A program made the translations under genes and the position numbers. 64,000 nucleotides of DNA from Companilactobacillus zhachilii. GTDB lineage: Bacteria > Bacillota > Bacilli > Lactobacillales > Lactobacillaceae. The notes beneath the pieces were generated by a model. That model saw only the letters and a program-made list of their open reading frames with translations. It made no database searches and had not been told where the DNA came from. Positions 1 through 64,000 of the stretch are shown piece after piece (the first letter of the stretch is position 1; every line of letters begins with the position of its first letter). Location of the stretch: the NCBI RefSeq assembly GCF_003606365.2, contig NZ_CP031933.2:2294001-2358000 (forward strand), in the 5' to 3' direction.

Positions 1-53
1 GGAACCACGTCAAAGACGTCCTCTAGCACTTTTGCTAGCGGACGTCTTTTTTT
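1..53 (+). promoter_or_regulatory. 3' end of a T-box leader with its terminator
   Basis: The first bases, GGAACCACGT, match the 3' part of the conserved T-box bulge (GGGTGGNACCACG). A strong terminator follows: arm 12-28 pairs with 33-50 and ends in a T-run, and the ribosome site of the first gene begins only about 10 bases later. T-boxes bind an uncharged tRNA and then disfavour the terminator. Here that would switch on the amino-acid importer at 77-2273 when its amino acid is scarce. The specifier loop lies upstream of the window, so the amino acid cannot be read. A plain terminator of an upstream gene is the alternative. Confidence 0.72.
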
Positions 54-76
54 ATTTGTTAAAGGGGAGAAAAATT

Positions 77-730
77 ATGATGAATTATATCTTGGAAATT
101 TTACCGTCATTATTAAGCGGAACAATGATGACTTTAAAAGTCTTCTTTTGGACAATTATTTGTTCATTACCATTGGGAATACTAGTCTCATTGGGTCGCA
201 GTTCTAAATTCAAGCCACTAAGTTGGCTATTATCATTTTACATTTGGGTCATGCGTGGTACGCCATTGCTATTACAATTAATTTTCGTCTTCTATGGTTT
301 ACCTAATATGCCGTTCGCACATATTGTTTTTGAAAGATATGACGCCGCACTCTTTGCCTTTATTCTTAATTACACTGCCTACTTCGCCGAAATTTTCCGT
401 GGTGGTTTTGGAACTATTAGTAAAGGACAATTCGAGGGTGCCAAGGTACTTGGTTTAAATTACTGGCAAACAATTCGAAAAATCATTATTCCTCAAGTTG
501 TCAAAATTGTTTTACCTTCAATTGGAAATGAAGTCATCAACTTGGTTAAGGATTCATCATTAGTTTACGTAATTGGTTTAGGTGATCTCTTACGTGCCGG
601 AAACATTGCTAGTTCCCGTGACGTTACCCTACTACCGCTAGTCTTGGTTGGTATCATTTACTTACTATTAACCCTTGTCTGCACTTGGCTTTTGAAAGTC
701 TTGGAAAAACGTTTTAGTTATTACCGTTAG
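77..730 (+). CDS. Amino-acid ABC transporter permease
   Basis: This 217-residue inner-membrane permease belongs to the His/Glu/Gln/Arg polar amino-acid uptake family. It has about five hydrophobic helices, the early RGTPLLLQL segment and a cytoplasmic EAA-type loop around EGAKVLGLNYWQTIRKII that docks on the ATPase. An upstream in-frame TTG at 32 lies inside the leader terminator, so I chose the ATG at 77, which follows AAAGGGGAG. It is the first gene of a three-gene operon with the ATPase at 743 and the binding lipoprotein at 1401. The substrate amino acid is not determined by the sequence. Confidence 0.93.
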   Translation: MMNYILEILPSLLSGTMMTLKVFFWTIICSLPLGILVSLGRSSKFKPLSWLLSFYIWVMRGTPLLLQLIFVFYGLPNMPFAHIVFERYDAALFAFILNYTAYFAEIFRGGFGTISKGQFEGAKVLGLNYWQTIRKIIIPQVVKIVLPSIGNEVINLVKDSSLVYVIGLGDLLRAGNIASSRDVTLLPLVLVGIIYLLLTLVCTWLLKVLEKRFSYYR

Positions 731-742
731 GAGAGAAAAAAT

Positions 743-1381
743 ATGTTGAAATTAGAGAATATTACAAAAAGTTTCGATGGTAAAACCATTCTAAATAATT
801 TAAATCTTGAAGTTGAGGACAATTCTATTCTCAGTATCGTTGGACCTAGTGGAGCTGGTAAAACTACTCTTCTACGTTGTATCGCCGGACTTGAAAAAGT
901 TGATTCCGGAACTTTCTCACTCAATGGAAAACCTTTTGATCCTGCAGACGAATCAGCTAAAGAACGTGTCATCGGCGTTGTTTTCCAAGATTTCAATCTC
1001 TTCCCTCATCTATCAGTTATGGAAAATATCGCTCTAGCTCCCGAGATGGTACTCAAACAAGACAAAAAAACTGCTCAAAAAAATGTAGATGACTTGTTAG
1101 CCCAATTAGGTTTGACTAGCTTAAAAAACCAATACCCATTTGAATTATCCGGCGGTCAAAAACAACGTGTCGCCATTGCCCGTGCTTTAGCCATGAAGCC
1201 ACAAATACTTTGTTATGACGAACCAACATCAGCTCTTGATCCAAGCTTGCGTGATACTGTAGCTCAAATTATTCTCGACTTAAAGAACACCGGTATCACA
1301 CAGATTGTCATTACCCATGATCCAACTTTTGCCAAAAAAATAGCTGATCAACTACTCGAAGTTAAACCACTAAATAATTAA
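743..1381 (+). CDS. Amino-acid ABC transporter ATP-binding protein
   Basis: A 212-residue cytoplasmic ATPase that powers the permease encoded just upstream. Visible motifs in order are Walker A GPSGAGKTT (about residues 34-42), a Q-loop in VVFQDFNLFPHL, the signature LSGGQKQR, Walker B ILCYDEPTSALD and the switch histidine in VITHD. The family usually has about 240 residues, so this one is somewhat short at the C-terminus, but no core motif is missing. The ATG follows AGGAGAG, and the gene starts 12 bases after the permease stop. Confidence 0.95.
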   Translation: MLKLENITKSFDGKTILNNLNLEVEDNSILSIVGPSGAGKTTLLRCIAGLEKVDSGTFSLNGKPFDPADESAKERVIGVVFQDFNLFPHLSVMENIALAPEMVLKQDKKTAQKNVDDLLAQLGLTSLKNQYPFELSGGQKQRVAIARALAMKPQILCYDEPTSALDPSLRDTVAQIILDLKNTGITQIVITHDPTFAKKIADQLLEVKPLNN

Positions 1382-1400
1382 TCATAGGGGGATTAATAAC

Positions 1401-2273
1401 ATGAAGAAAAAGATTTTTATACTTTTAAGCTTATTAGCCTTCTTTAGTCTAACTTTAGCTGGTTGTAGCGGCAGCCAAAAATCAGTTGCACAAGAGGCTA
1501 ACACCACTGATACATGGTCTCATATCAAAAAGCGTGGCCGAGTCATTATCGGTTTAGACGATACCTTTGTGCCAATGGGTTTTCGTGAAAAAGACGGTAA
1601 ACTAGTCGGCTACGATATTGATTTAGCTAAAGCTGTTTTTAAGCAATATGGTATTAAAGCTGACTTTCAGCCGATTGATTGGAATATGAAAGAAACCGAA
1701 TTGCGTAATCGGACAATTGACTTAATTTGGAACGGTTATACTATTACTCCCGCTCGTCAAAAACAATTGCTTTTCTCACGTCCATACATGGCTAACCGAC
1801 AAGTATTGGTTACTAAGACAGCCGAAAAAATCACATCGTTTAAAGGTATGGCTGGTAAAACGCTGGGGGTCCAAACTAGTTCTTCTGGTGCCAGTTTGTT
1901 AGACGAACACCCAACGATGTTAAAAAATTATATCAAGGGCAAGACCCCAGTACTTTACGACTCTTTCAATAACGCCTTAATGGATCTTGATGCTAACCGG
2001 ATTCAAGGACTTTTAATCGATAGTGTCTACGCTGGTTACTACATTAGTAAAGAAAAAGACCCTGCATCTTATCATGTAACTGCTGGCGGATTTGATGGTG
2101 AAGACTTTGCTGTTGGTATGCGTAAAGGTGACAAAACCTTAAAGAAAAAAATTGACCAAGGATTGCAGGAATTAGCCAACAAGGGCGAATTACAACGAAT
2201 CAACAAAAAGTGGTTTGGTAATTCTGATAACTCCTTAATTAAACCCGAAAATAAAAAGAAGCCTCTAGACTAA
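1401..2273 (+). CDS. Amino-acid ABC transporter substrate-binding lipoprotein
   Basis: A 290-residue family-3 solute-binding protein (SBP_bac_3). The N-terminus MKKKIFILLSLLAFF ends in a lipobox, LAGC, so the mature protein should be anchored at Cys21 outside the membrane. The fold markers GYDIDLAKAV, DLIWNGYTITPAR and the C-terminal LQRINKKWFG are typical. The ATG follows AGGGGGAT. The last codons form part of the operon terminator and overlap by nine bases the tail of the convergent gene on the other strand. Confidence 0.94.
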   Translation: MKKKIFILLSLLAFFSLTLAGCSGSQKSVAQEANTTDTWSHIKKRGRVIIGLDDTFVPMGFREKDGKLVGYDIDLAKAVFKQYGIKADFQPIDWNMKETELRNRTIDLIWNGYTITPARQKQLLFSRPYMANRQVLVTKTAEKITSFKGMAGKTLGVQTSSSGASLLDEHPTMLKNYIKGKTPVLYDSFNNALMDLDANRIQGLLIDSVYAGYYISKEKDPASYHVTAGGFDGEDFAVGMRKGDKTLKKKIDQGLQELANKGELQRINKKWFGNSDNSLIKPENKKKPLD

Positions 2274-2294
2274 TGCCCTAGAAGCTTCTTTTTT
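2259..2294 (+). terminator. Terminator overlapping the stop of the ABC operon
   Basis: AAGAAGCCTCTAG pairs with CTAGAAGCTTCTT across a short loop holding the TAA, and a T-run follows. The A-rich left flank gives the other strand a T-run too, so it may serve both convergent genes. Confidence 0.8.
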
Positions 2295-3215
2295 TGCGAA
2301 TGGCACAATAATGCTAGCCAGTAATTCTGGATTTCTTAGTTGATTTTTCCATTCTGCTTTGACACTATCTTTCAAGTTCTCACAACTACTAATTGTTGCT
2401 GTAAGACTCGCTATCGTGTCCGTATCGTCGCCTAAATTGACGGCTAAAATAATTGCATTATCAATACTCGTGCTATTCAACACACACCAAACACTAGCTA
2501 ATAAACTATCTACAACATAGCCAGTAGATTTGATTTCTTTTCGTAAAGTCATTCCAAAATTATTTTGAAAGACTTCATCATATTTTGGTAATTCTGCCAG
2601 TTCATCTGGACGATTTTGCAAAGCTTGATTTAATTGGTCTGGCAAACGGTCTAAAACTGACCGTAATGCATAGCCATTCAATAAGCCGTGCAAAATTTCT
2701 AAATAAATGTAACTACCAACAATAGCTCGTGGATGACGGTGTGTTAAACAAGTATATTCATATGTTGCTTGCAGGCGCTTTTGCAAATCTGGTTCGTCTG
2801 CCAAATGAATCGCTAACGGAGCAAGGCGCATCAAAGCTCCATTGCCGTTAGCATATACGCTTGGATCGCCACATTCCAAAGCAGAATAATGATTAACTGA
2901 CCAATTTCTAACTGCTTTAGCACACGAATGGCCAATTCCGAATGCTAAATTGTCTGGTGTATATTCGTTGTGAAACATGTAATTCTCGAACTTTTTCATC
3001 AATTGCTCATAATCGCCGCCGGCCGTTAAATTCTCCATCAGTGGCAAGGTAAATGACGTATCATCTGACCAGCTTCCTGCAGGTTGTTCCCACGTGCCAC
3101 CAGCAGTCATTGAATTAATATAATAAGAATCACGTTTTGCAAACTCAACAGGAACTCCCAATGCATCCCCGACTACACCAGCGTACAAAATATTTTCAAT
3201 TTGACGCTTTTGCAA
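2265..3215 (-). CDS. ADP-ribosylglycohydrolase family protein
   Basis: A 316-residue member of the DraG/ARH family, which removes ADP-ribose from proteins or small molecules using a binuclear metal centre. Diagnostic segments are GVVGDALGVPVEF near the N-terminus, GSWSDDTSFTL (metal-binding S-D-D-T), GNGALMRLAPLA, the HRHPRA segment, and the second metal motif NLGDDTDTIASL near residue 265. The start is TTG at 3215, ten bases after GGGAG; an ATG inside that spacer is in another frame. The target is unknown, and no ADP-ribosyltransferase is visible nearby. It converges with the ABC operon. Confidence 0.9.
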   Translation of the reverse strand: MQKRQIENILYAGVVGDALGVPVEFAKRDSYYINSMTAGGTWEQPAGSWSDDTSFTLPLMENLTAGGDYEQLMKKFENYMFHNEYTPDNLAFGIGHSCAKAVRNWSVNHYSALECGDPSVYANGNGALMRLAPLAIHLADEPDLQKRLQATYEYTCLTHRHPRAIVGSYIYLEILHGLLNGYALRSVLDRLPDQLNQALQNRPDELAELPKYDEVFQNNFGMTLRKEIKSTGYVVDSLLASVWCVLNSTSIDNAIILAVNLGDDTDTIASLTATISSCENLKDSVKAEWKNQLRNPELLASIIVPFAKKEASRALV

Positions 3216-3233
3216 TAATACTCATCTCCCGTT

Positions 3234-3274
3234 TAAAAAAGCTGAGACTAAATTATTCATCTAGTCTCAGTTCA
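3234..3274 (-). terminator. Terminator after the small membrane peptide gene
   Basis: CTGAGACTA and TAGTCTCAG pair. Read on the minus strand the hairpin ends in GCTTTTTT. It lies between the peptide gene at 3335-3433 and the glycohydrolase start, so it either ends the peptide transcript or attenuates the next gene. Confidence 0.75.
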
Positions 3275-3334
3275 AGTTTAGTCTTCTAAGTTAGAATACT
3301 ACAAATCTTTTCCCATCTATAAGCACGTTTAATC

Positions 3335-3433
3335 CTAAAAAATTAATAAAATAAATGCCAAAAAGATACCAAACATGGCAAGTATACTGACCGATTTTTT
3401 GTCATCGCGAGTATTTCGTAAATTTTTATTCAT
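3335..3433 (-). CDS. Small single-pass membrane peptide (32 aa)
   Basis: A short frame from ATG at 3433 to TAG at 3335. The first 16 residues are polar and basic (MNKNLRNTRDDKKSVS). The remaining 16 form one continuous hydrophobic segment (ILAMFGIFLAFILLIF). A GGAGG lies ten bases before this ATG; another in-frame ATG at 3439 is only four bases from it. A terminator follows at 3234-3274, so this looks like a complete transcription unit. Function is unknown; small regulatory or membrane-complex peptides have this layout, but so do type I toxins. Confidence 0.6.
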   Translation of the reverse strand: MNKNLRNTRDDKKSVSILAMFGIFLAFILLIF

Positions 3434-3636
3434 AAGCATTATGCCTCCGCGCCTACAAGAGTTATATCATCTAATCATAGGAATGAAAAGGCTTTTTTTA
3501 AAACTTAAAACTTATTTTTCAAATTATATTTCGCAGAAATTGCTCTTTACCACAGAAAAAATAATAATTTTTGAAGGATTTTTACGGGCTTTTTCCGAAC
3601 ATTTCAGTATAATTAATTAAAGGTTGTAAGTTTTTA

Positions 3637-3824
3637 TGCCGCCTCCGGTTTTGCACGATGAAATCGCTGTGAGGACCGCTTCGAGCCAAAGCCTCGAAGC
3701 TCGATTTTGAACTTCGCCCAAAACGCGAATTTCAAAATACGTCCTGTGCTGTAAGGCCGAGAAAACCACTCGCCCTAACACCACTGCCACTGCTGACTTC
3801 ATTGTGCAAAACCTACGACTAGTT
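3637..3824 (-). repeat. Family A palindromic repeat, reversed, divergent stem
   Basis: It starts TGCCGCCTCC and ends ACTAGTTT. The outer stem is unlike most copies (GGTTTTGCACGATGAA against TTCATTGTGCAAAACC) yet fully paired. The inner stem is AGGAC/GTCCT in place of the usual GGGAC/GTCCC, a compensated change. Confidence 0.85.
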
Positions 3825-3927
3825 TAACTTGGAATCATGACTAGCAAAATACGTTTCCATATCCTGTAATTCTAGTCATTGATGACAAAATAATGCCTTT
3901 TAATATTGATTCAAAGCCAAACAATGA

Positions 3928-3994
3928 ACTAACCGGAAAGAACAATAAATTTGGTCCCCATAGCGATCTAAATTTCTTGCTCTTGGAGGTGGCA
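3928..3994 (+). repeat. Family A repeat, short form
   Basis: Only the outer stem remains, from ACTAACCGGAAAG to GGAGGTGGCAT. Hairpins P2-P4 are missing through a join at GGTC, the same join as at 10897 and 19723. It lies upstream of the deoxyribosyltransferase gene. Confidence 0.85.
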
Positions 3995-4052
3995 TATTTA
4001 ACTAACACAATACATTAACCATAAATAACAAAGAGGAGTCACTACTACACTC

Positions 4053-4526
4053 ATGGAAAAAAAGAATCGTGTTTACTTAGCTGGACCATTTTTCAGTGAA
4101 CATCAAATCAAACGTCTTGATGAAATTCAAAAACTATTGGAAGCCAATTCAACTATTGGTGACATCTTCCGTCCTGGTAAAGATGAATACACTGGTGCTG
4201 AATTTGGCTCATTCGAATGGCAAACTGCTGTTTACAAGCATGATATTAATAACATTAATGTTTCAGATGTTGTTGTCGCAATGTTAGACTATAAAATAGA
4301 AGAAAATGAATTAGAACCTGATTCCGGTACAATGTGGGAATGTGGTTATGCAATTGCTAATAACATCCCTGTTATCGGTGTGAGAAACATGACTGACGAA
4401 CCATTAAACTTGATGCTTGCTGGTAGTTTAACTGCTTTCTTCAATGGTAAAGATAGTATTCAAGAGATCAAAGATTATAATTTCAATACATTAATGACAC
4501 GCTACGAAAACGTTAAGGTACTTTAG
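4053..4526 (+). CDS. Nucleoside 2-deoxyribosyltransferase
   Basis: A 157-residue enzyme of the NDT family, which swaps the base on 2'-deoxynucleosides in nucleoside salvage. The N-terminal VYLAGPFFS, the D72 region and the active-site segment PDSGTMWECGYA match the family; by comparison with characterised lactobacillus enzymes E96 is the nucleophile and D72 and D90 are catalytic partners. Length matches the family (about 157). The nearest ribosome site, AGAGGAG, is 14 bases before the ATG, longer than usual. The TetR gene follows 11 bases later and may be co-transcribed. Confidence 0.93.
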   Translation: MEKKNRVYLAGPFFSEHQIKRLDEIQKLLEANSTIGDIFRPGKDEYTGAEFGSFEWQTAVYKHDINNINVSDVVVAMLDYKIEENELEPDSGTMWECGYAIANNIPVIGVRNMTDEPLNLMLAGSLTAFFNGKDSIQEIKDYNFNTLMTRYENVKVL

Positions 4527-4537
4527 GAGGATCAACC

Positions 4538-5089
4538 ATGTCACAAGTAACACAACGAACCGAAAAATCCATTATCACAGCAATGATTTCTCTCTTACAA
4601 AAGAAACCATTCGAAAAGATCACTGTCGGTGATATTTGTGACGAAGCATTGATCAACCACAGTACTTTTTATCGCTACTTTAGTGATAAATATGCTCTAC
4701 TACATGCGGTATTTTCATTTTTACTAGATGATTTGCTTAACAACACATCCAACGCAAAAACGATTGTCTATCAAATTGCGGATTTCATGGAGAAAAATAG
4801 TAGTTTTATTCATCATATTTCACCACAATATCAAACAAAGGCTAATCTTTACCCTGAATTTCGTAGTATCTTACAAGATATCGTGAAATCAAAGAGTAAT
4901 GATCCGGCCAGTCAAAATGATCCATTAATCAAAATGATTACTGAATCAGACTCCCCAGAATTAATGATCAGTTTCATTGTCGGTGGTTTAATTGGTTTAG
5001 TTGAATATCTCGAAGATAATGATTTCAATGTTTCACGCGATAAGTTCATCGAATTTACCGCTAACTTCTTTGCAAAATGGTCAAAATAG
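4538..5089 (+). CDS. TetR family transcriptional regulator
   Basis: A 183-residue DNA-binding repressor. The N-terminal helix-turn-helix is in ITVGDICDEALINHSTFYRYFSDK (about residues 28-51). The C-terminal part resembles the TetR_C effector domain seen in lactobacillus YxaF/DhaS-like regulators. It starts at an ATG after AGGAGG and is followed by a terminator. The MFS exporter at 5176 comes next in the same direction and is its likely target; the effector is unknown. Confidence 0.92.
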   Translation: MSQVTQRTEKSIITAMISLLQKKPFEKITVGDICDEALINHSTFYRYFSDKYALLHAVFSFLLDDLLNNTSNAKTIVYQIADFMEKNSSFIHHISPQYQTKANLYPEFRSILQDIVKSKSNDPASQNDPLIKMITESDSPELMISFIVGGLIGLVEYLEDNDFNVSRDKFIEFTANFFAKWSK

Positions 5090-5093
5090 AAAA

Positions 5094-5135
5094 AGCAAAC
5101 GGATTGTGTCAATTTGGCACAATCCGTTTTTGGGT
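5094..5135 (+). terminator. Terminator after the TetR gene
   Basis: AAACGGATTGTG pairs with CACAATCCGTTT across a nine-base loop, followed by a T-run. Confidence 0.88.
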
Positions 5136-5175
5136 TTACACTTGTAATATTGCGTTTATTTAAGGGAGGAAAAAA

Positions 5176-6354
5176 ATGCAGTCATCAAAACTAAATAAAA
5201 AATGGTTCCTATTGAGTATGATGTTAGTAGCTGCAAACTTGCGTCTACCAATTACGATCATCCCACCATTGTTGAGTACTATTGAAAAGGACCTTGGTAT
5301 TCCCAAATCATTGGCTGGTTTGATTACATCGATTCCCCTAATTACTTTTGCTATTCTTTCACCAGTTATCGTTAAAGTAGCCAAAAAACTTGGTAACGAA
5401 TTAACGATTTTTGTTTTCTTTATTCTATTAATTGCTGGTAGTTATTTACGAATCATTCCAACTGTTTGGGCCTTAATGTTGGGAACATTTTTAGCTGGAG
5501 TAGGAATTGACAGTGGTAATGTCTTAGTCCCAGCTCTAATAAAAGATCATTTGCCCCATCAAATTCCACTAGGAACAAGCCTTTACACCATGTCAATGCT
5601 ACTAATTGGTGCCATTGGTACAGCTTTATCAGGTGTTTTAATTACTAAAGTTAGTCTTCAATCAACATTAGCTATTTTATCTGTCGTTGCGATTGTTGCG
5701 CTAGTATTTTGGATTCCTAATCTGCGTTACAACCATCGTGAAACAGCCAAAAACTTTGAGCGGAAACAGTATCGAAGTGTTTGGAATCAAAATCTAGGTT
5801 GGTTGATCACTGCATTCTTTGGATTACAATCAATTGTTTATTATTCATTCGTAACCTGGTTGCCATCAATTTTGCAAAATCATGGTATCAGCACTATCTT
5901 TGCAAGTAACCTATTAACACTATTGCAATTGAGTGGTTTACCTTGTTCATTCATCGTACCTTTCCTATCAATTAGAAAAAACGGCCTAAGAAATCTGTTG
6001 ATAATGTTATTCGTTGGTTATGCAATCGCACCACTTGGCTATCTTATTTCCACAAGTAATGCAGTCTACTTAACAATCATCACTATTGTGACTGGTTTTG
6101 GATCTGGTTTAGCCTTCAATATGGCCGTTGTTTTCTTCACTGAAAAAACAACCAATCCTACTCAAACGGCTGAAGTTTCAGGAATGGCACAGTCAGCGGG
6201 TTATCTGTTAGCTGCCGTTGGCCCTGTCCTATTCGGATTCATCGAAAATGTTTCAGGTTCTTGGAATATGATTATTTTAATTCTAGTTGCTTTGTCTACC
6301 CTACTTGCACTATCCGGTTTACTTGTTGCACGACACAAACCTATTGAAGAATAA
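5176..6354 (+). CDS. MFS transporter, CynX/NimT-like
   Basis: A 392-residue major facilitator with about 12 hydrophobic helices. The opening AANLRLPITIIPPLL and the first-half layout resemble the CynX/NimT (cyanate / nitroimidazole) branch, but the substrate cannot be inferred. The ATG follows GGGAGG. It sits directly after a TetR gene and its terminator, a common arrangement for a regulated exporter. Confidence 0.88.
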   Translation: MQSSKLNKKWFLLSMMLVAANLRLPITIIPPLLSTIEKDLGIPKSLAGLITSIPLITFAILSPVIVKVAKKLGNELTIFVFFILLIAGSYLRIIPTVWALMLGTFLAGVGIDSGNVLVPALIKDHLPHQIPLGTSLYTMSMLLIGAIGTALSGVLITKVSLQSTLAILSVVAIVALVFWIPNLRYNHRETAKNFERKQYRSVWNQNLGWLITAFFGLQSIVYYSFVTWLPSILQNHGISTIFASNLLTLLQLSGLPCSFIVPFLSIRKNGLRNLLIMLFVGYAIAPLGYLISTSNAVYLTIITIVTGFGSGLAFNMAVVFFTEKTTNPTQTAEVSGMAQSAGYLLAAVGPVLFGFIENVSGSWNMIILILVALSTLLALSGLLVARHKPIEE

Positions 6355-6375
6355 AATACTTTATATGCTGTAGAA

Positions 6376-6402
6376 TTCCGCCTCCAGGAACCAGAAAATT
6401 TG
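6376..6402 (-). repeat. Family A remnant (one end only)
   Basis: TCCGCCTCCAGGAACCAGAA corresponds to one outer-stem arm of the copies at 8962 and 23086; the rest of the element is missing. Confidence 0.55.
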
Positions 6403-6532
6403 TTCTTTGGCTTGAATAAGCCGTAAATAAATTGGAGCATTAACTATTTTTACTTCAATAACGACTAGGGGTCCAAAATTTAAAGCATACTTGTAATCTT
6501 TCAAATTTTAATTATAAAGTCTATATTTATGA

Positions 6533-6582
6533 GGGCTAGATATTTTATCAGGATTTATCGGATAAAATATCTAGTCTTTTTT
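6533..6582 (+). terminator. Family C hairpin, terminator-like
   Basis: CTAGATATTTTATC pairs with GATAAAATATCTAG, and a T-run follows. It lies about 180 bases downstream of the MFS gene. Hairpins with the same CTAGATATTTT core occur at 32050, 42319, 48457 and 59187. Confidence 0.75.
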
Positions 6583-6610
6583 ATATTTTAATTCTTGGTA
6601 ATCTATGGTC

Positions 6611-6743
6611 GGTCTTCAAATTAATCTGATAAGAATTTATTCTGATACGGATAAATATTTTAAGAGAATGATTGTTCCAGAATCCTATCAAGATGGTAAT
6701 AAAAGCCATGAAAAATAATTCTTGAGTTAATAAAGAACTAGTC
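6611..6743 (+). repeat. 130-bp repeat, inverted copy at 53858-54004
   Basis: This segment is about 85 percent identical by eye to the reverse complement of 53858-54004; the main difference is a 17-base insertion in the other copy. There it directly flanks a full family A element; here the element itself has collapsed (6738-6761). Confidence 0.8.
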
Positions 6744-6761
6744 CGAATCTGGAGACGGCAT
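6738..6761 (+). repeat. Collapsed family A repeat (termini only)
   Basis: ACTAGTCCGAATCTGGAGACGGCA joins the two ends of the element seen complete at 53672-53860, which shares the CCGAATCT stem sequence. The whole interior has been lost. Confidence 0.75.
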
Positions 6762-6859
6762 ATCCACAATATAAAAAGTTTCATCCGCCTCTTTGTATTA
6801 TTTTATAATCAACTTTATAATGAAACGGTTACATTATGAATAAGGAGACTACTACATCA

Positions 6860-7513
6860 ATGAAAAATCTTTTTTTTGATTTCGACGGTACAATAGCAAA
6901 TACCCAAGAGGGTATTGTCAATGCATTAGAATACATGGCTAACGATTTAAAGATAGCTAATTTAGGAGTACAGACCTATCAAAAATTCATCGGACCAGCA
7001 ATCACCGACAGTATTCAAAAATACTATCCTGACTTTCCTAAATCACGCTATCCAGAAGCAATTAAATCGTACCAATCATTCTACAATTCCAAAGGTGTCT
7101 ATCAATTAAAACTTTATGACAAAATGCCCGAAACACTAGCAAAATTACAAGCTGACGGATATAAACTTTACGTTTCCTCAGTCAAACCAGAATCATTGGT
7201 CAAAATTTTAATTCCTCATCTCGACTTAGATAAGTACTTCTCAGGTATTTATGGTGCCTCTGATGATGAAACTACCCGCAACACAAAAAAAGCAATCCTA
7301 CGTTATGGTATGGACAATGCCGGTGTTTCTGCATCTGACTCTGTTATGATTGGTGATCGTATGACTGATATGGAAGGTGGAGTTGCCAATGGCGTTCACA
7401 CTCTAGGTGTAACTTACGGTTTTGGCGACTACCAAGAATTATCACATTCAGGAGCTGAACATATTGTTGAACATGTAACTGACATCCCTGAGGGAGTAAA
7501 ACAATTTGATTAG
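6860..7513 (+). CDS. HAD family hydrolase (phosphoglycolate-phosphatase-like)
   Basis: A 217-residue haloacid-dehalogenase phosphatase. Motif I is FFDFDGTIANT at the N-terminus (nucleophile and acid Asp pair), motif II the serine of YVSSVKPES, motif III a lysine in NTKKAIL, motif IV GDRMTDMEGG. An alpha-helical cap follows motif I, as in Gph/PpaX-type enzymes. An in-frame ATG at 6836 lies upstream of AAGGAG, so the ATG at 6860 is preferred. The next gene overlaps its 3' end. The physiological substrate is unknown. Confidence 0.9.
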   Translation: MKNLFFDFDGTIANTQEGIVNALEYMANDLKIANLGVQTYQKFIGPAITDSIQKYYPDFPKSRYPEAIKSYQSFYNSKGVYQLKLYDKMPETLAKLQADGYKLYVSSVKPESLVKILIPHLDLDKYFSGIYGASDDETTRNTKKAILRYGMDNAGVSASDSVMIGDRMTDMEGGVANGVHTLGVTYGFGDYQELSHSGAEHIVEHVTDIPEGVKQFD

Positions 7514-8297
7514 TCAAACGGATATCAATTACTTTAATCTATTGGGAAAATACTGCAGTCAACGAGATATCGATACCCTTACACCATCTGCACTTCAAGA
7601 AAAATACAGTATTAATCAAGCTGACGTTTTCGTTTTATTTGGTGGGAGCATTCTTTACGGTGTCGACATTTTGGCAAAGGCGTTACAAAATAAAATTGCT
7701 AAGAAATACATTATTGTCGGTGGCTTTGGGCACACAACTGCAACGTTACAACGCACCGTAACACAGCAATTTCCCGATATTTCGGCTACCCATATGCAAG
7801 AGTCTGAAATCTTTGCAACTTTGTTAAAAAGGCGGTTTGGACTAACTGTTGATTACTTAGAAACCAAATCAACTAATTGTGGTAACAACATTACTTACCT
7901 ATTAGATTTACTCAACCAAAAACGAATCGACTTTCAATCAATCATCCTAGCTCAAGATGCCACAATGCAAAAACGTATGGCAGCTTGTTTAGCAAAATAT
8001 ATTGATTCTCAAAAAGAAATTATCAATTTCGCTACTTATCAAAATGAATTAACAATCAGTCATAATCAGCTTACTTTTACTCAAGAAGTTCCTGGTATGT
8101 GGACTCCTGAGCGTTATATGAAACTATTAATGGGTGAAATTCCCCGTCTAACAGATGATAAAAACGGTTATGGACCACATGGAAAGAATTACATCAGCCA
8201 TGTTGATATTCCTCTAGATGTCCACTCAGCTTACAAATTTTTAGCCGAAAAATACCCACAGATCAACCGTCCTAGCAATTCTCAGTTTTTTTCTTAA
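7506..8297 (+). CDS. YdcF/SanA-like DUF218 protein
   Basis: A 263-residue protein of the DUF218 family. The Rossmann-like core begins VFVLFGGSILYGVDILAKAL, continues KKYIIVGGFGHTT, and includes the ETKSTNCGNNI segment typical of the family. No signal peptide is seen, so it is probably cytoplasmic. It starts with TTG at 7506, nine bases after GGGAG, overlapping the HAD gene by eight bases, which implies translational coupling. Biochemical function is unknown; pairing with a phosphatase hints at nucleotide or sugar-phosphate housekeeping. Confidence 0.8.
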   Translation: MISQTDINYFNLLGKYCSQRDIDTLTPSALQEKYSINQADVFVLFGGSILYGVDILAKALQNKIAKKYIIVGGFGHTTATLQRTVTQQFPDISATHMQESEIFATLLKRRFGLTVDYLETKSTNCGNNITYLLDLLNQKRIDFQSIILAQDATMQKRMAACLAKYIDSQKEIINFATYQNELTISHNQLTFTQEVPGMWTPERYMKLLMGEIPRLTDDKNGYGPHGKNYISHVDIPLDVHSAYKFLAEKYPQINRPSNSQFFS

Positions 8298-8309
8298 AAC
8301 AATTTGAAC

Positions 8310-8412
8310 TTTCCCCTTGCTATGAAACGGGTTCGATAGAATATCATATTTCATGTAGAGAAGTTAAGACATGTCGAACCGCTTCGTTGAATTTCAAAAA
8401 ATGCAAGGGAGA
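8310..8412 (+). promoter_or_regulatory. Folded 5' leader that can mask the ribosome site
   Basis: Four nested pairings are visible in order: CCCTTGC with GCAAGGG (the last includes the ribosome site), TGAAA with TTTCA, GGTTCGA with TCGAACC, and CATGT with ACATG. Together they make one long interrupted stem just before the gene at 8421. It may be a riboswitch-like or thermosensor-like leader, or simply an imperfect palindrome. No known riboswitch class is recognised. Confidence 0.45.
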
Positions 8413-8420
8413 TAGATATT

Positions 8421-8870
8421 ATGTTTAAAATTTTTAGAAAAAACCACACAACCGCAAATGTTGAATTAGAAGATAACAATCAATTAAGTGCTCTAAAATT
8501 AGCTGCTAAAAAGACAGCTGAAGAATTTAATGTTGATGAACAAAATATCCAAAGTAGTATCTTTGCTAGTGCGGCATCAGGCAACATTATTATCGAAAAT
8601 CGTGCTGTCTTCATGTATGCCACAAATGACAAAAAGAGCCGTGCTCATACTATGATGATAACTTTCAAGAATCCCGTTGCTTGGGGAAATGACAAGACTC
8701 CTGTTGACTATTTAATCGTCGGAATGTTCCCTAGCGATACTACTCAAGCAACCGTTGATGCTTTAACTGAAAAAATCACAAATATCATGCATGACAAGTC
8801 AGACCAACTTGATGACATTAAGTTTAATGACAGCGATTTGAACAAGCTAAATCAAGCATTCACCGACTAA
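8421..8870 (+). CDS. PTS EIIA-like protein without the usual active-site His
   Basis: A 149-residue protein whose second half resembles a fructose/mannitol-type PTS EIIA domain (ITFKNPVAWGNDKTPVDYLIVGMFP, then a regular helix). In real EIIA domains the phosphorylated histidine sits in a GxAIPH motif some 20 residues before KNPV; here that place reads SGNIIIENRAVFMY with no histidine. If the homology is right it cannot carry phosphate in the usual way and may be a regulator or a relic. No other PTS genes are adjacent. The ATG follows AAGGGAG. Confidence 0.55.
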   Translation: MFKIFRKNHTTANVELEDNNQLSALKLAAKKTAEEFNVDEQNIQSSIFASAASGNIIIENRAVFMYATNDKKSRAHTMMITFKNPVAWGNDKTPVDYLIVGMFPSDTTQATVDALTEKITNIMHDKSDQLDDIKFNDSDLNKLNQAFTD

Positions 8871-8961
8871 TTTAGAGTTTTGGGATTCACTATTGCCACA
8901 AAAGTAGTCAGAATCACAATATAATAATTTACTTACAACTTATTCGAAGAAAAGAATAACT

Positions 8962-9138
8962 TAGCCGGAAGGACCCAGAAAATTAGGTCGCCGTGAAGGT
9001 GGCGTTAGGGATTTATCCCTTACACCACGGGACGACTTTTGAGACTTACGGTTCCCAGTAAGGCTCAAAATCGAGATTGGAGACCTTGGCTCCAATCGGT
9101 CCCCACAGCGACCTAATTTTCTGGGTCCTGGAGGCGGA
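8962..9138 (+). repeat. Family A palindromic repeat
   Basis: Full copy from TAGCCGGAAGG to GGAGGCGGAC. Outer stem GGACCCAGAAAATTAGGTCG pairs with its complement at 9113-9132. P2 is AGGGA/TCCCT, P3 CTTAC/GTAAG, P4 ATTGGAG/CTCCAAT. It sits between two plus-strand genes. Confidence 0.9.
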
Positions 9139-9189
9139 CTTCCACAGCATATTTAATTTTCAGCTTCAAAATAACTAATATAAAAAAAT

Positions 9190-9232
9190 AAATACAGCCA
9201 TTGCTTATCCATAGCAGTGGCTGTATTTGTCT
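9190..9232 (+). terminator. Hairpin terminator
   Basis: AAATACAGCCATTGCT pairs with AGCAGTGGCTGTATTT, flanked by A-rich and T-rich tracts, so it could work on either strand. It is about 320 bases downstream of the EIIA-like gene and upstream of the next promoter. Confidence 0.75.
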
Positions 9233-9264
9233 ATCTTATAATTACTTTTTTCTAATGGTCATCC

Positions 9265-9293
9265 TTGTCTGAAAAAAATTCCTGTGCTATTAT
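9265..9293 (+). promoter_or_regulatory. Promoter of the MFS gene at 9349
   Basis: TTGTCT and TATTAT are separated by 17 bases, with a TG one base before the -10 (extended -10). Confidence 0.7.
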
Positions 9294-9348
9294 ACACACA
9301 AGCAAAATTAAACGACGTCAGAGAGCGTCCATTTTGGAGGGAATAAAA

Positions 9349-10563
9349 ATGAAAATAGCATCATCAAAATCGAACCAGCTCGATAGCTACCAAGCTAAAG
9401 TGGTTGCTTCCACAGCCTCAGGATTTGGATTAGAAAATATGGACGTAATGTTTTTGTCCTTTGCCCTTTCATCCATCATCGCTGATCTGCATTTAAGTGG
9501 AACACAGGCGGGACTTATCTCGACTATCACAAATATTGGTATGTTATTAGGTGGTATTTTTTTTGGAATTTTAGCCGATAAAATCGGTCGTGTGAAAACT
9601 TTTAGCCACACAATCTTTATCTTTGCTTTTGCCACCGCTGCAATGTACTTTGCCAACAACTTAACAATGGTTTATCTTTGCCGCTTCATCGCCGGTATTG
9701 GTGCTGGTGGTGAATACGGAATCGGTATGACGGTCCTTGCTGAAAGCTTTTCAAAAGAAAAACTTGGTCGAGTTTCATCTTGGGTCGGTATGGCTGGACA
9801 AGTTGGTGCCATCTTTGCCGCACTTCTAGCAGCCTTGATTTTACCAAAATTTGGCTGGCACGCACTCTTCTTATTTGGGATAATCCCCGTAGTTATTACT
9901 TTCTTTGCCAGACGACATCTTCGTGAAAGCAAAACATTTACTAATTCCTCCAAGAAAACTAAAGGTAACATCAAACAACTTTTCGCAACACCTAAGATTG
10001 CTTATCAAACACTTGCCCTAATGGTTATGGCTATTGTTCAAATTGCCGGCTACTTCGGTTTAATGAACTGGCTACCAACCATCATGCAAAAGCAACTCAA
10101 TTTAACAGTTGGTTCATCAACTTGGATGATTGCTACTATCCTTGGTATGTGTGCCGGAATGTTAACCTTTGGCTGGATTTTAGATAACTTAGGACCACGC
10201 CTAGCCTTCGGTATTTTCTTAACAGCTTCAGCTATCGGTGTCTATGTATTAACTTTGCCAAGTAACGTATGGTCATTAATTGTCGTCGGCGCTATCGTAG
10301 GTTACTTCTCAAACGGAATGTTCGCTGGCTACGGTGCGATCGTTAGTCGCCTTTATCCAACCGAGGTTAGAGCAACAGCCAATAATGTCATCATGAACGT
10401 CGGACGTTGTATCGGTGGTTTCTCAAGTTTAGCCATCGGATACCTACTTGATAACTACAACATTATGACAGTTATGATGTTCATCTCAACACTTTATATC
10501 ATCAGCTTGTTAGTAATGTTAACAATCGGTAATTTGAAAGCCGCTAATTATAAAAATATCTAA
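9349..10563 (+). CDS. MFS transporter (sugar/organic-acid type)
   Basis: A 404-residue 12-helix major facilitator. The motif GILADKIGRVKTF between helices 2 and 3 and CRFIAGIGAGGEYGIGMTVLAE in helix 4-5 match the sugar-porter / aromatic-acid:H+ symporter branches. An open frame extends upstream to 9265, but that region contains the promoter; the ATG at 9349 follows TTGGAGGG. It is a single-gene unit with its own promoter and a downstream family B hairpin. Substrate unknown; no metabolic partner gene is adjacent. Confidence 0.87.
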   Translation: MKIASSKSNQLDSYQAKVVASTASGFGLENMDVMFLSFALSSIIADLHLSGTQAGLISTITNIGMLLGGIFFGILADKIGRVKTFSHTIFIFAFATAAMYFANNLTMVYLCRFIAGIGAGGEYGIGMTVLAESFSKEKLGRVSSWVGMAGQVGAIFAALLAALILPKFGWHALFLFGIIPVVITFFARRHLRESKTFTNSSKKTKGNIKQLFATPKIAYQTLALMVMAIVQIAGYFGLMNWLPTIMQKQLNLTVGSSTWMIATILGMCAGMLTFGWILDNLGPRLAFGIFLTASAIGVYVLTLPSNVWSLIVVGAIVGYFSNGMFAGYGAIVSRLYPTEVRATANNVIMNVGRCIGGFSSLAIGYLLDNYNIMTVMMFISTLYIISLLVMLTIGNLKAANYKNI

Positions 10564-10601
10564 AGTATGACAAAATATAATCACATTTCAAGCATTAAAA
10601 T

Positions 10602-10643
10602 AAACGAGACTAGTAATCCGATTTTAGATTGCTGGTCTCGTTT
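10602..10643 (+). terminator. Family B hairpin terminator
   Basis: AAACGAGACTAGTAATC pairs with GATTGCTGGTCTCGTTT. It ends the MFS transcript. Related hairpins with an AATCC core recur at 28399, 36372, 40110, 60073 and 62458. Confidence 0.82.
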
Positions 10644-10731
10644 GCTTTAGGTGGAAAAAGCTATTTCATGCTACTTAAGACAATTTCATAGCCCCAATTT
10701 ATATTTATTTAAAATAATTTTTAGTAAAGTG

Positions 10732-10760
10732 GTGGACAAAGTCCACTAAAATGCTATAAT
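10732..10760 (+). promoter_or_regulatory. Promoter with palindromic operator for the marR-like gene
   Basis: TGGACA (10733-10738) and TATAAT (10755-10760) are 16 bases apart, with an extended -10 TG. A perfect dyad GTGGAC-AAA-GTCCAC (10732-10746) overlaps the -35. MarR proteins often repress their own genes at such dyads, so self-control is inferred. Confidence 0.65.
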
Positions 10761-10896
10761 AATTTTCATTAATACGTGTGGTCTTAGCTAACTTTTTGAA
10801 TACGAGTTTAAATACTTCGTATCCTACAACCCCCGTCATCAATAACATAAAAACACGTTAAATTATTCAATATCGATTCAAAAACAAAGAATAACC

Positions 10897-10962
10897 TAGC
10901 CGGAAAGAGCAAGAAATTTCGGTCCCCATAGCGACCAAAATTTCTTGCTCTTGGAGGCGGCA
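10897..10962 (+). repeat. Family A repeat, short form
   Basis: Outer stem only (GAGCAAGAAATT/AATTTCTTGCTC), joined at GGTCCCCATAGCGACC exactly as in the copies at 3928 and 19723. It lies in the leader of the marR-like gene, ending 22 bases before the ribosome site. Confidence 0.88.
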
Positions 10963-10998
10963 TAATTAATCAACACCACCATCAGGAGGTCTAATAAC

Positions 10999-11433
10999 TT
11001 GCTAGATCAAGCAGCAATTTCAAAAATCAGAAATTTCAACCGTGATTACACAAAATTACTCGGCATCATGAATAAAAAAGTTCTTAACACACCTTTGAGT
11101 TGGACTGAAGGACGCGTGCTACTGGAAATCTCTTTTAATAACGACAAAACTCCTATCGAAGTAGCCAACAATCTGGAACTCGATAAGAGCTATACAAGTC
11201 GCATTCTCAAGCGTTTTGAAAAAAATGGTCTCATTAGTAAGTCTCCTTCAGCCACTGACTCTCGTTCAGTTGATTTGTGCTTAACAACGGCTGGTCAAGA
11301 GTTGGTTAACGAACTAAATGACCGTTCCAATCAACAGATTCAAAACTTATTAACTGACTTATCAACAGCTGAGCAAAAACAATTTTATCAGGCAATGACT
11401 ACCCTTGATAATTTACTCTTTACTAGAAAGTAG
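10999..11433 (+). CDS. MarR family transcriptional regulator
   Basis: A 144-residue winged-helix regulator. The recognition region is TPIEVANNLELDKSYTSRILKRFEKNGLI (about residues 54-82) and the wing carries SATDSRSVDL. The start is TTG, nine bases after AGGAGG. The GNAT gene follows eight bases later, and MarR-GNAT pairs are common in lactobacilli. The operator dyad at 10732 suggests self-regulation. The effector is unknown. Confidence 0.92.
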   Translation: MLDQAAISKIRNFNRDYTKLLGIMNKKVLNTPLSWTEGRVLLEISFNNDKTPIEVANNLELDKSYTSRILKRFEKNGLISKSPSATDSRSVDLCLTTAGQELVNELNDRSNQQIQNLLTDLSTAEQKQFYQAMTTLDNLLFTRK

Positions 11434-11441
11434 GCCCTAAT

Positions 11442-11876
11442 ATGTGGCAAATAAAAACCTTTTCAGAATTATCTACCAAAGAACTTTACGAAATCTTCTA
11501 TCTTCGCACCAAAATTTTCGTTGTCGATCAAGAACGAATCTACCAAGAAGTTGACGAAAACGACCTCAAAGCAATCCATATTTTCAAGATGATTGACGGA
11601 AAAGTAGCCGCCTATGCTCGAGTCTTCCCACAAGAAAATAAGGTCACATTTGGACGTGTTGTAACTGATCCAAAGTATCGCGGCCAAGGACTTGGCAACC
11701 AATTAATGGAACAGATCATGCACGCGATTCAGCAAAACTTTCCCCATCAAGAAATCGAAATTGAAGCACAAGTTCAAGTGGAAGGCTTCTACCAAAAATT
11801 CAATTTTGAAAGTCATGGGCAACCATTCCTATTCAACCACACACCACATATCAAGATGACTCACGCAGCGCTTTAA
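11442..11876 (+). CDS. ElaA-like GNAT N-acetyltransferase
   Basis: A 144-residue acetyltransferase. The start MWQIKTFSELSTKELYEIFYLRTKIFVVDQ is typical of the ElaA branch, and the acetyl-CoA loop is DPKYRGQGLGNQLM (about residues 78-91). The acceptor substrate is not known. It forms an operon with the MarR gene. Its stop overlaps the stop of the convergent Nudix gene by four bases. Confidence 0.9.
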   Translation: MWQIKTFSELSTKELYEIFYLRTKIFVVDQERIYQEVDENDLKAIHIFKMIDGKVAAYARVFPQENKVTFGRVVTDPKYRGQGLGNQLMEQIMHAIQQNFPHQEIEIEAQVQVEGFYQKFNFESHGQPFLFNHTPHIKMTHAAL

Positions 11877-12361
11877 GCTAGTACATCCCAATGCGAATAT
11901 TTGGAATCGGTCGCAATAAACTTCTTCATCAAAATATACTCTTTAGCTTTCAAAACTAACGGTGAACTATTTTCCAAATTTAAATCTTCTACGTCAATCC
12001 ACTGTGAACCAGTCGAATTTTGTCCGACAAATTGCGAGACTTTCATCTTAGGAGTACCTAGATAATCATCAATAGAATAAAACACGCAGACATGATTATT
12101 CCACGTAAAATGTTGATAATTCCATGGGTAAGAGAAACTAATAGTGCCCAGTTGTTTTGAATCCAAAACCTTTAAGCCAGTTTCCTCTTTAACTTCTCTT
12201 GCAACAGCTTGGCTTAAAGACTCGCCTTCATCTAAACTACCTCCAGGCAAATCGTACCGATTAATGTACGGACCACCATTTTTATTAATTACCAGTAGTT
12301 TATTATCAGCTGCAATAATTCCATAAACTCCAAAAGCAAAATGAACTTTCTTCTGACTCAT
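11873..12361 (-). CDS. Nudix hydrolase
   Basis: A 162-residue Nudix protein. The Nudix box is complete: GGSLDEGESLSQAVAREVKEETGL, with the REVKEE metal-binding helix. It hydrolyses a nucleoside-diphosphate-linked substrate, not identifiable here. A GTG at 12370 extends the frame, but the ATG at 12361 sits six bases from GAGGTG and is preferred. It converges with the GNAT gene. Confidence 0.9.
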   Translation of the reverse strand: MSQKKVHFAFGVYGIIAADNKLLVINKNGGPYINRYDLPGGSLDEGESLSQAVAREVKEETGLKVLDSKQLGTISFSYPWNYQHFTWNNHVCVFYSIDDYLGTPKMKVSQFVGQNSTGSQWIDVEDLNLENSSPLVLKAKEYILMKKFIATDSKYSHWDVLA

Positions 12362-12389
12362 AATCGACACCTCGTATACAATTTTAGAC

Positions 12390-12432
12390 TACAACAAAAG
12401 CCCTTGAGAATGCAATCTCAAAGGCTTTTTCT
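12390..12432 (-). terminator. Hairpin terminator between minus-strand genes
   Basis: AAAAGCC-TTGAGA pairs with TCTCAA-GGCTTTTT. It lies downstream of the protease-like gene at 12504 on the minus strand and just upstream of the Nudix start. Confidence 0.75.
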
Positions 12433-12503
12433 GATTTATTAAAGATAACTAAGCTTCCAAACACACCTTAATACTCTAATAATTATTTAAACAAAAATAA
12501 TCT

Positions 12504-13298
12504 TTAAAGGACATTAACCAATCCTAAAATTTTAATTACCCCCATCGACAGGACAATACTGATAATGGCATGGAACATGAACAAGACCGAAAACGCAATA
12601 AAATACACTGATCCGCTAATGACGGCTGTTCTGACATTCAATACATAAAAGATTGACCCCAAAATTAGTAATGTCACAACCCAAGGTAAAATTCCTTTAT
12701 TAACAGTCATCAAGTCATTACTGCTTAAATCATAGCCTGTACTAGCAATCATAATCGTCAAGACAATATAGAGTGCAATCATCCCCAACGAAGCATTAGC
12801 AAAACTAGCTTTCAAATTGTCCAAAACTGAATCAAAAATCATGCTAGCTGACAATGTTGTATTAATATTTAAACTTTGCGTTAAAGAACTAATGCTGAAT
12901 TGAGCATTCAGCAAGTATTTTTGTAACAAAAACAATGCTACCGAGCACATATAATATGGTGCCAAACCGATGAAAAAGTTTCCTAACATCTGATAGACAT
13001 TGCGATCATTCCAACGATGGTCAACTGAACCTAAGGCCCCAGATTGACGGTAATTCAAGTTTAACAACTGAACATTAGTAACCTTATGTCCAAAAAGATA
13101 GGCAAAGATAGCATGACCTAATTCATGAATAATTACGCCTAATCCGCCAACTACCAATTGACTGCTATTACCTAAATTATTCACTAACGTCCTTTTTGAA
13201 AGGTGTCCTAATAAAGACGTTATCAAAGACGTTAAATACGGTATCAAAGTAAAAATGGCCACGAAAGTTATAACAAATCCAAAATAACTATTCCACAC
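12504..13298 (-). CDS. Membrane zinc metalloprotease-like protein (M50-like)
   Basis: A 264-residue polytopic membrane protein. It contains GVIIHELGHAIFAYLFGH near residue 55, an HExxH-type zinc motif inside a hydrophobic helix, and NFFIGLAPYYMCS later, resembling the second conserved block of site-2-protease-like proteins. Five or more further hydrophobic helices follow. Actual proteolysis is inferred only. The ATG is six bases from AAGGAG. It lies 29 bases downstream of the AI-2E-family gene and is probably co-transcribed with it. Confidence 0.72.
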   Translation of the reverse strand: MWNSYFGFVITFVAIFTLIPYLTSLITSLLGHLSKRTLVNNLGNSSQLVVGGLGVIIHELGHAIFAYLFGHKVTNVQLLNLNYRQSGALGSVDHRWNDRNVYQMLGNFFIGLAPYYMCSVALFLLQKYLLNAQFSISSLTQSLNINTTLSASMIFDSVLDNLKASFANASLGMIALYIVLTIMIASTGYDLSSNDLMTVNKGILPWVVTLLILGSIFYVLNVRTAVISGSVYFIAFSVLFMFHAIISIVLSMGVIKILGLVNVL

Positions 13299-13327
13299 AT
13301 CAATCGCTCCTTGTGTAATTTCGTCAA

Positions 13328-14452
13328 TTATACCTTAGGTTGATTTTCCAAACGCCGATTTGCTTCATTCTTAAACAATTGATAAATTGTTGCCGCAACT
13401 GGTACACCTAACAGCATCCCGACGATACCACCGAGTCCGCCACCAACAGTAATGGCCGCTAGCACCCAAATACCTGGTAAGCCAATTGATGTTCCAACAA
13501 CTCGTGGATAGATCAGATTACTTTCTAACTGTTGTAAAACGATAATGAATATAACGAACAACACCGCCTGTAAGGGTGAATCTACTGCAATCAATAAGAA
13601 ACCAACAGCCCCACCAGCCCAGGCACCAAAAATGGGAACTAATGAAGTAATTCCTACAAAAGCACCTACTGGTAAAGCATATGGGAACTTAAAGAGCAAC
13701 ATCCCCAACGCACACAACGTTCCCAAAATAATTGCTTCAGTTACTTGACCAACGATAAAGCTACTGAACATTTTATTAGTTATATCAAAAACATATTGAA
13801 TTTTTTGACGATGCTTTTCTTTAATAAAGGCACGACCAGCCTTCTTCACTTGCGCCGTCAATTTCTCCTTAGTTGCTAAAATATAAATAGCAAAAGTGAA
13901 CGCCAAAATAAAATTGAATAGCCCTTTAGCTACGCCAGTAACAATTTTAAACGTCGATCCAAAGAGACCACTGGCACCGGATGTCAAAAATTTCATTACT
14001 TTAGCTTGTACAGAAGACCAATTTACATTGATAGTATCCAGTTGATCAGATATCTCTGAATGACTATTTATCTTTTCAGCAAAGTTAGAAATATCAGTAA
14101 CGAAAGCTGGTATTGATTTAAAAAAGTCAGTCAAAGCACTAATAAACTGTGGTAAAACCAAACGAAATACACCCGTCATGACTAAAATAACAATAATCAA
14201 AGTAATCAAAATAACAATCCCACGTCGACTATTTTGTAGCCATTTCATTTTAGTATTAGGAAAAAAATGATTTTCTAACCTAACAACTAAAATGTTTAAA
14301 GCATAGGCTAAAACACCACCCAAAATCAGCGGCATAATAATTCCGAGTAGGTTCAAAAAAATATTATAAATTTGAACCGGATAAACCATTAAAGCCAATA
14401 CCAGTACAACAATCGAACCGTACTTAAAGATGTTCTTTTGTGTTAATTCCAT
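13328..14452 (-). CDS. AI-2E family transporter (PerM/YdbI-like)
   Basis: A 374-residue membrane protein with the paired N-terminal helices, a large soluble segment (about residues 110-200) and the conserved C-terminal half: GQVTEAIILGTLCALGM, FVGITSLVPIFGAW, QQLESNLIYPRVVG. The family exports small molecules; autoinducer-2 export is shown for only a few members, and sodium/proton exchange for others. The ATG follows GAGGAAT. It is the first gene of a likely two-gene unit with the protease-like gene. Confidence 0.93.
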   Translation of the reverse strand: MELTQKNIFKYGSIVVLVLALMVYPVQIYNIFLNLLGIIMPLILGGVLAYALNILVVRLENHFFPNTKMKWLQNSRRGIVILITLIIVILVMTGVFRLVLPQFISALTDFFKSIPAFVTDISNFAEKINSHSEISDQLDTINVNWSSVQAKVMKFLTSGASGLFGSTFKIVTGVAKGLFNFILAFTFAIYILATKEKLTAQVKKAGRAFIKEKHRQKIQYVFDITNKMFSSFIVGQVTEAIILGTLCALGMLLFKFPYALPVGAFVGITSLVPIFGAWAGGAVGFLLIAVDSPLQAVLFVIFIIVLQQLESNLIYPRVVGTSIGLPGIWVLAAITVGGGLGGIVGMLLGVPVAATIYQLFKNEANRRLENQPKV

Positions 14453-14508
14453 AGATATTCCTCACATTTATACTTTCTAATTTATATATCATAACAAATT
14501 TTTTACTA

Positions 14509-14686
14509 TGCCGCTTACAAGAGCAAGAAATTTAGGTCGCTATGGGGACCGCCGAAAGCCAAGGTCTTTCGGCTCGATTTTGAACCTCGCACAAATCACG
14601 AGTTTCAAAAGTCGTCCCGTGGTGTAATGGCTGAAGCCATAACGCCACCTGCACAGCGACCTAAATTCTTGCCCTTTCCAGCTAGT
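14509..14686 (-). repeat. Family A palindromic repeat, reversed
   Basis: It starts TGCCGCTTACAAGAGCAAG and ends CAGCTAGT. Hairpins CGAAAG/CTTTCG, CTCGC/CGAG and ATGGC/GCCAT are complete. It lies just upstream of the AI-2E-family gene. Confidence 0.9.
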
Positions 14687-14802
14687 TCATTATTTTCTTT
14701 TGAATTTAAAAATTATCTCAAATCTATAGTAAAAAAATGGTACCGCGCTTAATTAAGGGTAGAAAGTGAGAAAAAACATGGTCAACTTTCGCGCATCAAC
14801 TA

Positions 14803-14844
14803 AAAATGGACAGCAATCCCTTTCAGATTGTTGTCCATTCTTTT
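14803..14844 (+). terminator. Terminator-like hairpin (family B-like)
   Basis: AATGGACAGCAATC pairs with GATTGTTGTCCATT and is followed by CTTTT. No plus-strand gene precedes it, so it may act for the minus strand or be a repeat. Confidence 0.55.
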
Positions 14845-14930
14845 AATCTCTAGTGCTTTATATAAAAGTAGTGTAGCTTACATGCTGACCCTCAAGTCAT
14901 TCTCTTACTTTCTCAAAACATAGAATAAAC

Positions 14931-15112
14931 TAGCCGGAAGGAGCAAAAAAATAGGTCGCTGTGAAGGTGGCGTTGGCGCTTTAGCGCCTACACCACGGGA
15001 CGAGTTTTGAAATTCGCGCACTCTGCGAAGTTCAAAATCGAGATTTGAGACCGCCGTTCGGCTCGAATCGGTCCCCACAGCGACCTATTTATTTTGCTCC
15101 TGGAGGCGGCAC
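14931..15112 (+). repeat. Family A palindromic repeat
   Basis: Full copy from TAGCCGGAAGG to GGAGGCGGCA. P2 is GGCGC/GCGCC, P3 TTCGC/GCGAA, P4 TTTGAG/CTCGAA. It ends right at the stop codon of the Rgg gene. Confidence 0.9.
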
Positions 15113-15114
15113 AT

Positions 15115-15978
15115 TTAAACCTTATTGCTAGCCACCCAACGCTTAATAACCTCAATCTCTTTTTCATTTTGATTAAACTCTGAAAAGACTAAAGCCTTAT
15201 TCATCAAGCCACGTACCTTCTTATTATTGCCATTAACTCGGCTCTCATTCATTGCCAATTGAGCATAAATCCGTGCAATATAATATGTCACATGGTTCTC
15301 GGCACAAACTTTTACACCATACTCTAACAAAGCATTAGCAGTTTCTAAGTCGTTACGTTCGGAATAATATAACGCACAGTAGAAAATAATATTGATATAA
15401 CGCCAAATTTTTGAAACATCATCAATCGACATCGTATAAATATCATTGAAAACTTTGCTGAAATAATACTCGCTCTTACTATTATCACCTTGCTTAGCAT
15501 AGACCATACCCATACCTACAAATGATAAGAAAGTAAATATTGTCTCACCATGTATATCCAATTCCGATAAGATACGATTAAAATCAAACACTGCATCGAA
15601 AAGATCACCGTCATCTAAGACATTCAAGTAACCTTTCAAGTAATAGTATTGCATCAAAGCATCACGGTCTCCTTCGAGATCTTTGGGATCGATTGCTTTG
15701 ATAATACCCCATGAATCATCATATTCTTGAATTATTAGGTTAAATTCAGCCTGGTTCATCTGTTTGATGACCCTTTGGCTCTTACCGTCAGTAACACCTA
15801 TTATGCTGTCCAAAGACAACCCTAAACGATTACATAATTGAATTAGAATCTTTAGTGATGGTATCTTTCCGTTATTTTCAAATTTACTCAAAGTTGCTTG
15901 CGTACAAATTCCATTGCTCAACTCTTTTTGAGATAATCCTAACTCTTTTCTTTTATCAATAAACGTCTGTATATCCAC
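15115..15978 (-). CDS. Rgg/GadR/MutR family regulator
   Basis: A 287-residue regulator with an N-terminal XRE-type helix-turn-helix (LSQKELSNGICTQATLSKFE, residues 14-33) and a long helical-repeat C-terminal domain, the plan of peptide-sensing Rgg proteins. The start is GTG, eight bases after AGGGG. I looked for a short hydrophobic peptide gene beside it and found none with a ribosome site, so a cognate pheromone cannot be named. Its targets may include neighbouring genes. Confidence 0.85.
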   Translation of the reverse strand: MDIQTFIDKRKELGLSQKELSNGICTQATLSKFENNGKIPSLKILIQLCNRLGLSLDSIIGVTDGKSQRVIKQMNQAEFNLIIQEYDDSWGIIKAIDPKDLEGDRDALMQYYYLKGYLNVLDDGDLFDAVFDFNRILSELDIHGETIFTFLSFVGMGMVYAKQGDNSKSEYYFSKVFNDIYTMSIDDVSKIWRYINIIFYCALYYSERNDLETANALLEYGVKVCAENHVTYYIARIYAQLAMNESRVNGNNKKVRGLMNKALVFSEFNQNEKEIEVIKRWVASNKV

Positions 15979-16159
15979 GCCATCGCCCCTATATAAAAAT
16001 TTTATATATTGTTTGAACTTAATTATATACCCTACCTTATGTCATGTCATGTTGTTAAAATTTTAGTCTCCATTCACATTATATATAATTGTGTTTCTAT
16101 ATGATATATAAAATAAAACCTGTTTTAAATATTCCAAATTCAAATAAAAAGGAAATATT

Positions 16160-16196
16160 TACAAAAAAAAACCGGAATTTCTTCCGATTTTTAATT
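16160..16196 (-). terminator. Terminator of the betaine transport operon
   Basis: ACCGGAA and TTCCGAT pair with long A/T tracts on both sides, just after the stop of the binding-protein gene. Confidence 0.75.
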
Positions 16197-16200
16197 ACTT

Positions 16201-17106
16201 TTATTTATTCTTTAAATCCTCAACGGAATTAATATTTGTCATATATTTTGGCACAGCAAGTCCAACTTTAGCACCTTCTAAGTTTGGTCCTAAGTCATCG
16301 AATCTACCTTTATAGTCTTTATAAAAGAGACCTGATGTTTTAGGCAGCCAAGCACTGACTTGTGCATCAGCGGCACCAGTTGCAATTGAAGCCCAAACAG
16401 GTTGAATTTCCATTGCTTGAATAGTTACTTTGTAACCTTGATTTCTCAAGACTTGAGCAATCACATTCGTTGAAGCAATTTCAGAATCCCATGAAACATA
16501 AGTCATCTTTAATGTTTTACCATGGACTTTCTTAACACCCTTAGTCCATTCATTAACTAACTTGGGATTAGCCTTGATCCATTGCTTAGCAGCTTTTTGG
16601 GGATCAGCGCCATTATTAACCTTCAACATAACTTGTGACATTTGTGCTGGAGTCCAATGGAAACGATCCAAAATTGTGTAGGCTTCCGGCATATCAGTCT
16701 TCAAGCCCTTACGAACAACGGTATTGATATGTTCTGCTTTACCATAGACATTTTTAGGATCCTTCAAAAACTTAATTGGATATTTAGTAAACATCCAATG
16801 TGGTTGCCAACCAGTAACAACGATTGGTCGTTTGTCTTTAATGGCTTTATCCAAAGTACTAGTCATAGCAGCGGTTGAACTGGTTTGTAATTGCCAATTA
16901 TCACTAGCTAAACCATATGATTTCAAAGCTTTTTGAGTTGAAGACATGATTCCGGCACCAGCATCGATACCAGTAATTGTATAGTTGATCTGTGGTCCCA
17001 ATTTTTCTTTACTGTTGTAAGAAGCAGTTTGGGAGCTGCAGGCAGAAATAATTGGGATAATTAGTAAAGCTAGTAAGAAAAGTTTAATAAACTTTTGTTT
17101 CTTCAA
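16201..17106 (-). CDS. opuAC: Glycine-betaine/proline ABC substrate-binding lipoprotein
   Basis: A 301-residue OpuAC-type binding protein. The signal peptide ends in the lipobox ISAC (Cys23), so it should be membrane-anchored outside. Conserved segments include VVTGWQPHWMFTKYPIKFL and KMTYVSWDSEIASTNV; tryptophans in these segments form the betaine-binding cage in the family. The start is TTG, six bases after AGGAGG. It is the third gene of opuAA-AB-AC and serves osmoprotection. Confidence 0.93.
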   Translation of the reverse strand: MKKQKFIKLFLLALLIIPIISACSSQTASYNSKEKLGPQINYTITGIDAGAGIMSSTQKALKSYGLASDNWQLQTSSTAAMTSTLDKAIKDKRPIVVTGWQPHWMFTKYPIKFLKDPKNVYGKAEHINTVVRKGLKTDMPEAYTILDRFHWTPAQMSQVMLKVNNGADPQKAAKQWIKANPKLVNEWTKGVKKVHGKTLKMTYVSWDSEIASTNVIAQVLRNQGYKVTIQAMEIQPVWASIATGAADAQVSAWLPKTSGLFYKDYKGRFDDLGPNLEGAKVGLAVPKYMTNINSVEDLKNK

Positions 17107-17116
17107 ATAATCCCTC

Positions 17117-17980
17117 CTAATGTTTTCTGTGTGATCTAGTTAATGATTGTGTTAAACGATCCAAAATGATAGCCAAGATAACAATAGCTAAACCAGCGGC
17201 GAAACCATTACCAGCATCATTTCGACCAACAGCGAAGTAAACTTTTGTTCCCAAGCCCATAGCACCAATCATTGAGGCGATAACAACCATTGATAATGAA
17301 AGCATCATACTTTGGTTGACACCGGCCATCAAACTAGTTTTGGCAATTGGTAATTCAACTTTAAATAACTTTTGCCATTCAGTTGAACCAAATGAATCAG
17401 CAGCTTCAATTAATTCATCAGGTACTTCACGAATACCCATGTTAGTCATTCTAACTGTTGGAGGCATAGCGAAAATAACTGATGCTACGATACCAGGAAC
17501 CATACCGATACCAAACAAAGCAACGGCTGGAATCAAGTAAACGAAAGCTGGCATTGTCTGCATGAAGTCCAAGATTGGCTTCAAGATAATCTCAGCTGTA
17601 TGACTCTTAGCCATCAAAATACCAAGTGGAATCCCGATAACTAACGCAATCAAACTAGCTGTTAAAACAAGTGTTAATGTTTGTGTCATATCACGCCAAA
17701 AATCTAAGTTCCAAATCATCAATAAACCAAGGAACTCGAAAATCAATAAGCCCCAGTTTTGTTGATCACGATTGACATAATAAGTTAAAGCTAAAACTAA
17801 AACAATAAATAACCAAATTGGAATTAAATCAAAGACCCATTGAAAGGCATTGTTGATTGATCCAATAAAATTAGTAACTGCATTGAAAAATCCTGTAAAT
17901 TGAACTAACCAGTCGACGAAATTGTCGATCCAGTGAGCTAATGGAAGTTGTGGAATACTACTAAAAATTAAACTATTCAA
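17117..17980 (-). CDS. opuAB: Glycine-betaine/proline ABC permease
   Basis: A 287-residue ProW/OpuAB-type permease with about seven hydrophobic helices. The EAA loop ADSFGSTEWQKLFKVELPIA contacts the ATPase, and the core LDFMQTMPAFVYLIPAV is highly conserved in this family. It starts with TTG eight bases after GAGGTG and overlaps the ATPase gene end by eight bases, which implies coupling. Confidence 0.95.
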   Translation of the reverse strand: MNSLIFSSIPQLPLAHWIDNFVDWLVQFTGFFNAVTNFIGSINNAFQWVFDLIPIWLFIVLVLALTYYVNRDQQNWGLLIFEFLGLLMIWNLDFWRDMTQTLTLVLTASLIALVIGIPLGILMAKSHTAEIILKPILDFMQTMPAFVYLIPAVALFGIGMVPGIVASVIFAMPPTVRMTNMGIREVPDELIEAADSFGSTEWQKLFKVELPIAKTSLMAGVNQSMMLSLSMVVIASMIGAMGLGTKVYFAVGRNDAGNGFAAGLAIVILAIILDRLTQSLTRSHRKH

Positions 17981-19184
17981 AATCGCTCACCTCATTTCCG
18001 GCTAAAGCACCTAGAACGGCACCACGCACGATAATACCCATTAATTGCTTCTTATCATTGATAACAGCAAATGGAATCCCTGTTTGTGAAATATCATCCA
18101 TCAAGTCAGAGATAGGTGTGTCTTCAGTAGTTGTTGGAACCTTAGTTTGCACGATTGATGTTAAGTCGCCATTCTTTTCTCGAACTAGTTTGATAACATC
18201 ATTGGCATCGACGATACCGAGTAAGTTACGACGGTTATCAACTACATAAGCAGTTGAAACTTCAGTATCCTTCATCATCTTCAAGGCCAAACGTGGACCA
18301 GCTTTTTCAATATTAACGATTGTTGGACGAATCATAACGTTACTTGCAGTAAGAACCTTACTACGATCAACATTTTCAATAAATTCTTCAACATATTCAT
18401 TAGCTGGGTGAGTCAAAATATCTTCTGGAGTACCAGTTTGAATTACCTTAGCATCCTTCATAATCATAATTCGATCACCGATTTTTAGGGCTTCGTTCAA
18501 ATCATGACTGATAAAGACAATTGTCTTGTGTAATCTTTCTTGGATATCCAACAACTGATCTTGCATATCAGTTCTGTTCAATGGGTCAAGAGCTGAAAAG
18601 GCCTCATCCATTAATAAGATTTCGGGATCATTAGCTAACGCACGAGCAAGTCCAACACGTTGTTGCATACCACCTGATAGTTGATCAGGATACTCATCGT
18701 TATAACCAGTAATACCAACTGTTTCTAGCGCTTCTTTGGCTTTTTGTTCACGGGCTTCTTTATCAACACCTTGAATTTCCAAACCATATTCGGTATTTTC
18801 CAAAACTGTTCGATTAGGTAATAACCCGAAGTTTTGGAAAACCATACTCATTTTCTTACGACGAACTTCACGAAGTTCCTTTTTGTCGATTTTCATTAAG
18901 TTTTCACCATCGATCAAAACTTCACCCTCTGTGGGTTCGATCAGACGGTTGATCATTCTAACTAAAGTTGACTTACCACTACCAGATAGACCCATGATAA
19001 CGAAAATCTCACCATCATAAATCTTAAAGTTGGCGTTATCGACACCTAATGTGGCACCTGTTTCCTTTAGTATTTCTGCTTTATCTTTTCCTTGACGGCT
19101 TAACTCTTTGGCTTTATTAAGATGCTTACCAAATATTTTAGTTAAGTTTTTGACTTCTAGTTTTGTACTTTCTTGAGTACTCAT
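17973..19184 (-). CDS. opuAA: Glycine-betaine/proline ABC ATP-binding protein with CBS domains
   Basis: A 403-residue ATPase of the ProV/OpuAA type. Walker A is GLSGSGKST, the signature LSGGMQQRVGLARAL, Walker B ILLMDEAFSALDP and the switch VFISHD. Two CBS domains occupy about residues 280-400; in related OpuA systems they sense ionic strength or cyclic-di-AMP. An ATG at 19196 overlaps the GGGGGA ribosome site, so the ATG at 19184 is preferred. It is the first gene of the operon. Confidence 0.95.
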   Translation of the reverse strand: MSTQESTKLEVKNLTKIFGKHLNKAKELSRQGKDKAEILKETGATLGVDNANFKIYDGEIFVIMGLSGSGKSTLVRMINRLIEPTEGEVLIDGENLMKIDKKELREVRRKKMSMVFQNFGLLPNRTVLENTEYGLEIQGVDKEAREQKAKEALETVGITGYNDEYPDQLSGGMQQRVGLARALANDPEILLMDEAFSALDPLNRTDMQDQLLDIQERLHKTIVFISHDLNEALKIGDRIMIMKDAKVIQTGTPEDILTHPANEYVEEFIENVDRSKVLTASNVMIRPTIVNIEKAGPRLALKMMKDTEVSTAYVVDNRRNLLGIVDANDVIKLVREKNGDLTSIVQTKVPTTTEDTPISDLMDDISQTGIPFAVINDKKQLMGIIVRGAVLGALAGNEVSDFE

Positions 19185-19207
19185 TAAATCCCCCATTCTT
19201 GGAATTG

Positions 19208-19237
19208 AAAATGCATACCTGCTGTGAAGTATGCATT
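19208..19237 (-). promoter_or_regulatory. Dyad in the opuAA leader
   Basis: AATGCATAC and GTATGCATT pair around a ten-base loop, about 25 bases before the opuAA start. It could be an operator or an RNA hairpin. Regulators of osmotic uptake such as BusR bind near such genes, but no match is claimed. Confidence 0.45.
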
Positions 19238-19578
19238 ATATGGAAATAAAAAAGCTATTATTTAAACAATGTAAATAACAGCGACCTATATAACCCTAAC
19301 AAATATAATTTTCTTATGCAAATTATCAGTTTTGTTGTAAGCATTTTACTTGACAAAAAAGGGTCATTTTCAGTTTAAAAATTATCGCTCAATAGTAGTT
19401 ATAGTATACGATAGCGAGTTATATCTACATGACGATAAATTAATTAAAATTTTTTTGATTTTTTTTATTTTAAACCTGAAATTTGAACAATTACGGTCTA
19501 AATTAACTCAATATTGAAAAATTTCTACTATTTTTAAAAACTTGCTGCACTGGTCGTTATTAGCCTTTACTAGAATGA

Positions 19579-19645
19579 ATCAACCGAAAAGAGCCAGAAA
19601 ACCAATCTCTACAGTGACATATTTTTCTGGCTCCTAAGGGCATTC
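19579..19645 (+). repeat. Family A repeat, decayed short form
   Basis: AGAGCCAGAAA and TTTCTGGCTC still pair, but the internal GGTC join is degraded and the right end reads GGGCATT. Confidence 0.55.
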
Positions 19646-19722
19646 CCTAAACGTATTTAATTAACTAACACTTATATAATACTTAAAGTTATTCAATATT
19701 GATTCAAAAACAAACAATGAAC

Positions 19723-19789
19723 TAGCCCGAAAGAGCAAGAAATTTAGGTCCCCACAGCGACCTAAATTTCTTGCTCTTGGAGGTGGCAT
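19723..19789 (+). repeat. Family A repeat, short form
   Basis: The stem GAGCAAGAAATTTAGGTC folds on its complement with only a few bases of loop. Its junction is identical to those at 3928 and 10897. It lies between opuAA and the end of the etfA gene. Confidence 0.88.
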
Positions 19790-19823
19790 ATTAACTAGCG
19801 CCACACGTATATAATAAATATTT

Positions 19824-20792
19824 CTACAAAATTGCTTCAAGTGCGCGTGAAAACTCTAAAGCATTTCCAACAAAATAATAATCAGAATACTTGAAGATTT
19901 GCGCATTCTCGTCAGTATTAGCTGAAACGACAACTTTGGCATTAGCAATTCCGGCTGTATATTGCACAGCACCAGAAACACCTAAGTTCACTAATAGCTC
20001 AGGTGCAACTGTTTGACCACTTTGACCAATTTGTTCATTAATTGTGTATTGATCTAGGTCAGTTAACGGACGAGTTACACCAACTGTGGCGTGTAATTTT
20101 TGTGCTAATTTATTAGCGACGGTGATTCCAGCATCAGTTTTATCACCACGTCCCAACGCAACAATTCTCTTAGCTTGCGTAATATCATCACTTGTCTTTG
20201 GAGGTAAAACTTGGCTCTTAATTTCTAGTTTACTATCTTTTTCCCAATCAAGTTGACTAATTTCTTCTACTTTAAGGTCAGGATTTGTTTGCTTCTCAGC
20301 CGCAAAAACATTTGGTCTGGCAGTTGCCATTTGTGGATGGTGATTAGGAATCGTGATTTCACACATAATATTGTCACCATACGATGGTTTAGTTTGAATC
20401 AATAAATCGCCCTCAAACTTCAAATCCAAGCAATCAGCGGTTAAGCCAGTTCTCAAACGTGCTTGAAGTCTTGGGGCAACAGAACGTCCCACAACCGTTG
20501 CTGGGAAAATAAAGGTATTTGGTGTGCCTTGTTTTTGAATCAACTTATTTAAAGCATCGGTCAATTCAAGGTCATCCCCATCTACCAATTGGTCATCTTT
20601 AATGAGAAGGATTTTATCTGGACCATATTCAGCCAATTCTGTTTCTAAGTTAGCATCAGTCTTCTCAATCAAAACGGCAACAACGGGATCATGACTGATC
20701 TGTTTCATCTTCGTAATCAATTGATAAGTAACTGGATTAATTTTTTGCAAATCTGTTTCTACGAAAACCCAATTTTCTTTAATCAATACCAT
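19824..20792 (-). CDS. etfA: Electron transfer flavoprotein alpha subunit
   Basis: A 322-residue EtfA. The C-terminal FAD domain is intact, with VALGRGDKTDAG, LGVSGAVQYTAG and the closing ANTDENAQIFKYSDYYFVGNA. With EtfB it passes electrons to or from the acyl-CoA dehydrogenase encoded upstream. The ATG is nine bases from GGAGG and one base after the etfB stop. The gene order acyl-CoA dehydrogenase-etfB-etfA suggests one operon. Confidence 0.95.
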   Translation of the reverse strand: MVLIKENWVFVETDLQKINPVTYQLITKMKQISHDPVVAVLIEKTDANLETELAEYGPDKILLIKDDQLVDGDDLELTDALNKLIQKQGTPNTFIFPATVVGRSVAPRLQARLRTGLTADCLDLKFEGDLLIQTKPSYGDNIMCEITIPNHHPQMATARPNVFAAEKQTNPDLKVEEISQLDWEKDSKLEIKSQVLPPKTSDDITQAKRIVALGRGDKTDAGITVANKLAQKLHATVGVTRPLTDLDQYTINEQIGQSGQTVAPELLVNLGVSGAVQYTAGIANAKVVVSANTDENAQIFKYSDYYFVGNALEFSRALEAIL

Positions 20793-20793
20793 C

Positions 20794-21591
20794 CTAATCT
20801 TCCTCCGCTAACATATTTTGTTTTTTCAAAGCTGTTACTAATTCTTTAGCTGCCTCCATTGGATCATCGGCCAACTTATGACCAACCTTGGCGGTTTTTT
20901 CTGGAGATGAAATTGAACGAACAATCGTTGGTGAACCGGCTTGCCCAACACGCTCACTATCTAGTTGTAAATCACTAGCATGCCAAGTTGTGATTGGTTT
21001 AGCAAAGCTCTTGGTAATTTCAACGACATTAGTATATTTAGGTTGATTGATCGTATCTGTAACAGTCAATAGTAGTGGCAATTGAGCTGTGATTTCTTGA
21101 GCAACATTATCTAAATTACGTTTGATCACTAATTTATTATCTTGAGCAGTTACTTCATTAGCATATGTGACTTGTGGTACCTGCAATAGCTCGGCCATAA
21201 TTGGTCCCACTTGTCCCGTATCGGCATCAACTGATTGTTGTCCTAAAATAACTAAATCGACATCACCAATCTTTTTAATGGCTTTACCCAAGACGTAACC
21301 AGTGGCCAAAGTATCGGCTCCAGCAAAGGCACGGTCAGATAAAAGAACTGAACTATCAGCACCCAAAGCTAAAGTTTCACGTAATGACACAGCAAAATCA
21401 TCAGGTCCCATAGTTAAAGTAATTACTTCTCCACCAACATTTCGTTTGATTTCTAAAGCGGTCTCTAAAGCGTGAAGGTCATATGAATTTATTACGCCAC
21501 CTAGACCACGACGATCGATATTTTTCGTTTTTTCATCAATTTTGACATTCGTAGTTTCTGGTACTTGCTTAATACAAACAACTATTTTCAT
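20794..21591 (-). CDS. etfB: Electron transfer flavoprotein beta subunit
   Basis: A 265-residue EtfB beginning MKIVVCIKQVPETTNVKID. The segments LSDRAFAGADTLATGYVLG and GQQSVDADTGQVGP resemble EtfB of anaerobes (Megasphaera, Acetobacterium, Clostridium) that work with butyryl-CoA-type dehydrogenases and, in several cases, bifurcate electrons. An open frame extends to 21633, but the ATG at 21591 follows AGGAGG. It sits ten bases after the dehydrogenase gene. Confidence 0.94.
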   Translation of the reverse strand: MKIVVCIKQVPETTNVKIDEKTKNIDRRGLGGVINSYDLHALETALEIKRNVGGEVITLTMGPDDFAVSLRETLALGADSSVLLSDRAFAGADTLATGYVLGKAIKKIGDVDLVILGQQSVDADTGQVGPIMAELLQVPQVTYANEVTAQDNKLVIKRNLDNVAQEITAQLPLLLTVTDTINQPKYTNVVEITKSFAKPITTWHASDLQLDSERVGQAGSPTIVRSISSPEKTAKVGHKLADDPMEAAKELVTALKKQNMLAEED

Positions 21592-21601
21592 AATTTTCCT
21601 C

Positions 21602-22726
21602 CTAGGCCCGATTCTTTGCTTCAATGAGTGCAATGGCTGTCCGCATCTTTTCTACGGTTCCTTCAGCTATTTCCATAGCTCTAGCATCTCTAATTAAATG
21701 TTCAACTGGATAATCAAGACTGTATCCATAGCCACCTAAAATCTGTAAGGCATCATCTCCAGATTTAACCGCACTACGACTTCCATAAGCCTTAGCCATA
21801 GCAGCTTCTTCTTCATAATCTTGACCATGATCTTTTAACCAAGCAGCTTTTTGATAAAGCAATTTGGTTGTTTCTTTGGCAACAGCAATATCAGCTACTT
21901 TTCTTTGAATACCTTGCATCTGAATAATCGGCGTATCGATTGCCTTACGATGAGTTGCATAATCAGTGACAATATCTAATTCATGTTCCATAATTCCGGT
22001 CAAAACTGCTCCCATGAGCACACGAGCATCATTATGGGCGCTATCACCAATTTCCTTTCCCATACCAACTTTACCTAAGAGATGATTTTCATCAACTTCT
22101 ATATTATTCATGACGATTTCGCCAACGGGTACACCTGTCAAGCCAAGGAAGTTTTCTTGTTTACCATATTCGAAACCTTCCATATCTTTATCAACGACAA
22201 AGAATGATAATTCTTCCGGAGCAGTCTTCACTAAGACACAATATATTTCAGCCAATCCACCATTAGTGATCATGATTTTATCACCATTGATGATCCACTT
22301 ATCGCCCTTCTTTTCAGCATGTGAGGTTATTCCTAAAGGATTGGAACCTCCACTTGGTTCAGTCATAGAAAAAGCTATGATTCGTGATTTAGCTTGTGGA
22401 AGATACTCATCTTTTAAAGCTTGATTACCATACTTCACAATCTGATCAACCGATTTGAAGTGACCTTCAAGAGTAACACCTAAACTAGCATTACCACGCG
22501 CGATTTCATTGATCATTGCAGCAGTAGTTTCACCATCAAATCCAGCTCCACCGTACTCTTCAGGCAACATTGTACTTAGAAAATCATATTGCTTGATCTT
22601 GTTCAAGAGATCATTGACATAAGAACGCGTATGATCAATTTCCATATCATACGGAGCCACTTCATTTTCAGTAAACGACTTGACCATTCTTAAAAGGATT
22701 TCTTTACTTGTTTGTTTTTGATCCAT
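21602..22726 (-). CDS. Acyl-CoA dehydrogenase family protein
   Basis: A 374-residue flavoenzyme with the full acyl-CoA dehydrogenase plan: N-terminal helices, the FAD-binding segment FSMTEPSGGSNP, a beta middle domain, and a C-terminal helical domain with ILGGYGYSLDYPVEHLIRDA. The glutamate of EGT (about residue 355) is in the catalytic-base position. The ATG at 22726 follows AGGAGA. No acyl-CoA ligase or thiolase is adjacent, so the substrate is unknown; an enoyl-CoA-type reductase is an alternative role. Such a unit is uncommon in lactic acid bacteria. Confidence 0.92.
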   Translation of the reverse strand: MDQKQTSKEILLRMVKSFTENEVAPYDMEIDHTRSYVNDLLNKIKQYDFLSTMLPEEYGGAGFDGETTAAMINEIARGNASLGVTLEGHFKSVDQIVKYGNQALKDEYLPQAKSRIIAFSMTEPSGGSNPLGITSHAEKKGDKWIINGDKIMITNGGLAEIYCVLVKTAPEELSFFVVDKDMEGFEYGKQENFLGLTGVPVGEIVMNNIEVDENHLLGKVGMGKEIGDSAHNDARVLMGAVLTGIMEHELDIVTDYATHRKAIDTPIIQMQGIQRKVADIAVAKETTKLLYQKAAWLKDHGQDYEEEAAMAKAYGSRSAVKSGDDALQILGGYGYSLDYPVEHLIRDARAMEIAEGTVEKMRTAIALIEAKNRA

Positions 22727-23085
22727 CAGAATTCTCCTCACATGTTAATTTTTTCACATACATATGTAAAAAAATATCCAACGATATTTTAATGATTTCA
22801 TCATAAGATATTTATTTGAAATTGTCCATATAATTATTTTATATATAAAAAGATAACGTTAATATATGTAAGCTATTCATTTATTCAAAATATACCTTAA
22901 TTCTTAGACAAATTGCTAACTCATAGTGGCCCGAAGCGCTTGACACATTTGACTAATACAATGCGTTCTTTAGTTCTTAGCTAAATCAAAATATACTTTA
23001 AACCTTAAGACTCTGGGAGTTATTGATGTGCTTTAAAATGTAATACTTCCATTTACCAACTATTTATTCAAAACAAAAAATAACC

Positions 23086-23264
23086 TAGCCGGAAGGGCCC
23101 AGAAAATTAGGTCGCCGTGAAGGTGGCGTTAGGGATTTATCCCTTACACCACGGGACGACTTTTGAAATTCGCGCACCTTGCGAAGTTCAAAATCGAGAT
23201 TGGAGACCTTGGCTCCAATCGGTCCCCACAGCGACCTAATTTTCTGGGCCCTTCCGGCGGACTA
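23086..23264 (+). repeat. Family A repeat with matching ends
   Basis: Full copy whose outer stem GGAAGGGCCCAGAAAATTAG pairs right to the tip, because the right end reads CCCTTCCGG instead of the usual CCTGGAGG. P2 and P4 equal those of the copy at 8962; P3 differs (TTCGC/GCGAA). Confidence 0.88.
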
Positions 23265-23302
23265 ATACCATCTCCACATCATGCTTAACCTTTAGCTATA
23301 CA

Positions 23303-23337
23303 CAAAAAAGCTGACGATAAAAATCGTCAGCTTTTAA
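23303..23337 (-). terminator. Terminator of the dlt operon
   Basis: AAGCTGACGAT pairs with ATCGTCAGCTT, with a T-run on the minus strand directly after the dltD stop. Confidence 0.88.
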
Positions 23338-24606
23338 TTATTTATTGTTTGAAAATTTCGTATTGTTAGCCCAAGTATCAGTTAAGAAGTAGCTATCCAT
23401 CTTATATTGAGTATCTTTAGGATTTGCTTTCTTATCCTTATAGAAGCCCTTTAGGTGATGGTCAAGCATCAACCAACCACGCCAACCCATGTGAATAGTA
23501 TCTTCGGCGATATAGTTTGGATTCTTAACATGTGATAGGTCCACAATATTGTTGAAACCTTGTGATCTTAATTGATATTTGATTTTTGTATCAAAGTTAG
23601 TAATCGTACTCATTGGCATCCCAGTATACTTGACCCAATGTGGGTTAACCGGTTGGATAACGAACATTACTTCGGTCTTGTTTTGTGCAAACATATATAA
23701 CAAAGCTTGGAAGTCATTGTATTCAGGTGAATGAGTATATGTTACATGACGGTGCGCATTCTTATATCTAACGATTCTCTTTTTCAATTCCTTCTTATAA
23801 AAGGAATTTCCGATTTGCAAATCATTATCACTTGAGTGCTTAGCTGCTAATTTAGTAGCTAGTTTATTTAAATCTTTGTAATCATACTTATCGGGTAATT
23901 GACTAGCTGCACGATCAATTGCTTTTTCATGGTCATTCATGGAAATTGAACCAAACAAATCATCTTGGCTCTGCAAACTAGAACGAGCAAAGTTTTTAAT
24001 ATAGAAACGTTGGAAGCTAGTAATTTCCTTACCTTCAGAGATTCGTTTCAAAGCACCATCTTCAATCGGTCCTTTATCAACATCCAAATCAAGCATTCGA
24101 TTAGCAATGTATTTATTCATTGCTTTATCTCCATTGCTTGAATTTAAAATAAAACCGGTCAATTGTAATGGTGACAAGAAATATTTAAATGCATCAGATG
24201 GTACACCGGATTTAGTAAACCATTGTGGGGAAATGATAAAGACGGCCTTATTCCCCTTCAAGTTAGTCATCCCTCCGACATTCATTGCCTGTGTCAATGA
24301 AGCCGTTCCGGGATTACCTTGCAAAAATGGCTTATTCTTCCAATGATATTTTTGCGCCATGGAAGATGGATGGAACGGATCCATTCTAGAAAGTTCCGAT
24401 GAACCAATAATAGGGATATAGTTTTCCTTCTCAGCAGCATTCTTAACGCTTTCACCTTTTAAGACCCGAACATCCAACGAAGTAGCAGCTTGTCTAACTT
24501 TTTGTGGTGTAACGGTTTTAAAGTTGATTGGAGCCCAGAGAAGGATTAACAAAGCGGCAATAGCAACTATAACAGGTCCAAAAATCATCCATAACTTTTT
24601 TTTCAT
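23338..24606 (-). CDS. dltD: Teichoic acid D-alanylation protein DltD
   Basis: A 422-residue membrane-anchored extracellular protein. One N-terminal hydrophobic helix is followed by the DltD catalytic fold: GSSELSRMDPFHPS (nucleophile Ser), the helical middle, and a C-terminal DTIHMGWRGW carrying the Asp/His pair. It takes part in the last transfer of D-alanine to lipoteichoic acid. It is the last gene of dltXABCD, three bases after dltC. Confidence 0.96.
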   Translation of the reverse strand: MKKKLWMIFGPVIVAIAALLILLWAPINFKTVTPQKVRQAATSLDVRVLKGESVKNAAEKENYIPIIGSSELSRMDPFHPSSMAQKYHWKNKPFLQGNPGTASLTQAMNVGGMTNLKGNKAVFIISPQWFTKSGVPSDAFKYFLSPLQLTGFILNSSNGDKAMNKYIANRMLDLDVDKGPIEDGALKRISEGKEITSFQRFYIKNFARSSLQSQDDLFGSISMNDHEKAIDRAASQLPDKYDYKDLNKLATKLAAKHSSDNDLQIGNSFYKKELKKRIVRYKNAHRHVTYTHSPEYNDFQALLYMFAQNKTEVMFVIQPVNPHWVKYTGMPMSTITNFDTKIKYQLRSQGFNNIVDLSHVKNPNYIAEDTIHMGWRGWLMLDHHLKGFYKDKKANPKDTQYKMDSYFLTDTWANNTKFSNNK

Positions 24607-24609
24607 AAT

Positions 24610-24849
24610 CTATTCCAATTCTTGTACTTGTTGAGCAATTTTGTTAACTGTTGACCATTGTGAACGGTCGAATTCTGAAACTGGGACCGTAATATCAAAC
24701 TCGTCTTGTAAGTTAACTAAAACTTCTACAGTTGCCATTGAATCTAGAACACCGTCTTTGAATAAGTCTTGATCTGCATCTTGACCAGCATCATCCAAAC
24801 CTGTTACATCTTTTAGAATATCAACAATCTTTGTTTTAATTTCATCCAT
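24610..24849 (-). CDS. dltC: D-alanyl carrier protein DltC
   Basis: A 79-residue acyl-carrier-like protein. The phosphopantetheine attachment serine is in GVLDSMATVEVL (about residue 37). It receives D-alanine from DltA and presents it to DltB. Length is typical of the family (78-81). Confidence 0.97.
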   Translation of the reverse strand: MDEIKTKIVDILKDVTGLDDAGQDADQDLFKDGVLDSMATVEVLVNLQDEFDITVPVSEFDRSQWSTVNKIAQQVQELE

Positions 24850-24860
24850 AATAAATTCTC

Positions 24861-26072
24861 CTAACTAAACCATAGTGTATTTAAAAATCCTGAGAAGATT
24901 AAGAAACTGAAACATACAATATTAAACGTCAAGAAGACGGCAAATGCATGTGTAAATTTGTTGCTTGGAATGCTTTCGCGGTGTTTCTTCTTATACCGTA
25001 GCCAAGCATCGTTGGTGATCATTGCAATGGCGTGGAAAATACCATAAACAATGTAGTACCAAGTCTCACCGTGCCAGAATCCCATGATAAGGAACAATGC
25101 CACATAACCAAGGTTGGCAATCGTGACACGATTCTTGATCCACTTGTGCTTGATAATTGTGAACATCAAACGCATGTAGATAAAATCACGGAACCAGAAT
25201 GATAGTGTCATGTGCCATCTGTTCCAGAAATCTTTAATATTCTTGGACTTGAATGGCGCATTGAAGTTCATTGGAGTCTTGATACCCATAAAGTTACTGA
25301 TTGCGACCGCAAAGAGTGAGTAACCAGCAAAGTCAAAGAACAGATACATACTATAAACATACATGTAAGCTAGAACCCACCAAGACAATCCTAGTGGAGC
25401 TTGATATCTGTATGACATAGCCAAAATTTGAACTTTTGGTAGTAATAACGTTCCAAAGAAGTAACCGATAATAAACTTGTAAAGGAGTCCCTTCATCAAC
25501 TTATCAACACCGCTGTGTAAAAGTTCAACATACTCTTCACGACTAGGAACTTTATCCACATCTTTTTGGAAACGTCTGAAACGGTCAATTGGTCCGGAAG
25601 TAATAGTTGGGAAGAATAGTAAGAATCTCCCAAATTCATATGGTGTAATTTTTTTAATCACACCATCACGAATTTCCATGATAATTTCAACTGACTTAAA
25701 TGTTAAATAACTGATACCCATGAAACCAAAGAGCGAAATCGTTTGATTCTTAAGCAATGGATCCAGTTTGACGAAGACTAATGGCACAATGGCCAAAATA
25801 ACGAACATAGTAAAGATCCAGAAATTATTATGTTTCTTGCGATACGACAAGAAGATGAAAACTAAAAGCATTTCGTACAGGACGTAACACAATAGTGAAA
25901 TCCCCTGTGTCATATTTCCACCAAAGAAAGCGGTAATCAAGATAACAACTGTTGCGAAGAAGTCATAAGCTTTAAAGCGTTTACCAAACCATAATCCGAT
26001 GATTATTGGTAATAAAAGTAGAAGTAGATAGATAAAGTAATGCGGACTGCTGTAAGGTGTAATGTTATCCAT
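24861..26072 (-). CDS. dltB: MBOAT D-alanyl transferase DltB
   Basis: A 403-residue polytopic membrane O-acyltransferase. The family core is FWNRWHMTLSFWFRDFIYMR and the catalytic histidine lies in LIMGFWHGETWYY (about residue 335). It moves D-alanine from DltC across the membrane. The ATG overlaps the dltA end by eight bases. Confidence 0.97.
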   Translation of the reverse strand: MDNITPYSSPHYFIYLLLLLLPIIIGLWFGKRFKAYDFFATVVILITAFFGGNMTQGISLLCYVLYEMLLVFIFLSYRKKHNNFWIFTMFVILAIVPLVFVKLDPLLKNQTISLFGFMGISYLTFKSVEIIMEIRDGVIKKITPYEFGRFLLFFPTITSGPIDRFRRFQKDVDKVPSREEYVELLHSGVDKLMKGLLYKFIIGYFFGTLLLPKVQILAMSYRYQAPLGLSWWVLAYMYVYSMYLFFDFAGYSLFAVAISNFMGIKTPMNFNAPFKSKNIKDFWNRWHMTLSFWFRDFIYMRLMFTIIKHKWIKNRVTIANLGYVALFLIMGFWHGETWYYIVYGIFHAIAMITNDAWLRYKKKHRESIPSNKFTHAFAVFLTFNIVCFSFLIFSGFLNTLWFS

Positions 26073-27585
26073 TAATTTCGCCTATCAAAGTCTTTCTATC
26101 AATTTTTCCATTTTTACTAATTGGTAATTGCTTTACGAACTTCAACACATTTGGAATCATATATTCCATTGTTGTTTCTTTAAGTGAATCTTTAATATCT
26201 GCTGTTAAATCTTTCTCGTCATCGTCATTAAATTCATTCTCAAGCACAATGCAAGCAATCATCTTGCTGACTTGTTTTTTGTTGTTATATAAAGGAACGG
26301 TACATGATTGCTTGATTTGTTTAAGGTTACCAAGCATTGAATCAACTTCTTCTAGTTCGATTCTATAACCGTGCATCTTAATTTGGAAATCAGTTCTACC
26401 GTGATAGAACAACAATCCATCATCACCTTCACTGATCATATCGCCAGTGTGGTAAAAGATTTTGCCATCAATTTCTTCAAAGGCTTTAGCTGTTTGCGTA
26501 GGATTATTCAAATAACCCTTAGAAACATCTGGACCACTGACTAATAATTCACCAGTTAAACGGCCAGTTGTTTCATCAATTTCGCCGTTGATCATGTGCT
26601 CCATATTGCCCTTCAAGTAACCAATTGGTAGTCGATCATAAGTATCTAAGGATTCTTGATCAATTTTGATTGAAGTAATGGCAACTGTGTTTTCAGTTGG
26701 ACCATAAGTGTTGTAAAGTTCAGCATCTGGGAACTTCTTCAACAACTTTTTAGCTGTGGCATGTGTTAACTCCTCACCACAGAAAATAAATTTGTTCAAG
26801 TGTGGCATATGTTCAGCATCAAATCCTCTGAACAAAAGGCACATTTCAAAGAATGATGGGGTTGAAACCCAGGTATTGAAATCTGAATTAACGATAGCTT
26901 CTTGCAGCTTACCAAAATTCTTAGTTGTATCTTTATCAACAACATTAAGCGTTGCACCGCTCATCAAGCCTGGATAGACATCGAAAACTGATAAGTCAAA
27001 TGAGAAAGGTGCTTGAAGTAACATATTCATTTGATCTGAATAGTTGAACTCCTTTTCAGCCCAATCTGAGAAATCCAAAATATTATTTGTACTGATTTGA
27101 ACACCCTTTGGTGTTCCGGTTGTACCTGATGTAAAGATGATATAGAAGTTGTCATCAGGCCCAACGCTGCGATTGCTATCGTAAATATTATTATCTGAAG
27201 TAAAGATTTGTTCTAACTCAGCCTTTGTGACTTGAGGTGTTTCTACTCCAAAGTCTGTGATGTCACTCCAGTTTAAAATCAACGCTGGTTTAGCAACTGA
27301 ATTAATTTGAATAACACGTGATGGATCAGAACCATCATCTACTGGAATGTAAGCATGTCCAGCCTTAATTGCGCCCAAGAACATTACTAACATTTCAAAT
27401 TGTTGTCCACCGAAGATAATCACTGGGCTCTTAGCAGGTAAAAATTGATTTTGTAAGAAACTAGCCACACGATCCGATTTTTGTAGCAATTCTTGATACG
27501 TATGTGTTTCATTACCGTTCTCGTAACATACTTTTTCAGGTGATTGCAATGCAGTAGTGGTGATTTTTTCAATGATTTTATTCAT
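26065..27585 (-). CDS. dltA: D-alanine--carrier protein ligase DltA
   Basis: A 506-residue ANL-superfamily adenylating enzyme. Core motifs are IIFTSGTTGTPKGVQIS (P-loop), YNTYGPTENTVA, YHTGDM and the C-terminal NGKIDRK lysine. It activates D-alanine with ATP and loads DltC. The ATG follows AAGGGA. The product makes teichoic acids less negative, affecting resistance to cationic peptides. Confidence 0.97.
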   Translation of the reverse strand: MNKIIEKITTTALQSPEKVCYENGNETHTYQELLQKSDRVASFLQNQFLPAKSPVIIFGGQQFEMLVMFLGAIKAGHAYIPVDDGSDPSRVIQINSVAKPALILNWSDITDFGVETPQVTKAELEQIFTSDNNIYDSNRSVGPDDNFYIIFTSGTTGTPKGVQISTNNILDFSDWAEKEFNYSDQMNMLLQAPFSFDLSVFDVYPGLMSGATLNVVDKDTTKNFGKLQEAIVNSDFNTWVSTPSFFEMCLLFRGFDAEHMPHLNKFIFCGEELTHATAKKLLKKFPDAELYNTYGPTENTVAITSIKIDQESLDTYDRLPIGYLKGNMEHMINGEIDETTGRLTGELLVSGPDVSKGYLNNPTQTAKAFEEIDGKIFYHTGDMISEGDDGLLFYHGRTDFQIKMHGYRIELEEVDSMLGNLKQIKQSCTVPLYNNKKQVSKMIACIVLENEFNDDDEKDLTADIKDSLKETTMEYMIPNVLKFVKQLPISKNGKIDRKTLIGEING

Positions 27586-27605
27586 ATATTTTTCCCTTCT
27601 TCCTG

Positions 27606-27755
27606 CTAAAATTCGTTATAAATAAATTTGGCGCTTCCAACACCGTTATATCCATAGATATATAAGAGCACTAAGAAAATAGCGAAAAATACAACAGTTT
27701 TAAGAATAAAAACTGTTACTGGTTTCTTCAAGAATGTCAGCAAATTATTTTTCAT
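27606..27755 (-). CDS. dltX: DltX small membrane protein
   Basis: A 49-residue gene easily missed because of its size. It begins MKNNLLTFLKKPVTVFILKT, has one hydrophobic helix (VVFFAIFLVLLYIY) and ends with the conserved extracellular tail SAKFIYNEF of DltX. GAGGTG precedes the ATG at 27755. It is the first gene of the dlt operon, 20 bases before dltA. In other Firmicutes DltX is needed for D-alanylation and helps pass the D-alanyl group to DltD. Confidence 0.93.
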   Translation of the reverse strand: MKNNLLTFLKKPVTVFILKTVVFFAIFLVLLYIYGYNGVGSAKFIYNEF

Positions 27756-27882
27756 AATCTACACCTCACTGAAAGAATTTACTTATGCGGAAATTAATAT
27801 AACCATTCTCAACAAATGGTGTCAAACCGAAAAATGAATCAAAATAATCAAATATAGTTATTTCTATATCACCTGTATAAAC

Positions 27883-27910
27883 ATTATAATAAAAATTTGC
27901 ACCATACTAA
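27883..27910 (-). promoter_or_regulatory. Proximal dlt promoter candidate
   Basis: On the minus strand, TTAGTA and TATAAT are separated by 16 bases, about 130 bases before dltX. Confidence 0.4.
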
Positions 27911-27996
27911 TCGGCATATTTCGTAAAAATATTTTGCCTTTTTTAGAGAAAAGCAGTAAGTCCGCTGGCTCAGGCGATATTTGTTTAAACAAGTAC

Positions 27997-28025
27997 ATTA
28001 TAAAAATTTATTCGTCAATTTTCAA
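27997..28025 (-). promoter_or_regulatory. Distal dlt promoter candidate
   Basis: On the minus strand, TTGAAA and a perfect TATAAT are 17 bases apart, about 245 bases before dltX, giving a long leader if used. Confidence 0.55.
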
Positions 28026-28398
28026 ACTATACGCATTGTAGCTTGCGATTGTCATTCTAACGTTTGACAAACACAGCCTGTATCGGAATAAGAATCTATT
28101 TCCTATTACCGTGTTTTATTATTGAACGTCGTAATTTAAAAGTAAATAACTCTTGTTTACAATGACCAAAGTGTTAGTCTCATGTGACATTTTTGTAAGA
28201 TAATACGCTTACATTGACCGATACTTTATCGCTTATTTTTTATAAAAATATTCAACATAACTAATATAATAGAAGATTATAAAAATGAGTCTGGGATAAA
28301 ACACCCTTTCTCCGGTCAATTTACTAGCAAACAAGAGAGCTGTTACATAACTATTTCTTTCTTTAAATGTGGAACAAAACATAATTTTTTATCTTAAC

Positions 28399-28446
28399 CA
28401 AACAAGACTAGCAATCCGAAATCGGATTACTAGTCTTGTTTGCTTT
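28399..28446 (+). terminator. Family B hairpin
   Basis: AAACAAGACTAG-CAATCCGA pairs with TCGGATTA-CTAGTCTTGTTT. It stands alone between two divergent genes, so it looks more like a dispersed repeat than the terminator of a nearby gene. Confidence 0.6.
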
Positions 28447-28752
28447 GACACTCAGGCCCTCTTTTTCTATATTTTTGAGCTAGTCAACTTAATCATTACA
28501 TATCAAATGTTTTAAAAAAATATGTTCGTTACTTATTTATTAGAAAATAATCGGTGGCATTTTTAACATTATAAACATATTTTTTGAATATCGGCCAAAC
28601 CTTTTATAAACATAGATACAGTAGACTTATTTCAGTTTAGATAAAAATCATTTATAAATTACGATACAATCTGTAAAGAATATTTTGCTAAACTCTAATT
28701 ATGGAGCGGGTCCGTATGGATCTACTAATAAATAAAGTTAGGGGGACATCTG

Positions 28753-29592
28753 ATGAAAATCTTTAAAAACATCGTACGCTTATTAGTACTAACAAGCCTT
28801 AGTATGTCCCTCACACCCTTAACTACAGCTAAAGCTACTACTAATAATGAAGCTATTAAAGTCAATAACACCACTGATTCTCTTGCTATTTCCTACTCTG
28901 CTAATACAACTCCAACTACTGAGGCAGCAAGTACTGATACTAGCTCTAATACAACAACTACTAAAGCAGACGGCTCCCCAGCTACATCAACTGTTAGTGT
29001 CACAGTACTTTCAGGTATTTTGACATTGGAAGCTGTTCCCGATTTTAACTTCGGCACAATGACCGTTGGATCAATCGGTAAATTAAAGAGTAACGTTGTT
29101 AATACCGATGGTTTTACAGTTGACGATGGTACTAACACAAGTGACGCAACTGCCGGTCGTGATGGTAATACTGACGGTACACTTTCAGTTATCGATTCAC
29201 GTAATAACTTAAAAGATATGCCCGGATTTACTCTTTCTGCCGCAATTGGAAAATTGAATCCTACTAACACTGACGGTGGCTCAACACTTGATGCTATCTT
29301 ACATTTGAATCCAATGCCTCTAGTTAATGAAGAAAACAATAACGTTTCCAATTCAGCAACACCACTCAAAACTGACAAAATTTCTGTAAGCAGTGTAACT
29401 GGTAATTCCGCACCAGTTATGAACTTAACAAAGGGCTCATACAATGGCGGATTAATTAAAGCAACCTTCAATACACCAGATTCAGCTAGTCTAGAAATTC
29501 CTAATACTGCTGACAATACCAAAACCTCAGCCAAAAATATGAACGCTGTTGTTACTTGGACATTGAATGCTGCACCCGCTACTACAAATTAA
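28753..29592 (+). CDS. WxL domain surface protein
   Basis: A 279-residue secreted protein. It has a signal peptide (cleavage likely after TTAKA, about residue 35), a Ser/Thr-rich linker to about residue 80, and a WxL domain (VLSGILTLEAVPDFNFG onward). WxL domains attach non-covalently to peptidoglycan. The C-terminal motif VVTWTLNAAPA is intact, but the first WxL site reads PGFTLSA with Phe for Trp. No DUF916 or LPXTG partner lies nearby, so it is an orphan. The ATG follows GGGGGAC. Confidence 0.9.
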   Translation: MKIFKNIVRLLVLTSLSMSLTPLTTAKATTNNEAIKVNNTTDSLAISYSANTTPTTEAASTDTSSNTTTTKADGSPATSTVSVTVLSGILTLEAVPDFNFGTMTVGSIGKLKSNVVNTDGFTVDDGTNTSDATAGRDGNTDGTLSVIDSRNNLKDMPGFTLSAAIGKLNPTNTDGGSTLDAILHLNPMPLVNEENNNVSNSATPLKTDKISVSSVTGNSAPVMNLTKGSYNGGLIKATFNTPDSASLEIPNTADNTKTSAKNMNAVVTWTLNAAPATTN

Positions 29593-29622
29593 TTGATGGC
29601 CGGCTTTGAATCATTAAAACAA

Positions 29623-29670
29623 ACAAATAGGTCCGTAATCTGCTGCTTTTGGATTACGGGTCTATTTATT
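29623..29670 (+). terminator. Terminator after the WxL gene
   Basis: AAATAGGTCCGTAATC pairs with GATTACGGGTCTATTT, then TATTTAG. It is a divergent member of family B. Confidence 0.8.
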
Positions 29671-29763
29671 TAGAGGACTATGTTTTTGACCTGAAAATAG
29701 TTCTATACCAGTCTTCATTTTTTTACAAAAAAAATTAAATAATTTAACTATAACGCCTTTTAA

Positions 29764-29783
29764 ATGTTTAAACATGTTATGAT
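29764..29783 (+). promoter_or_regulatory. Extended -10 promoter with palindromic operator
   Basis: TATGAT (29778-29783) has a TG extension. The perfect palindrome ATGTTTAAACAT (29764-29775) lies just upstream, inside the spacer. The treA promoter has a near-identical site (34891-34902), and the GntR gene at 31046 has related sites, so a GntR-type repressor is the likely binder. Confidence 0.6.
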
Positions 29784-29822
29784 GACTATGAAAAGCCTTT
29801 CCATTCCAAAGGGGGACTAATT

Positions 29823-30899
29823 ATGATAACAACTACCACTTGGCAACACACTTTTACAAACTACCAAAATATTAACAACATCAATCCCACCGGACACCAG
29901 CATCTAAAAATATTCCAACCACTGGCGACTAAGCGAATTCGTTTACAATTAAACAATTTGTACGATGAAATTCCCTTACAAATTTCAAAACTGGAAATTT
30001 ACATTGATCCACAAGATAAGAAAACCGTGACCTTAGATGGGAACATAGATTTTCAAGTCGAAGCTCGGTTGATTGAATGGTCAGACTGGATTGATTTTGA
30101 TATACCTGAGAATTCTTTTTTAAATATCGATATCAGCTCCCCCAATCAAACTATTCATTCAGTTGGAATGACGATTTCGAATAACCTGATTGAAACTGAT
30201 TTAACTGATACCGCGATTCCCAAATATTTTTTCGGTGTCTCTGGTATCCAAATTAATACTGCTCAAACTTACAAAAAAATTGCATTCTTTGGTGATTCTT
30301 TAACTAATCAGGGCAATTTTTCAGCTCCTTTATCAAAGGACTTAGAAAAGGATTTTCAAATCATGACTGCAAACTATGGTATAGCCGGGAATCGTCTCTT
30401 GCGACCTGGCCATAGTACCTCACCTTGGTCTGACAGTTTTGGAGAAGCCGGATTCACACGTTTTGATCACATGCTAGCCGATTATCAACCTAATATTGTC
30501 ATCTTCATGGAGGGTATTAATGACTTGCTACATCCCGGAACAGGCTCACCTATCACCGAATTACCGACTGCTAAGGCAATTGTTACCGCCATTCGTATTC
30601 TCAAAGAAAAATGCCGTCAACACGATGCAAAGTTTGTACCAATGACTATTACTCCCGCTGAAGGCAATAGTAACGACAATATTGCTGGATGGAATTACGA
30701 AAAGGAAAGTCTACGTCAAGCTATTAATTCTGAATTACGACAATTACCACACGTTATTGATCTTGCTAATCTGACATCTGAAAATAACCAGCTTAAGCCT
30801 GAATTTGACTGTGGAGACCACGTTCATTTCTCAGTTACAGGTGGAAAAATTATTGCCCAATATATCAAAGATCAGCTAATTCGTAAAAAAATGGTCTAA
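29823..30899 (+). CDS. SGNH/GDSL-family hydrolase
   Basis: A 358-residue esterase-like protein. The N-terminal 145 residues look like a beta-sandwich. The catalytic domain follows: GDSL (157-160, nucleophile Ser159), AGN near 188, GIND (231-234, Asn233) and DHVH (Asp332, His335). These are the four SGNH blocks. There is no signal peptide, so it should act inside the cell, perhaps as a carbohydrate deacetylase. The start follows GGGGG. A GntR gene follows in the same direction. Confidence 0.87.
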   Translation: MITTTTWQHTFTNYQNINNINPTGHQHLKIFQPLATKRIRLQLNNLYDEIPLQISKLEIYIDPQDKKTVTLDGNIDFQVEARLIEWSDWIDFDIPENSFLNIDISSPNQTIHSVGMTISNNLIETDLTDTAIPKYFFGVSGIQINTAQTYKKIAFFGDSLTNQGNFSAPLSKDLEKDFQIMTANYGIAGNRLLRPGHSTSPWSDSFGEAGFTRFDHMLADYQPNIVIFMEGINDLLHPGTGSPITELPTAKAIVTAIRILKEKCRQHDAKFVPMTITPAEGNSNDNIAGWNYEKESLRQAINSELRQLPHVIDLANLTSENNQLKPEFDCGDHVHFSVTGGKIIAQYIKDQLIRKKMV

Positions 30900-30975
30900 A
30901 TATTCTTAGTTTTTTTGTAATATTTATGAGAATGGAATATATTTTTATTAATTTTATTAACAACTTCCAATTATT

Positions 30976-31024
30976 ATGTTTAAATCATTTTCAATATAAT
31001 ATATTATTAAATAGTATATACAAA
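30976..31024 (+). promoter_or_regulatory. Possible operators before the GntR gene
   Basis: ATGTTTAAATCAT (30976-30988) resembles the palindrome at 29764 with one extra base. TAGTATATACAAA (31012-31024) reads on the other strand as a TreR-like TTGTATATAC half. TATAAT (30995-31000) lies between them. Self-control is inferred. Confidence 0.45.
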
Positions 31025-31045
31025 CAATTTATTGGAGCGCTAAAT

Positions 31046-31768
31046 ATGGCTGAAACTACTAACAAAAATATTTATCAGGAACTTAAATCACGTGTCATTA
31101 ATGGAAAATACAATATCAAGATGCGCTTACCTACAGAAGAATCATTAATTGACGAATTTAATGTTAGTCGCTACGCTATCCGTAAGGCTATCAAGCAATT
31201 GTCGGATGAAGGTCTCGTATACAGCGTAAAAGGAAAAGGCGTCGTCGTTTTGGAACACACGCCCCAAACTCAAGAAATCAATTTAAGTCTTAAGGAAATT
31301 GACAGTTTGCACACGTTGAATAACTCTGAAGATGTAAAAAGAACAACAATTATCGCTGATTTTCAACAAATAATCGTCGATGAAAAGCTCAGTCACAAAA
31401 CTTCATTTGCTGTAGGCATTCCCGTCTACGCGATTAAACGTGTTCGTCGTATCAACAATAAAAATGCAGTCCTAGATATTAATTATTTTAATGCTCAAAT
31501 TGTTCCAAATATAACACCTGAAATTGCTAAAGGCTCAATCTATTCCTATATTAAAGATAATTTGGAAATGAAAATTGCTGTCGTCAAGCGTCAATTAAGA
31601 ATCGAACATGCTGAACAAGTCGATTACGAAAATTTAAACTTAGGTATCAACAATTGTGTCGGAAACATGATCAGTTTTGCTTTTAATGATGACGGAAAGC
31701 AATTCGAGTATACCGAATCACACTTTATTCCTGATAACTTCATATTTAATCAAATCATTAAGTTTTAA
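31046..31768 (+). CDS. GntR family (HutC/TreR-type) regulator
   Basis: A 240-residue repressor. The N-terminal winged helix includes RLPTEESLIDEFNVSRYAIRKAIKQL and a wing KGKGVVVL. A UTRA effector domain (about residues 90-235) follows, as in TreR. A frame opens upstream at 30926, but the ATG at 31046 follows TGGAG and gives the usual length. It is related in layout to the treR gene at 32372. The adjacent SGNH gene is its most likely target; the sensed sugar or sugar phosphate is unknown. Confidence 0.88.
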   Translation: MAETTNKNIYQELKSRVINGKYNIKMRLPTEESLIDEFNVSRYAIRKAIKQLSDEGLVYSVKGKGVVVLEHTPQTQEINLSLKEIDSLHTLNNSEDVKRTTIIADFQQIIVDEKLSHKTSFAVGIPVYAIKRVRRINNKNAVLDINYFNAQIVPNITPEIAKGSIYSYIKDNLEMKIAVVKRQLRIEHAEQVDYENLNLGINNCVGNMISFAFNDDGKQFEYTESHFIPDNFIFNQIIKF

Positions 31769-31790
31769 TATTTTTTGGGGATTGGGTATT

Positions 31791-31966
31791 TGCCGTCTCT
31801 GGGTGCAAGAAATGTTGGCGCTGTGGGGACCGACGAAAGCCAAGGTCTTTCGTCTCGATTTTGAACTTCGCAAAGTACGCGAATTTCAAAATTCGTCCCG
31901 TGGTGTTATGGCTGAAGCCATAACACCACCTGCACTGTTGCCAACATTTCTTGCACCCAGAGACTA
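31791..31966 (-). repeat. Family A repeat, reversed, GGGTGCAAG stem class
   Basis: It starts TGCCGTCTCTGGGTGCAAG and ends CACCCAGAGACTA; the outer stem reads GGGTGCAAGAAATGTTGGC. Hairpins CGAAAG/CTTTCG and TATGGC/GCCATA are complete. It starts 22 bases after the stop of the GntR gene. The same stem class is found at 42442 and 48200. Confidence 0.9.
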
Positions 31967-32049
31967 ATGTATTTGTTGTTTTTTAGTATAATTTAACTAA
32001 CTAATTCGATAAAAAAGTACCGCATTATTCGAAATTGAACACAGAAAAA

Positions 32050-32100
32050 AAGGCTAGATATTTTTCTGGATTTATATCAAGAAAAATATCTAGCCTTCTT
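32050..32100 (+). terminator. Family C hairpin linked to the repeat at 31791
   Basis: AAGGCTAGATATTTTTCTGG pairs with CAAGAAAAATATCTAGCCTT, followed by CTTTT. With the AT linker it forms a composite unit also present at 42319 and 48457. Confidence 0.78.
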
Positions 32101-32120
32101 TTATATTCAATTCTAAAAAC

Positions 32121-32161
32121 AAACTTGAGAAAGAACCCATAATCTCAAGTTTGATGTTTTT
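32121..32161 (+). terminator. Family D hairpin, terminator-like
   Basis: AAACTTGAGA pairs with TCTCAAGTTT around AAGAACCCATAA, followed by GATGTTTTT. A related hairpin is at 42630 and a half copy near 61373. Confidence 0.55.
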
Positions 32162-32188
32162 ACTAAAAATTCCAAACAACGAATAAAC

Positions 32189-32366
32189 TAGCCGGAAGGA
32201 ACAAGAAATTTAGGTCGCTGTGAAAGTGGCGTTATGGCTTTAGCCATTACACCACGGGACGACTTTTGAGACTTGCACGGTTTATGCAAGGATCAAAATC
32301 GAGGTTGGAGACCTTGGCTCCGACCGGTCCCCATAGCGACCTAAATTTCTTGTTCCTGGAGGCGGA
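32189..32366 (+). repeat. Family A palindromic repeat
   Basis: Full copy from TAGCCGGAAGG to GGAGGCGGA; outer stem GGAACAAGAAATTTAGGTCG. P3 carries an extra CAC in its left arm (CTTGCACGG). It ends six bases before the treR stop. Confidence 0.9.
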
Positions 32367-32371
32367 ACCCC

Positions 32372-33103
32372 TTAATACGACTCGAATCCAACTAATGAAT
32401 AATGGTTAGGAATATATTTAGTCTCTGTACATTCAAAGAGGTTACCTAAGTCAGTATAGACGTACTTTTTCAATACACCGACACAATTAGCATCCCCAAG
32501 ATTCAAATTTTTAAATTCTTTTTCAGTGGCAGTTTCAACTGATGCAATGGATCGTGCAGCAGCTATCTTAAAAAGATTTTCGTCGCGAATATATTGATAT
32601 ATCGAACCTTCAGCATCAGCGAGTGACAAATTAGGTACGCTGTCTTTTCTGAAATAACTAGCATCAATCGCCATAGCTTGTCCATTGACCATCCGTAATC
32701 GCTCAACATAGTAAGCTGTATCACCCAGGGTAAATGAAGTATGTTTTGATAGTTCTTCATCAATTTGAACTTCTTTAAATTCGAGCACTTTAGTAGTTAA
32801 TTGTTTGATGAATTTATTTTGGGGAAAACTCATTAAATCTTGAAATCCGAAATGGTTGGCAGCTGAGAAAATCACTCGGTTGTCGACAATTGGTTCCAAA
32901 ACCACTACACCACGGCCTTTTACCGTATAAACTAAACCGTCAGCTTGTAATTTTTTTAAAGCCCGACGAATTGTATTTCTAGTCACACTAAAACGTGATG
33001 ACAAATCTTCTTCACCTGGCAAAATTGATTTTGGCGGATAAACATTACTATCAATCTCGCCTTTTAAAATATGGTATATATCTGAATATAAGTTCTTTGG
33101 CAT
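32372..33103 (-). CDS. treR: Trehalose operon repressor TreR (GntR family)
   Basis: A 243-residue GntR regulator with an N-terminal winged helix (SILPGEEDLSSRFSVTRNTIRRALKKL) and a UTRA domain. It lies 75 bases downstream of the trehalose-6-phosphate hydrolase gene on the same strand, the usual place of treR in lactobacilli. By family knowledge it binds trehalose-6-phosphate and releases the tre operator. The predicted operator is at 34891-34902. The start follows GAGGAGACAAT. Confidence 0.85.
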   Translation of the reverse strand: MPKNLYSDIYHILKGEIDSNVYPPKSILPGEEDLSSRFSVTRNTIRRALKKLQADGLVYTVKGRGVVVLEPIVDNRVIFSAANHFGFQDLMSFPQNKFIKQLTTKVLEFKEVQIDEELSKHTSFTLGDTAYYVERLRMVNGQAMAIDASYFRKDSVPNLSLADAEGSIYQYIRDENLFKIAAARSIASVETATEKEFKNLNLGDANCVGVLKKYVYTDLGNLFECTETKYIPNHYSLVGFESY

Positions 33104-33178
33104 ATTGTCTCCTCAATTAGTCCTGCAATTTATTAAATTACCCTCTAATGAAAATAAATAGCAATACCCCTCACAGTA

Positions 33179-34828
33179 TTACTTATTTTCTAACATTACA
33201 GATTCGTATGGCCGTAAAGTTACCGTTTTATTGCTCATTTCTACGTCCTCATAATTCCCCAACAATAAGTCGAAGCCATCAGCAATTTCTCGCGTTTGAG
33301 TTTCTGCAGTAAAATTAGCCATTATTAAAATTTTACCCTTGTCATTAAATCTTTCATAGCTATAAACACTATTATCTTCGGCATTTAGTAATTTATATGC
33401 CCCATCTGTTAATAATACCTTATTTTTACGCAAGAAAATCAATGCACGATAGAAATTAAAGACATTATTTTTCATTTTTAAGACTTTTTCAACAGAATAG
33501 TCATCATGATGCAATGGTTTTAACCATGGTTGACCAGTAGTGAAGCCGTGATATTTACTAGAATCCCACTGCATAGGCAACCGAGAATTCTCACGTGATT
33601 TTTGTTGTAAAATTTTAATTGCTAATTTTTCATCAACACCGTTTTTCATCAATTCGTTGTAGGCGTTGATAGATTCATGATCCTGATATTGGCTGATATC
33701 CGTAAAATACGCATTTTTCATTGCAATTTCATCGCCTTGATAAATATACGGTGTCCCTTGCAAGCCAAATTCGACCATTGCTAAAAGCTTGGCCGATTGA
33801 TCACGATATTTGTCATCATCCGTAAAACGAGAAATAGCTCGTGGCTGGTCATGATTGTTCCAAAAGAGTGCATTCCAACCACCTTGGCGATTCATTTTGA
33901 CTTGCCAATCACTCAATATCTTCGTCAAGTCAGTCAATTTGTAGTGACCCAAAGTCCACTTATTACCGTCAGTATAGTCAACCTTCACATGATGGAAAGT
34001 GAAAGCCATAGAAAGTTCTTGGCGCTTAGGATTAGTATACTTAACAGCTTCAGAAATAGGTGTCGACGAAAGTTCCCCAACAGTCACAAACTTATTAGGT
34101 CCAAAGACTTTCTCATACATTTCATGAATATATTCGTGTACGTGTGGTCCATTAGTATAGAAATTACGTCCATCATCTAATGGTGTTTTAAAAGTATCGT
34201 TAGGAAGGTTCTTATCTTTAGAAATGTTATTGATAACATCCAAACGGAATCCATCGATACCTTTGTTAGCCCAGTATGTGAGCATCTTAAAAATTTCATA
34301 ACGTAATTTCTCATTACGCCAATTCAAGTCGGGCATTGTAACATCATATAAGTGCAAATAATATTGACCTAATGATGGTACAAATTTCCAAGCACTACCG
34401 CTAAATTTGGAAACCCAATTATTTGGTTCATGACCGTCCACTGGGTCGCGCCAAATATAATAGTCATGATAAGGATTATCTTTTGACTTCAAGGCTTCTT
34501 GAAACCAACGATTCTCATTTGAGGTATGGTTCAAAACCATATCCATAATAATTTTGATACCACGTTTATGAGCTTCCTGTAACATCCTCTCGAAGTCATC
34601 CATAGTACCAAAAACAGGGTCAATTTGATAATAATCTGCTATATCATAGCCATTGTCATTTCCTGGGGAACGATACATTGGCGTTAACCAAATCAACCCA
34701 ATGCCTAATTCTTGTAAATAATCTAGACGCGATATAATTCCATTAATATCACCAATCCCATCTCCATTTGAATCTTGGAAACTGCGTGGATAAATTTGAT
34801 ACACAGTTTCTTTTTTCCATTCCTTCAT
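33179..34828 (-). CDS. treA: Trehalose-6-phosphate hydrolase (GH13)
   Basis: A 549-residue cytoplasmic GH13 glycosidase that splits trehalose-6-phosphate into glucose and glucose-6-phosphate. Conserved regions are DMVLNHTS, GFRLDVINN (nucleophile Asp), VTVGELSST (acid/base Glu) and FWNNHDQPRAISRF. The GELSST and WNALFWNNHDQPR segments favour TreA/TreC over oligo-1,6-glucosidases. Length fits the family. No trehalose PTS transporter is in the window, so uptake must be encoded elsewhere. Confidence 0.9.
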   Translation of the reverse strand: MKEWKKETVYQIYPRSFQDSNGDGIGDINGIISRLDYLQELGIGLIWLTPMYRSPGNDNGYDIADYYQIDPVFGTMDDFERMLQEAHKRGIKIIMDMVLNHTSNENRWFQEALKSKDNPYHDYYIWRDPVDGHEPNNWVSKFSGSAWKFVPSLGQYYLHLYDVTMPDLNWRNEKLRYEIFKMLTYWANKGIDGFRLDVINNISKDKNLPNDTFKTPLDDGRNFYTNGPHVHEYIHEMYEKVFGPNKFVTVGELSSTPISEAVKYTNPKRQELSMAFTFHHVKVDYTDGNKWTLGHYKLTDLTKILSDWQVKMNRQGGWNALFWNNHDQPRAISRFTDDDKYRDQSAKLLAMVEFGLQGTPYIYQGDEIAMKNAYFTDISQYQDHESINAYNELMKNGVDEKLAIKILQQKSRENSRLPMQWDSSKYHGFTTGQPWLKPLHHDDYSVEKVLKMKNNVFNFYRALIFLRKNKVLLTDGAYKLLNAEDNSVYSYERFNDKGKILIMANFTAETQTREIADGFDLLLGNYEDVEMSNKTVTLRPYESVMLENK

Positions 34829-34880
34829 TTAGTCAGAACTCCTCGATTTTAAATTAATTTAAGCCTACTTGACGCGGTAA

Positions 34881-34909
34881 AGTTTATAATATGTTTATAC
34901 ATCTGTCAA
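34881..34909 (-). promoter_or_regulatory. treA promoter and operator
   Basis: On the minus strand TTGACA (34904-34909) and TAAACT (34881-34886) are 17 bases apart. The near-palindrome ATGTTTATACAT (34891-34902) fills the spacer, the expected place for a TreR operator. Confidence 0.7.
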
Positions 34910-35095
34910 CGATTTGATTTTTATATTTTTTAAAAATTGTTACTTAACTACTGTCATGATAGTTATTCCATAGTAATTTAGCAATTATAAATTTTTTTAA
35001 TTTTTAAATATGCCATTTCAAAGTTATGATAATTCGTTAGTTTTTAATTTTAGATATATTCTCATATTCTTAACTGAGAACCGAAAAATTAAAGA

Positions 35096-35272
35096 TGCCA
35101 CCTCCAAGAGCAAGAAATTAGGTCGCTGTGGGGACCGACAAAAGCCAAGGTCTTTTGTCTCGATTTTGAACCTCGCACAAATCGCGAGTTTCAAAAGTCG
35201 TCCCGTGGTGTAAGCACTAAAGTGCTAACGCCACCTGCACAGCGACCTAATTTCTTGCTCTTTCCGGCTAGT
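35096..35272 (-). repeat. Family A palindromic repeat, reversed
   Basis: It starts TGCCACCTCCAAGAGCAAG and ends TTCCGGCTAGTT. P4 is CAAAAG/CTTTTG, P3 CTCGC/GCGAG, P2 AGCACT/AGTGCT. It is very similar to the copy at 58810, including the flank. Confidence 0.9.
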
Positions 35273-35773
35273 TCATTGTTTGTTTTTGAATCAATGACTA
35301 AAATTACTGGATATGTAGTATGTTCTGAATCTTTTGAATTTGAAAATTATTCCAATTCTATAATCAAAAAATCAACTAGCACCACGAGTATTTCTACTAT
35401 AATTATGAGTAAAATTTAATACGATATAAGCCCCATTATTTTTCTTTTGACTAATTGTACCTGCGGTTTAAAAACTCACGTCAAAACGTACGAATTCGCT
35501 AAATAAAAGTATTTATCACTCTGTATCGTTTGCAATTCAAAGTCTAACTTTCTAACTTATTATTTAACCAACTTCTAGCGACTAGATTTACTAACTACGA
35601 GACGAGTTTCCAGGCCGAAATTTAAGGCCAATTCTTTTGCGCTAATGGGCGGCATATCAACCTTTGCACGGACACTTTAGCTTTTAAAACACTGTCTCCG
35701 AAATAAATTTGTTTACAGTATTGGAATAATAGTTTATATTCAAATTCTAATTTAATATTTGGAGAAAAAAAGG

Positions 35774-36316
35774 ATGCGTCAAATTATAACAGAGAGATTA
35801 ATCATTCGTCCGATCAAAATGACGGACCATGATGAATTAAAAGCGATTTTGTTGGATCCAAAAGTCGTTCGATACACACGCTATCGTGACGTCAAAACGC
35901 CAACTAATTTCACTGCGATTTTTGAAAGCCACTTTTTAAATACGGCTTATACATTTGGAATCGAAACAAAAGATGAACATAAGTTGATCGGTTTCTATGA
36001 ATTCCATCCTGAAGATACGACTGGCATTTTGACTTACGCTTTAGCTCAAAGTGCTTGGGGCAAAGGTTATGTGGCCGAAGTTGGCATTGGTATGATGGCT
36101 TATGGCTTCAACGCCTTGAATTTCAAACGTATCGAAGCCCACTATGCAAGCAGTAATCCACGTTCTGGCAAAGTTATGAGCAAAATGGGCATGCATGATT
36201 TAGGTTCAATTGGAACTTTCCCTTCACCACACACAGGTGAAGTTCGCAAAGTCATGGCTTACGAACTGACTAAAGAAGACTGGCTCTTAAGCAACAATCA
36301 AGAACAAGCAGTTTAG
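35774..36316 (+). CDS. GNAT N-acetyltransferase (RimJ/RimL type)
   Basis: A 180-residue acetyltransferase beginning ITERLIIRPIKMTDHDEL, typical of the ribosomal-protein Ser/Ala acetyltransferase branch. The acetyl-CoA loop is QSAWGKGYVAEVG (about residues 97-109) and the C-terminal ASSNPRSGKVMSKMGM is conserved. An upstream TTG overlaps the GGAG ribosome site, so the ATG at 35774 is chosen. The acceptor is unknown. Confidence 0.9.
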   Translation: MRQIITERLIIRPIKMTDHDELKAILLDPKVVRYTRYRDVKTPTNFTAIFESHFLNTAYTFGIETKDEHKLIGFYEFHPEDTTGILTYALAQSAWGKGYVAEVGIGMMAYGFNALNFKRIEAHYASSNPRSGKVMSKMGMHDLGSIGTFPSPHTGEVRKVMAYELTKEDWLLSNNQEQAV

Positions 36317-36371
36317 CACGAGCATCATATTATTAAGACATACATTTTAAACCTAGTTATTCCACTTAAAC

Positions 36372-36418
36372 CAAACAAGGCCCGCAATCCAAAATCGGAT
36401 TACGGGCCTTGTTTTACT
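36372..36418. terminator. Family B bidirectional terminator
   Basis: AACAAGGCCCG-CAATCC pairs with GGATTA-CGGGCCTTGTT. It lies between the convergent GNAT and alarmone synthetase genes. Downstream CTATATTTTGTCCCGCTCT is the conserved right flank also seen at 40170. Confidence 0.85.
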
Positions 36419-36468
36419 TAATGCTAGAAAGCTGACTATATTTTGTCCCGCTCTCTACTCTTTTTGTA

Positions 36469-37152
36469 TTAAATCAATTCTTTATGAATTCCTTGCATAC
36501 CACGTTCAATTTGTTCCAATTCTTCCGCATAACCCTTCAAACGGTCACCATATTTACTGACTAGTTCAGGATTTGCATCCGTCTTATAACGTAATTTATG
36601 TTCTAAACTAGCCCACATATCCATACCGACGGTTCTAATTTGAATTTCAACAGGTACATCAATCGGACCAGTGGCTTGAAAGACCGGAACCTTAACGACA
36701 ATATGCAAACTACGATAGCCACTATCTTTAGGATTCTTAATGTAATCCTTGCGTTTTAATAGTGTCACATCAGTTTGATCAACTAACAATTTTTCAACAT
36801 TGTAAATATCATCAATGTAATTCGTAATCACTCGAATACCAGCTATATCGTATATATTATCTTCAATAGCCTTTGTCGTAAGATCATAGCCCTTGCGTTC
36901 AGCCTTTTGTAACAAGCTTTGCATTTCTTTCATCCGCGATTCCATATGATGAATCGGATTATAATCATAATTAACTTGAAATTCAGAATCCAAATTTTCT
37001 AGTTTGGTACTAATTTCTTTTTGACCAGCTTGATAAAGTTGATACATCTTAATTAATTCAGATAATTCATCCATATCGGGGCGATTAACGATACCATCTA
37101 ATTCCGACTGCAATTTTTTCAAATTAATAACGCTGGGTCTTTCTAATATCAT
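36469..37152 (-). CDS. Small alarmone synthetase (RelA/SpoT-domain GTP pyrophosphokinase)
   Basis: A 227-residue single-domain (p)ppGpp synthetase of the RelQ/RelP kind. The synthetase core DIAGIRVITNYIDDIYNVEKLL, the KDYIKNPKDSGYRSLH substrate loop and the VEIQIRTVGMDMWASLEHKLRYK segment are complete. No hydrolase, TGS or ACT domains are present. It uses ATP and GTP or GDP to make alarmones in stress. It follows codA by 74 bases and may share its transcript. Confidence 0.93.
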   Translation of the reverse strand: MILERPSVINLKKLQSELDGIVNRPDMDELSELIKMYQLYQAGQKEISTKLENLDSEFQVNYDYNPIHHMESRMKEMQSLLQKAERKGYDLTTKAIEDNIYDIAGIRVITNYIDDIYNVEKLLVDQTDVTLLKRKDYIKNPKDSGYRSLHIVVKVPVFQATGPIDVPVEIQIRTVGMDMWASLEHKLRYKTDANPELVSKYGDRLKGYAEELEQIERGMQGIHKELI

Positions 37153-37226
37153 ATATTTATCCTTTGACTTTAAATTTCAAAAGTTATTTCGATTCCATAA
37201 TTAAAAATCAACTAGCATCACAAGTA

Positions 37227-38459
37227 CTAAATATATAATTCAGTTTCAGCTGGCTTGGTTTTACCGATAACCTCACCGTTATGAACGGACAACAATACTT
37301 CAGCACGTTTGTTCAAAGCATCATAGAAATTATGGGCATTGAGCATAACAAAGTTGGCTGGTTTACCTACTTCAATTCCATACTGATTTTGGACATGCAT
37401 AACTCTAGCACTGTTGGTTGTAATGAATTTGTACGAATCCATAATTTCTTGATGTCCCATCATTTGCGTAGCGTGTAGACCTTCTGCCAAAACATCATAC
37501 ATATTACCGTTACCCATTGGATACCATGGGTCCTTAATATCATCTTCACCAAAAGCCACATTGATACCATTTTCGTTAAGTTCTTTGACTCTTGTTAAGC
37601 CACGACGTTTAGGATATGTATCAAAACGGCCACCCAAGTACATATTGACCAAGGGATTAGAAATAAAGTTCATATTAGACATCTTCAACAAGCGCATCAA
37701 TTTATACATATAAGCATCGTTATACGATCCCATTGCGGTAGTGTGTGACGCCGTTACACGATCACCTAGACCACTTTCATAAGCTAAGGTAGCTAGTGTT
37801 TCTAAGCTACGTGAACTGGGATCATCAATTTCATCACAGTGTGCATCAAACAACAAGTCATTTTTTTGTGCCAAGTCAAAAGCAAAGTGCAACGATTCTA
37901 CTGAATATTCTCGATTAAATTCAAAATGTGGAATAGCTCCAACAACATCTACACCCAAATCAACAGCTTTTTCCATTAATTCTTTTCCGTGTGGATATGA
38001 AAGGATTCCTTCTTGTGGAAAAGCAACAATCTGCAATGTCATCCAGTCTTTAACTGTTTCACGAACATCAATCAAAGCCTTCAAGGCCTTCAAACTCGGA
38101 TCAGTCACGTCAACATGTGAGCGGACAAACTGAATACCATGACTAGCTTGCATCTTCAAAGCCAAAATAGCCCGTTTTTTAACGTCTTGATAGGTTAAAT
38201 CCTTTTTACGTTCAGACCAAATGCGAATTCCATCAAACAACGTACCATTTTCATTCCACTCAGGTTGGCCTGCTGTCAAAGTACTATCCAAGTGCACATG
38301 AGGATCAACGAATGGTGGTAAAACCAATTTTTCATGACCAGCAATTACTTCTTCACCATCTTTAGGCGTTAGGTGTTCAGCAATTTCAGTAAACTTACCG
38401 TCTTCGATTCTGATATCTTGAGCAGGTTGATTCTCAATTCTGACTTGTTGTAATAACAT
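37227..38459 (-). CDS. codA: Cytosine deaminase
   Basis: A 410-residue amidohydrolase that converts cytosine to uracil. Metal-binding and catalytic motifs are DPHVHLD, RSHVDV, FDAHCDEIDD, ASHTTAMGSY and FGEDDIKDPWYP, all matching CodA. It is transcribed divergently from the cytosine permease gene codB. Together they let the cell salvage cytosine into the uracil pool. The ATG lies after AAGGAG. Confidence 0.95.
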   Translation of the reverse strand: MLLQQVRIENQPAQDIRIEDGKFTEIAEHLTPKDGEEVIAGHEKLVLPPFVDPHVHLDSTLTAGQPEWNENGTLFDGIRIWSERKKDLTYQDVKKRAILALKMQASHGIQFVRSHVDVTDPSLKALKALIDVRETVKDWMTLQIVAFPQEGILSYPHGKELMEKAVDLGVDVVGAIPHFEFNREYSVESLHFAFDLAQKNDLLFDAHCDEIDDPSSRSLETLATLAYESGLGDRVTASHTTAMGSYNDAYMYKLMRLLKMSNMNFISNPLVNMYLGGRFDTYPKRRGLTRVKELNENGINVAFGEDDIKDPWYPMGNGNMYDVLAEGLHATQMMGHQEIMDSYKFITTNSARVMHVQNQYGIEVGKPANFVMLNAHNFYDALNKRAEVLLSVHNGEVIGKTKPAETELYI

Positions 38460-38487
38460 CGCGATACACTCCTTTTATTTTTGATAT

Positions 38488-38533
38488 AGTATACAATTTC
38501 TGTATTGACAATGCCAAATTTCTCAATTAGACT
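38488..38533. promoter_or_regulatory. Divergent codA/codB promoters
   Basis: For codB: TTGACA (38505-38510), 17 bases, TAGACT (38528-38533). For codA on the other strand: TTGGCA (38512-38517), 18 bases, TATACT (38488-38493). The two promoters overlap, so they may compete. Confidence 0.65.
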
Positions 38534-38543
38534 TACAGCAATA

Positions 38544-38638
38544 TAGATCTTTTTAAGGGCAGTCCAGCGAGGCTGACAAAAGAGCGGTAAATTTTGAAAA
38601 TTGAGGGGCCTGCTCATTTTAGCAGTCCCCCTTTTTTA
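38544..38638 (+). promoter_or_regulatory. codB: PyrR-type attenuator upstream of codB
   Basis: CAGTCCAGCGAGGCTG (38560-38575) matches the conserved PyrR binding loop (TCCAGAGAGGCT) of pyrimidine operons and sits in a stem with CTTTTT/AAAAGAG. A terminator follows (38603-38637: GAGGGG-CCTGCT pairs with AGCAG-TCCCCC, then six T). With UMP or UTP bound, PyrR would stabilise this loop and cause termination, shutting off cytosine uptake when pyrimidines are plentiful. The RNA class is established; its use here is inferred. Confidence 0.85.
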
Positions 38639-38669
38639 CTGCTCACAAGACAATATGGGGGTAAAAAAT

Positions 38670-40025
38670 ATGGCAACAAAAGAACACATTCAAGCAACCA
38701 CATCCGACCAGCGGGCCATGTCCAAATGGGATATGTTCGCTACTTGGATCGGAGCCAACGCTAACAACGGAACATGGTATATCGGTGGTGTTATCGCAGC
38801 TGTTGGTCTAATCAAAGCATCTACACTGTTGGTAGTTGTTGGTTCACTTTCTTATATTCTATTAGGATTAGCATCATATATGGGCTATAAAACAGGACTC
38901 CCAGCTATGGTGTTAACTCGACCATCTTTCGGCGTTAAAGGCTCTATCATCCCTTCAATCGTCAATGTTGTCCAATTCATCGGTTGGGCAGCAATCAATA
39001 CTTTTATCGCTGCAACATCAATCAGCTTTATTCTAAAAGATCTTCTCGGTTGGGACAATTCATCCTTCCACAACCAATTCAGCATTATTATTGGTATTGT
39101 CGTTATGTCCATTCTACATCTAATTTCTATTTCATTAGGTGAAAAATCAGTTAAATGGATCGAACGTTTTGGAATTATTCTAGTTATTATTTTAGTTACT
39201 TGGGAATCTATCGTTGTTTTGAAGACAGTCCCTTTTCACGATATCGTTAAATATCAACCCGCCGCAAAGTTTCAACTGCCCAGTGGTAAAATCGTTGATA
39301 TCTTAGCCGCTTTTAACCTAGCTTGGGTCACGGCCGCAGCTGACTTCAGTCGTTTTACAAAAGATAAACACGCTGCCACAACTGCTTCATTTTTAGGAGC
39401 AAATATCGGTTTGTTCTGGTTTGCCTTTATTGGTTTGATCGCCACTATCGCAACAGCTATTACCATCAATAAATTTGATCCTAACAACGCCGACCCTAGT
39501 ACAATCGCTGCTAAGTTAGGCTTAGGTATTTTAGCAATGCTAGTTATCGTTATCACAAGTACAACTGCTAATGCGGTTAACTTAATGGCCGCCGGTTCCG
39601 CTCTAACCAATATCTTCCACCGTCTTAAACTAACGCCAGCCTTATGGATCGTTACGTTAGTCGCAACCGTTATGACATTTATTCCTGTCTATATCGCCAG
39701 TTTCTTAACAACCTTTGAGACATTTCTCGACGGTATCGGAATGTTCTTGGGACCAGAGATTGCCATTTTCCTAGTTGATTTCTTCTTTATCAAACGCAAG
39801 GATTACGAAGTTTCTCAATTTTCAAAAGTTAATGGTAGCTACTGGTACACCAAAGGGGTCAATTTAATAGCCATTGCCACTTGGGCTATTGGGGTTATTA
39901 GTTACCTCGGACTAAATAAACTCGATTTCATCGTCAATACCGTTGGTGCCACTTTCCCAGCAATGTTAATCACTGCTATTTTATATTACGTAGTTGCCAA
40001 CATGAAAAATAAACAAATTAACTAA
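38670..40025 (+). CDS. codB: Cytosine permease (NCS1 family)
   Basis: A 451-residue 12-helix NCS1 transporter. Typical segments are SKWDMFATWIGANANNGTWYIGG in helix 1, MVLTRPSFGVKGS, and NLAWVTAAADFSRF. It imports cytosine for CodA. An open frame runs upstream to 38601 through the attenuator, but the ATG at 38670 follows GGGGG and is the real start. The PyrR element upstream controls it. Confidence 0.94.
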   Translation: MATKEHIQATTSDQRAMSKWDMFATWIGANANNGTWYIGGVIAAVGLIKASTLLVVVGSLSYILLGLASYMGYKTGLPAMVLTRPSFGVKGSIIPSIVNVVQFIGWAAINTFIAATSISFILKDLLGWDNSSFHNQFSIIIGIVVMSILHLISISLGEKSVKWIERFGIILVIILVTWESIVVLKTVPFHDIVKYQPAAKFQLPSGKIVDILAAFNLAWVTAAADFSRFTKDKHAATTASFLGANIGLFWFAFIGLIATIATAITINKFDPNNADPSTIAAKLGLGILAMLVIVITSTTANAVNLMAAGSALTNIFHRLKLTPALWIVTLVATVMTFIPVYIASFLTTFETFLDGIGMFLGPEIAIFLVDFFFIKRKDYEVSQFSKVNGSYWYTKGVNLIAIATWAIGVISYLGLNKLDFIVNTVGATFPAMLITAILYYVVANMKNKQIN

Positions 40026-40028
40026 AAA

Positions 40029-40196
40029 AAAGAGTTTGGGACAAAACTATTATTATCTTTAAATATGCAGCATAAACGTGGAACAAAACATAGCTTTTTC
40101 CGCTTAAAACAAACAGCCCCAGCAATCCAAAATCGGATTACTGGGGCTGTTTGCCTTAATGCTCGAAAGCTGAACATGTTTTGTCCCACTCTTTTT
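40029..40196. repeat. Family B long-form unit, bidirectional terminator
   Basis: Outer arms AAAGAGTTTGGGACAAAAC and GTTTTGTCCCACTCTTT pair across 165 bases. Inside lies the hairpin AAACAGCCCCAG-CAATCC / GGATTA-CTGGGGCTGTTT (40110-40152). It separates convergent codB and the DHA2 gene. Partial relatives with the same outer arms are at 28286, 36372 and 42218. Confidence 0.85.
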
Positions 40197-41619
40197 AATT
40201 TTGCATTCTTTTAGCTTTACGATGCCACAAGAAAATACCCAATAATAAAGCCACACTAATTAAACAAGATAATCCAAAGGTAAGGTGCATTCCATCAATA
40301 AACAACTGTGGATTATTAGGTGTGTATGATTTAACACGACTTCCATTTAGAATCGACATCGAGCCAAACAATAACGTCGTTGATAAGGCTGAACCAACGA
40401 CCATTCCCACCGTTCTGGCTAAACTGTAGACACTACCTGCAGAGCCATAATCTTTGGCAGCAACATTACTCATAACTAAAACATTATTTGGAGAATGGAA
40501 TAACCCATTTCCTAATCCTGCCAAAGCGGCTCCAATCGCAAAAATCCAAACGGGATTATGTAGTCCACTAAAGACATAGAAAATTTGTCCGAAACTAATT
40601 ATTGCCAAGCCAACTAAAGTAATCTTAAACGGATCGTGACGATCTGCCAATGAACCTGACATCGGTGCAATAAATAATTGAACCACTGGAAAAATCAACA
40701 AGAAAAAGCCGCTAAATAATGGACTAAATTCACGTGCATTTTGTAAATAAAATGGCGCTAAAACATCGAAAAAGAAATCAACGATGAAGACCATAAAACA
40801 GGCTAATAACTGCATCGTAAACCATTTATTTTTGAATAACGAAACTGGTAAAATTGGTTCTTTTTGTTTTGACTCATAACGATATAAGATTATTAATAAA
40901 ATCAATCCAACCAGCGTTAAACTAAGAATCCGCCAATCGGCCCAGCCCCACTGTTGGCTCAAAAGAATTCCGATAAACATACTGGTGAAACCAACTAATA
41001 ATAAAATTGATCCCGCCAAATCAAAGCCATCGCTGACAAAAGTTTTATCCAATTTACTAGGAAGATATTTTACTAAAAGATAAATTGCAATTGCTCCCAC
41101 TGGGACATTCAACCAAAAGATAATATGCCATGGAAAGAAATTCAATAATATTCCACCAAGACTGGGTCCAATAATTCCACCTAGTGAAACGAACGACCCC
41201 ATCCATCCCAAGGCTTGACCACGGCGATTATCTGGAAAACCCTCGACAATAATCCCATTTGAAGTTGCCATTGTCATTGCTGCACCAATTGCCTGCAAAC
41301 TTCGAGCTAATATTAGTGACAGCCAGTTTAGTGATAAGGCACAGAGCATTGAACTAATAACAAATATAGCTGTTCCCCATTTGAAAAATCTGATTTTTCC
41401 ATATTTATCACCAAGTTTTCCAAAAATCATCAAAGTACTACTCATTACTATCAAATATAAAGTAACGACCCAATTGACTAAACTCATATTGGTATGAAGT
41501 GCCCGACTCAACACTGGTAGCGCCACGGTAACAATGCTACTATCGAGAGTAGACATAAAAATCACAATCCCAATACCTAGCAAGATCATTGTTAGGTTTT
41601 TATTTTTAACTTGTTTCAT
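40195..41619 (-). CDS. DHA2 family multidrug MFS transporter
   Basis: A 474-residue transporter with about 14 hydrophobic helices, as in the DHA2 (EmrB/QacA) family. Markers are FMSTLDSSIVTVALPVLSRAL in helix 1, GKLGDKYGKIRFFK after helix 2 and MGSFVSLGGIIGPSLGGILL in helix 5. The ATG at 41619 follows GAGG; a TTG further up overlaps that site. It is divergent from a PadR gene and is probably its target. The exported drug is unknown. Confidence 0.9.
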   Translation of the reverse strand: MKQVKNKNLTMILLGIGIVIFMSTLDSSIVTVALPVLSRALHTNMSLVNWVVTLYLIVMSSTLMIFGKLGDKYGKIRFFKWGTAIFVISSMLCALSLNWLSLILARSLQAIGAAMTMATSNGIIVEGFPDNRRGQALGWMGSFVSLGGIIGPSLGGILLNFFPWHIIFWLNVPVGAIAIYLLVKYLPSKLDKTFVSDGFDLAGSILLLVGFTSMFIGILLSQQWGWADWRILSLTLVGLILLIILYRYESKQKEPILPVSLFKNKWFTMQLLACFMVFIVDFFFDVLAPFYLQNAREFSPLFSGFFLLIFPVVQLFIAPMSGSLADRHDPFKITLVGLAIISFGQIFYVFSGLHNPVWIFAIGAALAGLGNGLFHSPNNVLVMSNVAAKDYGSAGSVYSLARTVGMVVGSALSTTLLFGSMSILNGSRVKSYTPNNPQLFIDGMHLTFGLSCLISVALLLGIFLWHRKAKRMQN

Positions 41620-41632
41620 AATTTTCCTCAAT

Positions 41633-41654
41633 ACTATATATTAATATATATAGT
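41633..41654. promoter_or_regulatory. Dyad operator between the exporter and PadR genes
   Basis: ACTATATAT and ATATATAGT form an inverted repeat with a four-base centre, midway in the 70-base divergent region. It overlaps where both promoters must lie, so PadR binding is a reasonable inference. Confidence 0.6.
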
Positions 41655-41689
41655 TTAATACATAGTAAAAAATTGTAAAGGAGCTTTTT

Positions 41690-42217
41690 ATGGCACGTTC
41701 TAACACATTGCAATACATGATTCTAGGCCTACTTACTCGTCGACCAATGACTGGCTACGATATCAAACAAACTTTTGATAAAGAAAAAGCCGAATTTTGG
41801 ACAGCCCCATTTAGTCAAATCTATCCCGAGTTGAATCGGATGCTTAAAGATAACCAAATTAATCTCCTTAAAACTGATCCCAAAAATAGTCGTCGAAAAA
41901 CCTATCAGCTAACCAATCAAGGACAAAGTTTTTTCAAAGATTGGCTAATCCTACCATTATCATCAGAAAGTACAACGCTAGATAATGACAATTTCATTTT
42001 ACGGTTACACTTTCTAGGAACCCAACAACAATCCACTATAAATCAACTACTAGAACTAAGAATCAAAACGATAAATATTGAAATTGCTCAGCTAGAATTA
42101 GAATTAACTGAAGTGATCAATCATCCGGAACAACTAGGTCGGGAATTGATTATCAAAAAAGAGTTAACTAATAAAAAGGCTGACGTGAAGTTGTGGAAAA
42201 ATGAAATCAAAGGATAG
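41690..42217 (+). CDS. PadR family transcriptional regulator
   Basis: A 175-residue regulator. The N-terminal PadR winged helix reads LQYMILGLLTRRPMTGYDIKQTF followed by the FWTAPFSQIYPELNRML segment. A C-terminal coiled-coil dimer domain (about 95-175) follows, so it is the long PadR/AphA-like type. The ATG follows AAAGGAG. It is divergent from a multidrug exporter, as with LmrR-type control. Confidence 0.92.
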   Translation: MARSNTLQYMILGLLTRRPMTGYDIKQTFDKEKAEFWTAPFSQIYPELNRMLKDNQINLLKTDPKNSRRKTYQLTNQGQSFFKDWLILPLSSESTTLDNDNFILRLHFLGTQQQSTINQLLELRIKTINIEIAQLELELTEVINHPEQLGRELIIKKELTNKKADVKLWKNEIKG

Positions 42218-42285
42218 AAAGTGGGGCAAAACAGGTTTAGCTTTCTAACATTAAGGAAAATGTCGCCAGCAATCCGATTTTGATT
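42218..42285 (-). repeat. Partial family B unit
   Basis: GAAAGTGGGGCAAAACAGG and CTTTCTAACATTAAG are the flank of other family B units read in reverse. Only half of the AATCC hairpin remains (CAGCAATCCGATTTTG). Confidence 0.55.
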
Positions 42286-42318
42286 CCTTCTCAACTTTGG
42301 TTATAGAATCGAATATAA

Positions 42319-42363
42319 AAAGGCTAGATATTTTTTTGGTATACAAAAAATATCTAGCCTTTT
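42319..42363. terminator. Family C hairpin linked to the repeat at 42442
   Basis: AAAAGGCTAGATATTTTTT pairs with AAAAAATATCTAGCCTTTTT. It is the closest terminator-like hairpin downstream of the PadR gene. Confidence 0.75.
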
Positions 42364-42441
42364 TATTATGTTAAATCTCGAATAATATAGCACTTGTTTA
42401 TCGAATTAGTTAGTTACATCATATAAAAAATAACAAATATA

Positions 42442-42623
42442 TTAGTCTCTGGGTGCAAGAAATGTTGGCTGCAGTGCAGGTGGCGTTATGGCTTCAGCCA
42501 TTACACCACGGGACGAGTTTTGAAATTCGCGCACTTTGCGAAGTTCAAAATCGAGGTTCGAGACCGCTTTTCGGCTCGAACCGGTCCCCACAGCGCCAAC
42601 ATTTCTTGCACCCAGAGGCGGCA
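42442..42623 (+). repeat. Family A repeat, GGGTGCAAG stem class
   Basis: The outer stem reads TCTGGGTGCAAGAAATGTTGG, as at 31791, and both termini carry the TCTGGG form. P2 ATGGC/GCCAT, P3 TTCGC/GCGAA and P4 TTCGAG/CTCGAA are complete. It faces the stop of the DegV gene. Confidence 0.9.
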
Positions 42624-42629
42624 GCTAAC

Positions 42630-42678
42630 CAAACTTCAGAAAGAACCCAATTTTGGATTACTGAAGTCTTTTTTCTTA
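42630..42678 (+). terminator. Family D hairpin
   Basis: ACTTCAG pairs with CTGAAGT around AAGAACCCAATTTTGG, followed by a T-run on the plus strand. Its role is unclear because no plus-strand gene precedes it closely. Confidence 0.4.
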
Positions 42679-42715
42679 AATGGAAAAATCTATGTTTTAT
42701 TCCAAATTCTATTTT

Positions 42716-43564
42716 TTAAATTTTAACCATTCCGATACCAACTAAACCTGGTCCAGTATGAACGCCAAGGGCTGGTCCAACTTGACCTAAGAATTCTTGT
42801 TGACCATGGATATCGTTAGCATGTAGTAAATCAAGCATCTTTTGCCCACCAGCTTCATCAGCTCCATGTCCGACTGCCAAAAGATAATCCTTGTCATCAC
42901 CCAAGAAGTCTTGAGCAAAACCCAACATCATCTTTTGACCTTTTTTCATACCACGCGCTTTAGCGGCAATCGTATATGATCCATCGGCTTTACATGTAAT
43001 GATTGGTGCTAACTTTAACATGCCACCGACGGCTGCAGCAGTTGCGCTAATTCGACCACCTGCACGTAAGTAAGTCAACGTAGGAATGCAGAAGTACACA
43101 ATCGTATTAGTTATCATTTCAGCAACTTTAGCTGTAACATCGGCAAAGTCTTTACCGTCGTCAATCATATTTTTAGCACCGACAGCGATTAATCCTGCCG
43201 CCACAGCTACTTGTTTCGTATCAAAATAAGCTGACTTAAAGCGATCATCTTCATCAAGAAAAACCTTCAAAAAATTAAACGTTCCACTTAAACTTGAAGA
43301 AACCGAAATTGAGACAATATGGTCATAACCATCTGCCGCAATCTGATCAAGCGTTGTTTGAATTGAATCACCTGATGGTAAGGACGTTTTAGGAATTTCA
43401 ATCGGTAAATTTTGATAAACCTCTTCGGCGGAAATTTCTATCCGATCACGGTAAGTCTTATCATGGTAAGCAATTTGCATTGGTAATTCATAGATACCAG
43501 TTTTATCGAGATATTCTTTTGGCAAATCACAGCAGGAATCTACCAATACAGCAATCTTTTCCAT
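42716..43564 (-). CDS. DegV family fatty-acid-binding protein
   Basis: A 282-residue DegV protein beginning IAVLVDSCCDLPKEYLDK; in the family this serine/threonine region and SLPSGDS hold the fatty-acid carboxylate. It probably delivers exogenous fatty acids to a fatty-acid kinase (FakB role), shown for staphylococcal homologs. It starts just after the DUF1836 gene stop and forms an operon with it. Confidence 0.93.
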   Translation of the reverse strand: MEKIAVLVDSCCDLPKEYLDKTGIYELPMQIAYHDKTYRDRIEISAEEVYQNLPIEIPKTSLPSGDSIQTTLDQIAADGYDHIVSISVSSSLSGTFNFLKVFLDEDDRFKSAYFDTKQVAVAAGLIAVGAKNMIDDGKDFADVTAKVAEMITNTIVYFCIPTLTYLRAGGRISATAAAVGGMLKLAPIITCKADGSYTIAAKARGMKKGQKMMLGFAQDFLGDDKDYLLAVGHGADEAGGQKMLDLLHANDIHGQQEFLGQVGPALGVHTGPGLVGIGMVKI

Positions 43565-43569
43565 TTTAA

Positions 43570-44103
43570 TTAACTCTTTTCGTCTAAATTATGTGTTTCA
43601 ATCATCAATATTTTTTTAGTAATTAATTTTGTGGCAAAGGCGATTGTTACCATTTCGACTAGCAAATAGGCTGCTGACTGATTCTTTTCAGACAGTACCT
43701 GCCCCTCTTCTCGATGATTCAACATCTTTAAGGCCAATTCCTGTTTCTCACAGAAAAAGTCGTAGGCTTTGGCAATCCCACCATTTAGTTTGGTTTGAAC
43801 GTCTAGACCTTCTTGAATCTCACTAATTGAAACGACCTGTTTCAAGAAAGTAATAGCAATCAAATAAGCTAAATGTTCACGAGTGTAACGTTTCTTTTCT
43901 GGATGTGGCATCAGACCATTTTTCACATAGTTATTAACCATTGAAGTTGTAACAACTGGACCATCTTCCAACCAAACAGGACCGATATACTTATCAACTA
44001 GCGTCAACAGTTGATCACGATATAAGTCCAATTCAGGCAGTTCATCAAATCTTGGTAAACGATAATCCTCCATTTTATCTAGCCAAACTTGCAATTCATC
44101 CAT
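43570..44103 (-). CDS. DUF1836 protein (MerR-like helix-turn-helix)
   Basis: A 177-residue protein of the DUF1836 family. The segment VVTTSMVNNYVKNGLMPHPEKKRYTREHLAYLIAITFLK resembles a MerR-type DNA-binding domain, followed by a helical region. A GTG at 44115 overlaps the AAGGAG site, so the ATG at 44103 is taken. Such genes are often next to degV, as here, but the function is not known; local regulation is a guess. Confidence 0.82.
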   Translation of the reverse strand: MDELQVWLDKMEDYRLPRFDELPELDLYRDQLLTLVDKYIGPVWLEDGPVVTTSMVNNYVKNGLMPHPEKKRYTREHLAYLIAITFLKQVVSISEIQEGLDVQTKLNGGIAKAYDFFCEKQELALKMLNHREEGQVLSEKNQSAAYLLVEMVTIAFATKLITKKILMIETHNLDEKS

Positions 44104-44231
44104 ATACGTACGCACTCCTTTTGTAATTACTGTTATAATTTATCATAGTTATCTTAACTATTCAATCTAGTTTTAATAACTAGATGTAAAAATATGCTCA
44201 TTTTATTTTCTAAAGAACGTGTCTTTAAGTA

Positions 44232-44419
44232 TGCCGTCTCCAGAGCAGAGAAGCAGTCACTGGCAGTGCGGAACAGCCCGAGCCAAGGTCTCGGACCTCG
44301 GTTGAAGCCTTGCAAGACCAGCAAGTCTCCAACACGTCCGGTGCTGTAAGAACGACAAAATCAGTCGTCCTAACACCACTTTCACCGCCAGTAACTGTTT
44401 CTCTACTCTTCCGACTAGC
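44232..44419 (-). repeat. Family A repeat, reversed, divergent stem
   Basis: The outer stem is CAGAGCAGAGAAGCAGT against ACTGTTTCTCTACTCT. P4 CCGAG/CTCGG and P2 GACGA/TCGTC are complementary but unlike other copies. Related to the copy at 53672 in its interior (CACTGGCAGTGCGGAAC). Confidence 0.85.
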
Positions 44420-44582
44420 TTTTTTAAACTGAAAAACATTATGATAATTCGAATATCATATAATACCTGATAAAATCTTGAAATCATTGAATTGATACAA
44501 TCTAATGCTGTTATATACTTTCATCTCCGATACCCAGCTATTAAAATTTATTAATCAACAACATCCAAACCACCAAATAAAC

Positions 44583-44762
44583 TAGCCGGAAGGAGCAAGA
44601 AAATTTAGGTCGCCGTGAAGGTGGCGTTATGGCTTTAGCCATTACACCACGGGACGACTTTTGAGACTTGCGGTTTATGCAAGGCTCAAAATCGAGACAA
44701 AAGACCTTGGCTTTTGTCGGTCCCCACAGCGACCTAAATTTTCTTGCTCCTGCAGGCGGCAT
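44583..44762 (+). repeat. Family A palindromic repeat
   Basis: Full copy; stem GGAGCAAGAAAATTTAGGTCG. P4 is ACAAAAG/CTTTTGT, different from its neighbours. It ends 22 bases before the permease stop. Confidence 0.9.
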
Positions 44763-44784
44763 ACAAAAAAAGCCCTGAATACTA

Positions 44785-46413
44785 CTATTCAAGACTCTCC
44801 TTCAAATCATGTTCGCGCCAACCCATAGCTATCGTCAGTATGAGTCCTGCGGCTGTTAATAAAATGATATACCCAATGTTACGATTGAAATTGGCATCGC
44901 CCAAATACAAATCGCCTAATAACGTTGCCATAACTGCCACACCAATTCCGAAACGTTGTATTTTCGTAAAGGCTGTACCAGTTTGACTGCGTCTTTCTCT
45001 CTTTGTTATGTATGGTAATACAAATCCTAAGCCAATTAAAACAATAATGGCTACAAAATTTATCACCAATTCATACCACCACATTGATGAACCAAACGGA
45101 ACATCTTGTGGTCCAATCGCTGCAATCGTCGCAACGCCTGTAACTAACAGACACCACCAGCCGACTGCCAACGACATTGTTTTATTTTTTATATAAACAT
45201 ATCCAGACTTATACTTATCGTCATCCATTCTAATCTTAATATAAGACCAGAAAATCCAACAAGTTACCCCTGGCGAAATAATTCCATTTAAATTTAATAG
45301 CCAATTAAAGATATCTTTCATATTAGGTAACAAAATACCTAAAAACATAATGAAAGCACTCAAACCAACCGTTAGTAGATAACCGTTAATTGGCAAGCCT
45401 GCTGAATTTGTTTTCCGCAAGAACTTTGGCATATAACGATTACCCGTATCAGAAATCAACATTCTAGTCATTGCATTTAGCAAAACAGCCAACAAAGCTG
45501 CTAAATAAAAGATTTCTGTAAAGGCGAAGAGATACATTAATGTATTGCCCATGTGGAATCTTTGACCCAAGGCTTGAAAGGCATAATAGGAACCATTGAT
45601 TTTCAAATCATCTGGTAAATGGTAAGCGTTGAAAAATACGCCCAGAGAAAATGATCCGAAAATGGTCAAAAATCCCGTCATGATGGACAACATAATCATT
45701 GCTTTAGGAAAGTCACGGTTAGGATTACGCATCTTTGTTACAAAGGGCGCAATTCTCTCGGCACCATTAATTGCAAAAATCAAAAACCCTAAGGTAGTTA
45801 AATAATGCAAATTAAATGTTGGTACGATTGTATGAACCGTCAATGGTTTCGTCGCAATATGACCACCCATCGACAGTGCCGTCACAGTCATCAAAACGAA
45901 TAAAACCGTCATTCCAAACATGGCAATTCCACCGATAGTACTCAGTACTTCAAGTGATCGCTCAAAGCGGGATTGAATAATTATGAAGAAAATAAAAATC
46001 AATAACGTGAATAATGCGAAATGACTATTCGACATCTGTGTCTGCAAACGTGCATCGCCATTAACGACCCAGCCCATTGCCACAGCAATTGTATTCGCGG
46101 TATCAACAACGTAAGGAATTGAAGCAGCCCAATATGTCCAAGCTGCGAAGTAACCTAAGAATTCCCCACTAGTTTCTCTTACCCATGATGTTAACCCGCC
46201 TCCATCATCATCAAACGTCGAGCCAAGTTGGCCTACCATTAATGAATACGGAATAACATACAGGAGAATCATAATGATCCAGGACGTTATTACGCCCATT
46301 CCCTGATTTTGGAAGTTGTAAGTCAGGTCATCGAACCCAACAACTGTCACAAAATCCATAAGGGCCAATACTGGCCAGCTGATATACTTCTTCTTTGTAT
46401 CTAATTCTGTCAT
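44785..46413 (-). CDS. APC-superfamily amino-acid permease (paralog 1)
   Basis: A 542-residue permease with about 12-14 hydrophobic helices. The start SWPVLALMDFVTVVGFDDLTYNFQNQG and the helix-3 region TSWVRETSGEFLGYFAAWTYW fit the APC superfamily. About three quarters of its residues are the same as in the gene at 48816, so one arose by duplication. Substrate unknown; amino acid or amine exchange is likely. Confidence 0.88.
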   Translation of the reverse strand: MTELDTKKKYISWPVLALMDFVTVVGFDDLTYNFQNQGMGVITSWIIMILLYVIPYSLMVGQLGSTFDDDGGGLTSWVRETSGEFLGYFAAWTYWAASIPYVVDTANTIAVAMGWVVNGDARLQTQMSNSHFALFTLLIFIFFIIIQSRFERSLEVLSTIGGIAMFGMTVLFVLMTVTALSMGGHIATKPLTVHTIVPTFNLHYLTTLGFLIFAINGAERIAPFVTKMRNPNRDFPKAMIMLSIMTGFLTIFGSFSLGVFFNAYHLPDDLKINGSYYAFQALGQRFHMGNTLMYLFAFTEIFYLAALLAVLLNAMTRMLISDTGNRYMPKFLRKTNSAGLPINGYLLTVGLSAFIMFLGILLPNMKDIFNWLLNLNGIISPGVTCWIFWSYIKIRMDDDKYKSGYVYIKNKTMSLAVGWWCLLVTGVATIAAIGPQDVPFGSSMWWYELVINFVAIIVLIGLGFVLPYITKRERRSQTGTAFTKIQRFGIGVAVMATLLGDLYLGDANFNRNIGYIILLTAAGLILTIAMGWREHDLKESLE

Positions 46414-46691
46414 GGCGTTTTCCTCAAGTGAAAATAAATCATTCTTTCTAATTTATTCACCTAACGGTTACTTCAAATATACAATATTTTAAGCTTAATA
46501 GTAGAAAAATGATTTAAAAATATCAAAAAATTTAAGCGCTTACTTACCCGACATGACCGCAATCCTTGAGATTGACCTTTTGGTATACATTATGGAAAGT
46601 TAAGCAACTCGAAATATTTTACCATAAAAGAAGAAGCTAGGATATAAAAATATTTTACTCAGATTGACCAACCAAAATAACCTAGTGTCTA

Positions 46692-47531
46692 TTAAAGCTT
46701 TTTAACTACCAAGGCAAATGTCAACGGAATTTGTGGAGCATCTTCCGGCAATACAAACCAGCCATCTTTTTGAACCAAATCTTTCAAGGCTGGCCATTCA
46801 GTTCGCGGATATTCACCTAAAAATTCAATCGTTAATCCAGCTTTCAATAAGGCGGATGTTATTTCTTGAAAATCATGATTCCAATTATGGTTTAGTGTAT
46901 GGGTGATTTTAATTCCAGCATTATCAGTATACGATTCGTCACTTCTATAAGTATCAACATCAAGATTGAAGTAATCCGCCGTCATATTAAACGTTTCAAA
47001 ATTTAAGGTATTTAAAATCGGATGATCATCTCTAATCATGAACGTTCCACCATCTTTCAAAAGTTGGTAGATTGATTTTGCCCAGTTATCTAATTCAGGT
47101 AGCCACGTAATCGTTCCCATACTAGTTACAATCACATCAAATTTGTCAGTAATTTTATCAGACGCAAAACGGGCATCCCCTTGGACATATGTAATTTCCG
47201 CTTGAGCTTTTTGGGCAATCTCTTGAGCATAACGTAACGACCGATTCGAAAAGTCTAAACCAAAAACTTTCTTGGCACCCAAACGCTTCCACGACAATGT
47301 ATCTGTCCCAATATGACACTGAAGATGTAACAAATCTAACCCTGAAATATTACTATTTGGCAAAAAAGGCTTGAGAACATCGTAATCATGTAGCGTCGTC
47401 TCTGAAATTTTATGAGAATCATTTATTAAATTCTCAACGTCGTAAAATTTTGAATTGATATGAACCTTTGCACGATCATTCCAGTTAGCCTGATTGTCGT
47501 TAATATCTTGTCGAATATCTTCCTTAGCCAT
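46692..47531 (-). CDS. Class I SAM-dependent methyltransferase
   Basis: A 279-residue methyltransferase. The SAM-binding motif I is GLDLLHLQCHIGTDTLSW (about residues 64-81), with acidic residue in KVFGLDFSNRSLRYA and motif IV FDVIVTSMGTITWLPEL. The substrate is not recognisable. It lies divergent from the VanX-like gene, 108 bases apart, with no strong ribosome site visible. Confidence 0.87.
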   Translation of the reverse strand: MAKEDIRQDINDNQANWNDRAKVHINSKFYDVENLINDSHKISETTLHDYDVLKPFLPNSNISGLDLLHLQCHIGTDTLSWKRLGAKKVFGLDFSNRSLRYAQEIAQKAQAEITYVQGDARFASDKITDKFDVIVTSMGTITWLPELDNWAKSIYQLLKDGGTFMIRDDHPILNTLNFETFNMTADYFNLDVDTYRSDESYTDNAGIKITHTLNHNWNHDFQEITSALLKAGLTIEFLGEYPRTEWPALKDLVQKDGWFVLPEDAPQIPLTFALVVKKL

Positions 47532-47639
47532 AAACTAGCGTCCAGTTTTTCCAAAGTCTATCAGATACTAGGAGCTTCTTCAAATATAATTCGATATAAT
47601 ACATGTGATACATATTCAGACACAAAACGGAGGTGCCAC

Positions 47640-48194
47640 ATGCCACAATTACAAACTGGTTTTACTAACATTCAAGCTCTTGATTCCAGCATTATTGTCG
47701 ACCTGCGCTACGCCACTACCAATAATTTTACTAATAAAATAATTTATGATTTTACCACAGCAATCGCTCGAACTGGAACTGCAAAAAAACTGGCTATTGC
47801 CAATGCAGACTTAAGAAACCAAGGTTACCGAATTAAGATTTGGGACGCCTATCGACCAGTTAAAGCTCAAGAAAAATTATTTCAAGTTTATCCTGATCCA
47901 ACCTTTGTCGCTAAACCTAATCCCAATTTCTCACATCAAAAAGGTGTGACCTTCGACGTGACGCTCTGCGACTTAGACGGAAATGAATTAACCATGCCCA
48001 CACCATTTGATGATTTCAGTGAAAAAGCTCATCGAAATTCCACCTGGTCTCCCAAAGCAGAAAAGAATTATCAAATTCTCAATACTGCTATGGAAAAAGC
48101 AGGTTTCATTGGCTATGAAAACGAGTGGTGGGATTATCGCGATGCTGATATGGATGAGTATGAACCAGCAATCGCTGACCCAAACGAATACTAA
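47640..48194 (+). CDS. VanX-type D-Ala-D-Ala dipeptidase
   Basis: A 184-residue M15 peptidase. RIKIWDAYRPVKAQ and the zinc motif FSHQKGVTFDVTL (His and Asp ligands) match VanX/DdpX. The usual third ligand lies in EWWH; here the segment reads ENEWWDYRDAD, with Asp for His. In species with D-Ala-D-Lac wall precursors such enzymes clear D-Ala-D-Ala. A frame extends upstream to 47460, but the ATG at 47640 follows GGAGG. TATAAT at 47595 is the likely -10. Confidence 0.87.
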   Translation: MPQLQTGFTNIQALDSSIIVDLRYATTNNFTNKIIYDFTTAIARTGTAKKLAIANADLRNQGYRIKIWDAYRPVKAQEKLFQVYPDPTFVAKPNPNFSHQKGVTFDVTLCDLDGNELTMPTPFDDFSEKAHRNSTWSPKAEKNYQILNTAMEKAGFIGYENEWWDYRDADMDEYEPAIADPNEY

Positions 48195-48199
48195 ATAGT

Positions 48200-48376
48200 T
48201 GCCGTCTCTGGGCGCAAGAAATATTGGCGCTGTGGGGACCGATTCGAGCCAAGGTCTCGAATCTCGACTTTGAACCTCGCAAAGTACGCGAGTTTCAAAG
48301 CTCGTCCCGTGGTGTAATGGCTAAAGCCATAACGCCACCTGCACTGCTGCCAATATTTCTTGCGCCCAGAGACTAA
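48200..48376 (-). repeat. Family A repeat, reversed, GGGCGCAAG stem class
   Basis: The outer stem reads TCTGGGCGCAAGAAATATTGG. P4 ATTCGAG/CTCGAAT. It starts six bases after the stop of the VanX-like gene. Confidence 0.9.
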
Positions 48377-48456
48377 TACGTTTGTTATTTTTTATACAGT
48401 CAAACTAACTAATCTGATAAACCAGTGCTACATTATTTGAAATTGATTACAATCAA

Positions 48457-48510
48457 AAAAGGCTAGATATTTTTCTGGATTTATACCAAGAAAAATATCT
48501 AGCCTTATTT
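48457..48510 (+). terminator. Family C hairpin linked to the repeat at 48200
   Basis: AAGGCTAGATATTTTTCTGG pairs with CAAGAAAAATATCTAGCCTT, as at 32050. The linker between repeat and hairpin also matches the one there. Confidence 0.78.
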
Positions 48511-48650
48511 ATTTTCGGATTCGGACAAAATACCTACAAAAGATACTAATCCTCTCCTTTAAGATTTGAAACTCTAATCATCATTGACATAAAAGTAACA
48601 AAATTTACACCATGAAATTCAAGTAATCCGACCATCTATCCACAATAACC

Positions 48651-48802
48651 TAGCCGGAAGAAGCAAGAAAATTAGGTCGCTGTGAAGGTGGCGTTGGCGC
48701 TTCAGCGCCTACACCACGGGACGACTTTTGAGACTTGCGGTCTATGCAAGGCTCGAATCGGTCCCCACAGCGACCTAATTTTTCTTGCTTCTGGAGGCGG
48801 CA
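48651..48802 (+). repeat. Family A repeat lacking hairpin P4
   Basis: Intact outer stem, P2 and most of P3. The sequence runs GCAAGGCTCGAATCGG, an exact deletion between two GGCTC copies that removes the left arm of P4. It ends 14 bases before the stop of permease paralog 2. Confidence 0.88.
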
Positions 48803-48815
48803 TATTTCAAAAAAA

Positions 48816-50438
48816 CTAATCTTCAATCAAGTTATATTCTTTCCAACCAAAGACAATTACCAAAATAATCCCCAAAATACTAATACCAACAATTGAGACA
48901 ATATTATGTTGATAATTTGAACCACCTAAGTATAAATCACCAACAATCGTTAGGAACAATGCTGCCAAAATTCCACTCCATTGAAGACGTGTAAAGGCAG
49001 AACCTGTTGTACTACGTTCTTCACGACGAGTTACATATGGCAAGACTACTCCTAATCCAATCAATACAATAATTGCGACAAAGTTAATAACTAATTCATA
49101 CCACCAAGTTGAACCACCAAATTTAACATCTTGTGGTCCAATTCCAAAAATAGTTGCCAAGGCTGTGACAATCAAACACCACCAACCGACTGACAATGCT
49201 AACTTGTCATTTTTGATATAAACATAATCTGATGGATACTTTTTACTATCTTGACGAATCTTAATAAATGCAAAGAAAATCCAGCAAGTAACACCTGGTG
49301 AAATAATTCCGTTCAAGTTCAAGAGCCAGTTAAAAATATCATTCATACTTGGCAAGAAAATACCTAATAACATAATAAAGGCACTCAATCCACAAGTTAG
49401 TAAGTAACCATTAACTGGTAATCCATTACCATTAGTTTTACGCAAAACTTTTGGCATATACTTGGCGCCAGTATCTGAAATCAACATTCTGGTCATTGCA
49501 TCCAACAAGACGGCTAACAAAGCTGCCAAATAGAAAACTTCGGTCCAAGCAAAAATATACATTAATAAATTACCCAGATGATATTGCTCACCTAACGCTT
49601 GGAACGCATAATATGAGCCATTCATCTTCAAATCATTTGGTAAATGATAGGCATTGAAGAAAACGCCTAGTGAGAATGATCCAAAGATTGTTAAGAAAGC
49701 TGTCATAACAGCTAACATAATCATAGCCTTAGGAAATTCTCGTTTAGGATGACGCATTTTCGTAACGAACGGTGCAATCAATTCTGCACCATTAACCGCA
49801 TAGATCAATAAACCAACGGTCGTTAGATAATGCAAATCAAACTTAGGAATAATCGTGTGAATATTCATTGGTTGTGTAGCAATATGACCACCACGAGCTA
49901 AGGCTGTAAAAGTCATTAACACGAATAAAACAGTCATTCCAAACATGGCAATTCCACCAATAGTACTCAAGAATTCCAATGAACGCTTGAAACGTGACTG
50001 TACAAAAATAAAGACAATAAATGTGGCTAATGTCCAAAAAGCAAACCAGCCATTTGACATATGATCTTGCAAACGAGCATCCCCGAAGTATGCCCAACCT
50101 AGACCAACGACAATTGAATTGGCCGTATCGACCACATAAGGAATTGAAGCTGCCCAATAAGTCCAAGCAGTAAAATAGCCTAAAAATTCCCCACTAGTAC
50201 CACGAACCCATGACGTCAAACCGCCACCTTCGTGATTGAAAACTGATCCTAATTGACCAACCATTAATGAATATGGGATGACATATAAAAATAGCATGAT
50301 AATCCATGAAGTAATAACACCCATACCTTGGTTTTGAAAGTTATAAGTTAAATCATCAAAACCGATTACAGTAACAAAATCCATTAAGGCAAGAATTGGC
50401 CAGCTAATATAGCTCTTTTTTGGTTCCAAATCTTCCAT
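48816..50438 (-). CDS. APC-superfamily amino-acid permease (paralog 2)
   Basis: A 540-residue permease with the same helix plan as the gene at 44785. Differences concentrate at both termini and in GGHIATQPMNIHTII-type loops. The ATG at 50438 follows GGGGAG; an in-frame start further up (50474) has no ribosome site. Substrate unknown; the duplication may have split substrate range or regulation. Confidence 0.88.
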   Translation of the reverse strand: MEDLEPKKSYISWPILALMDFVTVIGFDDLTYNFQNQGMGVITSWIIMLFLYVIPYSLMVGQLGSVFNHEGGGLTSWVRGTSGEFLGYFTAWTYWAASIPYVVDTANSIVVGLGWAYFGDARLQDHMSNGWFAFWTLATFIVFIFVQSRFKRSLEFLSTIGGIAMFGMTVLFVLMTFTALARGGHIATQPMNIHTIIPKFDLHYLTTVGLLIYAVNGAELIAPFVTKMRHPKREFPKAMIMLAVMTAFLTIFGSFSLGVFFNAYHLPNDLKMNGSYYAFQALGEQYHLGNLLMYIFAWTEVFYLAALLAVLLDAMTRMLISDTGAKYMPKVLRKTNGNGLPVNGYLLTCGLSAFIMLLGIFLPSMNDIFNWLLNLNGIISPGVTCWIFFAFIKIRQDSKKYPSDYVYIKNDKLALSVGWWCLIVTALATIFGIGPQDVKFGGSTWWYELVINFVAIIVLIGLGVVLPYVTRREERSTTGSAFTRLQWSGILAALFLTIVGDLYLGGSNYQHNIVSIVGISILGIILVIVFGWKEYNLIED

Positions 50439-50760
50439 AATAAGCTCCCCGATAAAAAAATTAATAAAACACAAAGATATATTTTACAACTTATCATTTT
50501 CTATAAATAGAGCTTAAAAACGTTTTCTTAAAATAATGGTATTTTTTTGGTATGCCGCCTCCGGGAGTAAGAAATTTAGGTCGCTGTGAAGGTGGCGTTA
50601 AGGCTTTAGCCTTTACACCACGGGACGAGTTTTGAGACTTGCGGTTTTTGCAAGGCTCAAAATCGAGATTCGAGACCGCACTCTGGCTCGAATCGGTCCC
50701 CACAGCGACCTGAATTTCTTGCTCCTTGTGGCGGCATATTTAACCAACACCAATCGTCAT
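50439..50760. other. Gene-free stretch with one family A repeat
   Basis: About 110 bases of AT-rich DNA upstream of permease paralog 2, then the repeat at 50553-50736. Nothing else is seen. Confidence 0.7.
50553..50736 (+). repeat. Family A repeat with exchanged left end
   Basis: Both termini are of the GCCGCC/GGCGGC type (TGCCGCCTCCGGGAG and CTTGTGGCGGCA), while the interior is in forward orientation. An exchange within the palindrome would explain this. P2 AAGGC/GCCTT, P4 TTCGAG/CTCGAA. Confidence 0.85.
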
Positions 50761-51369
50761 CTATTCATTTACTTCGTCATTATCCAATTCTTCGATTCCA
50801 AGTGTCACGTTCTTCTTAGAATTTTCAACGGCATCAATCCCAACCAATGCTACCATATCAACTCCAATGCTGTGATACTTCTCGTCTGTATCTACTTTAT
50901 CATCGCTTGTTACCATCGTCGTTGGACGAATAATAACGGTTCTGAAATCACGCTTATTTAGGTTAGCTTCAGCATCGCGTTTTGTTTGAATATAACGCTT
51001 GTTGGCGTTAGGAATATCTTCAGCTGAAATATAAACAAAGACAGGAACTTTGTTCTCTTCTGCTGCATCGGCAATATTCAAAGCACTTTGATAGTTAACT
51101 TTTTCAAAGGTTAAATTCTCATTTGGTTGTTCTTTATATTCTCCAATTGTGTCCACAACTACATCGGCATCTTTTAGATTTTCACTCCAGAATCCCTTTG
51201 ACAAAGCATTCCCAATCTTCCAATCAACTTGTTTGTGCCAAGCATCGTTGCCTAGAGGTTCTCCGGTTCTTGAAACACTTGTTACTGAATCACCATTTTC
51301 AATAAATGCTTTAGCAAACTCACTTCCTAAAAAGCCATTTGCTCCAAAAATAACTACTTTTTTTGCCAT
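50761..51369 (-). CDS. NAD(P)-binding Rossmann protein (NmrA/atypical SDR-like)
   Basis: A 202-residue Rossmann-fold protein opening KKVVIFGANGFLGSEFAKAF, the dinucleotide motif of extended and atypical short-chain dehydrogenases. YISAEDIPNANKRYIQTKRDAE has a Y-x3-K-like pattern. Probable redox or sensor role, substrate unknown. It starts 31 bases after the aldo/keto reductase gene and is likely co-transcribed. Confidence 0.83.
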   Translation of the reverse strand: MAKKVVIFGANGFLGSEFAKAFIENGDSVTSVSRTGEPLGNDAWHKQVDWKIGNALSKGFWSENLKDADVVVDTIGEYKEQPNENLTFEKVNYQSALNIADAAEENKVPVFVYISAEDIPNANKRYIQTKRDAEANLNKRDFRTVIIRPTTMVTSDDKVDTDEKYHSIGVDMVALVGIDAVENSKKNVTLGIEELDNDEVNE

Positions 51370-51400
51370 AATACTATTTCTCCCTTATTATAAATACTCT

Positions 51401-52327
51401 CTATTCGAAATCGGAAAATGCTTCGTCAATTGTATGATAATCGGTATTCCCTAAATCTACGTTCAATGCTTTAACATTTTGCTCAACTTGTTCTGGCTTT
51501 CTTGCACCTGGGATAACAATAGAAATGTCAGGATTCTTCATGTACCAAGCAAGTACAACTTGGGCAACAGTAGCGTCGTATTTCTTAGCCAATTTACGTA
51601 CTGAATCAATTGCTGCCAAAACTTTATCAAACTGAGATGGTGTATATTGACTAAACTTCTTAGCATCCGCAGCACTATACTTTCCAGTTAACAAACCTGA
51701 TGCTAGTGGGAAATATGGTACGAATGAAATATTATTTTTCCGCAAATATGGGAACAATTCTTTTTCTGCATCCCGGTGCAACAGACTGTAATTGTCCTCA
51801 ACGATATCAACTAACCCCTCTTGATTAGCCTCTTTAATTTGATCTAAGGAAAAGTTTGAAACTCCAATAGCTCTAATCTTGCCTGCTTGTTTAAGCTCAT
51901 TTAATGCAGCTACAGCCTCATTCTTTGGCGTTTTTTCATCTGGAAAATGAATATAAAAAATATCAATATAATCAGTTTTAAGGCGTTTCAATGAATCATC
52001 TACAGCTCTTTTCAAAAACTCAGGATCATTATTATTCTTTAAATCATTATCAGGATCTTGAGCGCCTTTAGTTGCAATAACCAATTTACTACGGTCATAG
52101 TTTTGAATCACATCACCAATGATTTCCTCAGAACGACCCACACCATACACGTAAGCTGTATCTAATGTCGTAATTCCACTGTCGATTGCTTCCTTAACAA
52201 CCGCATAACCGTCCTCATCTTTTAGATTCTTAAAAAGATTATGTCCACCAACCTTGTTAGTTCCTAGGCCGATTTTCTTACTCGTTACATCTGTGTTACC
52301 GATTTTAATCAATTCATCCATTAACAT
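51401..52327 (-). CDS. Aldo/keto reductase
   Basis: A 308-residue NADPH-dependent oxidoreductase with the AKR tetrad visible: Asp/Tyr in LDTAYVYGVGRSEEIIG, Lys in VIATKGA, His in IFYIHFPD. The C-terminal IPGARKPEQVEQN binds the cofactor. Two ATGs (52327, 52321) share one GGAGG, four or ten bases away; either could be used. The natural substrate is unknown. Confidence 0.92.
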   Translation of the reverse strand: MLMDELIKIGNTDVTSKKIGLGTNKVGGHNLFKNLKDEDGYAVVKEAIDSGITTLDTAYVYGVGRSEEIIGDVIQNYDRSKLVIATKGAQDPDNDLKNNNDPEFLKRAVDDSLKRLKTDYIDIFYIHFPDEKTPKNEAVAALNELKQAGKIRAIGVSNFSLDQIKEANQEGLVDIVEDNYSLLHRDAEKELFPYLRKNNISFVPYFPLASGLLTGKYSAADAKKFSQYTPSQFDKVLAAIDSVRKLAKKYDATVAQVVLAWYMKNPDISIVIPGARKPEQVEQNVKALNVDLGNTDYHTIDEAFSDFE

Positions 52328-52389
52328 TAAACCTCCACATTACAATCGGGTTGTTTTGAAACCGTTACCTTTATAATAGCTCAATGAAA

Positions 52390-52438
52390 CTAAAAAAATA
52401 AGATTATGCATATTTTGCATAATCTTATTTTTATATTT
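52390..52438 (-). terminator. Terminator after the EamA transporter gene
   Basis: AATAAGATTATGCA pairs with TGCATAATCTTATT with a T-run on the minus strand, adjoining the gene stop at 52438. Confidence 0.85.
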
Positions 52439-53547
52439 TAATCTTCTGAAGGTAACTCGCGACTTTCGCGTTCTTCTTCTAATGAATTGCGAACCGCTGC
52501 TTCAGTTGCTTTACGGCGTTTAGCAAGTTCACTGTTTTCAATTTTATCTTTAACAACTTCTAATTCATCAACTTGAGGATGTGCTTCCGGATTATTACGT
52601 CTAAAGATAGCCATAACACTGTAAGCAATCTTTTCGCCAATAAGTGTGATCAATGAACCAAGTAAAATTATCACGATACCAACAATGGTATTGGCTGTCA
52701 TTGATTCACCTAAAACTAATAGTGCTAGGACTGGTGCCAAAGCTGGTTTTACTAAGAAAATTAATGAGGCTTGCAAGATACCAACTTTTTCCATTGATAA
52801 GAAATACAAACCAAAAGCTACACCAGTAACAAGTACAGAAATATAAAGAATCAATGGTAATGTTTGAAGGCTAATGCCTTGGAAATATGGAATTCTACTA
52901 AATTCAGAAAAGCCGCTAGGAATAGCTTCAGCAACTGCAGGAATATGAGTAATACCCATTAAAATTCCTAATTCAGTAGCACCAAACAAGAATGCTAAAC
53001 AAGTCATTGATAGACCGTTTAAGTCAAGTTTGCCACCATAAACACGTGACATAACACCGTAAATACCAAAGATAATTGAGGACAAAAGTCCTAAGATGAT
53101 GCCCATAGCCCCGGATAGATGGAATGGGTTGATAATAACTAATAGACCTACCAAAGTTAAAATCAATGCTAAAACATTAGTTCTGGATAATTTTTCTTTG
53201 AGAAATACGAAACCAATGATCAAACCAAAGATTGGGTTGGCACTCAACATAATGGCAATGACAGATGCTTTTGTCATTCCAATTGAAAGTTGATAAAGTG
53301 TCATACTCAAAACAACGATAACGAAACCAGTTAACGCAATCTTGAACCAACCTGATCTATCGATATGAACATTGTTCTTCTTCAGGTAAAGAATTGTAAA
53401 TGGTAATAAAGCCAATCCACCAATCAAGAAACGAATAAAATTCAATTCGATTGGATTGAACTGTCCTCCAGCAATCTTCAATGCAATTTCCATTGAACTG
53501 AATAAGAATGTTGGTATCAATATGTAAAGAAAACCCTTTAAATTCAA
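52438..53547 (-). CDS. EamA/DMT family transporter
   Basis: A 369-residue ten-helix drug/metabolite transporter with two EamA repeats (about 1-150 and 160-300). A charged 50-residue cytoplasmic tail (from DELEVVKDKIENSELAKRR) is longer than usual. The start is TTG at 53547 with a poorly placed GGGGGA 13 bases away; an ATG at 53560 opens a different frame of 67 codons, so the start is uncertain. Substrate unknown. Confidence 0.85.
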   Translation of the reverse strand: MNLKGFLYILIPTFLFSSMEIALKIAGGQFNPIELNFIRFLIGGLALLPFTILYLKKNNVHIDRSGWFKIALTGFVIVVLSMTLYQLSIGMTKASVIAIMLSANPIFGLIIGFVFLKEKLSRTNVLALILTLVGLLVIINPFHLSGAMGIILGLLSSIIFGIYGVMSRVYGGKLDLNGLSMTCLAFLFGATELGILMGITHIPAVAEAIPSGFSEFSRIPYFQGISLQTLPLILYISVLVTGVAFGLYFLSMEKVGILQASLIFLVKPALAPVLALLVLGESMTANTIVGIVIILLGSLITLIGEKIAYSVMAIFRRNNPEAHPQVDELEVVKDKIENSELAKRRKATEAAVRNSLEEERESRELPSED

Positions 53548-53671
53548 AACTTAATGTCATCCCCCAAATTTTTGTAAATGAATATCTTCAGTGTACTCTC
53601 ATTTTGGGGCTTCAAAAAATGTAAATGTTTTCATGTGCTGATTTTTAAGTTCTTTATCGAATTTGGTTAGT

Positions 53672-53860
53672 TGCCGTCTCCAGATTCGGACAGTGGTTAC
53701 TGGCAGTGCGGAACGGCCCGAGCCAAGGTCTCGGACCTCGGTTTAAGCCTTGCAAGTTCGGCAAGTCTTAAACGCGCCCTGTGCTGTAAGAACGACAAAA
53801 GCGGTCGTCCTAACACCACTTTCACTGCCAGTAACCACTGTCCGAATCTTCCGACTAGTT
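53672..53860 (-). repeat. Family A repeat, reversed, divergent stem
   Basis: The outer stem is AGATTCGGACAGTGGTTACTGG, pairing with CCAGTAACCACTGTCCGAATCT over more than 20 bases. P4 CCGAG/CTCGG. Its flank and ends recur in collapsed form at 6738. Confidence 0.88.
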
Positions 53861-54004
53861 CTTTATTAACTCAAGAATAGCTTAATAACTCAAACATTTT
53901 CCATGGCTTTTATTACCGTCCTGATAGGATTCTGGAACAACCGTACTCTTAAATTATTTATCCATATCAGAATAAATTCTTATCAAACCAATTTGAAAAC
54001 AAAC
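53858..54004 (-). repeat. Flank repeat, inverted copy of 6611-6743
   Basis: Shared segments include GGATTCTGGAACAA, CATATCAGAATAAATTC and CTTTATTAACTCAAGAAT, in the opposite orientation to the 6.6-kb copy. Confidence 0.8.
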
Positions 54005-54302
54005 CTTAACTAATTAGATAGACAAGACTTGTATTATTTGAAATTGAATATAATAAAAAAAGGACGAATCCAGTAATTTAATTACCAAATTTATCCTTTA
54101 TATTTGAATTTAATATAATTAGCCTAATTTAGGTTGCTGTAAAGGCACCTATCACGACACATTAATAAAACGCGTGGTGTAGTTGGTTTTTGACTATGAT
54201 TTTAAAATTCAAGTATAATCACATATCCTATAACTTTAGTTATCAGTGACATAAAATAATACTGAAAATTGTTCACTATTGATTCAAAAACAAAGAATGA
54301 AC

Positions 54303-54481
54303 CAGCCGGAAAGAGCAAGAAATTTTGGTCGCTGTGTAGGTGGCGTTAGTGCTTTAGCACTTACACCACGGGACGACTTTTGAAATTCGAGCGATTTTCT
54401 CGAAGTTCAAAATCGAGCCTGGGGACCTTGGCTCCAGGCGGTCCCCATAGCGACCAAAATTTCTTGCTCTTGGAGGCGGAA
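54303..54481 (+). repeat. Family A palindromic repeat
   Basis: Full copy; P2 AGTGC/GCACT, P3 TTCGAG/CTCGAA, P4 CCTGGGG/CTCCAGG. Three of four stems differ from its neighbours but remain paired. It ends 24 bases before the LtaS-like stop. Confidence 0.9.
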
Positions 54482-54504
54482 CTCCACACGCATTAGTAAA
54501 GAAT

Positions 54505-56388
54505 CTACTTATTGATTGTTTTCTTACTATAACCTTTACCGACGGTCAAATCGTATTGAACTAATTTATAATCGTGCAATAATTTCTTTTGTTTATCAGT
54601 TAAGTCCTTGGTTGTAACTTGCTTACTATCAGCATCTACGTACAAGTTTTCATTTTTACCCACACTATTTTTTGCCATGGCAGGAATTTCTTCTTGAACT
54701 TTTGTTAACAAAGCATAATACGGTGTAACTTTTTGTTGCATCTGCTTCAAAGCTAACGGAATAAAACCATTGGGATCAGTTACTTCGGTTGAATCGGTAA
54801 GCTTTCGCGTACCTTTGCCGTGATCAATGGCGTATTTATTACTATAAATAAAGTAATCCGTTTCGTGTTGAACGACGTTATACTTTTTCATCGAATTTTT
54901 GGCATATAGACCTGGTAAATGATCGCCGTACCAAACAACTGTAATTGGCTTTTTAATTTTATCCAATTTATCTAAAAAGGCCTGTGTGGAATCATCCGTA
55001 AAGTTAATACTTTTAGCATAATTAGAAACTTGTTGTGGTATCTCGGCGGCTTTACCATCGAGAACTGTAAATTGGTCATTGTCATACATAACGTTATAAG
55101 GCATGTGATTTTGCATCGTCACTAAACTAATAAACTGTCCGCCCTTAGTTTGATTAACTTGCCAAAGCGTATTTTTATATGAAGCCTCATCACTGACAAA
55201 GGGATCACCGCCAATAGTATCAGTGTATTTCAGTGCCAATTTACCAGTTGAATCAATATTACGGAATGTTTGAAAGCCAAATTTAGGATAGACGGTTTGA
55301 CGATCGTAGAAATTACCGTGATATGGGTGAATGGCAGCCGATGTATTGAAACTATTAACAATATTCACAGGATGATCTTGCTTTGTAACTAACTGTGTAT
55401 ATGGTGATTGCAATGATTTGGAGAACTGGTTATAAGCTAAGCCGGTAAAAGTCATATATTCCATATTGGCAGTCCCGCCACCGTAACCTGAACTTAGCAT
55501 TAAGCCGGAAGTGTTCTCCTTCTTAATATTCATAATTTTAGGTGCAGCTTCTTGGTTAAGCTTAATATTGGGAACTCGACTTGGATCCGCAAAACTTTCA
55601 CTCAGAACAAAAATCAACGTCTGTTTGTGTAAATCGTTATTAGGTCGATTTTGATTAATCCCATTTGCAACGTTACGATATTTTTTCACTAATTTATTCA
55701 TCGTGGCTTCGTTATAACCACTAGGTTTATCCATGATATCTACATGCATATTACCTAAAAAGGTTAGTAACGGACCATTCGTTGTGGCTGTCATACTAAT
55801 ATTCGGCGTAAAATTAGAATAACCAACTTTGGACATCAATTTATTGATTGTTGAACCCTCTTGGTTAACATTATAAAAGCCACCAATACTAAGTCCCGCT
55901 AGTAACACTAGAATGATTCTTGTAACGATGTTAAAACGCAGTAATTCTTTGGAAAAAATTTTCTCTAACATAACGCATATCGTAACAATCAACAAAATTG
56001 CCACAACTGCTAAGACAAGAATCTTAGTGCTAATCATTGGCAACATTGCCTTAGCATCCGATATGAACTTCAAGTCATTAGGTAAAACGGGTTCAGAACG
56101 ATAAATAACTTTTAACTTATTGGCGACAATATAAATGGCAAAGAAAACGTAAAAGACTGCCGTCGCATAAAAGAAGCGATTAAATAATCCATAAACACCT
56201 AAATAAAGTAACGTTAAGATTAATGCTGTGACCAAGTATGGTGCAACGTTTGTCTTAAATAAAATTCCATTCGTAGTCTGTACTGAAGCGGTTTGCGAAT
56301 AACTCAAAAGATATCCTACTAAAAACGCTGATAGGACAATAAATATTAACTGTAAAAAATATACCGCAATAGATCTTTTTGTATGCAT
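54505..56388 (-). CDS. LtaS-family sulfatase-fold phosphotransferase (paralog 1)
   Basis: A 627-residue protein with five hydrophobic helices (about 1-190) and an extracellular sulfatase-fold domain. FVLSESFADPSRVPN carries the metal-binding Glu, GGGTANMEYMTFTGL the likely catalytic Thr, and VWYGDHLPGLY the Asp/His metal site. Such enzymes add glycerol-phosphate to teichoic acids or glycans. The ATG at 56388 gives exactly the same length as paralog 2. Substrate assignment (LTA synthase versus related transferase) is open. Confidence 0.88.
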   Translation of the reverse strand: MHTKRSIAVYFLQLIFIVLSAFLVGYLLSYSQTASVQTTNGILFKTNVAPYLVTALILTLLYLGVYGLFNRFFYATAVFYVFFAIYIVANKLKVIYRSEPVLPNDLKFISDAKAMLPMISTKILVLAVVAILLIVTICVMLEKIFSKELLRFNIVTRIILVLLAGLSIGGFYNVNQEGSTINKLMSKVGYSNFTPNISMTATTNGPLLTFLGNMHVDIMDKPSGYNEATMNKLVKKYRNVANGINQNRPNNDLHKQTLIFVLSESFADPSRVPNIKLNQEAAPKIMNIKKENTSGLMLSSGYGGGTANMEYMTFTGLAYNQFSKSLQSPYTQLVTKQDHPVNIVNSFNTSAAIHPYHGNFYDRQTVYPKFGFQTFRNIDSTGKLALKYTDTIGGDPFVSDEASYKNTLWQVNQTKGGQFISLVTMQNHMPYNVMYDNDQFTVLDGKAAEIPQQVSNYAKSINFTDDSTQAFLDKLDKIKKPITVVWYGDHLPGLYAKNSMKKYNVVQHETDYFIYSNKYAIDHGKGTRKLTDSTEVTDPNGFIPLALKQMQQKVTPYYALLTKVQEEIPAMAKNSVGKNENLYVDADSKQVTTKDLTDKQKKLLHDYKLVQYDLTVGKGYSKKTINK

Positions 56389-56798
56389 GATTAAAAACAC
56401 CCTTATTTGTTGAGTCACACGTGATGATGCTAGTTTATTTTTTGACTATGTGTCAAAAGATGCAGAATATACCCCGTATCTTATCATTCTAACCATTATT
56501 GACAAAATAATAAACTAACCGGAAAGAGCAAGAATTTTTGGTCGCTGTGTAGGTGGTGTAGGCGCTTTAGCGCCTACACCACGGGACGACTTTTGAAACT
56601 CGCGATTTGTGCGAGGTTCAAAAGCGAGCCGAAAGACTTTGGCTTTCGGCGATTCCCATAGCGACAAAAATTTCTTGCTCTTGGAGGTGGCATATTTAAC
56701 TAGCACAACACGATAACATCTATATTAACCCATTTTTATCAATGCACGACTGATAATTCAAAAAACAGTTTCCAATTTTCTTATGAATCTGAAGAGAA
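56389..56798. other. Gene-free stretch with one family A repeat
   Basis: A full family A repeat (56516-56692) with about 100 bases of unremarkable AT-rich DNA on either side. Confidence 0.7.
56516..56692 (+). repeat. Family A palindromic repeat
   Basis: Full copy. P2 is a near-perfect long hairpin, GGTGTAGGCGC/GCGCCTACACC. P4 GCCGAAAG/CTTTCGGC. It lies between the two LtaS-like genes. Confidence 0.9.
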
Positions 56799-58682
56799 CT
56801 ACTTGTTTATTGTACTTTTAGAATAATTATTACCAGCTGTCAGATCGTATTGGACGAGCTTGTAATCGTCGATAAGTTTCTTTTGTTTAGCGGTTAAATT
56901 CTTTTCGTCTACTTCCTTACTATTTTTATCAACATATAAAGAATTAGTGTTATCAGAAATACTTTTGGCCATTGCTGGTACTTCTTCTTGAACCCTAGTC
57001 AAAAGAGCGTAATATGGCGTAACCTTTTGATTCATTTGCTTCAAAGCCAACGGAATAAACCCATTTGGATCAGTTACTTGTGTCGCGTCATCAAGTTTAG
57101 TTGTGCCATAGTTATGTTCACGAGCATATTTATTACTGTAAATGAAGTAATCTGTCTCATGTTCTGGCACGTTGTAAGTGTACATATCGTTATTATCATA
57201 AATTCCGGGCAAATGATCACCATACCAAACGACTGTAATTGGTTTATCAATTGCATCCAGCTTATTCAGAAAATCCTTTGTCGCTACATCAGTAATACTC
57301 ATGCCTTTAGCATAGTTATTGACTTGGTCACGATTTTTATCCGTTACACCAGCACCAGTATTTTTAAATTCATTGCTAGAATACTCATTCACATAAGGCA
57401 TGTGATTTTGCATCGTTATCAAATTGATAAATTGACCACCACTAGTTTGATTAATTTGCCACAGAGCATCGTTATAGGCTGAGTCATCACTGACATATTC
57501 CATCCCCGGCAAAGTATTTTTATACTTCAGTGCTAATTTTCCACTAGTGTCAATATTTCTAAATGTTTGTATTCCAAAATTTTGATAAACAGAATTACGA
57601 TTATAAAAATTCCCATGATAAGGATGAATAGCGGCAGACGTTTGAAAATTATTAGCAATATTGATTGGGTTTTCCTGCTTATTCACAACCTGTGTATATG
57701 GTGACTGCAATGTATCTGAAAACTGATTCATTGCCAAGCCCGTTAACGTCATATACTCCATATTAGCCGTTCCACCGCCATAGCCAGAACTCATCATCAA
57801 ACCAGACGTAGTTTTATCTTTGATAGCCCTAATATTAGGCATCGGATCTTGATTCATTTTAATATTGGGAACCCGTGTTGGATCAGAAAAACTTTCACTT
57901 AAAACAAAAATCAATGTTTGCTTACTCAAATCGTTATTGTCACGATTCTGATTGATTTTTTTAGCTTCCTGTTGATATTTGCTAACAATCGATAGCATTT
58001 TTTCCTTACTGTAATTAGCAGGTTTATCCATAATATCAACATACATATTACCCAAAAATGTCAGCATTGGGCCATTGCTATTAGCCGATCGATTAATATT
58101 TGAATCTAAATTAGTATATCCTGAAGCGGCTAAAATTTTATACGTCATAGAATTAGTGTCACTCGCCGTATAAAAAATACCGATACTAAATGCCGTCAAG
58201 GCAACAAAAATCAATCTAGGTATCGTTTTAAAACGCAACATGAATTTACCAAAACGGCGTTCTAGCAAGACAAATATCACAATCGCCGCAATCAAAACTA
58301 TCACTAATGCAACGATTAACTTTGTCGTAACCATCGACATCAGACTCTTAATATTTTTCAAAAGTAATAGATCACTCGGCAAAATTGGTTCTGAACGATA
58401 GGTAACCTTTAATCTATCCGCAACGGCATAAATCAAGAAGAAAATAAAATAGACCGCCGAAGCATAGAAGAACCGATTAAAAATCCCGTAGAGACCCAAA
58501 TATATTACAAATAAAATTAGAACTGTCAGTAAATATGTATTTAAATTAGTTTCAAAAACAATTTGTGTTGTAAAAATTAAATCATTAGTTTGAGCGTAGT
58601 TTAAAACAAACCCGACAGCAAAAGATGACGCTATCATAAATAGTATCTGTAAAACCCCTACTGCCCTATTTTCTTTATGCAT
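56799..58682 (-). CDS. LtaS-family sulfatase-fold phosphotransferase (paralog 2)
   Basis: A 627-residue paralog of the gene at 54505, with the same five-helix N-terminus and catalytic motifs (SESFSDPTRVPN, GGGTANMEYMTLTGL, VWYGDHLPGIY). Roughly two thirds of the residues match. The ATG at 58682 is favoured over one at 58700 because the GAGG site and the following MHKEN agree with paralog 1 (MHTKR). Tandem duplication is the simplest origin. Confidence 0.88.
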   Translation of the reverse strand: MHKENRAVGVLQILFMIASSFAVGFVLNYAQTNDLIFTTQIVFETNLNTYLLTVLILFVIYLGLYGIFNRFFYASAVYFIFFLIYAVADRLKVTYRSEPILPSDLLLLKNIKSLMSMVTTKLIVALVIVLIAAIVIFVLLERRFGKFMLRFKTIPRLIFVALTAFSIGIFYTASDTNSMTYKILAASGYTNLDSNINRSANSNGPMLTFLGNMYVDIMDKPANYSKEKMLSIVSKYQQEAKKINQNRDNNDLSKQTLIFVLSESFSDPTRVPNIKMNQDPMPNIRAIKDKTTSGLMMSSGYGGGTANMEYMTLTGLAMNQFSDTLQSPYTQVVNKQENPINIANNFQTSAAIHPYHGNFYNRNSVYQNFGIQTFRNIDTSGKLALKYKNTLPGMEYVSDDSAYNDALWQINQTSGGQFINLITMQNHMPYVNEYSSNEFKNTGAGVTDKNRDQVNNYAKGMSITDVATKDFLNKLDAIDKPITVVWYGDHLPGIYDNNDMYTYNVPEHETDYFIYSNKYAREHNYGTTKLDDATQVTDPNGFIPLALKQMNQKVTPYYALLTRVQEEVPAMAKSISDNTNSLYVDKNSKEVDEKNLTAKQKKLIDDYKLVQYDLTAGNNYSKSTINK

Positions 58683-58809
58683 TAAATAAAACATCCTCAT
58701 CTTATAATCATAGTATGTATTCTAAACCAAATTATTTTAATATCTAGAGAAATATTATAACGCTTGCACAATAATAGCAACTTAACTAACGCGTGGTGCT
58801 AGTTAAATA

Positions 58810-58986
58810 TGCCACCTCCAAGGGCAAGAAATTAGGTCGCTATGGGGACCGACAAAAGCCAAGGTCTTTTGTCTCGATTTTGAACCTCGCACAAATCGCG
58901 AGTTTCAAAACTCGTCCCGTGGTGTAAGAGCTAAAGCTCCAACGCCACCTGCATAGCGACCTAATTTCTTACTCTTTCCGGCTAGT
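58810..58986 (-). repeat. Family A palindromic repeat, reversed
   Basis: Nearly identical to the copy at 35096: TGCCACCTCCAAGGGCAAG to TTCCGGCTAGTT. The stem tip has G where the other has A, and the partner is a wobble there. Confidence 0.9.
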
Positions 58987-59186
58987 TCATTTTTTGTTTT
59001 TGAATCAATATTAAACAGCTTTAAGCATTATTTTGCCATCAGTGACTAGAATTATAGAATATAAAGCATGTTTTGAATCTTTTGACTTTATAAATTATTT
59101 CAATTACACAATCAGAAAATCAACTAACACCACGAGTTAACTATGATGCCCGTATATGTGAATAGGGTTATCATTAGCATCGAAAA

Positions 59187-59243
59187 ATAGACTAGATATT
59201 TTACCGAGATACACCCAGATTAAAAAATATCTAGTCTATTTTA
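59187..59243 (-). terminator. Family C hairpin, terminator of the flavodoxin-fold gene
   Basis: AAAATAGACTAGATATTTT pairs with AAAATATCTAGTCTATTTT; it ends eight bases before the stop at 59251 and has T-runs on both strands. Confidence 0.82.
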
Positions 59244-59250
59244 TTGTTTT

Positions 59251-59832
59251 CTACTTTTTTGCATAAAGGTCAGGTATTTCATTTAAGAATTGTTCACGTT
59301 TTTCATCCGTCGTTACATTGACCTCTCCAAAGTGAATCCAATTAACATTTTGAGGAGAGATTCCGATATCTGCCAAAGTCCGATTTATAAAGATTTGCCG
59401 AATTGGGTCGCCACATTCTTCTTCTAAATAACTCTTTGTCACAGTCGAAGTAGTTATGACCGTCACCTTTTTAATATACGTCAATAACCCTTTCCAACCA
59501 TCATCTTCGTTATAAGCAAAATTATTCAGCATTACTTTATCAAAGAACCCTTTTAACATTCCAGGCATATTTTGCCACCAGATTGGGAAAATAAAAATCA
59601 ATTCATTTGAGACAGCAATTTTTCGCTGGTACCTTCTTACCAATTCATCATCCGTTTTTCCTTCACTGTACAAAGCCAGTTCTTTTTCCGTAAAAGTGGG
59701 ATCGAAGTTATCAGCATATGGATCGATTATTTCATATTCTTCATCATTCTTTGAAAAGCCATTCGTCAATCGATTCAAAATCTCATGATTAAAACTTCCC
59801 GCATATGGATGAGTATAAATAATTGTTTTCAT
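59251..59832 (-). CDS. Flavodoxin-fold NAD(P)H oxidoreductase (KefF/NQO type)
   Basis: A 193-residue flavoprotein. IIYTHPYAGSFNHEILNRL opens the flavodoxin_2 fold, and IFIFPIWWQNMPGMLKGFFDKVM is the conserved FMN/FAD-binding and dimer segment. It probably reduces quinones or similar electrophiles. The ATG at 59832 is nine bases from AAGGAG; an upstream TTG lies inside that spacer. Confidence 0.9.
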   Translation of the reverse strand: MKTIIYTHPYAGSFNHEILNRLTNGFSKNDEEYEIIDPYADNFDPTFTEKELALYSEGKTDDELVRRYQRKIAVSNELIFIFPIWWQNMPGMLKGFFDKVMLNNFAYNEDDGWKGLLTYIKKVTVITTSTVTKSYLEEECGDPIRQIFINRTLADIGISPQNVNWIHFGEVNVTTDEKREQFLNEIPDLYAKK

Positions 59833-60072
59833 ATTCAAAATCTCCTTGTCACTTTATAACTCTAGTATATTACGTTTTTAAGGAATTAAAGAATCAATTA
59901 CCAGTGATATTTATAGTCAAATTTGAGCTAAGACGTTCAACCTTTAAGCCTGTAATAGCAAGCAATTCCTAATCTTTTTGAGCCTATGAAGTTTATTCCA
60001 ATTTAATATTGTATTACATAATTTTTCTATATAGAATGCTGTAAATCTCAAGTGTCATATTAGCCCATTAGC

Positions 60073-60118
60073 AAAGAAGACTAGTAATCCTATTTTGGAT
60101 TGCTAGTCTTCTTTATTT
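60073..60118. terminator. Family B hairpin
   Basis: AAAGAAGACTAG-TAATCC pairs with GGATTG-CTAGTCTTCTTT. It is not directly behind a gene; it could end the YitT transcript 310 bases downstream. Confidence 0.6.
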
Positions 60119-60237
60119 TAAGTAATTTTTCTACATATTCCATTTATTAAAGATGTCATATTCTTACTCAGTACTAATGGATTCTTTGACTACGGAATCA
60201 AAATTATTATTTATTGATTCAAAAGCCAGGAATAACC

Positions 60238-60420
60238 TAGCCGGAAAGAGCAAGGAATTTTGGTCGCTGTGAAGGTGGCGTTGGAGCTTCAGCGCCTACA
60301 CCACGGGACGACTTTTGAGACTTGCGGTTTATGCAAGGCTCAAAATCGAGATTGGAGACCGCTCTATGGCTCCAATCAGTCCCCATAGCGACCAAAATTT
60401 CTTGCTCTTGGAGGCGGCAT
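60238..60420 (+). repeat. Family A palindromic repeat
   Basis: Full copy; stem GAGCAAGGAATTTTGGTCGC. P2 is slightly mispaired (GGAGCTTCAGCGCC), P3 CTTGC/GCAAG, P4 ATTGGAG/CTCCAAT. Confidence 0.9.
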
Positions 60421-60428
60421 AAATAAAT

Positions 60429-61280
60429 TTAATTATCGTTAAACTTACCTGAAATCGACATTGTTGGTTGAATATTGATAAACGCTTCCGGATCAACTTT
60501 CATTACAATCTTCTTTGCAAAGAACAACTGATACTTTGTCAAAACTGTTGTAATCGAGCCAATTTCCTCACCTGAATACGCACCACGTAAATGGTAATCA
60601 AGCGTTAAACCACGATTTAATGATTTCAACAATTCCTTAGATACTTCATCAACTTTATGTGAATAAATCGTAACAGTAATTTTTTGTTGTTGAATGTACA
60701 TCTTATCAATCACCACATTGGTAATATAGATTGAAATAATAGTGTAGAGGGCTAATTCCCAGCCAAATGTAAATCCAGCAATTGTAATAATAACTGCATT
60801 GATAGCAAAACTAACTTGTCCTACTGAACGACCAGTGCTCTTTTGGACTATCAGTGCAATAATATCAGTCCCACCGGTTGAAAATCCGTAACGGAAACAC
60901 AATCCGATACCCGCACCAGACAAGATACCACCAAAGACGGCTGACAACAAAGGATCTTTAGTTATGGGATATAACGGCACTACTAAAATACATAACGATG
61001 CCGAAACGACTGAAATAATTGATAGAATTGTAAATTTTTTCCCCAATTTAAACCACGCCAAAATAACTAATGGTAGATTCAACAGAGCAAACCAAAGGTA
61101 AACAGGTGTGTTCGTGTGAGCAAATTCATTTAACAAGTTAACAATCAACTGTGAAGCACCAGTAACACCACTGGTATAAAGCTTAGCCGGCTGTAAAAGT
61201 AATTGAATACCTAAAGCCGAGGTTATTCCATAAAATAAAGCTGCTAAAATACTTTTATAATAGTTCTTTATGAATGTCAT
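60429..61280 (-). CDS. YitT family membrane protein
   Basis: A 283-residue protein with five or six hydrophobic helices followed by a soluble C-terminal DUF2179 domain (about 205-283). Markers are SGVTGASQLIVNLL near the N-terminus and RYGFSTGGTDIIALIVQK. The family may be transporters, but no substrate is established. The ATG follows GGGAGG. Confidence 0.92.
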   Translation of the reverse strand: MTFIKNYYKSILAALFYGITSALGIQLLLQPAKLYTSGVTGASQLIVNLLNEFAHTNTPVYLWFALLNLPLVILAWFKLGKKFTILSIISVVSASLCILVVPLYPITKDPLLSAVFGGILSGAGIGLCFRYGFSTGGTDIIALIVQKSTGRSVGQVSFAINAVIITIAGFTFGWELALYTIISIYITNVVIDKMYIQQQKITVTIYSHKVDEVSKELLKSLNRGLTLDYHLRGAYSGEEIGSITTVLTKYQLFFAKKIVMKVDPEAFINIQPTMSISGKFNDN

Positions 61281-61397
61281 GAAATCCCTCCCATGTCTAT
61301 TTAAATTTGATTACGCATCATCTGAATTATAGCAAACAAGCACCATTAAAAAATAGCCAAAGCATATTATTTTGGTTCTTTCTCAAGTTTGATTGGC

Positions 61398-61440
61398 TGC
61401 CGCCTCTGGGTACAAGTAAAAGGCCAGACGTTTTTTTAAT
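61398..61440 (-). repeat. Fused remnants of family A and family C
   Basis: TGCCGCCTCTGGGTACAAGT is the left end of a GGGTGCAAG-class repeat. It is joined straight to AAAAGGCCAGACGTTTTTT, a degraded left arm of a family C hairpin. A deletion inside a composite unit would give this. Confidence 0.55.
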
Positions 61441-61549
61441 TTATACAAAGGGAGCATAACTAACTCAATCATTACATAAAACAAATACTTAGTTAATAAT
61501 GTTAAATTAAAGGTATACTACAAAAATAATCACGAACGGAGGACTTAAT

Positions 61550-62413
61550 ATGCAAAAAATTGGTTTTATTGGTACTGGCGTCATGGGCAGCGGCATTATT
61601 AACAATCTTCTCAAAGCTAACTATGATGTCGATATTTATACTCGAACTGAATCTAAGGCCGAACCGTTGATTTCTAAAGGCGCTCGTTGGTTTCAAAATC
61701 CTAAAGAAATTGCTGAAGATGCTGATATCATCTTCTCAATGGTTGGCTTTCCCCAAGATGTTGAAGATGTTTACTTCCAAGATAACGGTATCTTTGCCGG
61801 TTTAAATTCTGGTAAAATCATCGTTGACATGACTACTAGCACTCCTACTTTAGCCAAAAAAATCGGTGAAAAAGCTGAAGCAGATAACATTGAATGTCTT
61901 GATGCTCCCGTATCCGGCGGTGATGTCGGTGCCCGTGACGGTAATCTGACCATTATGGTTGGAGGTTCTAAATCCGCCTATGAAACTTTGCAACCCATTT
62001 TTAATATCATTGGTAAGACAAATCACTACTTTGGTTCTTATGGTGCCGGTCAACATGCCAAAATGGCCAACCAAATAATGATTGCGGGAACTATGACTGG
62101 TTTAACCGAAATGTTTGTTTACGCTAAAGCTGCTGGACTTGATCTACAGGCCGTTCTTAACACTGTAACCGGCGGTGGCGGTGATAACTGGAGTCTAGAA
62201 AACTATGGTCCACGTATTCTTAATAACGACTTCAAGCCAGGCTTTTATTCCAAGCATTTCCTAAAAGAACTCCGTATTGCACTTGATGAAAGTGAAAAAA
62301 TGGGATTGAATCTTCCCGCAACTAGACAAGCCAAACAGCTTTACGAAAAACTTGTCGACGAACAAAAGCTTGGCAATGATGGTACACAAGCTTTAATTAA
62401 ATTATGGTGGTAA
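61550..62413 (+). CDS. 3-hydroxyisobutyrate dehydrogenase family oxidoreductase
   Basis: A 287-residue beta-hydroxyacid dehydrogenase. The N-terminal NAD(P) motif is IGFIGTGVMGSGI, the substrate loop DAPVSGGDVGARDGNLTIMVGG, and the catalytic lysine lies in GAGQHAKMANQ (about residue 171). Candidate substrates include 3-hydroxyisobutyrate, tartronate semialdehyde or other short hydroxyacids. TATACT at 61513 is a plausible -10, and the ATG follows CGGAGG. Confidence 0.92.
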   Translation: MQKIGFIGTGVMGSGIINNLLKANYDVDIYTRTESKAEPLISKGARWFQNPKEIAEDADIIFSMVGFPQDVEDVYFQDNGIFAGLNSGKIIVDMTTSTPTLAKKIGEKAEADNIECLDAPVSGGDVGARDGNLTIMVGGSKSAYETLQPIFNIIGKTNHYFGSYGAGQHAKMANQIMIAGTMTGLTEMFVYAKAAGLDLQAVLNTVTGGGGDNWSLENYGPRILNNDFKPGFYSKHFLKELRIALDESEKMGLNLPATRQAKQLYEKLVDEQKLGNDGTQALIKLWW

Positions 62414-62457
62414 ATTTACATTTTACGACGAGAGTATTCAGCTTCTGAACCTTAATG

Positions 62458-62504
62458 CAGAAGGACCCAGTAATCCGATTTTGGATTGCTGGGTCCTTCT
62501 ATTA
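62458..62504. terminator. Family B bidirectional terminator
   Basis: AGAAGGACCCAG-TAATCC pairs with GGATTG-CTGGGTCCTTCT between convergent genes. Confidence 0.85.
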
Positions 62505-62529
62505 GCGGAAAAAACTATGTTTTTGTCAC

Positions 62530-63444
62530 TTAATCCAAATTCAACAGACAATTCATCAATTGAAAATGATGCATTAAGGATAACTTCTTAATCTTTCCCA
62601 ATCCGGGAAACTTACTTTGGTCGTTATACTTTATCAGTTGCTCAAGGGCTGGTGTCATATTGATTCCATGCATATTTTGACTACACCATGTGACTAATTT
62701 GGCTAATGCTTCAAAAAATTTATCTTTTTGACCACTCATGTGCTCGTTGCTATCCGAAACAAAGTGATGTATTCGCAATGTTCCGTCAACTGTAACGTAG
62801 ATCAAGTGCAACGCAATGGCCCGCGCTGGCATCCCCTTATCAAAATACACATGTCCTACCATTGAGTAATCACCGAAGCCATTATATCCATCAACTTGTT
62901 GATACCAATTAGCCGGTTCAAAAAATTCATCCTCCAAATCAGCATAATCTTCAACATGACGAACAAACGTCAACGGATCAGTTAATAATGTCGCCTTAGT
63001 TTTCACTAATTGATACATCCTAGCTTCATCGGGAATTAACACCTTATCCACAGCTTGTAAAACTTTTGTCTTCTGATAAGTCTTGAGCAACTCATAATTG
63101 TTAGCTATCAACAGTGATTGTTGATTTTTCCCCGGCTTAACAAAGTCACTGCTGAAATCAGCTGCCAAAATTGCACTTGGATAATAAAAATCCAAGTTAT
63201 TCAACTCTGGTAGTGTATAAATCTTCGTATCATTTAGACCATAGACACTAACCTGTGGATTCGCAATTACACTGAATGGTTGTTGGTGATCAATCAGCGT
63301 TTGAACCGTTTGTTGCAACTCTTTTGAATCCCTCACTGGTTCAATAATCGGCACAATTTTAGAACTTAATTGGTCTTGTTCAACTAATTCTTTTAATGCT
63401 AATAAATCATACATTCGCCCACGCAAATAAGGAAAATAAATCAT
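62530..63444 (-). CDS. sce7725-like family protein
   Basis: A 304-residue protein opening MIYFPYLRGRMYDLLALKEL and continuing SSKIVPIIEPVRDSKEL, which resembles the sce7725 family (related in layout to phage Beta proteins). No known catalytic motif is recognised. The ATG follows GGAGG and overlaps the stop of the upstream nuclease-like gene as ATGA, so the two are translationally coupled. Such pairs are found in accessory regions; a defence or DNA-processing role is inference only. Confidence 0.6.
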   Translation of the reverse strand: MIYFPYLRGRMYDLLALKELVEQDQLSSKIVPIIEPVRDSKELQQTVQTLIDHQQPFSVIANPQVSVYGLNDTKIYTLPELNNLDFYYPSAILAADFSSDFVKPGKNQQSLLIANNYELLKTYQKTKVLQAVDKVLIPDEARMYQLVKTKATLLTDPLTFVRHVEDYADLEDEFFEPANWYQQVDGYNGFGDYSMVGHVYFDKGMPARAIALHLIYVTVDGTLRIHHFVSDSNEHMSGQKDKFFEALAKLVTWCSQNMHGINMTPALEQLIKYNDQSKFPGLGKIKKLSLMHHFQLMNCLLNLD

Positions 63445-64000
63445 AATTTATCCTCCAAATTAGGTTGTTGTAGTTGCTGCAATTGTAATTTCAATTCCTG
63501 ATACTCTGCATTACGGGCATCAAGTTCTTCCTGTAACGCCGTTATAGCATCATCTTCTATCTCATCGACAAAACGGTCATACAAGTTATAATCTGGTTTA
63601 TAAACATCATAACCTGCCTTCGAACGTTTTTTTAATTCCTTAAATAACTTATCATCCGAATACAATTGCAACCCTTTTTCCACACGTTTGGCTTTATCCA
63701 CTTCACGAAAAAGTGAGGCTACAAAATGACTAGTCAATTGCTTTTCATCTACCTGTAAATCTTGATACTGCGCTTTTTTGGCGACGGTTAGAAAACCTGG
63801 TGCCCGTAGCGTCTGTGGCGAAGCTTCCATTGCTTTTTTATCAAACGCACGATAAATCAATACCCCAATGTGAGTCGGTATCTCATCAGCAACTTCTTCA
63901 TACAACTTTTGCGGTAGAACAAAATAATTGTAGTTACCAATAAAAGATAATTTAGCTTTCGAATGAAAGTCGGCTTTAGTTACTTTCAATTCGTAACAGC
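63441..64000 (-). CDS. Probable PD-(D/E)XK nuclease, 5' part outside the window
   Basis: The frame stays open to the right edge, so the N-terminus is missing. The first visible residues are CYELKVTKADF. The E-x-K with following K-x-D-F is the last part of a PD-(D/E)XK catalytic core, as in MmcB-like nucleases, followed by NYNYFVLPQKLYEEV and HIGVLIYR, a typical C-terminal side of that fold. An internal TTG at 63989 is not the real start. The C-terminal 40 residues form a coiled coil rich in Glu and Gln. Confidence 0.6.
   Translation of the reverse strand, partial: CYELKVTKADFHSKAKLSFIGNYNYFVLPQKLYEEVADEIPTHIGVLIYRAFDKKAMEASPQTLRAPGFLTVAKKAQYQDLQVDEKQLTSHFVASLFREVDKAKRVEKGLQLYSDDKLFKELKKRSKAGYDVYKPDYNLYDRFVDEIEDDAITALQEELDARNAEYQELKLQLQQLQQPNLEDKL

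Follow-up and report, generated by a model that had tools for sequence, protein, structure and literature searches.

A folded 180-bp intergenic repeat of Companilactobacillus zhachilii and other Lactobacillaceae as the probable arm of a MITE-like transposon

What is the palindrome of about 180 bp that recurs between the genes of Companilactobacillus zhachilii, and is it a mobile repeat or a structured element of RNA or DNA? In the 64-kb stretch of its genome analysed here (the window), a first-pass annotation had counted 19 full-size copies, three short forms and several remnants, none inside a gene accepted as such. A covariance model recovered the 19 full copies (145.9–199.7 bits, E 3e-55 to 6e-40) and the three short forms at the same places, and remnants of core ends were read by eye at three approximate positions. 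No copy in the window falls within any open reading frame (ORF) accepted as a gene; ORFs of 76–109 codons overlap several copies and were not accepted. Over 464 kb of the same genome, 72 of 78 full copies were intergenic, five lay at stretch edges and one covered a called ORF start, as judged with a simple ORF caller after dropping ORFs of <160 codons that lay over a copy. The copies, their places and their intergenic position thus stood, but the claim that all share the same ends and landmarks did not: each quoted motif is exact in only part of the 19 full copies (TAGCCGG in 9, GGAGGCGGCA in 4, GGTGGCG in 13, ACACCACGGGACGA in 16 and CGGTCCCCACAGCGAC in 7). The ends of the core instead covary, and outer stems are often swapped on both sides. 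The features are as follows, with relatives given by genome handles (G000 being the window's own genome) and TIR-A and TIR-B denoting two kinds of terminal inverted repeat.

3617–3630 (+), possible terminal-inverted-repeat relic TTAAAGGTTGTAAG, 2 mismatches to CTAAAGGTTG[AC]AAG, immediately beyond core 3635 on its 3' side
3635–3822 (−), full core (arm), facing short form 3929 head to head; 153.8 bits
3929–3996 (+), short form, core interior deleted; 35.5 bits
6374–6402 (−), remnant, core 3' end; by eye, approximate
6738–6762 (+), remnant, two core ends joined without the interior; by eye, approximate
8961–9141 (+), full core, solo; 194.6 bits
10896–10964 (+), short form; 52.2 bits
14507–14685 (−), full core, paired with 14930, gap 244; 186.9 bits
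14930–15113 (+), full core, paired with 14507; 184.2 bits; orthologous site in G023 and G018 without core match
19722–19790 (+), short form; 50.6 bits
23085–23264 (+), full core, solo, downstream of the dltD-like gene 23338–24606 (−); 197.9 bits
31789–31967 (−), full core, paired with 32188, gap 220, TTAGTCTC subfamily; 184 bits
32188–32369 (+), full core, paired with 31789; 192.1 bits
35094–35271 (−), full core, solo; 192.9 bits
42442–42625 (+), full core in a unit bounded at 42284 and 42626 by its own inverted repeats (TIR-A); 182.4 bits
44230–44418 (−), full core, paired with 44582; 145.9 bits; orthologous site empty in G024
44582–44763 (+), full core, paired with 44230; 199.7 bits
48198–48376 (−), full core, paired with 48650; 192.8 bits
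48650–48804 (+), core without hairpin C (from the alignment), paired with 48198, counted among the 19 full copies; 151.6 bits
50554–50738 (+), full core, solo; 184.8 bits
53670–53858 (−), full core, paired with 54302; 150.2 bits
54302–54483 (+), full core, paired with 53670; 192.5 bits
56515–56694 (+), full core, solo, TIR-B subfamily; 185.6 bits; orthologous G024 site without core match
58808–58985 (−), full core in a unit bounded at 58792 and 59118 by inverted repeats (TIR-B); 185 bits; empty in G024
60237–60421 (+), full core, solo; 190.7 bits
61397–61417 (−), remnant, core 3' end; by eye, approximate; orthologous G011 site is a head-to-head pair

The repeat is neither confined to the window nor to the species. 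A 400-kb sample of G000 held 59 further full copies by the covariance model, and the whole genome gave at least 150 full-length matches; extrapolation from the sample puts the total at about 400 full cores, or just under 3% of the genome. Relatives were found in 31 of 36 Companilactobacillus genomes, the other five giving no match, and in 103 of 397 genomes of the Lactobacillaceae, covering 11 of 40 genera. At order level, beyond the family, 12 genomes gave weak matches of 27–52 bits. Rfam (release 15) returned no match in the 64 kb at the gathering threshold, and a search of 801 bp that allowed E values as high as 5 gave nothing near its gathering score. Hundreds of copies in one genus without an Rfam match had been proposed as the mark of a new family, and this is the picture obtained; nor did we find a published name for the repeat in open-access full texts, in line with the first-pass annotation. 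By blastn, no copy was seen on 72,556 plasmids searched with two queries, nor on 50,697 phages searched with one, which is odd for a mobile element. Separately, nine stretches of viral contigs bear the repeat plus four bases.

Both halves of the original suggestion, a non-autonomous mobile repeat or a structured element, found support, the structured half from strong covariation of the core. The core has three inner helices within a long outer stem; the covariation shows that this stem encloses hairpin A and a GGGACGA/CGGTCCC stem that carries hairpins B and C. Across genera, 55 of 65 base pairs change on both sides, 95.9% of cells are paired compared with 74.1% in shuffles, and two-sided cells number 469 compared with 130. 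None of 500 shuffles reached the observed covariation, which together with the number of full-length matches in the genome excludes a chance origin. G-U outnumbers A-C both among the 78 copies (124 versus 36) and across genera (82 versus 13; sign tests p = 0.0003 and p = 0.0001), so that one particular strand folds. Some unpaired positions are conserved, as is a C.A mismatch in hairpin A (C in 46 of the 78 copies, T in 18, not read in 14). At its foot the stem carries a 5' tetranucleotide YTAG/GTAG, and an A-rich stretch lies upstream of the core. In one subfamily, an ORF that stops at the CTAG was considered and dropped, being open for about 45 codons in one copy and broken or divergent in the others.

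Long palindromes are corrected by template switching, and the covariation might in principle be a mutational artefact of such correction during replication, with no selection on the fold. Wholesale replacement of the outer stems on both sides would fit. Such correction should, however, be strand-symmetric, which the excess of G-U is not, and the conserved unpaired positions and C.A mismatch have escaped it; we therefore find this explanation hardly credible.

Alternatively, the hosts themselves may keep the copies as structured RNAs, or as transcription terminators or insulators at gene borders, that spread only secondarily. This would accommodate the compensatory changes and the G-U bias, as well as the upstream A-rich stretch, which read on the other strand is a U-rich tract behind a hairpin. 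Moreover, four species carry cores at one site behind the dltD-like gene (so named for the dltB- and dltA-like genes next to it), where G024, G012 and G011 hold copies different from the one at 23085. On the other hand, a terminator would fold on the strand opposite to that favoured by the G-U counts, the arrangement of neighbouring genes shows no clear preference (+E+ 24, −E− 20, +E− 15, −E+ 13), and orthologous sites in relatives are often without a core, just as five members of the genus lack any match. Host maintenance is thus unlikely.

The arrangement of the copies adds to the earlier description: the 180-bp repeat makes up a single arm of a dimer whose halves face head to head, and what moves is a larger unit. 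In four genomes, 38 of 40 pairs of close neighbours stood head to head (G000 16/17, G011 8/8, G259 11/12 and G321, from another genus, 3/3); the strand of weak model matches can be wrong, and one in G259 (L178:16182), called minus, starts like a plus core, a choice that leaves the tally of this genome at 11/12. The two cores of a pair tended to be of different types in G000 (P = 0.001) and in G259 (P = 0.02; 9 of 11 pairs), with no significant tendency in G011 (P = 0.19). In the window, the spacers of pairs measure 163–443 bp, and these pairs are candidates for single inserted units.

It is in G321 that the units can be read, and the mobile half of the suggestion draws its support from this genome. 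There, inverted repeats of 14 bp (CTAAAGGTTGAAAG) enclose the core pair in a unit measuring about 540 bp, in the order inverted repeat, minus core, spacer of about 20–35 bp, plus core, inverted repeat. Sites of this repeat with ≤1 mismatch numbered 132, as opposed to none for a reversed-pattern control. Among 16 distinct bounded units (201–549 bp, longest ORF 91 codons), 14 were flanked by a 7–8-bp duplication (six exact 8-bp, six exact 7-bp and two 8-bp with one mismatch), compared with 2 of 240 mismatched flank pairs in a matched control. At least 22 further matches to the core pair showed 84–89% identity. An orthologous site is empty in G383 and G238, relatives of G321; the G321 copy at this site has no right repeat, so the site does not fix both ends of the unit. 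A TA duplication of IS630 kind had been read from one empty site and was discarded, since the aligned units give the 14-bp repeat and the 7–8-bp duplication. Head-to-head pairs, bounded units, flanking duplications and the empty site together make this a MITE-like non-autonomous transposon with structured arms.

Outside G321, the traces are fainter. The G321-type repeat is over-represented against the control in G000 (21 versus 2), G011 (14 versus 4) and G259 (24 versus 1), and it bounds single cores in three of four intervals in G000 (316, 337 and 340 bp) and cores in six of six in G259; flanking duplications accompany none of the four bounded intervals in G000, one of two in G011 (the one without a core) and one of six in G259, all of these intervals being tentative because loose repeats were allowed. 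The repeat type of the candidate relic at 3617–3630 also bounds units in G321. Directly at the 180-bp core, 105 copies in G000 gave no signal of a duplication, and the G321-type repeat was present near the 3' end in only 6 of them (≤5 mismatches; 13 of 1,050 when shuffled).

Which enzyme could move such units? As the first-pass annotation had noted, no transposase is apparent in the window, where 82 ORFs are listed and the 10 scanned against Pfam gave none. DDE_3 (PF13358) was absent from G000 and G321 and present in two of 33 genomes (G011 and, weakly, G049); this and the 7–8-bp duplication set the G321 units apart from an IS630/Tc1-type MITE, with its DDE_3 enzyme and TA duplication. The TIR-A subfamily was compared with ISL3-type MITEs, which feature a GG-starting repeat, an 8-bp duplication and an ISL3 transposase with matching ends; its copy L067 has an exact 8-bp duplication, and G000 carries one partial ISL3 gene, next to which no TIR-A repeat was found. 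Between distant head-to-head neighbours or repeats in the sampled genomes, inspection by eye revealed only apparent host genes and no autonomous element; the intervals covered were gaps of 0.86–5.1 kb and part of two further gaps in G000, 1.87 kb in L176, and repeat intervals of 3.7 and 6 kb in G321.

The Y and Z REP units of E. coli form inverted pairs (BIMEs), and the present copies might similarly be palindromes outside genes that a RAYT-type Y1 (HUH) transposase mobilises in the form of folded single strands. Intergenic location, hundreds of copies, inverted heterotypic pairs, the YTAG/GTAG foot and the better folding of one strand all recall these elements. Of the 150 best-scoring copies, 97 face against replication when judged by chromosome halves, as do 46 of the 78 in the position sample, which would also fit. 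Y1_Tnp (PF01797) was detected in 18 of 36 members of the genus, including two of the four genomes with the most candidates (two matches in G011 and a partial one in G012), but was missing from the other two, G000 and G024. The G321 units argue further against this route, as Y1 transposition is not known to yield terminal inverted repeats or 7–8-bp duplications. The core, with its three inner helices, is also several times longer than REPs, given as 20–40 bp in PMC3733652. Already weakened by these differences, a REP-like origin appears distinctly improbable.

A further alternative is that the core is a passenger structure in several ordinary MITEs of different insertion sequences, neither mobile itself nor needed for mobility. 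Cores do occur in units with differing ends, namely TIR-A (including one copy, L067, with an exact 8-bp duplication), TIR-B and the CTAAAGG repeat. A useless structure would hardly keep a covarying fold through 11 genera, however, nor does the head-to-head order of close cores suit a passenger, and we consider this very unlikely.

We thus favour, with a probability of roughly three in four, the reading that the copies are the structured arms of a non-autonomous, MITE-like family of DNA transposons of the Lactobacillaceae. A transposase supplied in trans would recognise the ends of the unit, as the repeats and duplications suggest; each core folds on one strand, and a unit tends to combine cores of two types, much like a left and a right end. 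The copies in G000, and with them those of the window, are mostly decayed relics, solo or paired, with worn outer ends, some of them within the differently bounded TIR-A and TIR-B units, and solos presumably descend from pairs. The fold would have been kept because it is useful to the element, in the simplest case by giving its RNA or single-stranded DNA a structure for recognition or regulation. A more far-reaching version, which we regard as doubtful, is that the element, to move or to be tolerated, needs the arm as a functional RNA or as a folded single strand of DNA, left and right ends being two different, deeply conserved multibranched folds read by a putative transposase that senses shape more than sequence; this would account for the wholesale replacement of outer stems alongside a lasting shape and G-U bias.

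Being short, gene-free, intergenic and numerous, with terminal inverted repeats, a target duplication and an empty site in relatives, the element resembles a MITE. It differs in its two arms, each about 180 bp long, whose conserved multibranched fold shows covariation between genera, in its presence in 11 of the 40 genera of the family, and in that no related transposase was found among the families searched. By their descriptions in PMC10969869 and PMC2267715, the pneumococcal RUP, BOX and SPRITE are likewise short repeats scattered between the genes of a Firmicute, and some have inserted into others; compared on that basis, strong covariation and the double-arm unit distinguish the present core. 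Lac-1 of L. johnsonii, a stem-loop-containing repeat family of 231 nt, is also from a lactobacillus but is described as mainly genic (PMC2267715), unlike the intergenic elements here.

A high-copy repeat in a family of industrial bacteria, with no Rfam entry and no name in the open literature searched, thus now has a covariance model and a genome, G321, in which its units are legible. This matters for annotating the intergenic DNA of lactobacilli. It also poses two questions: why both arms of a gene-free transposon retain a multibranched, covarying fold, and by which enzyme such units are moved.

Each ~180-bp folded repeat (core) forms one arm of a MITE-like element, and the window holds mostly old copies of it. 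A covariance model built on 19 aligned copies (R1) recovered in the 64 kb all the copies listed by the first-pass annotation, 19 of them full and 3 short, with agreeing coordinates. The ends quoted there as common to all copies are not universal: of the 19 copies, 9 have TAGCCGG unchanged and 4 have GGAGGCGGCA, because the outer stem and the core ends covary. Hardly more than the core ends is left in the remnants near 6374, 6738 and 61397 of the window.

The genome holding the window (G000; single contig, 2,714,973 bp) carries at least 150 full-length core matches. Twenty of its 20-kb stretches contained 59 full copies (omitting two matches cut at stretch ends and one short form), which extrapolates to ~400 genome-wide; copy density in the window (19 in 64 kb) is twice that of these stretches. 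The core pattern is present in records of Companilactobacillus nantensis, C. insicii and C. huachuanensis. R1 matched 31 of 36 Companilactobacillus genomes, G000 counted in, and, under strict filters, 103 of 397 genomes and 11 of 40 genera of the family. Among 395 genomes of the order, a wider model of 31 sequences (R2) gave matches in 32; of these, 20 belong to the family, and the 12 outside it are weak candidate matches at 27-52 bits (best E 2e-10). No core was found by blastn in plasmids (two queries) or phages (one query), Rfam gave no match, and the open-access literature yielded no published description of the repeat.

The core folds into a long outer stem around hairpin A and a GGGACGA/CGGTCCC stem bearing hairpins B and C. 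Across genera, 55 of 65 pairs show two-sided change, and with the structure taken from the alignment being tested, 95.9% of cells are paired versus 74.1% after shuffling, none of 500 shuffles attaining any of five covariation measures. Shifts of 1-3 columns lower pairing to 34.5-40.5%. Strand-symmetric palindrome correction might produce such covariation, but is spoken against by the excess of G-U over A-C, both among 78 copies of G000 (124 vs 36; sign test p=0.0003) and across genera (82 vs 13; p=0.0001), one fixed G.T loop pair being left out of these counts, and by the slightly better folding of the YTAG-to-GGCA strand (-98.4 vs -95.1 kcal/mol; lower energy in 49 of 78 copies). Hairpin A also has a conserved C.A mismatch, not among the pairs of the model, that runs in the opposite direction to the G-U excess. 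The strand-biased pairing speaks for a core folded as RNA or as a single DNA strand. A second core class in other Companilactobacillus species is without hairpin C and has the inner stem CTCAG/CGTTCC; CGTTCC-motif copies were seen in the comparison genomes G259 and G321.

Copies less than 600 bp apart are mostly arranged head to head, their 5' ends turned towards each other. This holds for 16 of 17 such neighbour pairs in G000, 8/8 in G011 (a further comparison genome), 11/12 in G259 and 3/3 in G321; the exceptions are located in triples. Partners are less alike than under random re-pairing in G000 (P=0.001) and in G259 (P=0.02), where 9 of 11 pairs join two clusters; in G011 the dissimilarity was not significant (P=0.19). 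Two core types may take left and right roles. Cores showed no clear orientation bias relative to genes. With the chromosome halved, 97 of the 150 best-scoring G000 copies are oriented against replication, a ratio of about two to one; the trend is weaker in an unselected position sample (46/78).

Two neighbouring paralogue pairs, of amino acid permeases and sulfatase-domain proteins, were also observed in the window:
44785-46413 and 48816-50474, paralogue pair
54505-56418 and 56799-58700, paralogue pair

The mobile unit is legible in G321, from another genus (g38). Its head-to-head pair has at least 22 further matches in that genome, with 84-89% identity among the matches listed. The units are ~540 bp long and bounded by CTAAAGGTTGAAAG in inverted order, for which G321 has 132 sites at ≤1 mismatch versus 0 for the reversed pattern. 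Among 16 distinct bounded units drawn from the 30 loci analysed, 14 carry a 7-8-bp flanking duplication, exact in 12; flanks of different units, judged by the same criteria, gave 2 of 240. At one site, where the right repeat of the G321 copy has been lost, the orthologous position is empty in G383 and G238. Units of 293 and 319 bp have one core match apiece. Solo cores may descend from pairs.

Orthologous gaps of relatives are likewise often without a core: one gap, which has a pair in the window, measures 662 bp there versus 95 bp in G023 and 106 bp in G018, and a second gap measures 669 bp versus 112 bp in G024. The G321-type repeat is enriched over control in G000 (21 vs 2), G011 (14 vs 4) and G259 (24 vs 1), and tentatively bounds single G000 cores in intervals of 316, 337 and 340 bp, there with no duplications. 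G000 has two further inverted-repeat end types, TIR-A and TIR-B, and one exact 8-bp duplication was found for TIR-A.

That TIR-A unit (locus L067:10566-10904) apparently lies within the remnant of another core, a case of elements inserting into one another. A dispersed terminator-like hairpin with arms GCAATCC...GGATTACTGG occurs at window 28384-28481, 36357-36454 and 40095-40192; the hairpin loop seems to be interrupted by a TIR-A unit at window position 42442 and at L058:6214. In four related genomes the same place behind a dltD-like gene (window 22742-23337; loci L105-L108) is occupied by different cores, with the core 3' end towards the gene in G000, G012 and G011 and the core reversed in G024, where a remnant 3' end adjoins the gene; insertion or replacement has recurred at this one site. 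Three copies of an IS630-like element, two identical over 1248 bases, lie at CTAG sites in G011 (L224, L226, L227). At L224 and L227 the CTAG in question belongs to the 5' end of a core, whose foot thus serves another insertion sequence as a landing site.

Among the families searched (Y1_Tnp, DDE_3, ISL3), no transposase moving the repeat was found: G000 lacks both Y1_Tnp and DDE_3 and has one partial ISL3 gene. The transposase would be supplied to the MITE-like element in trans, and the fold may be used by the element itself.
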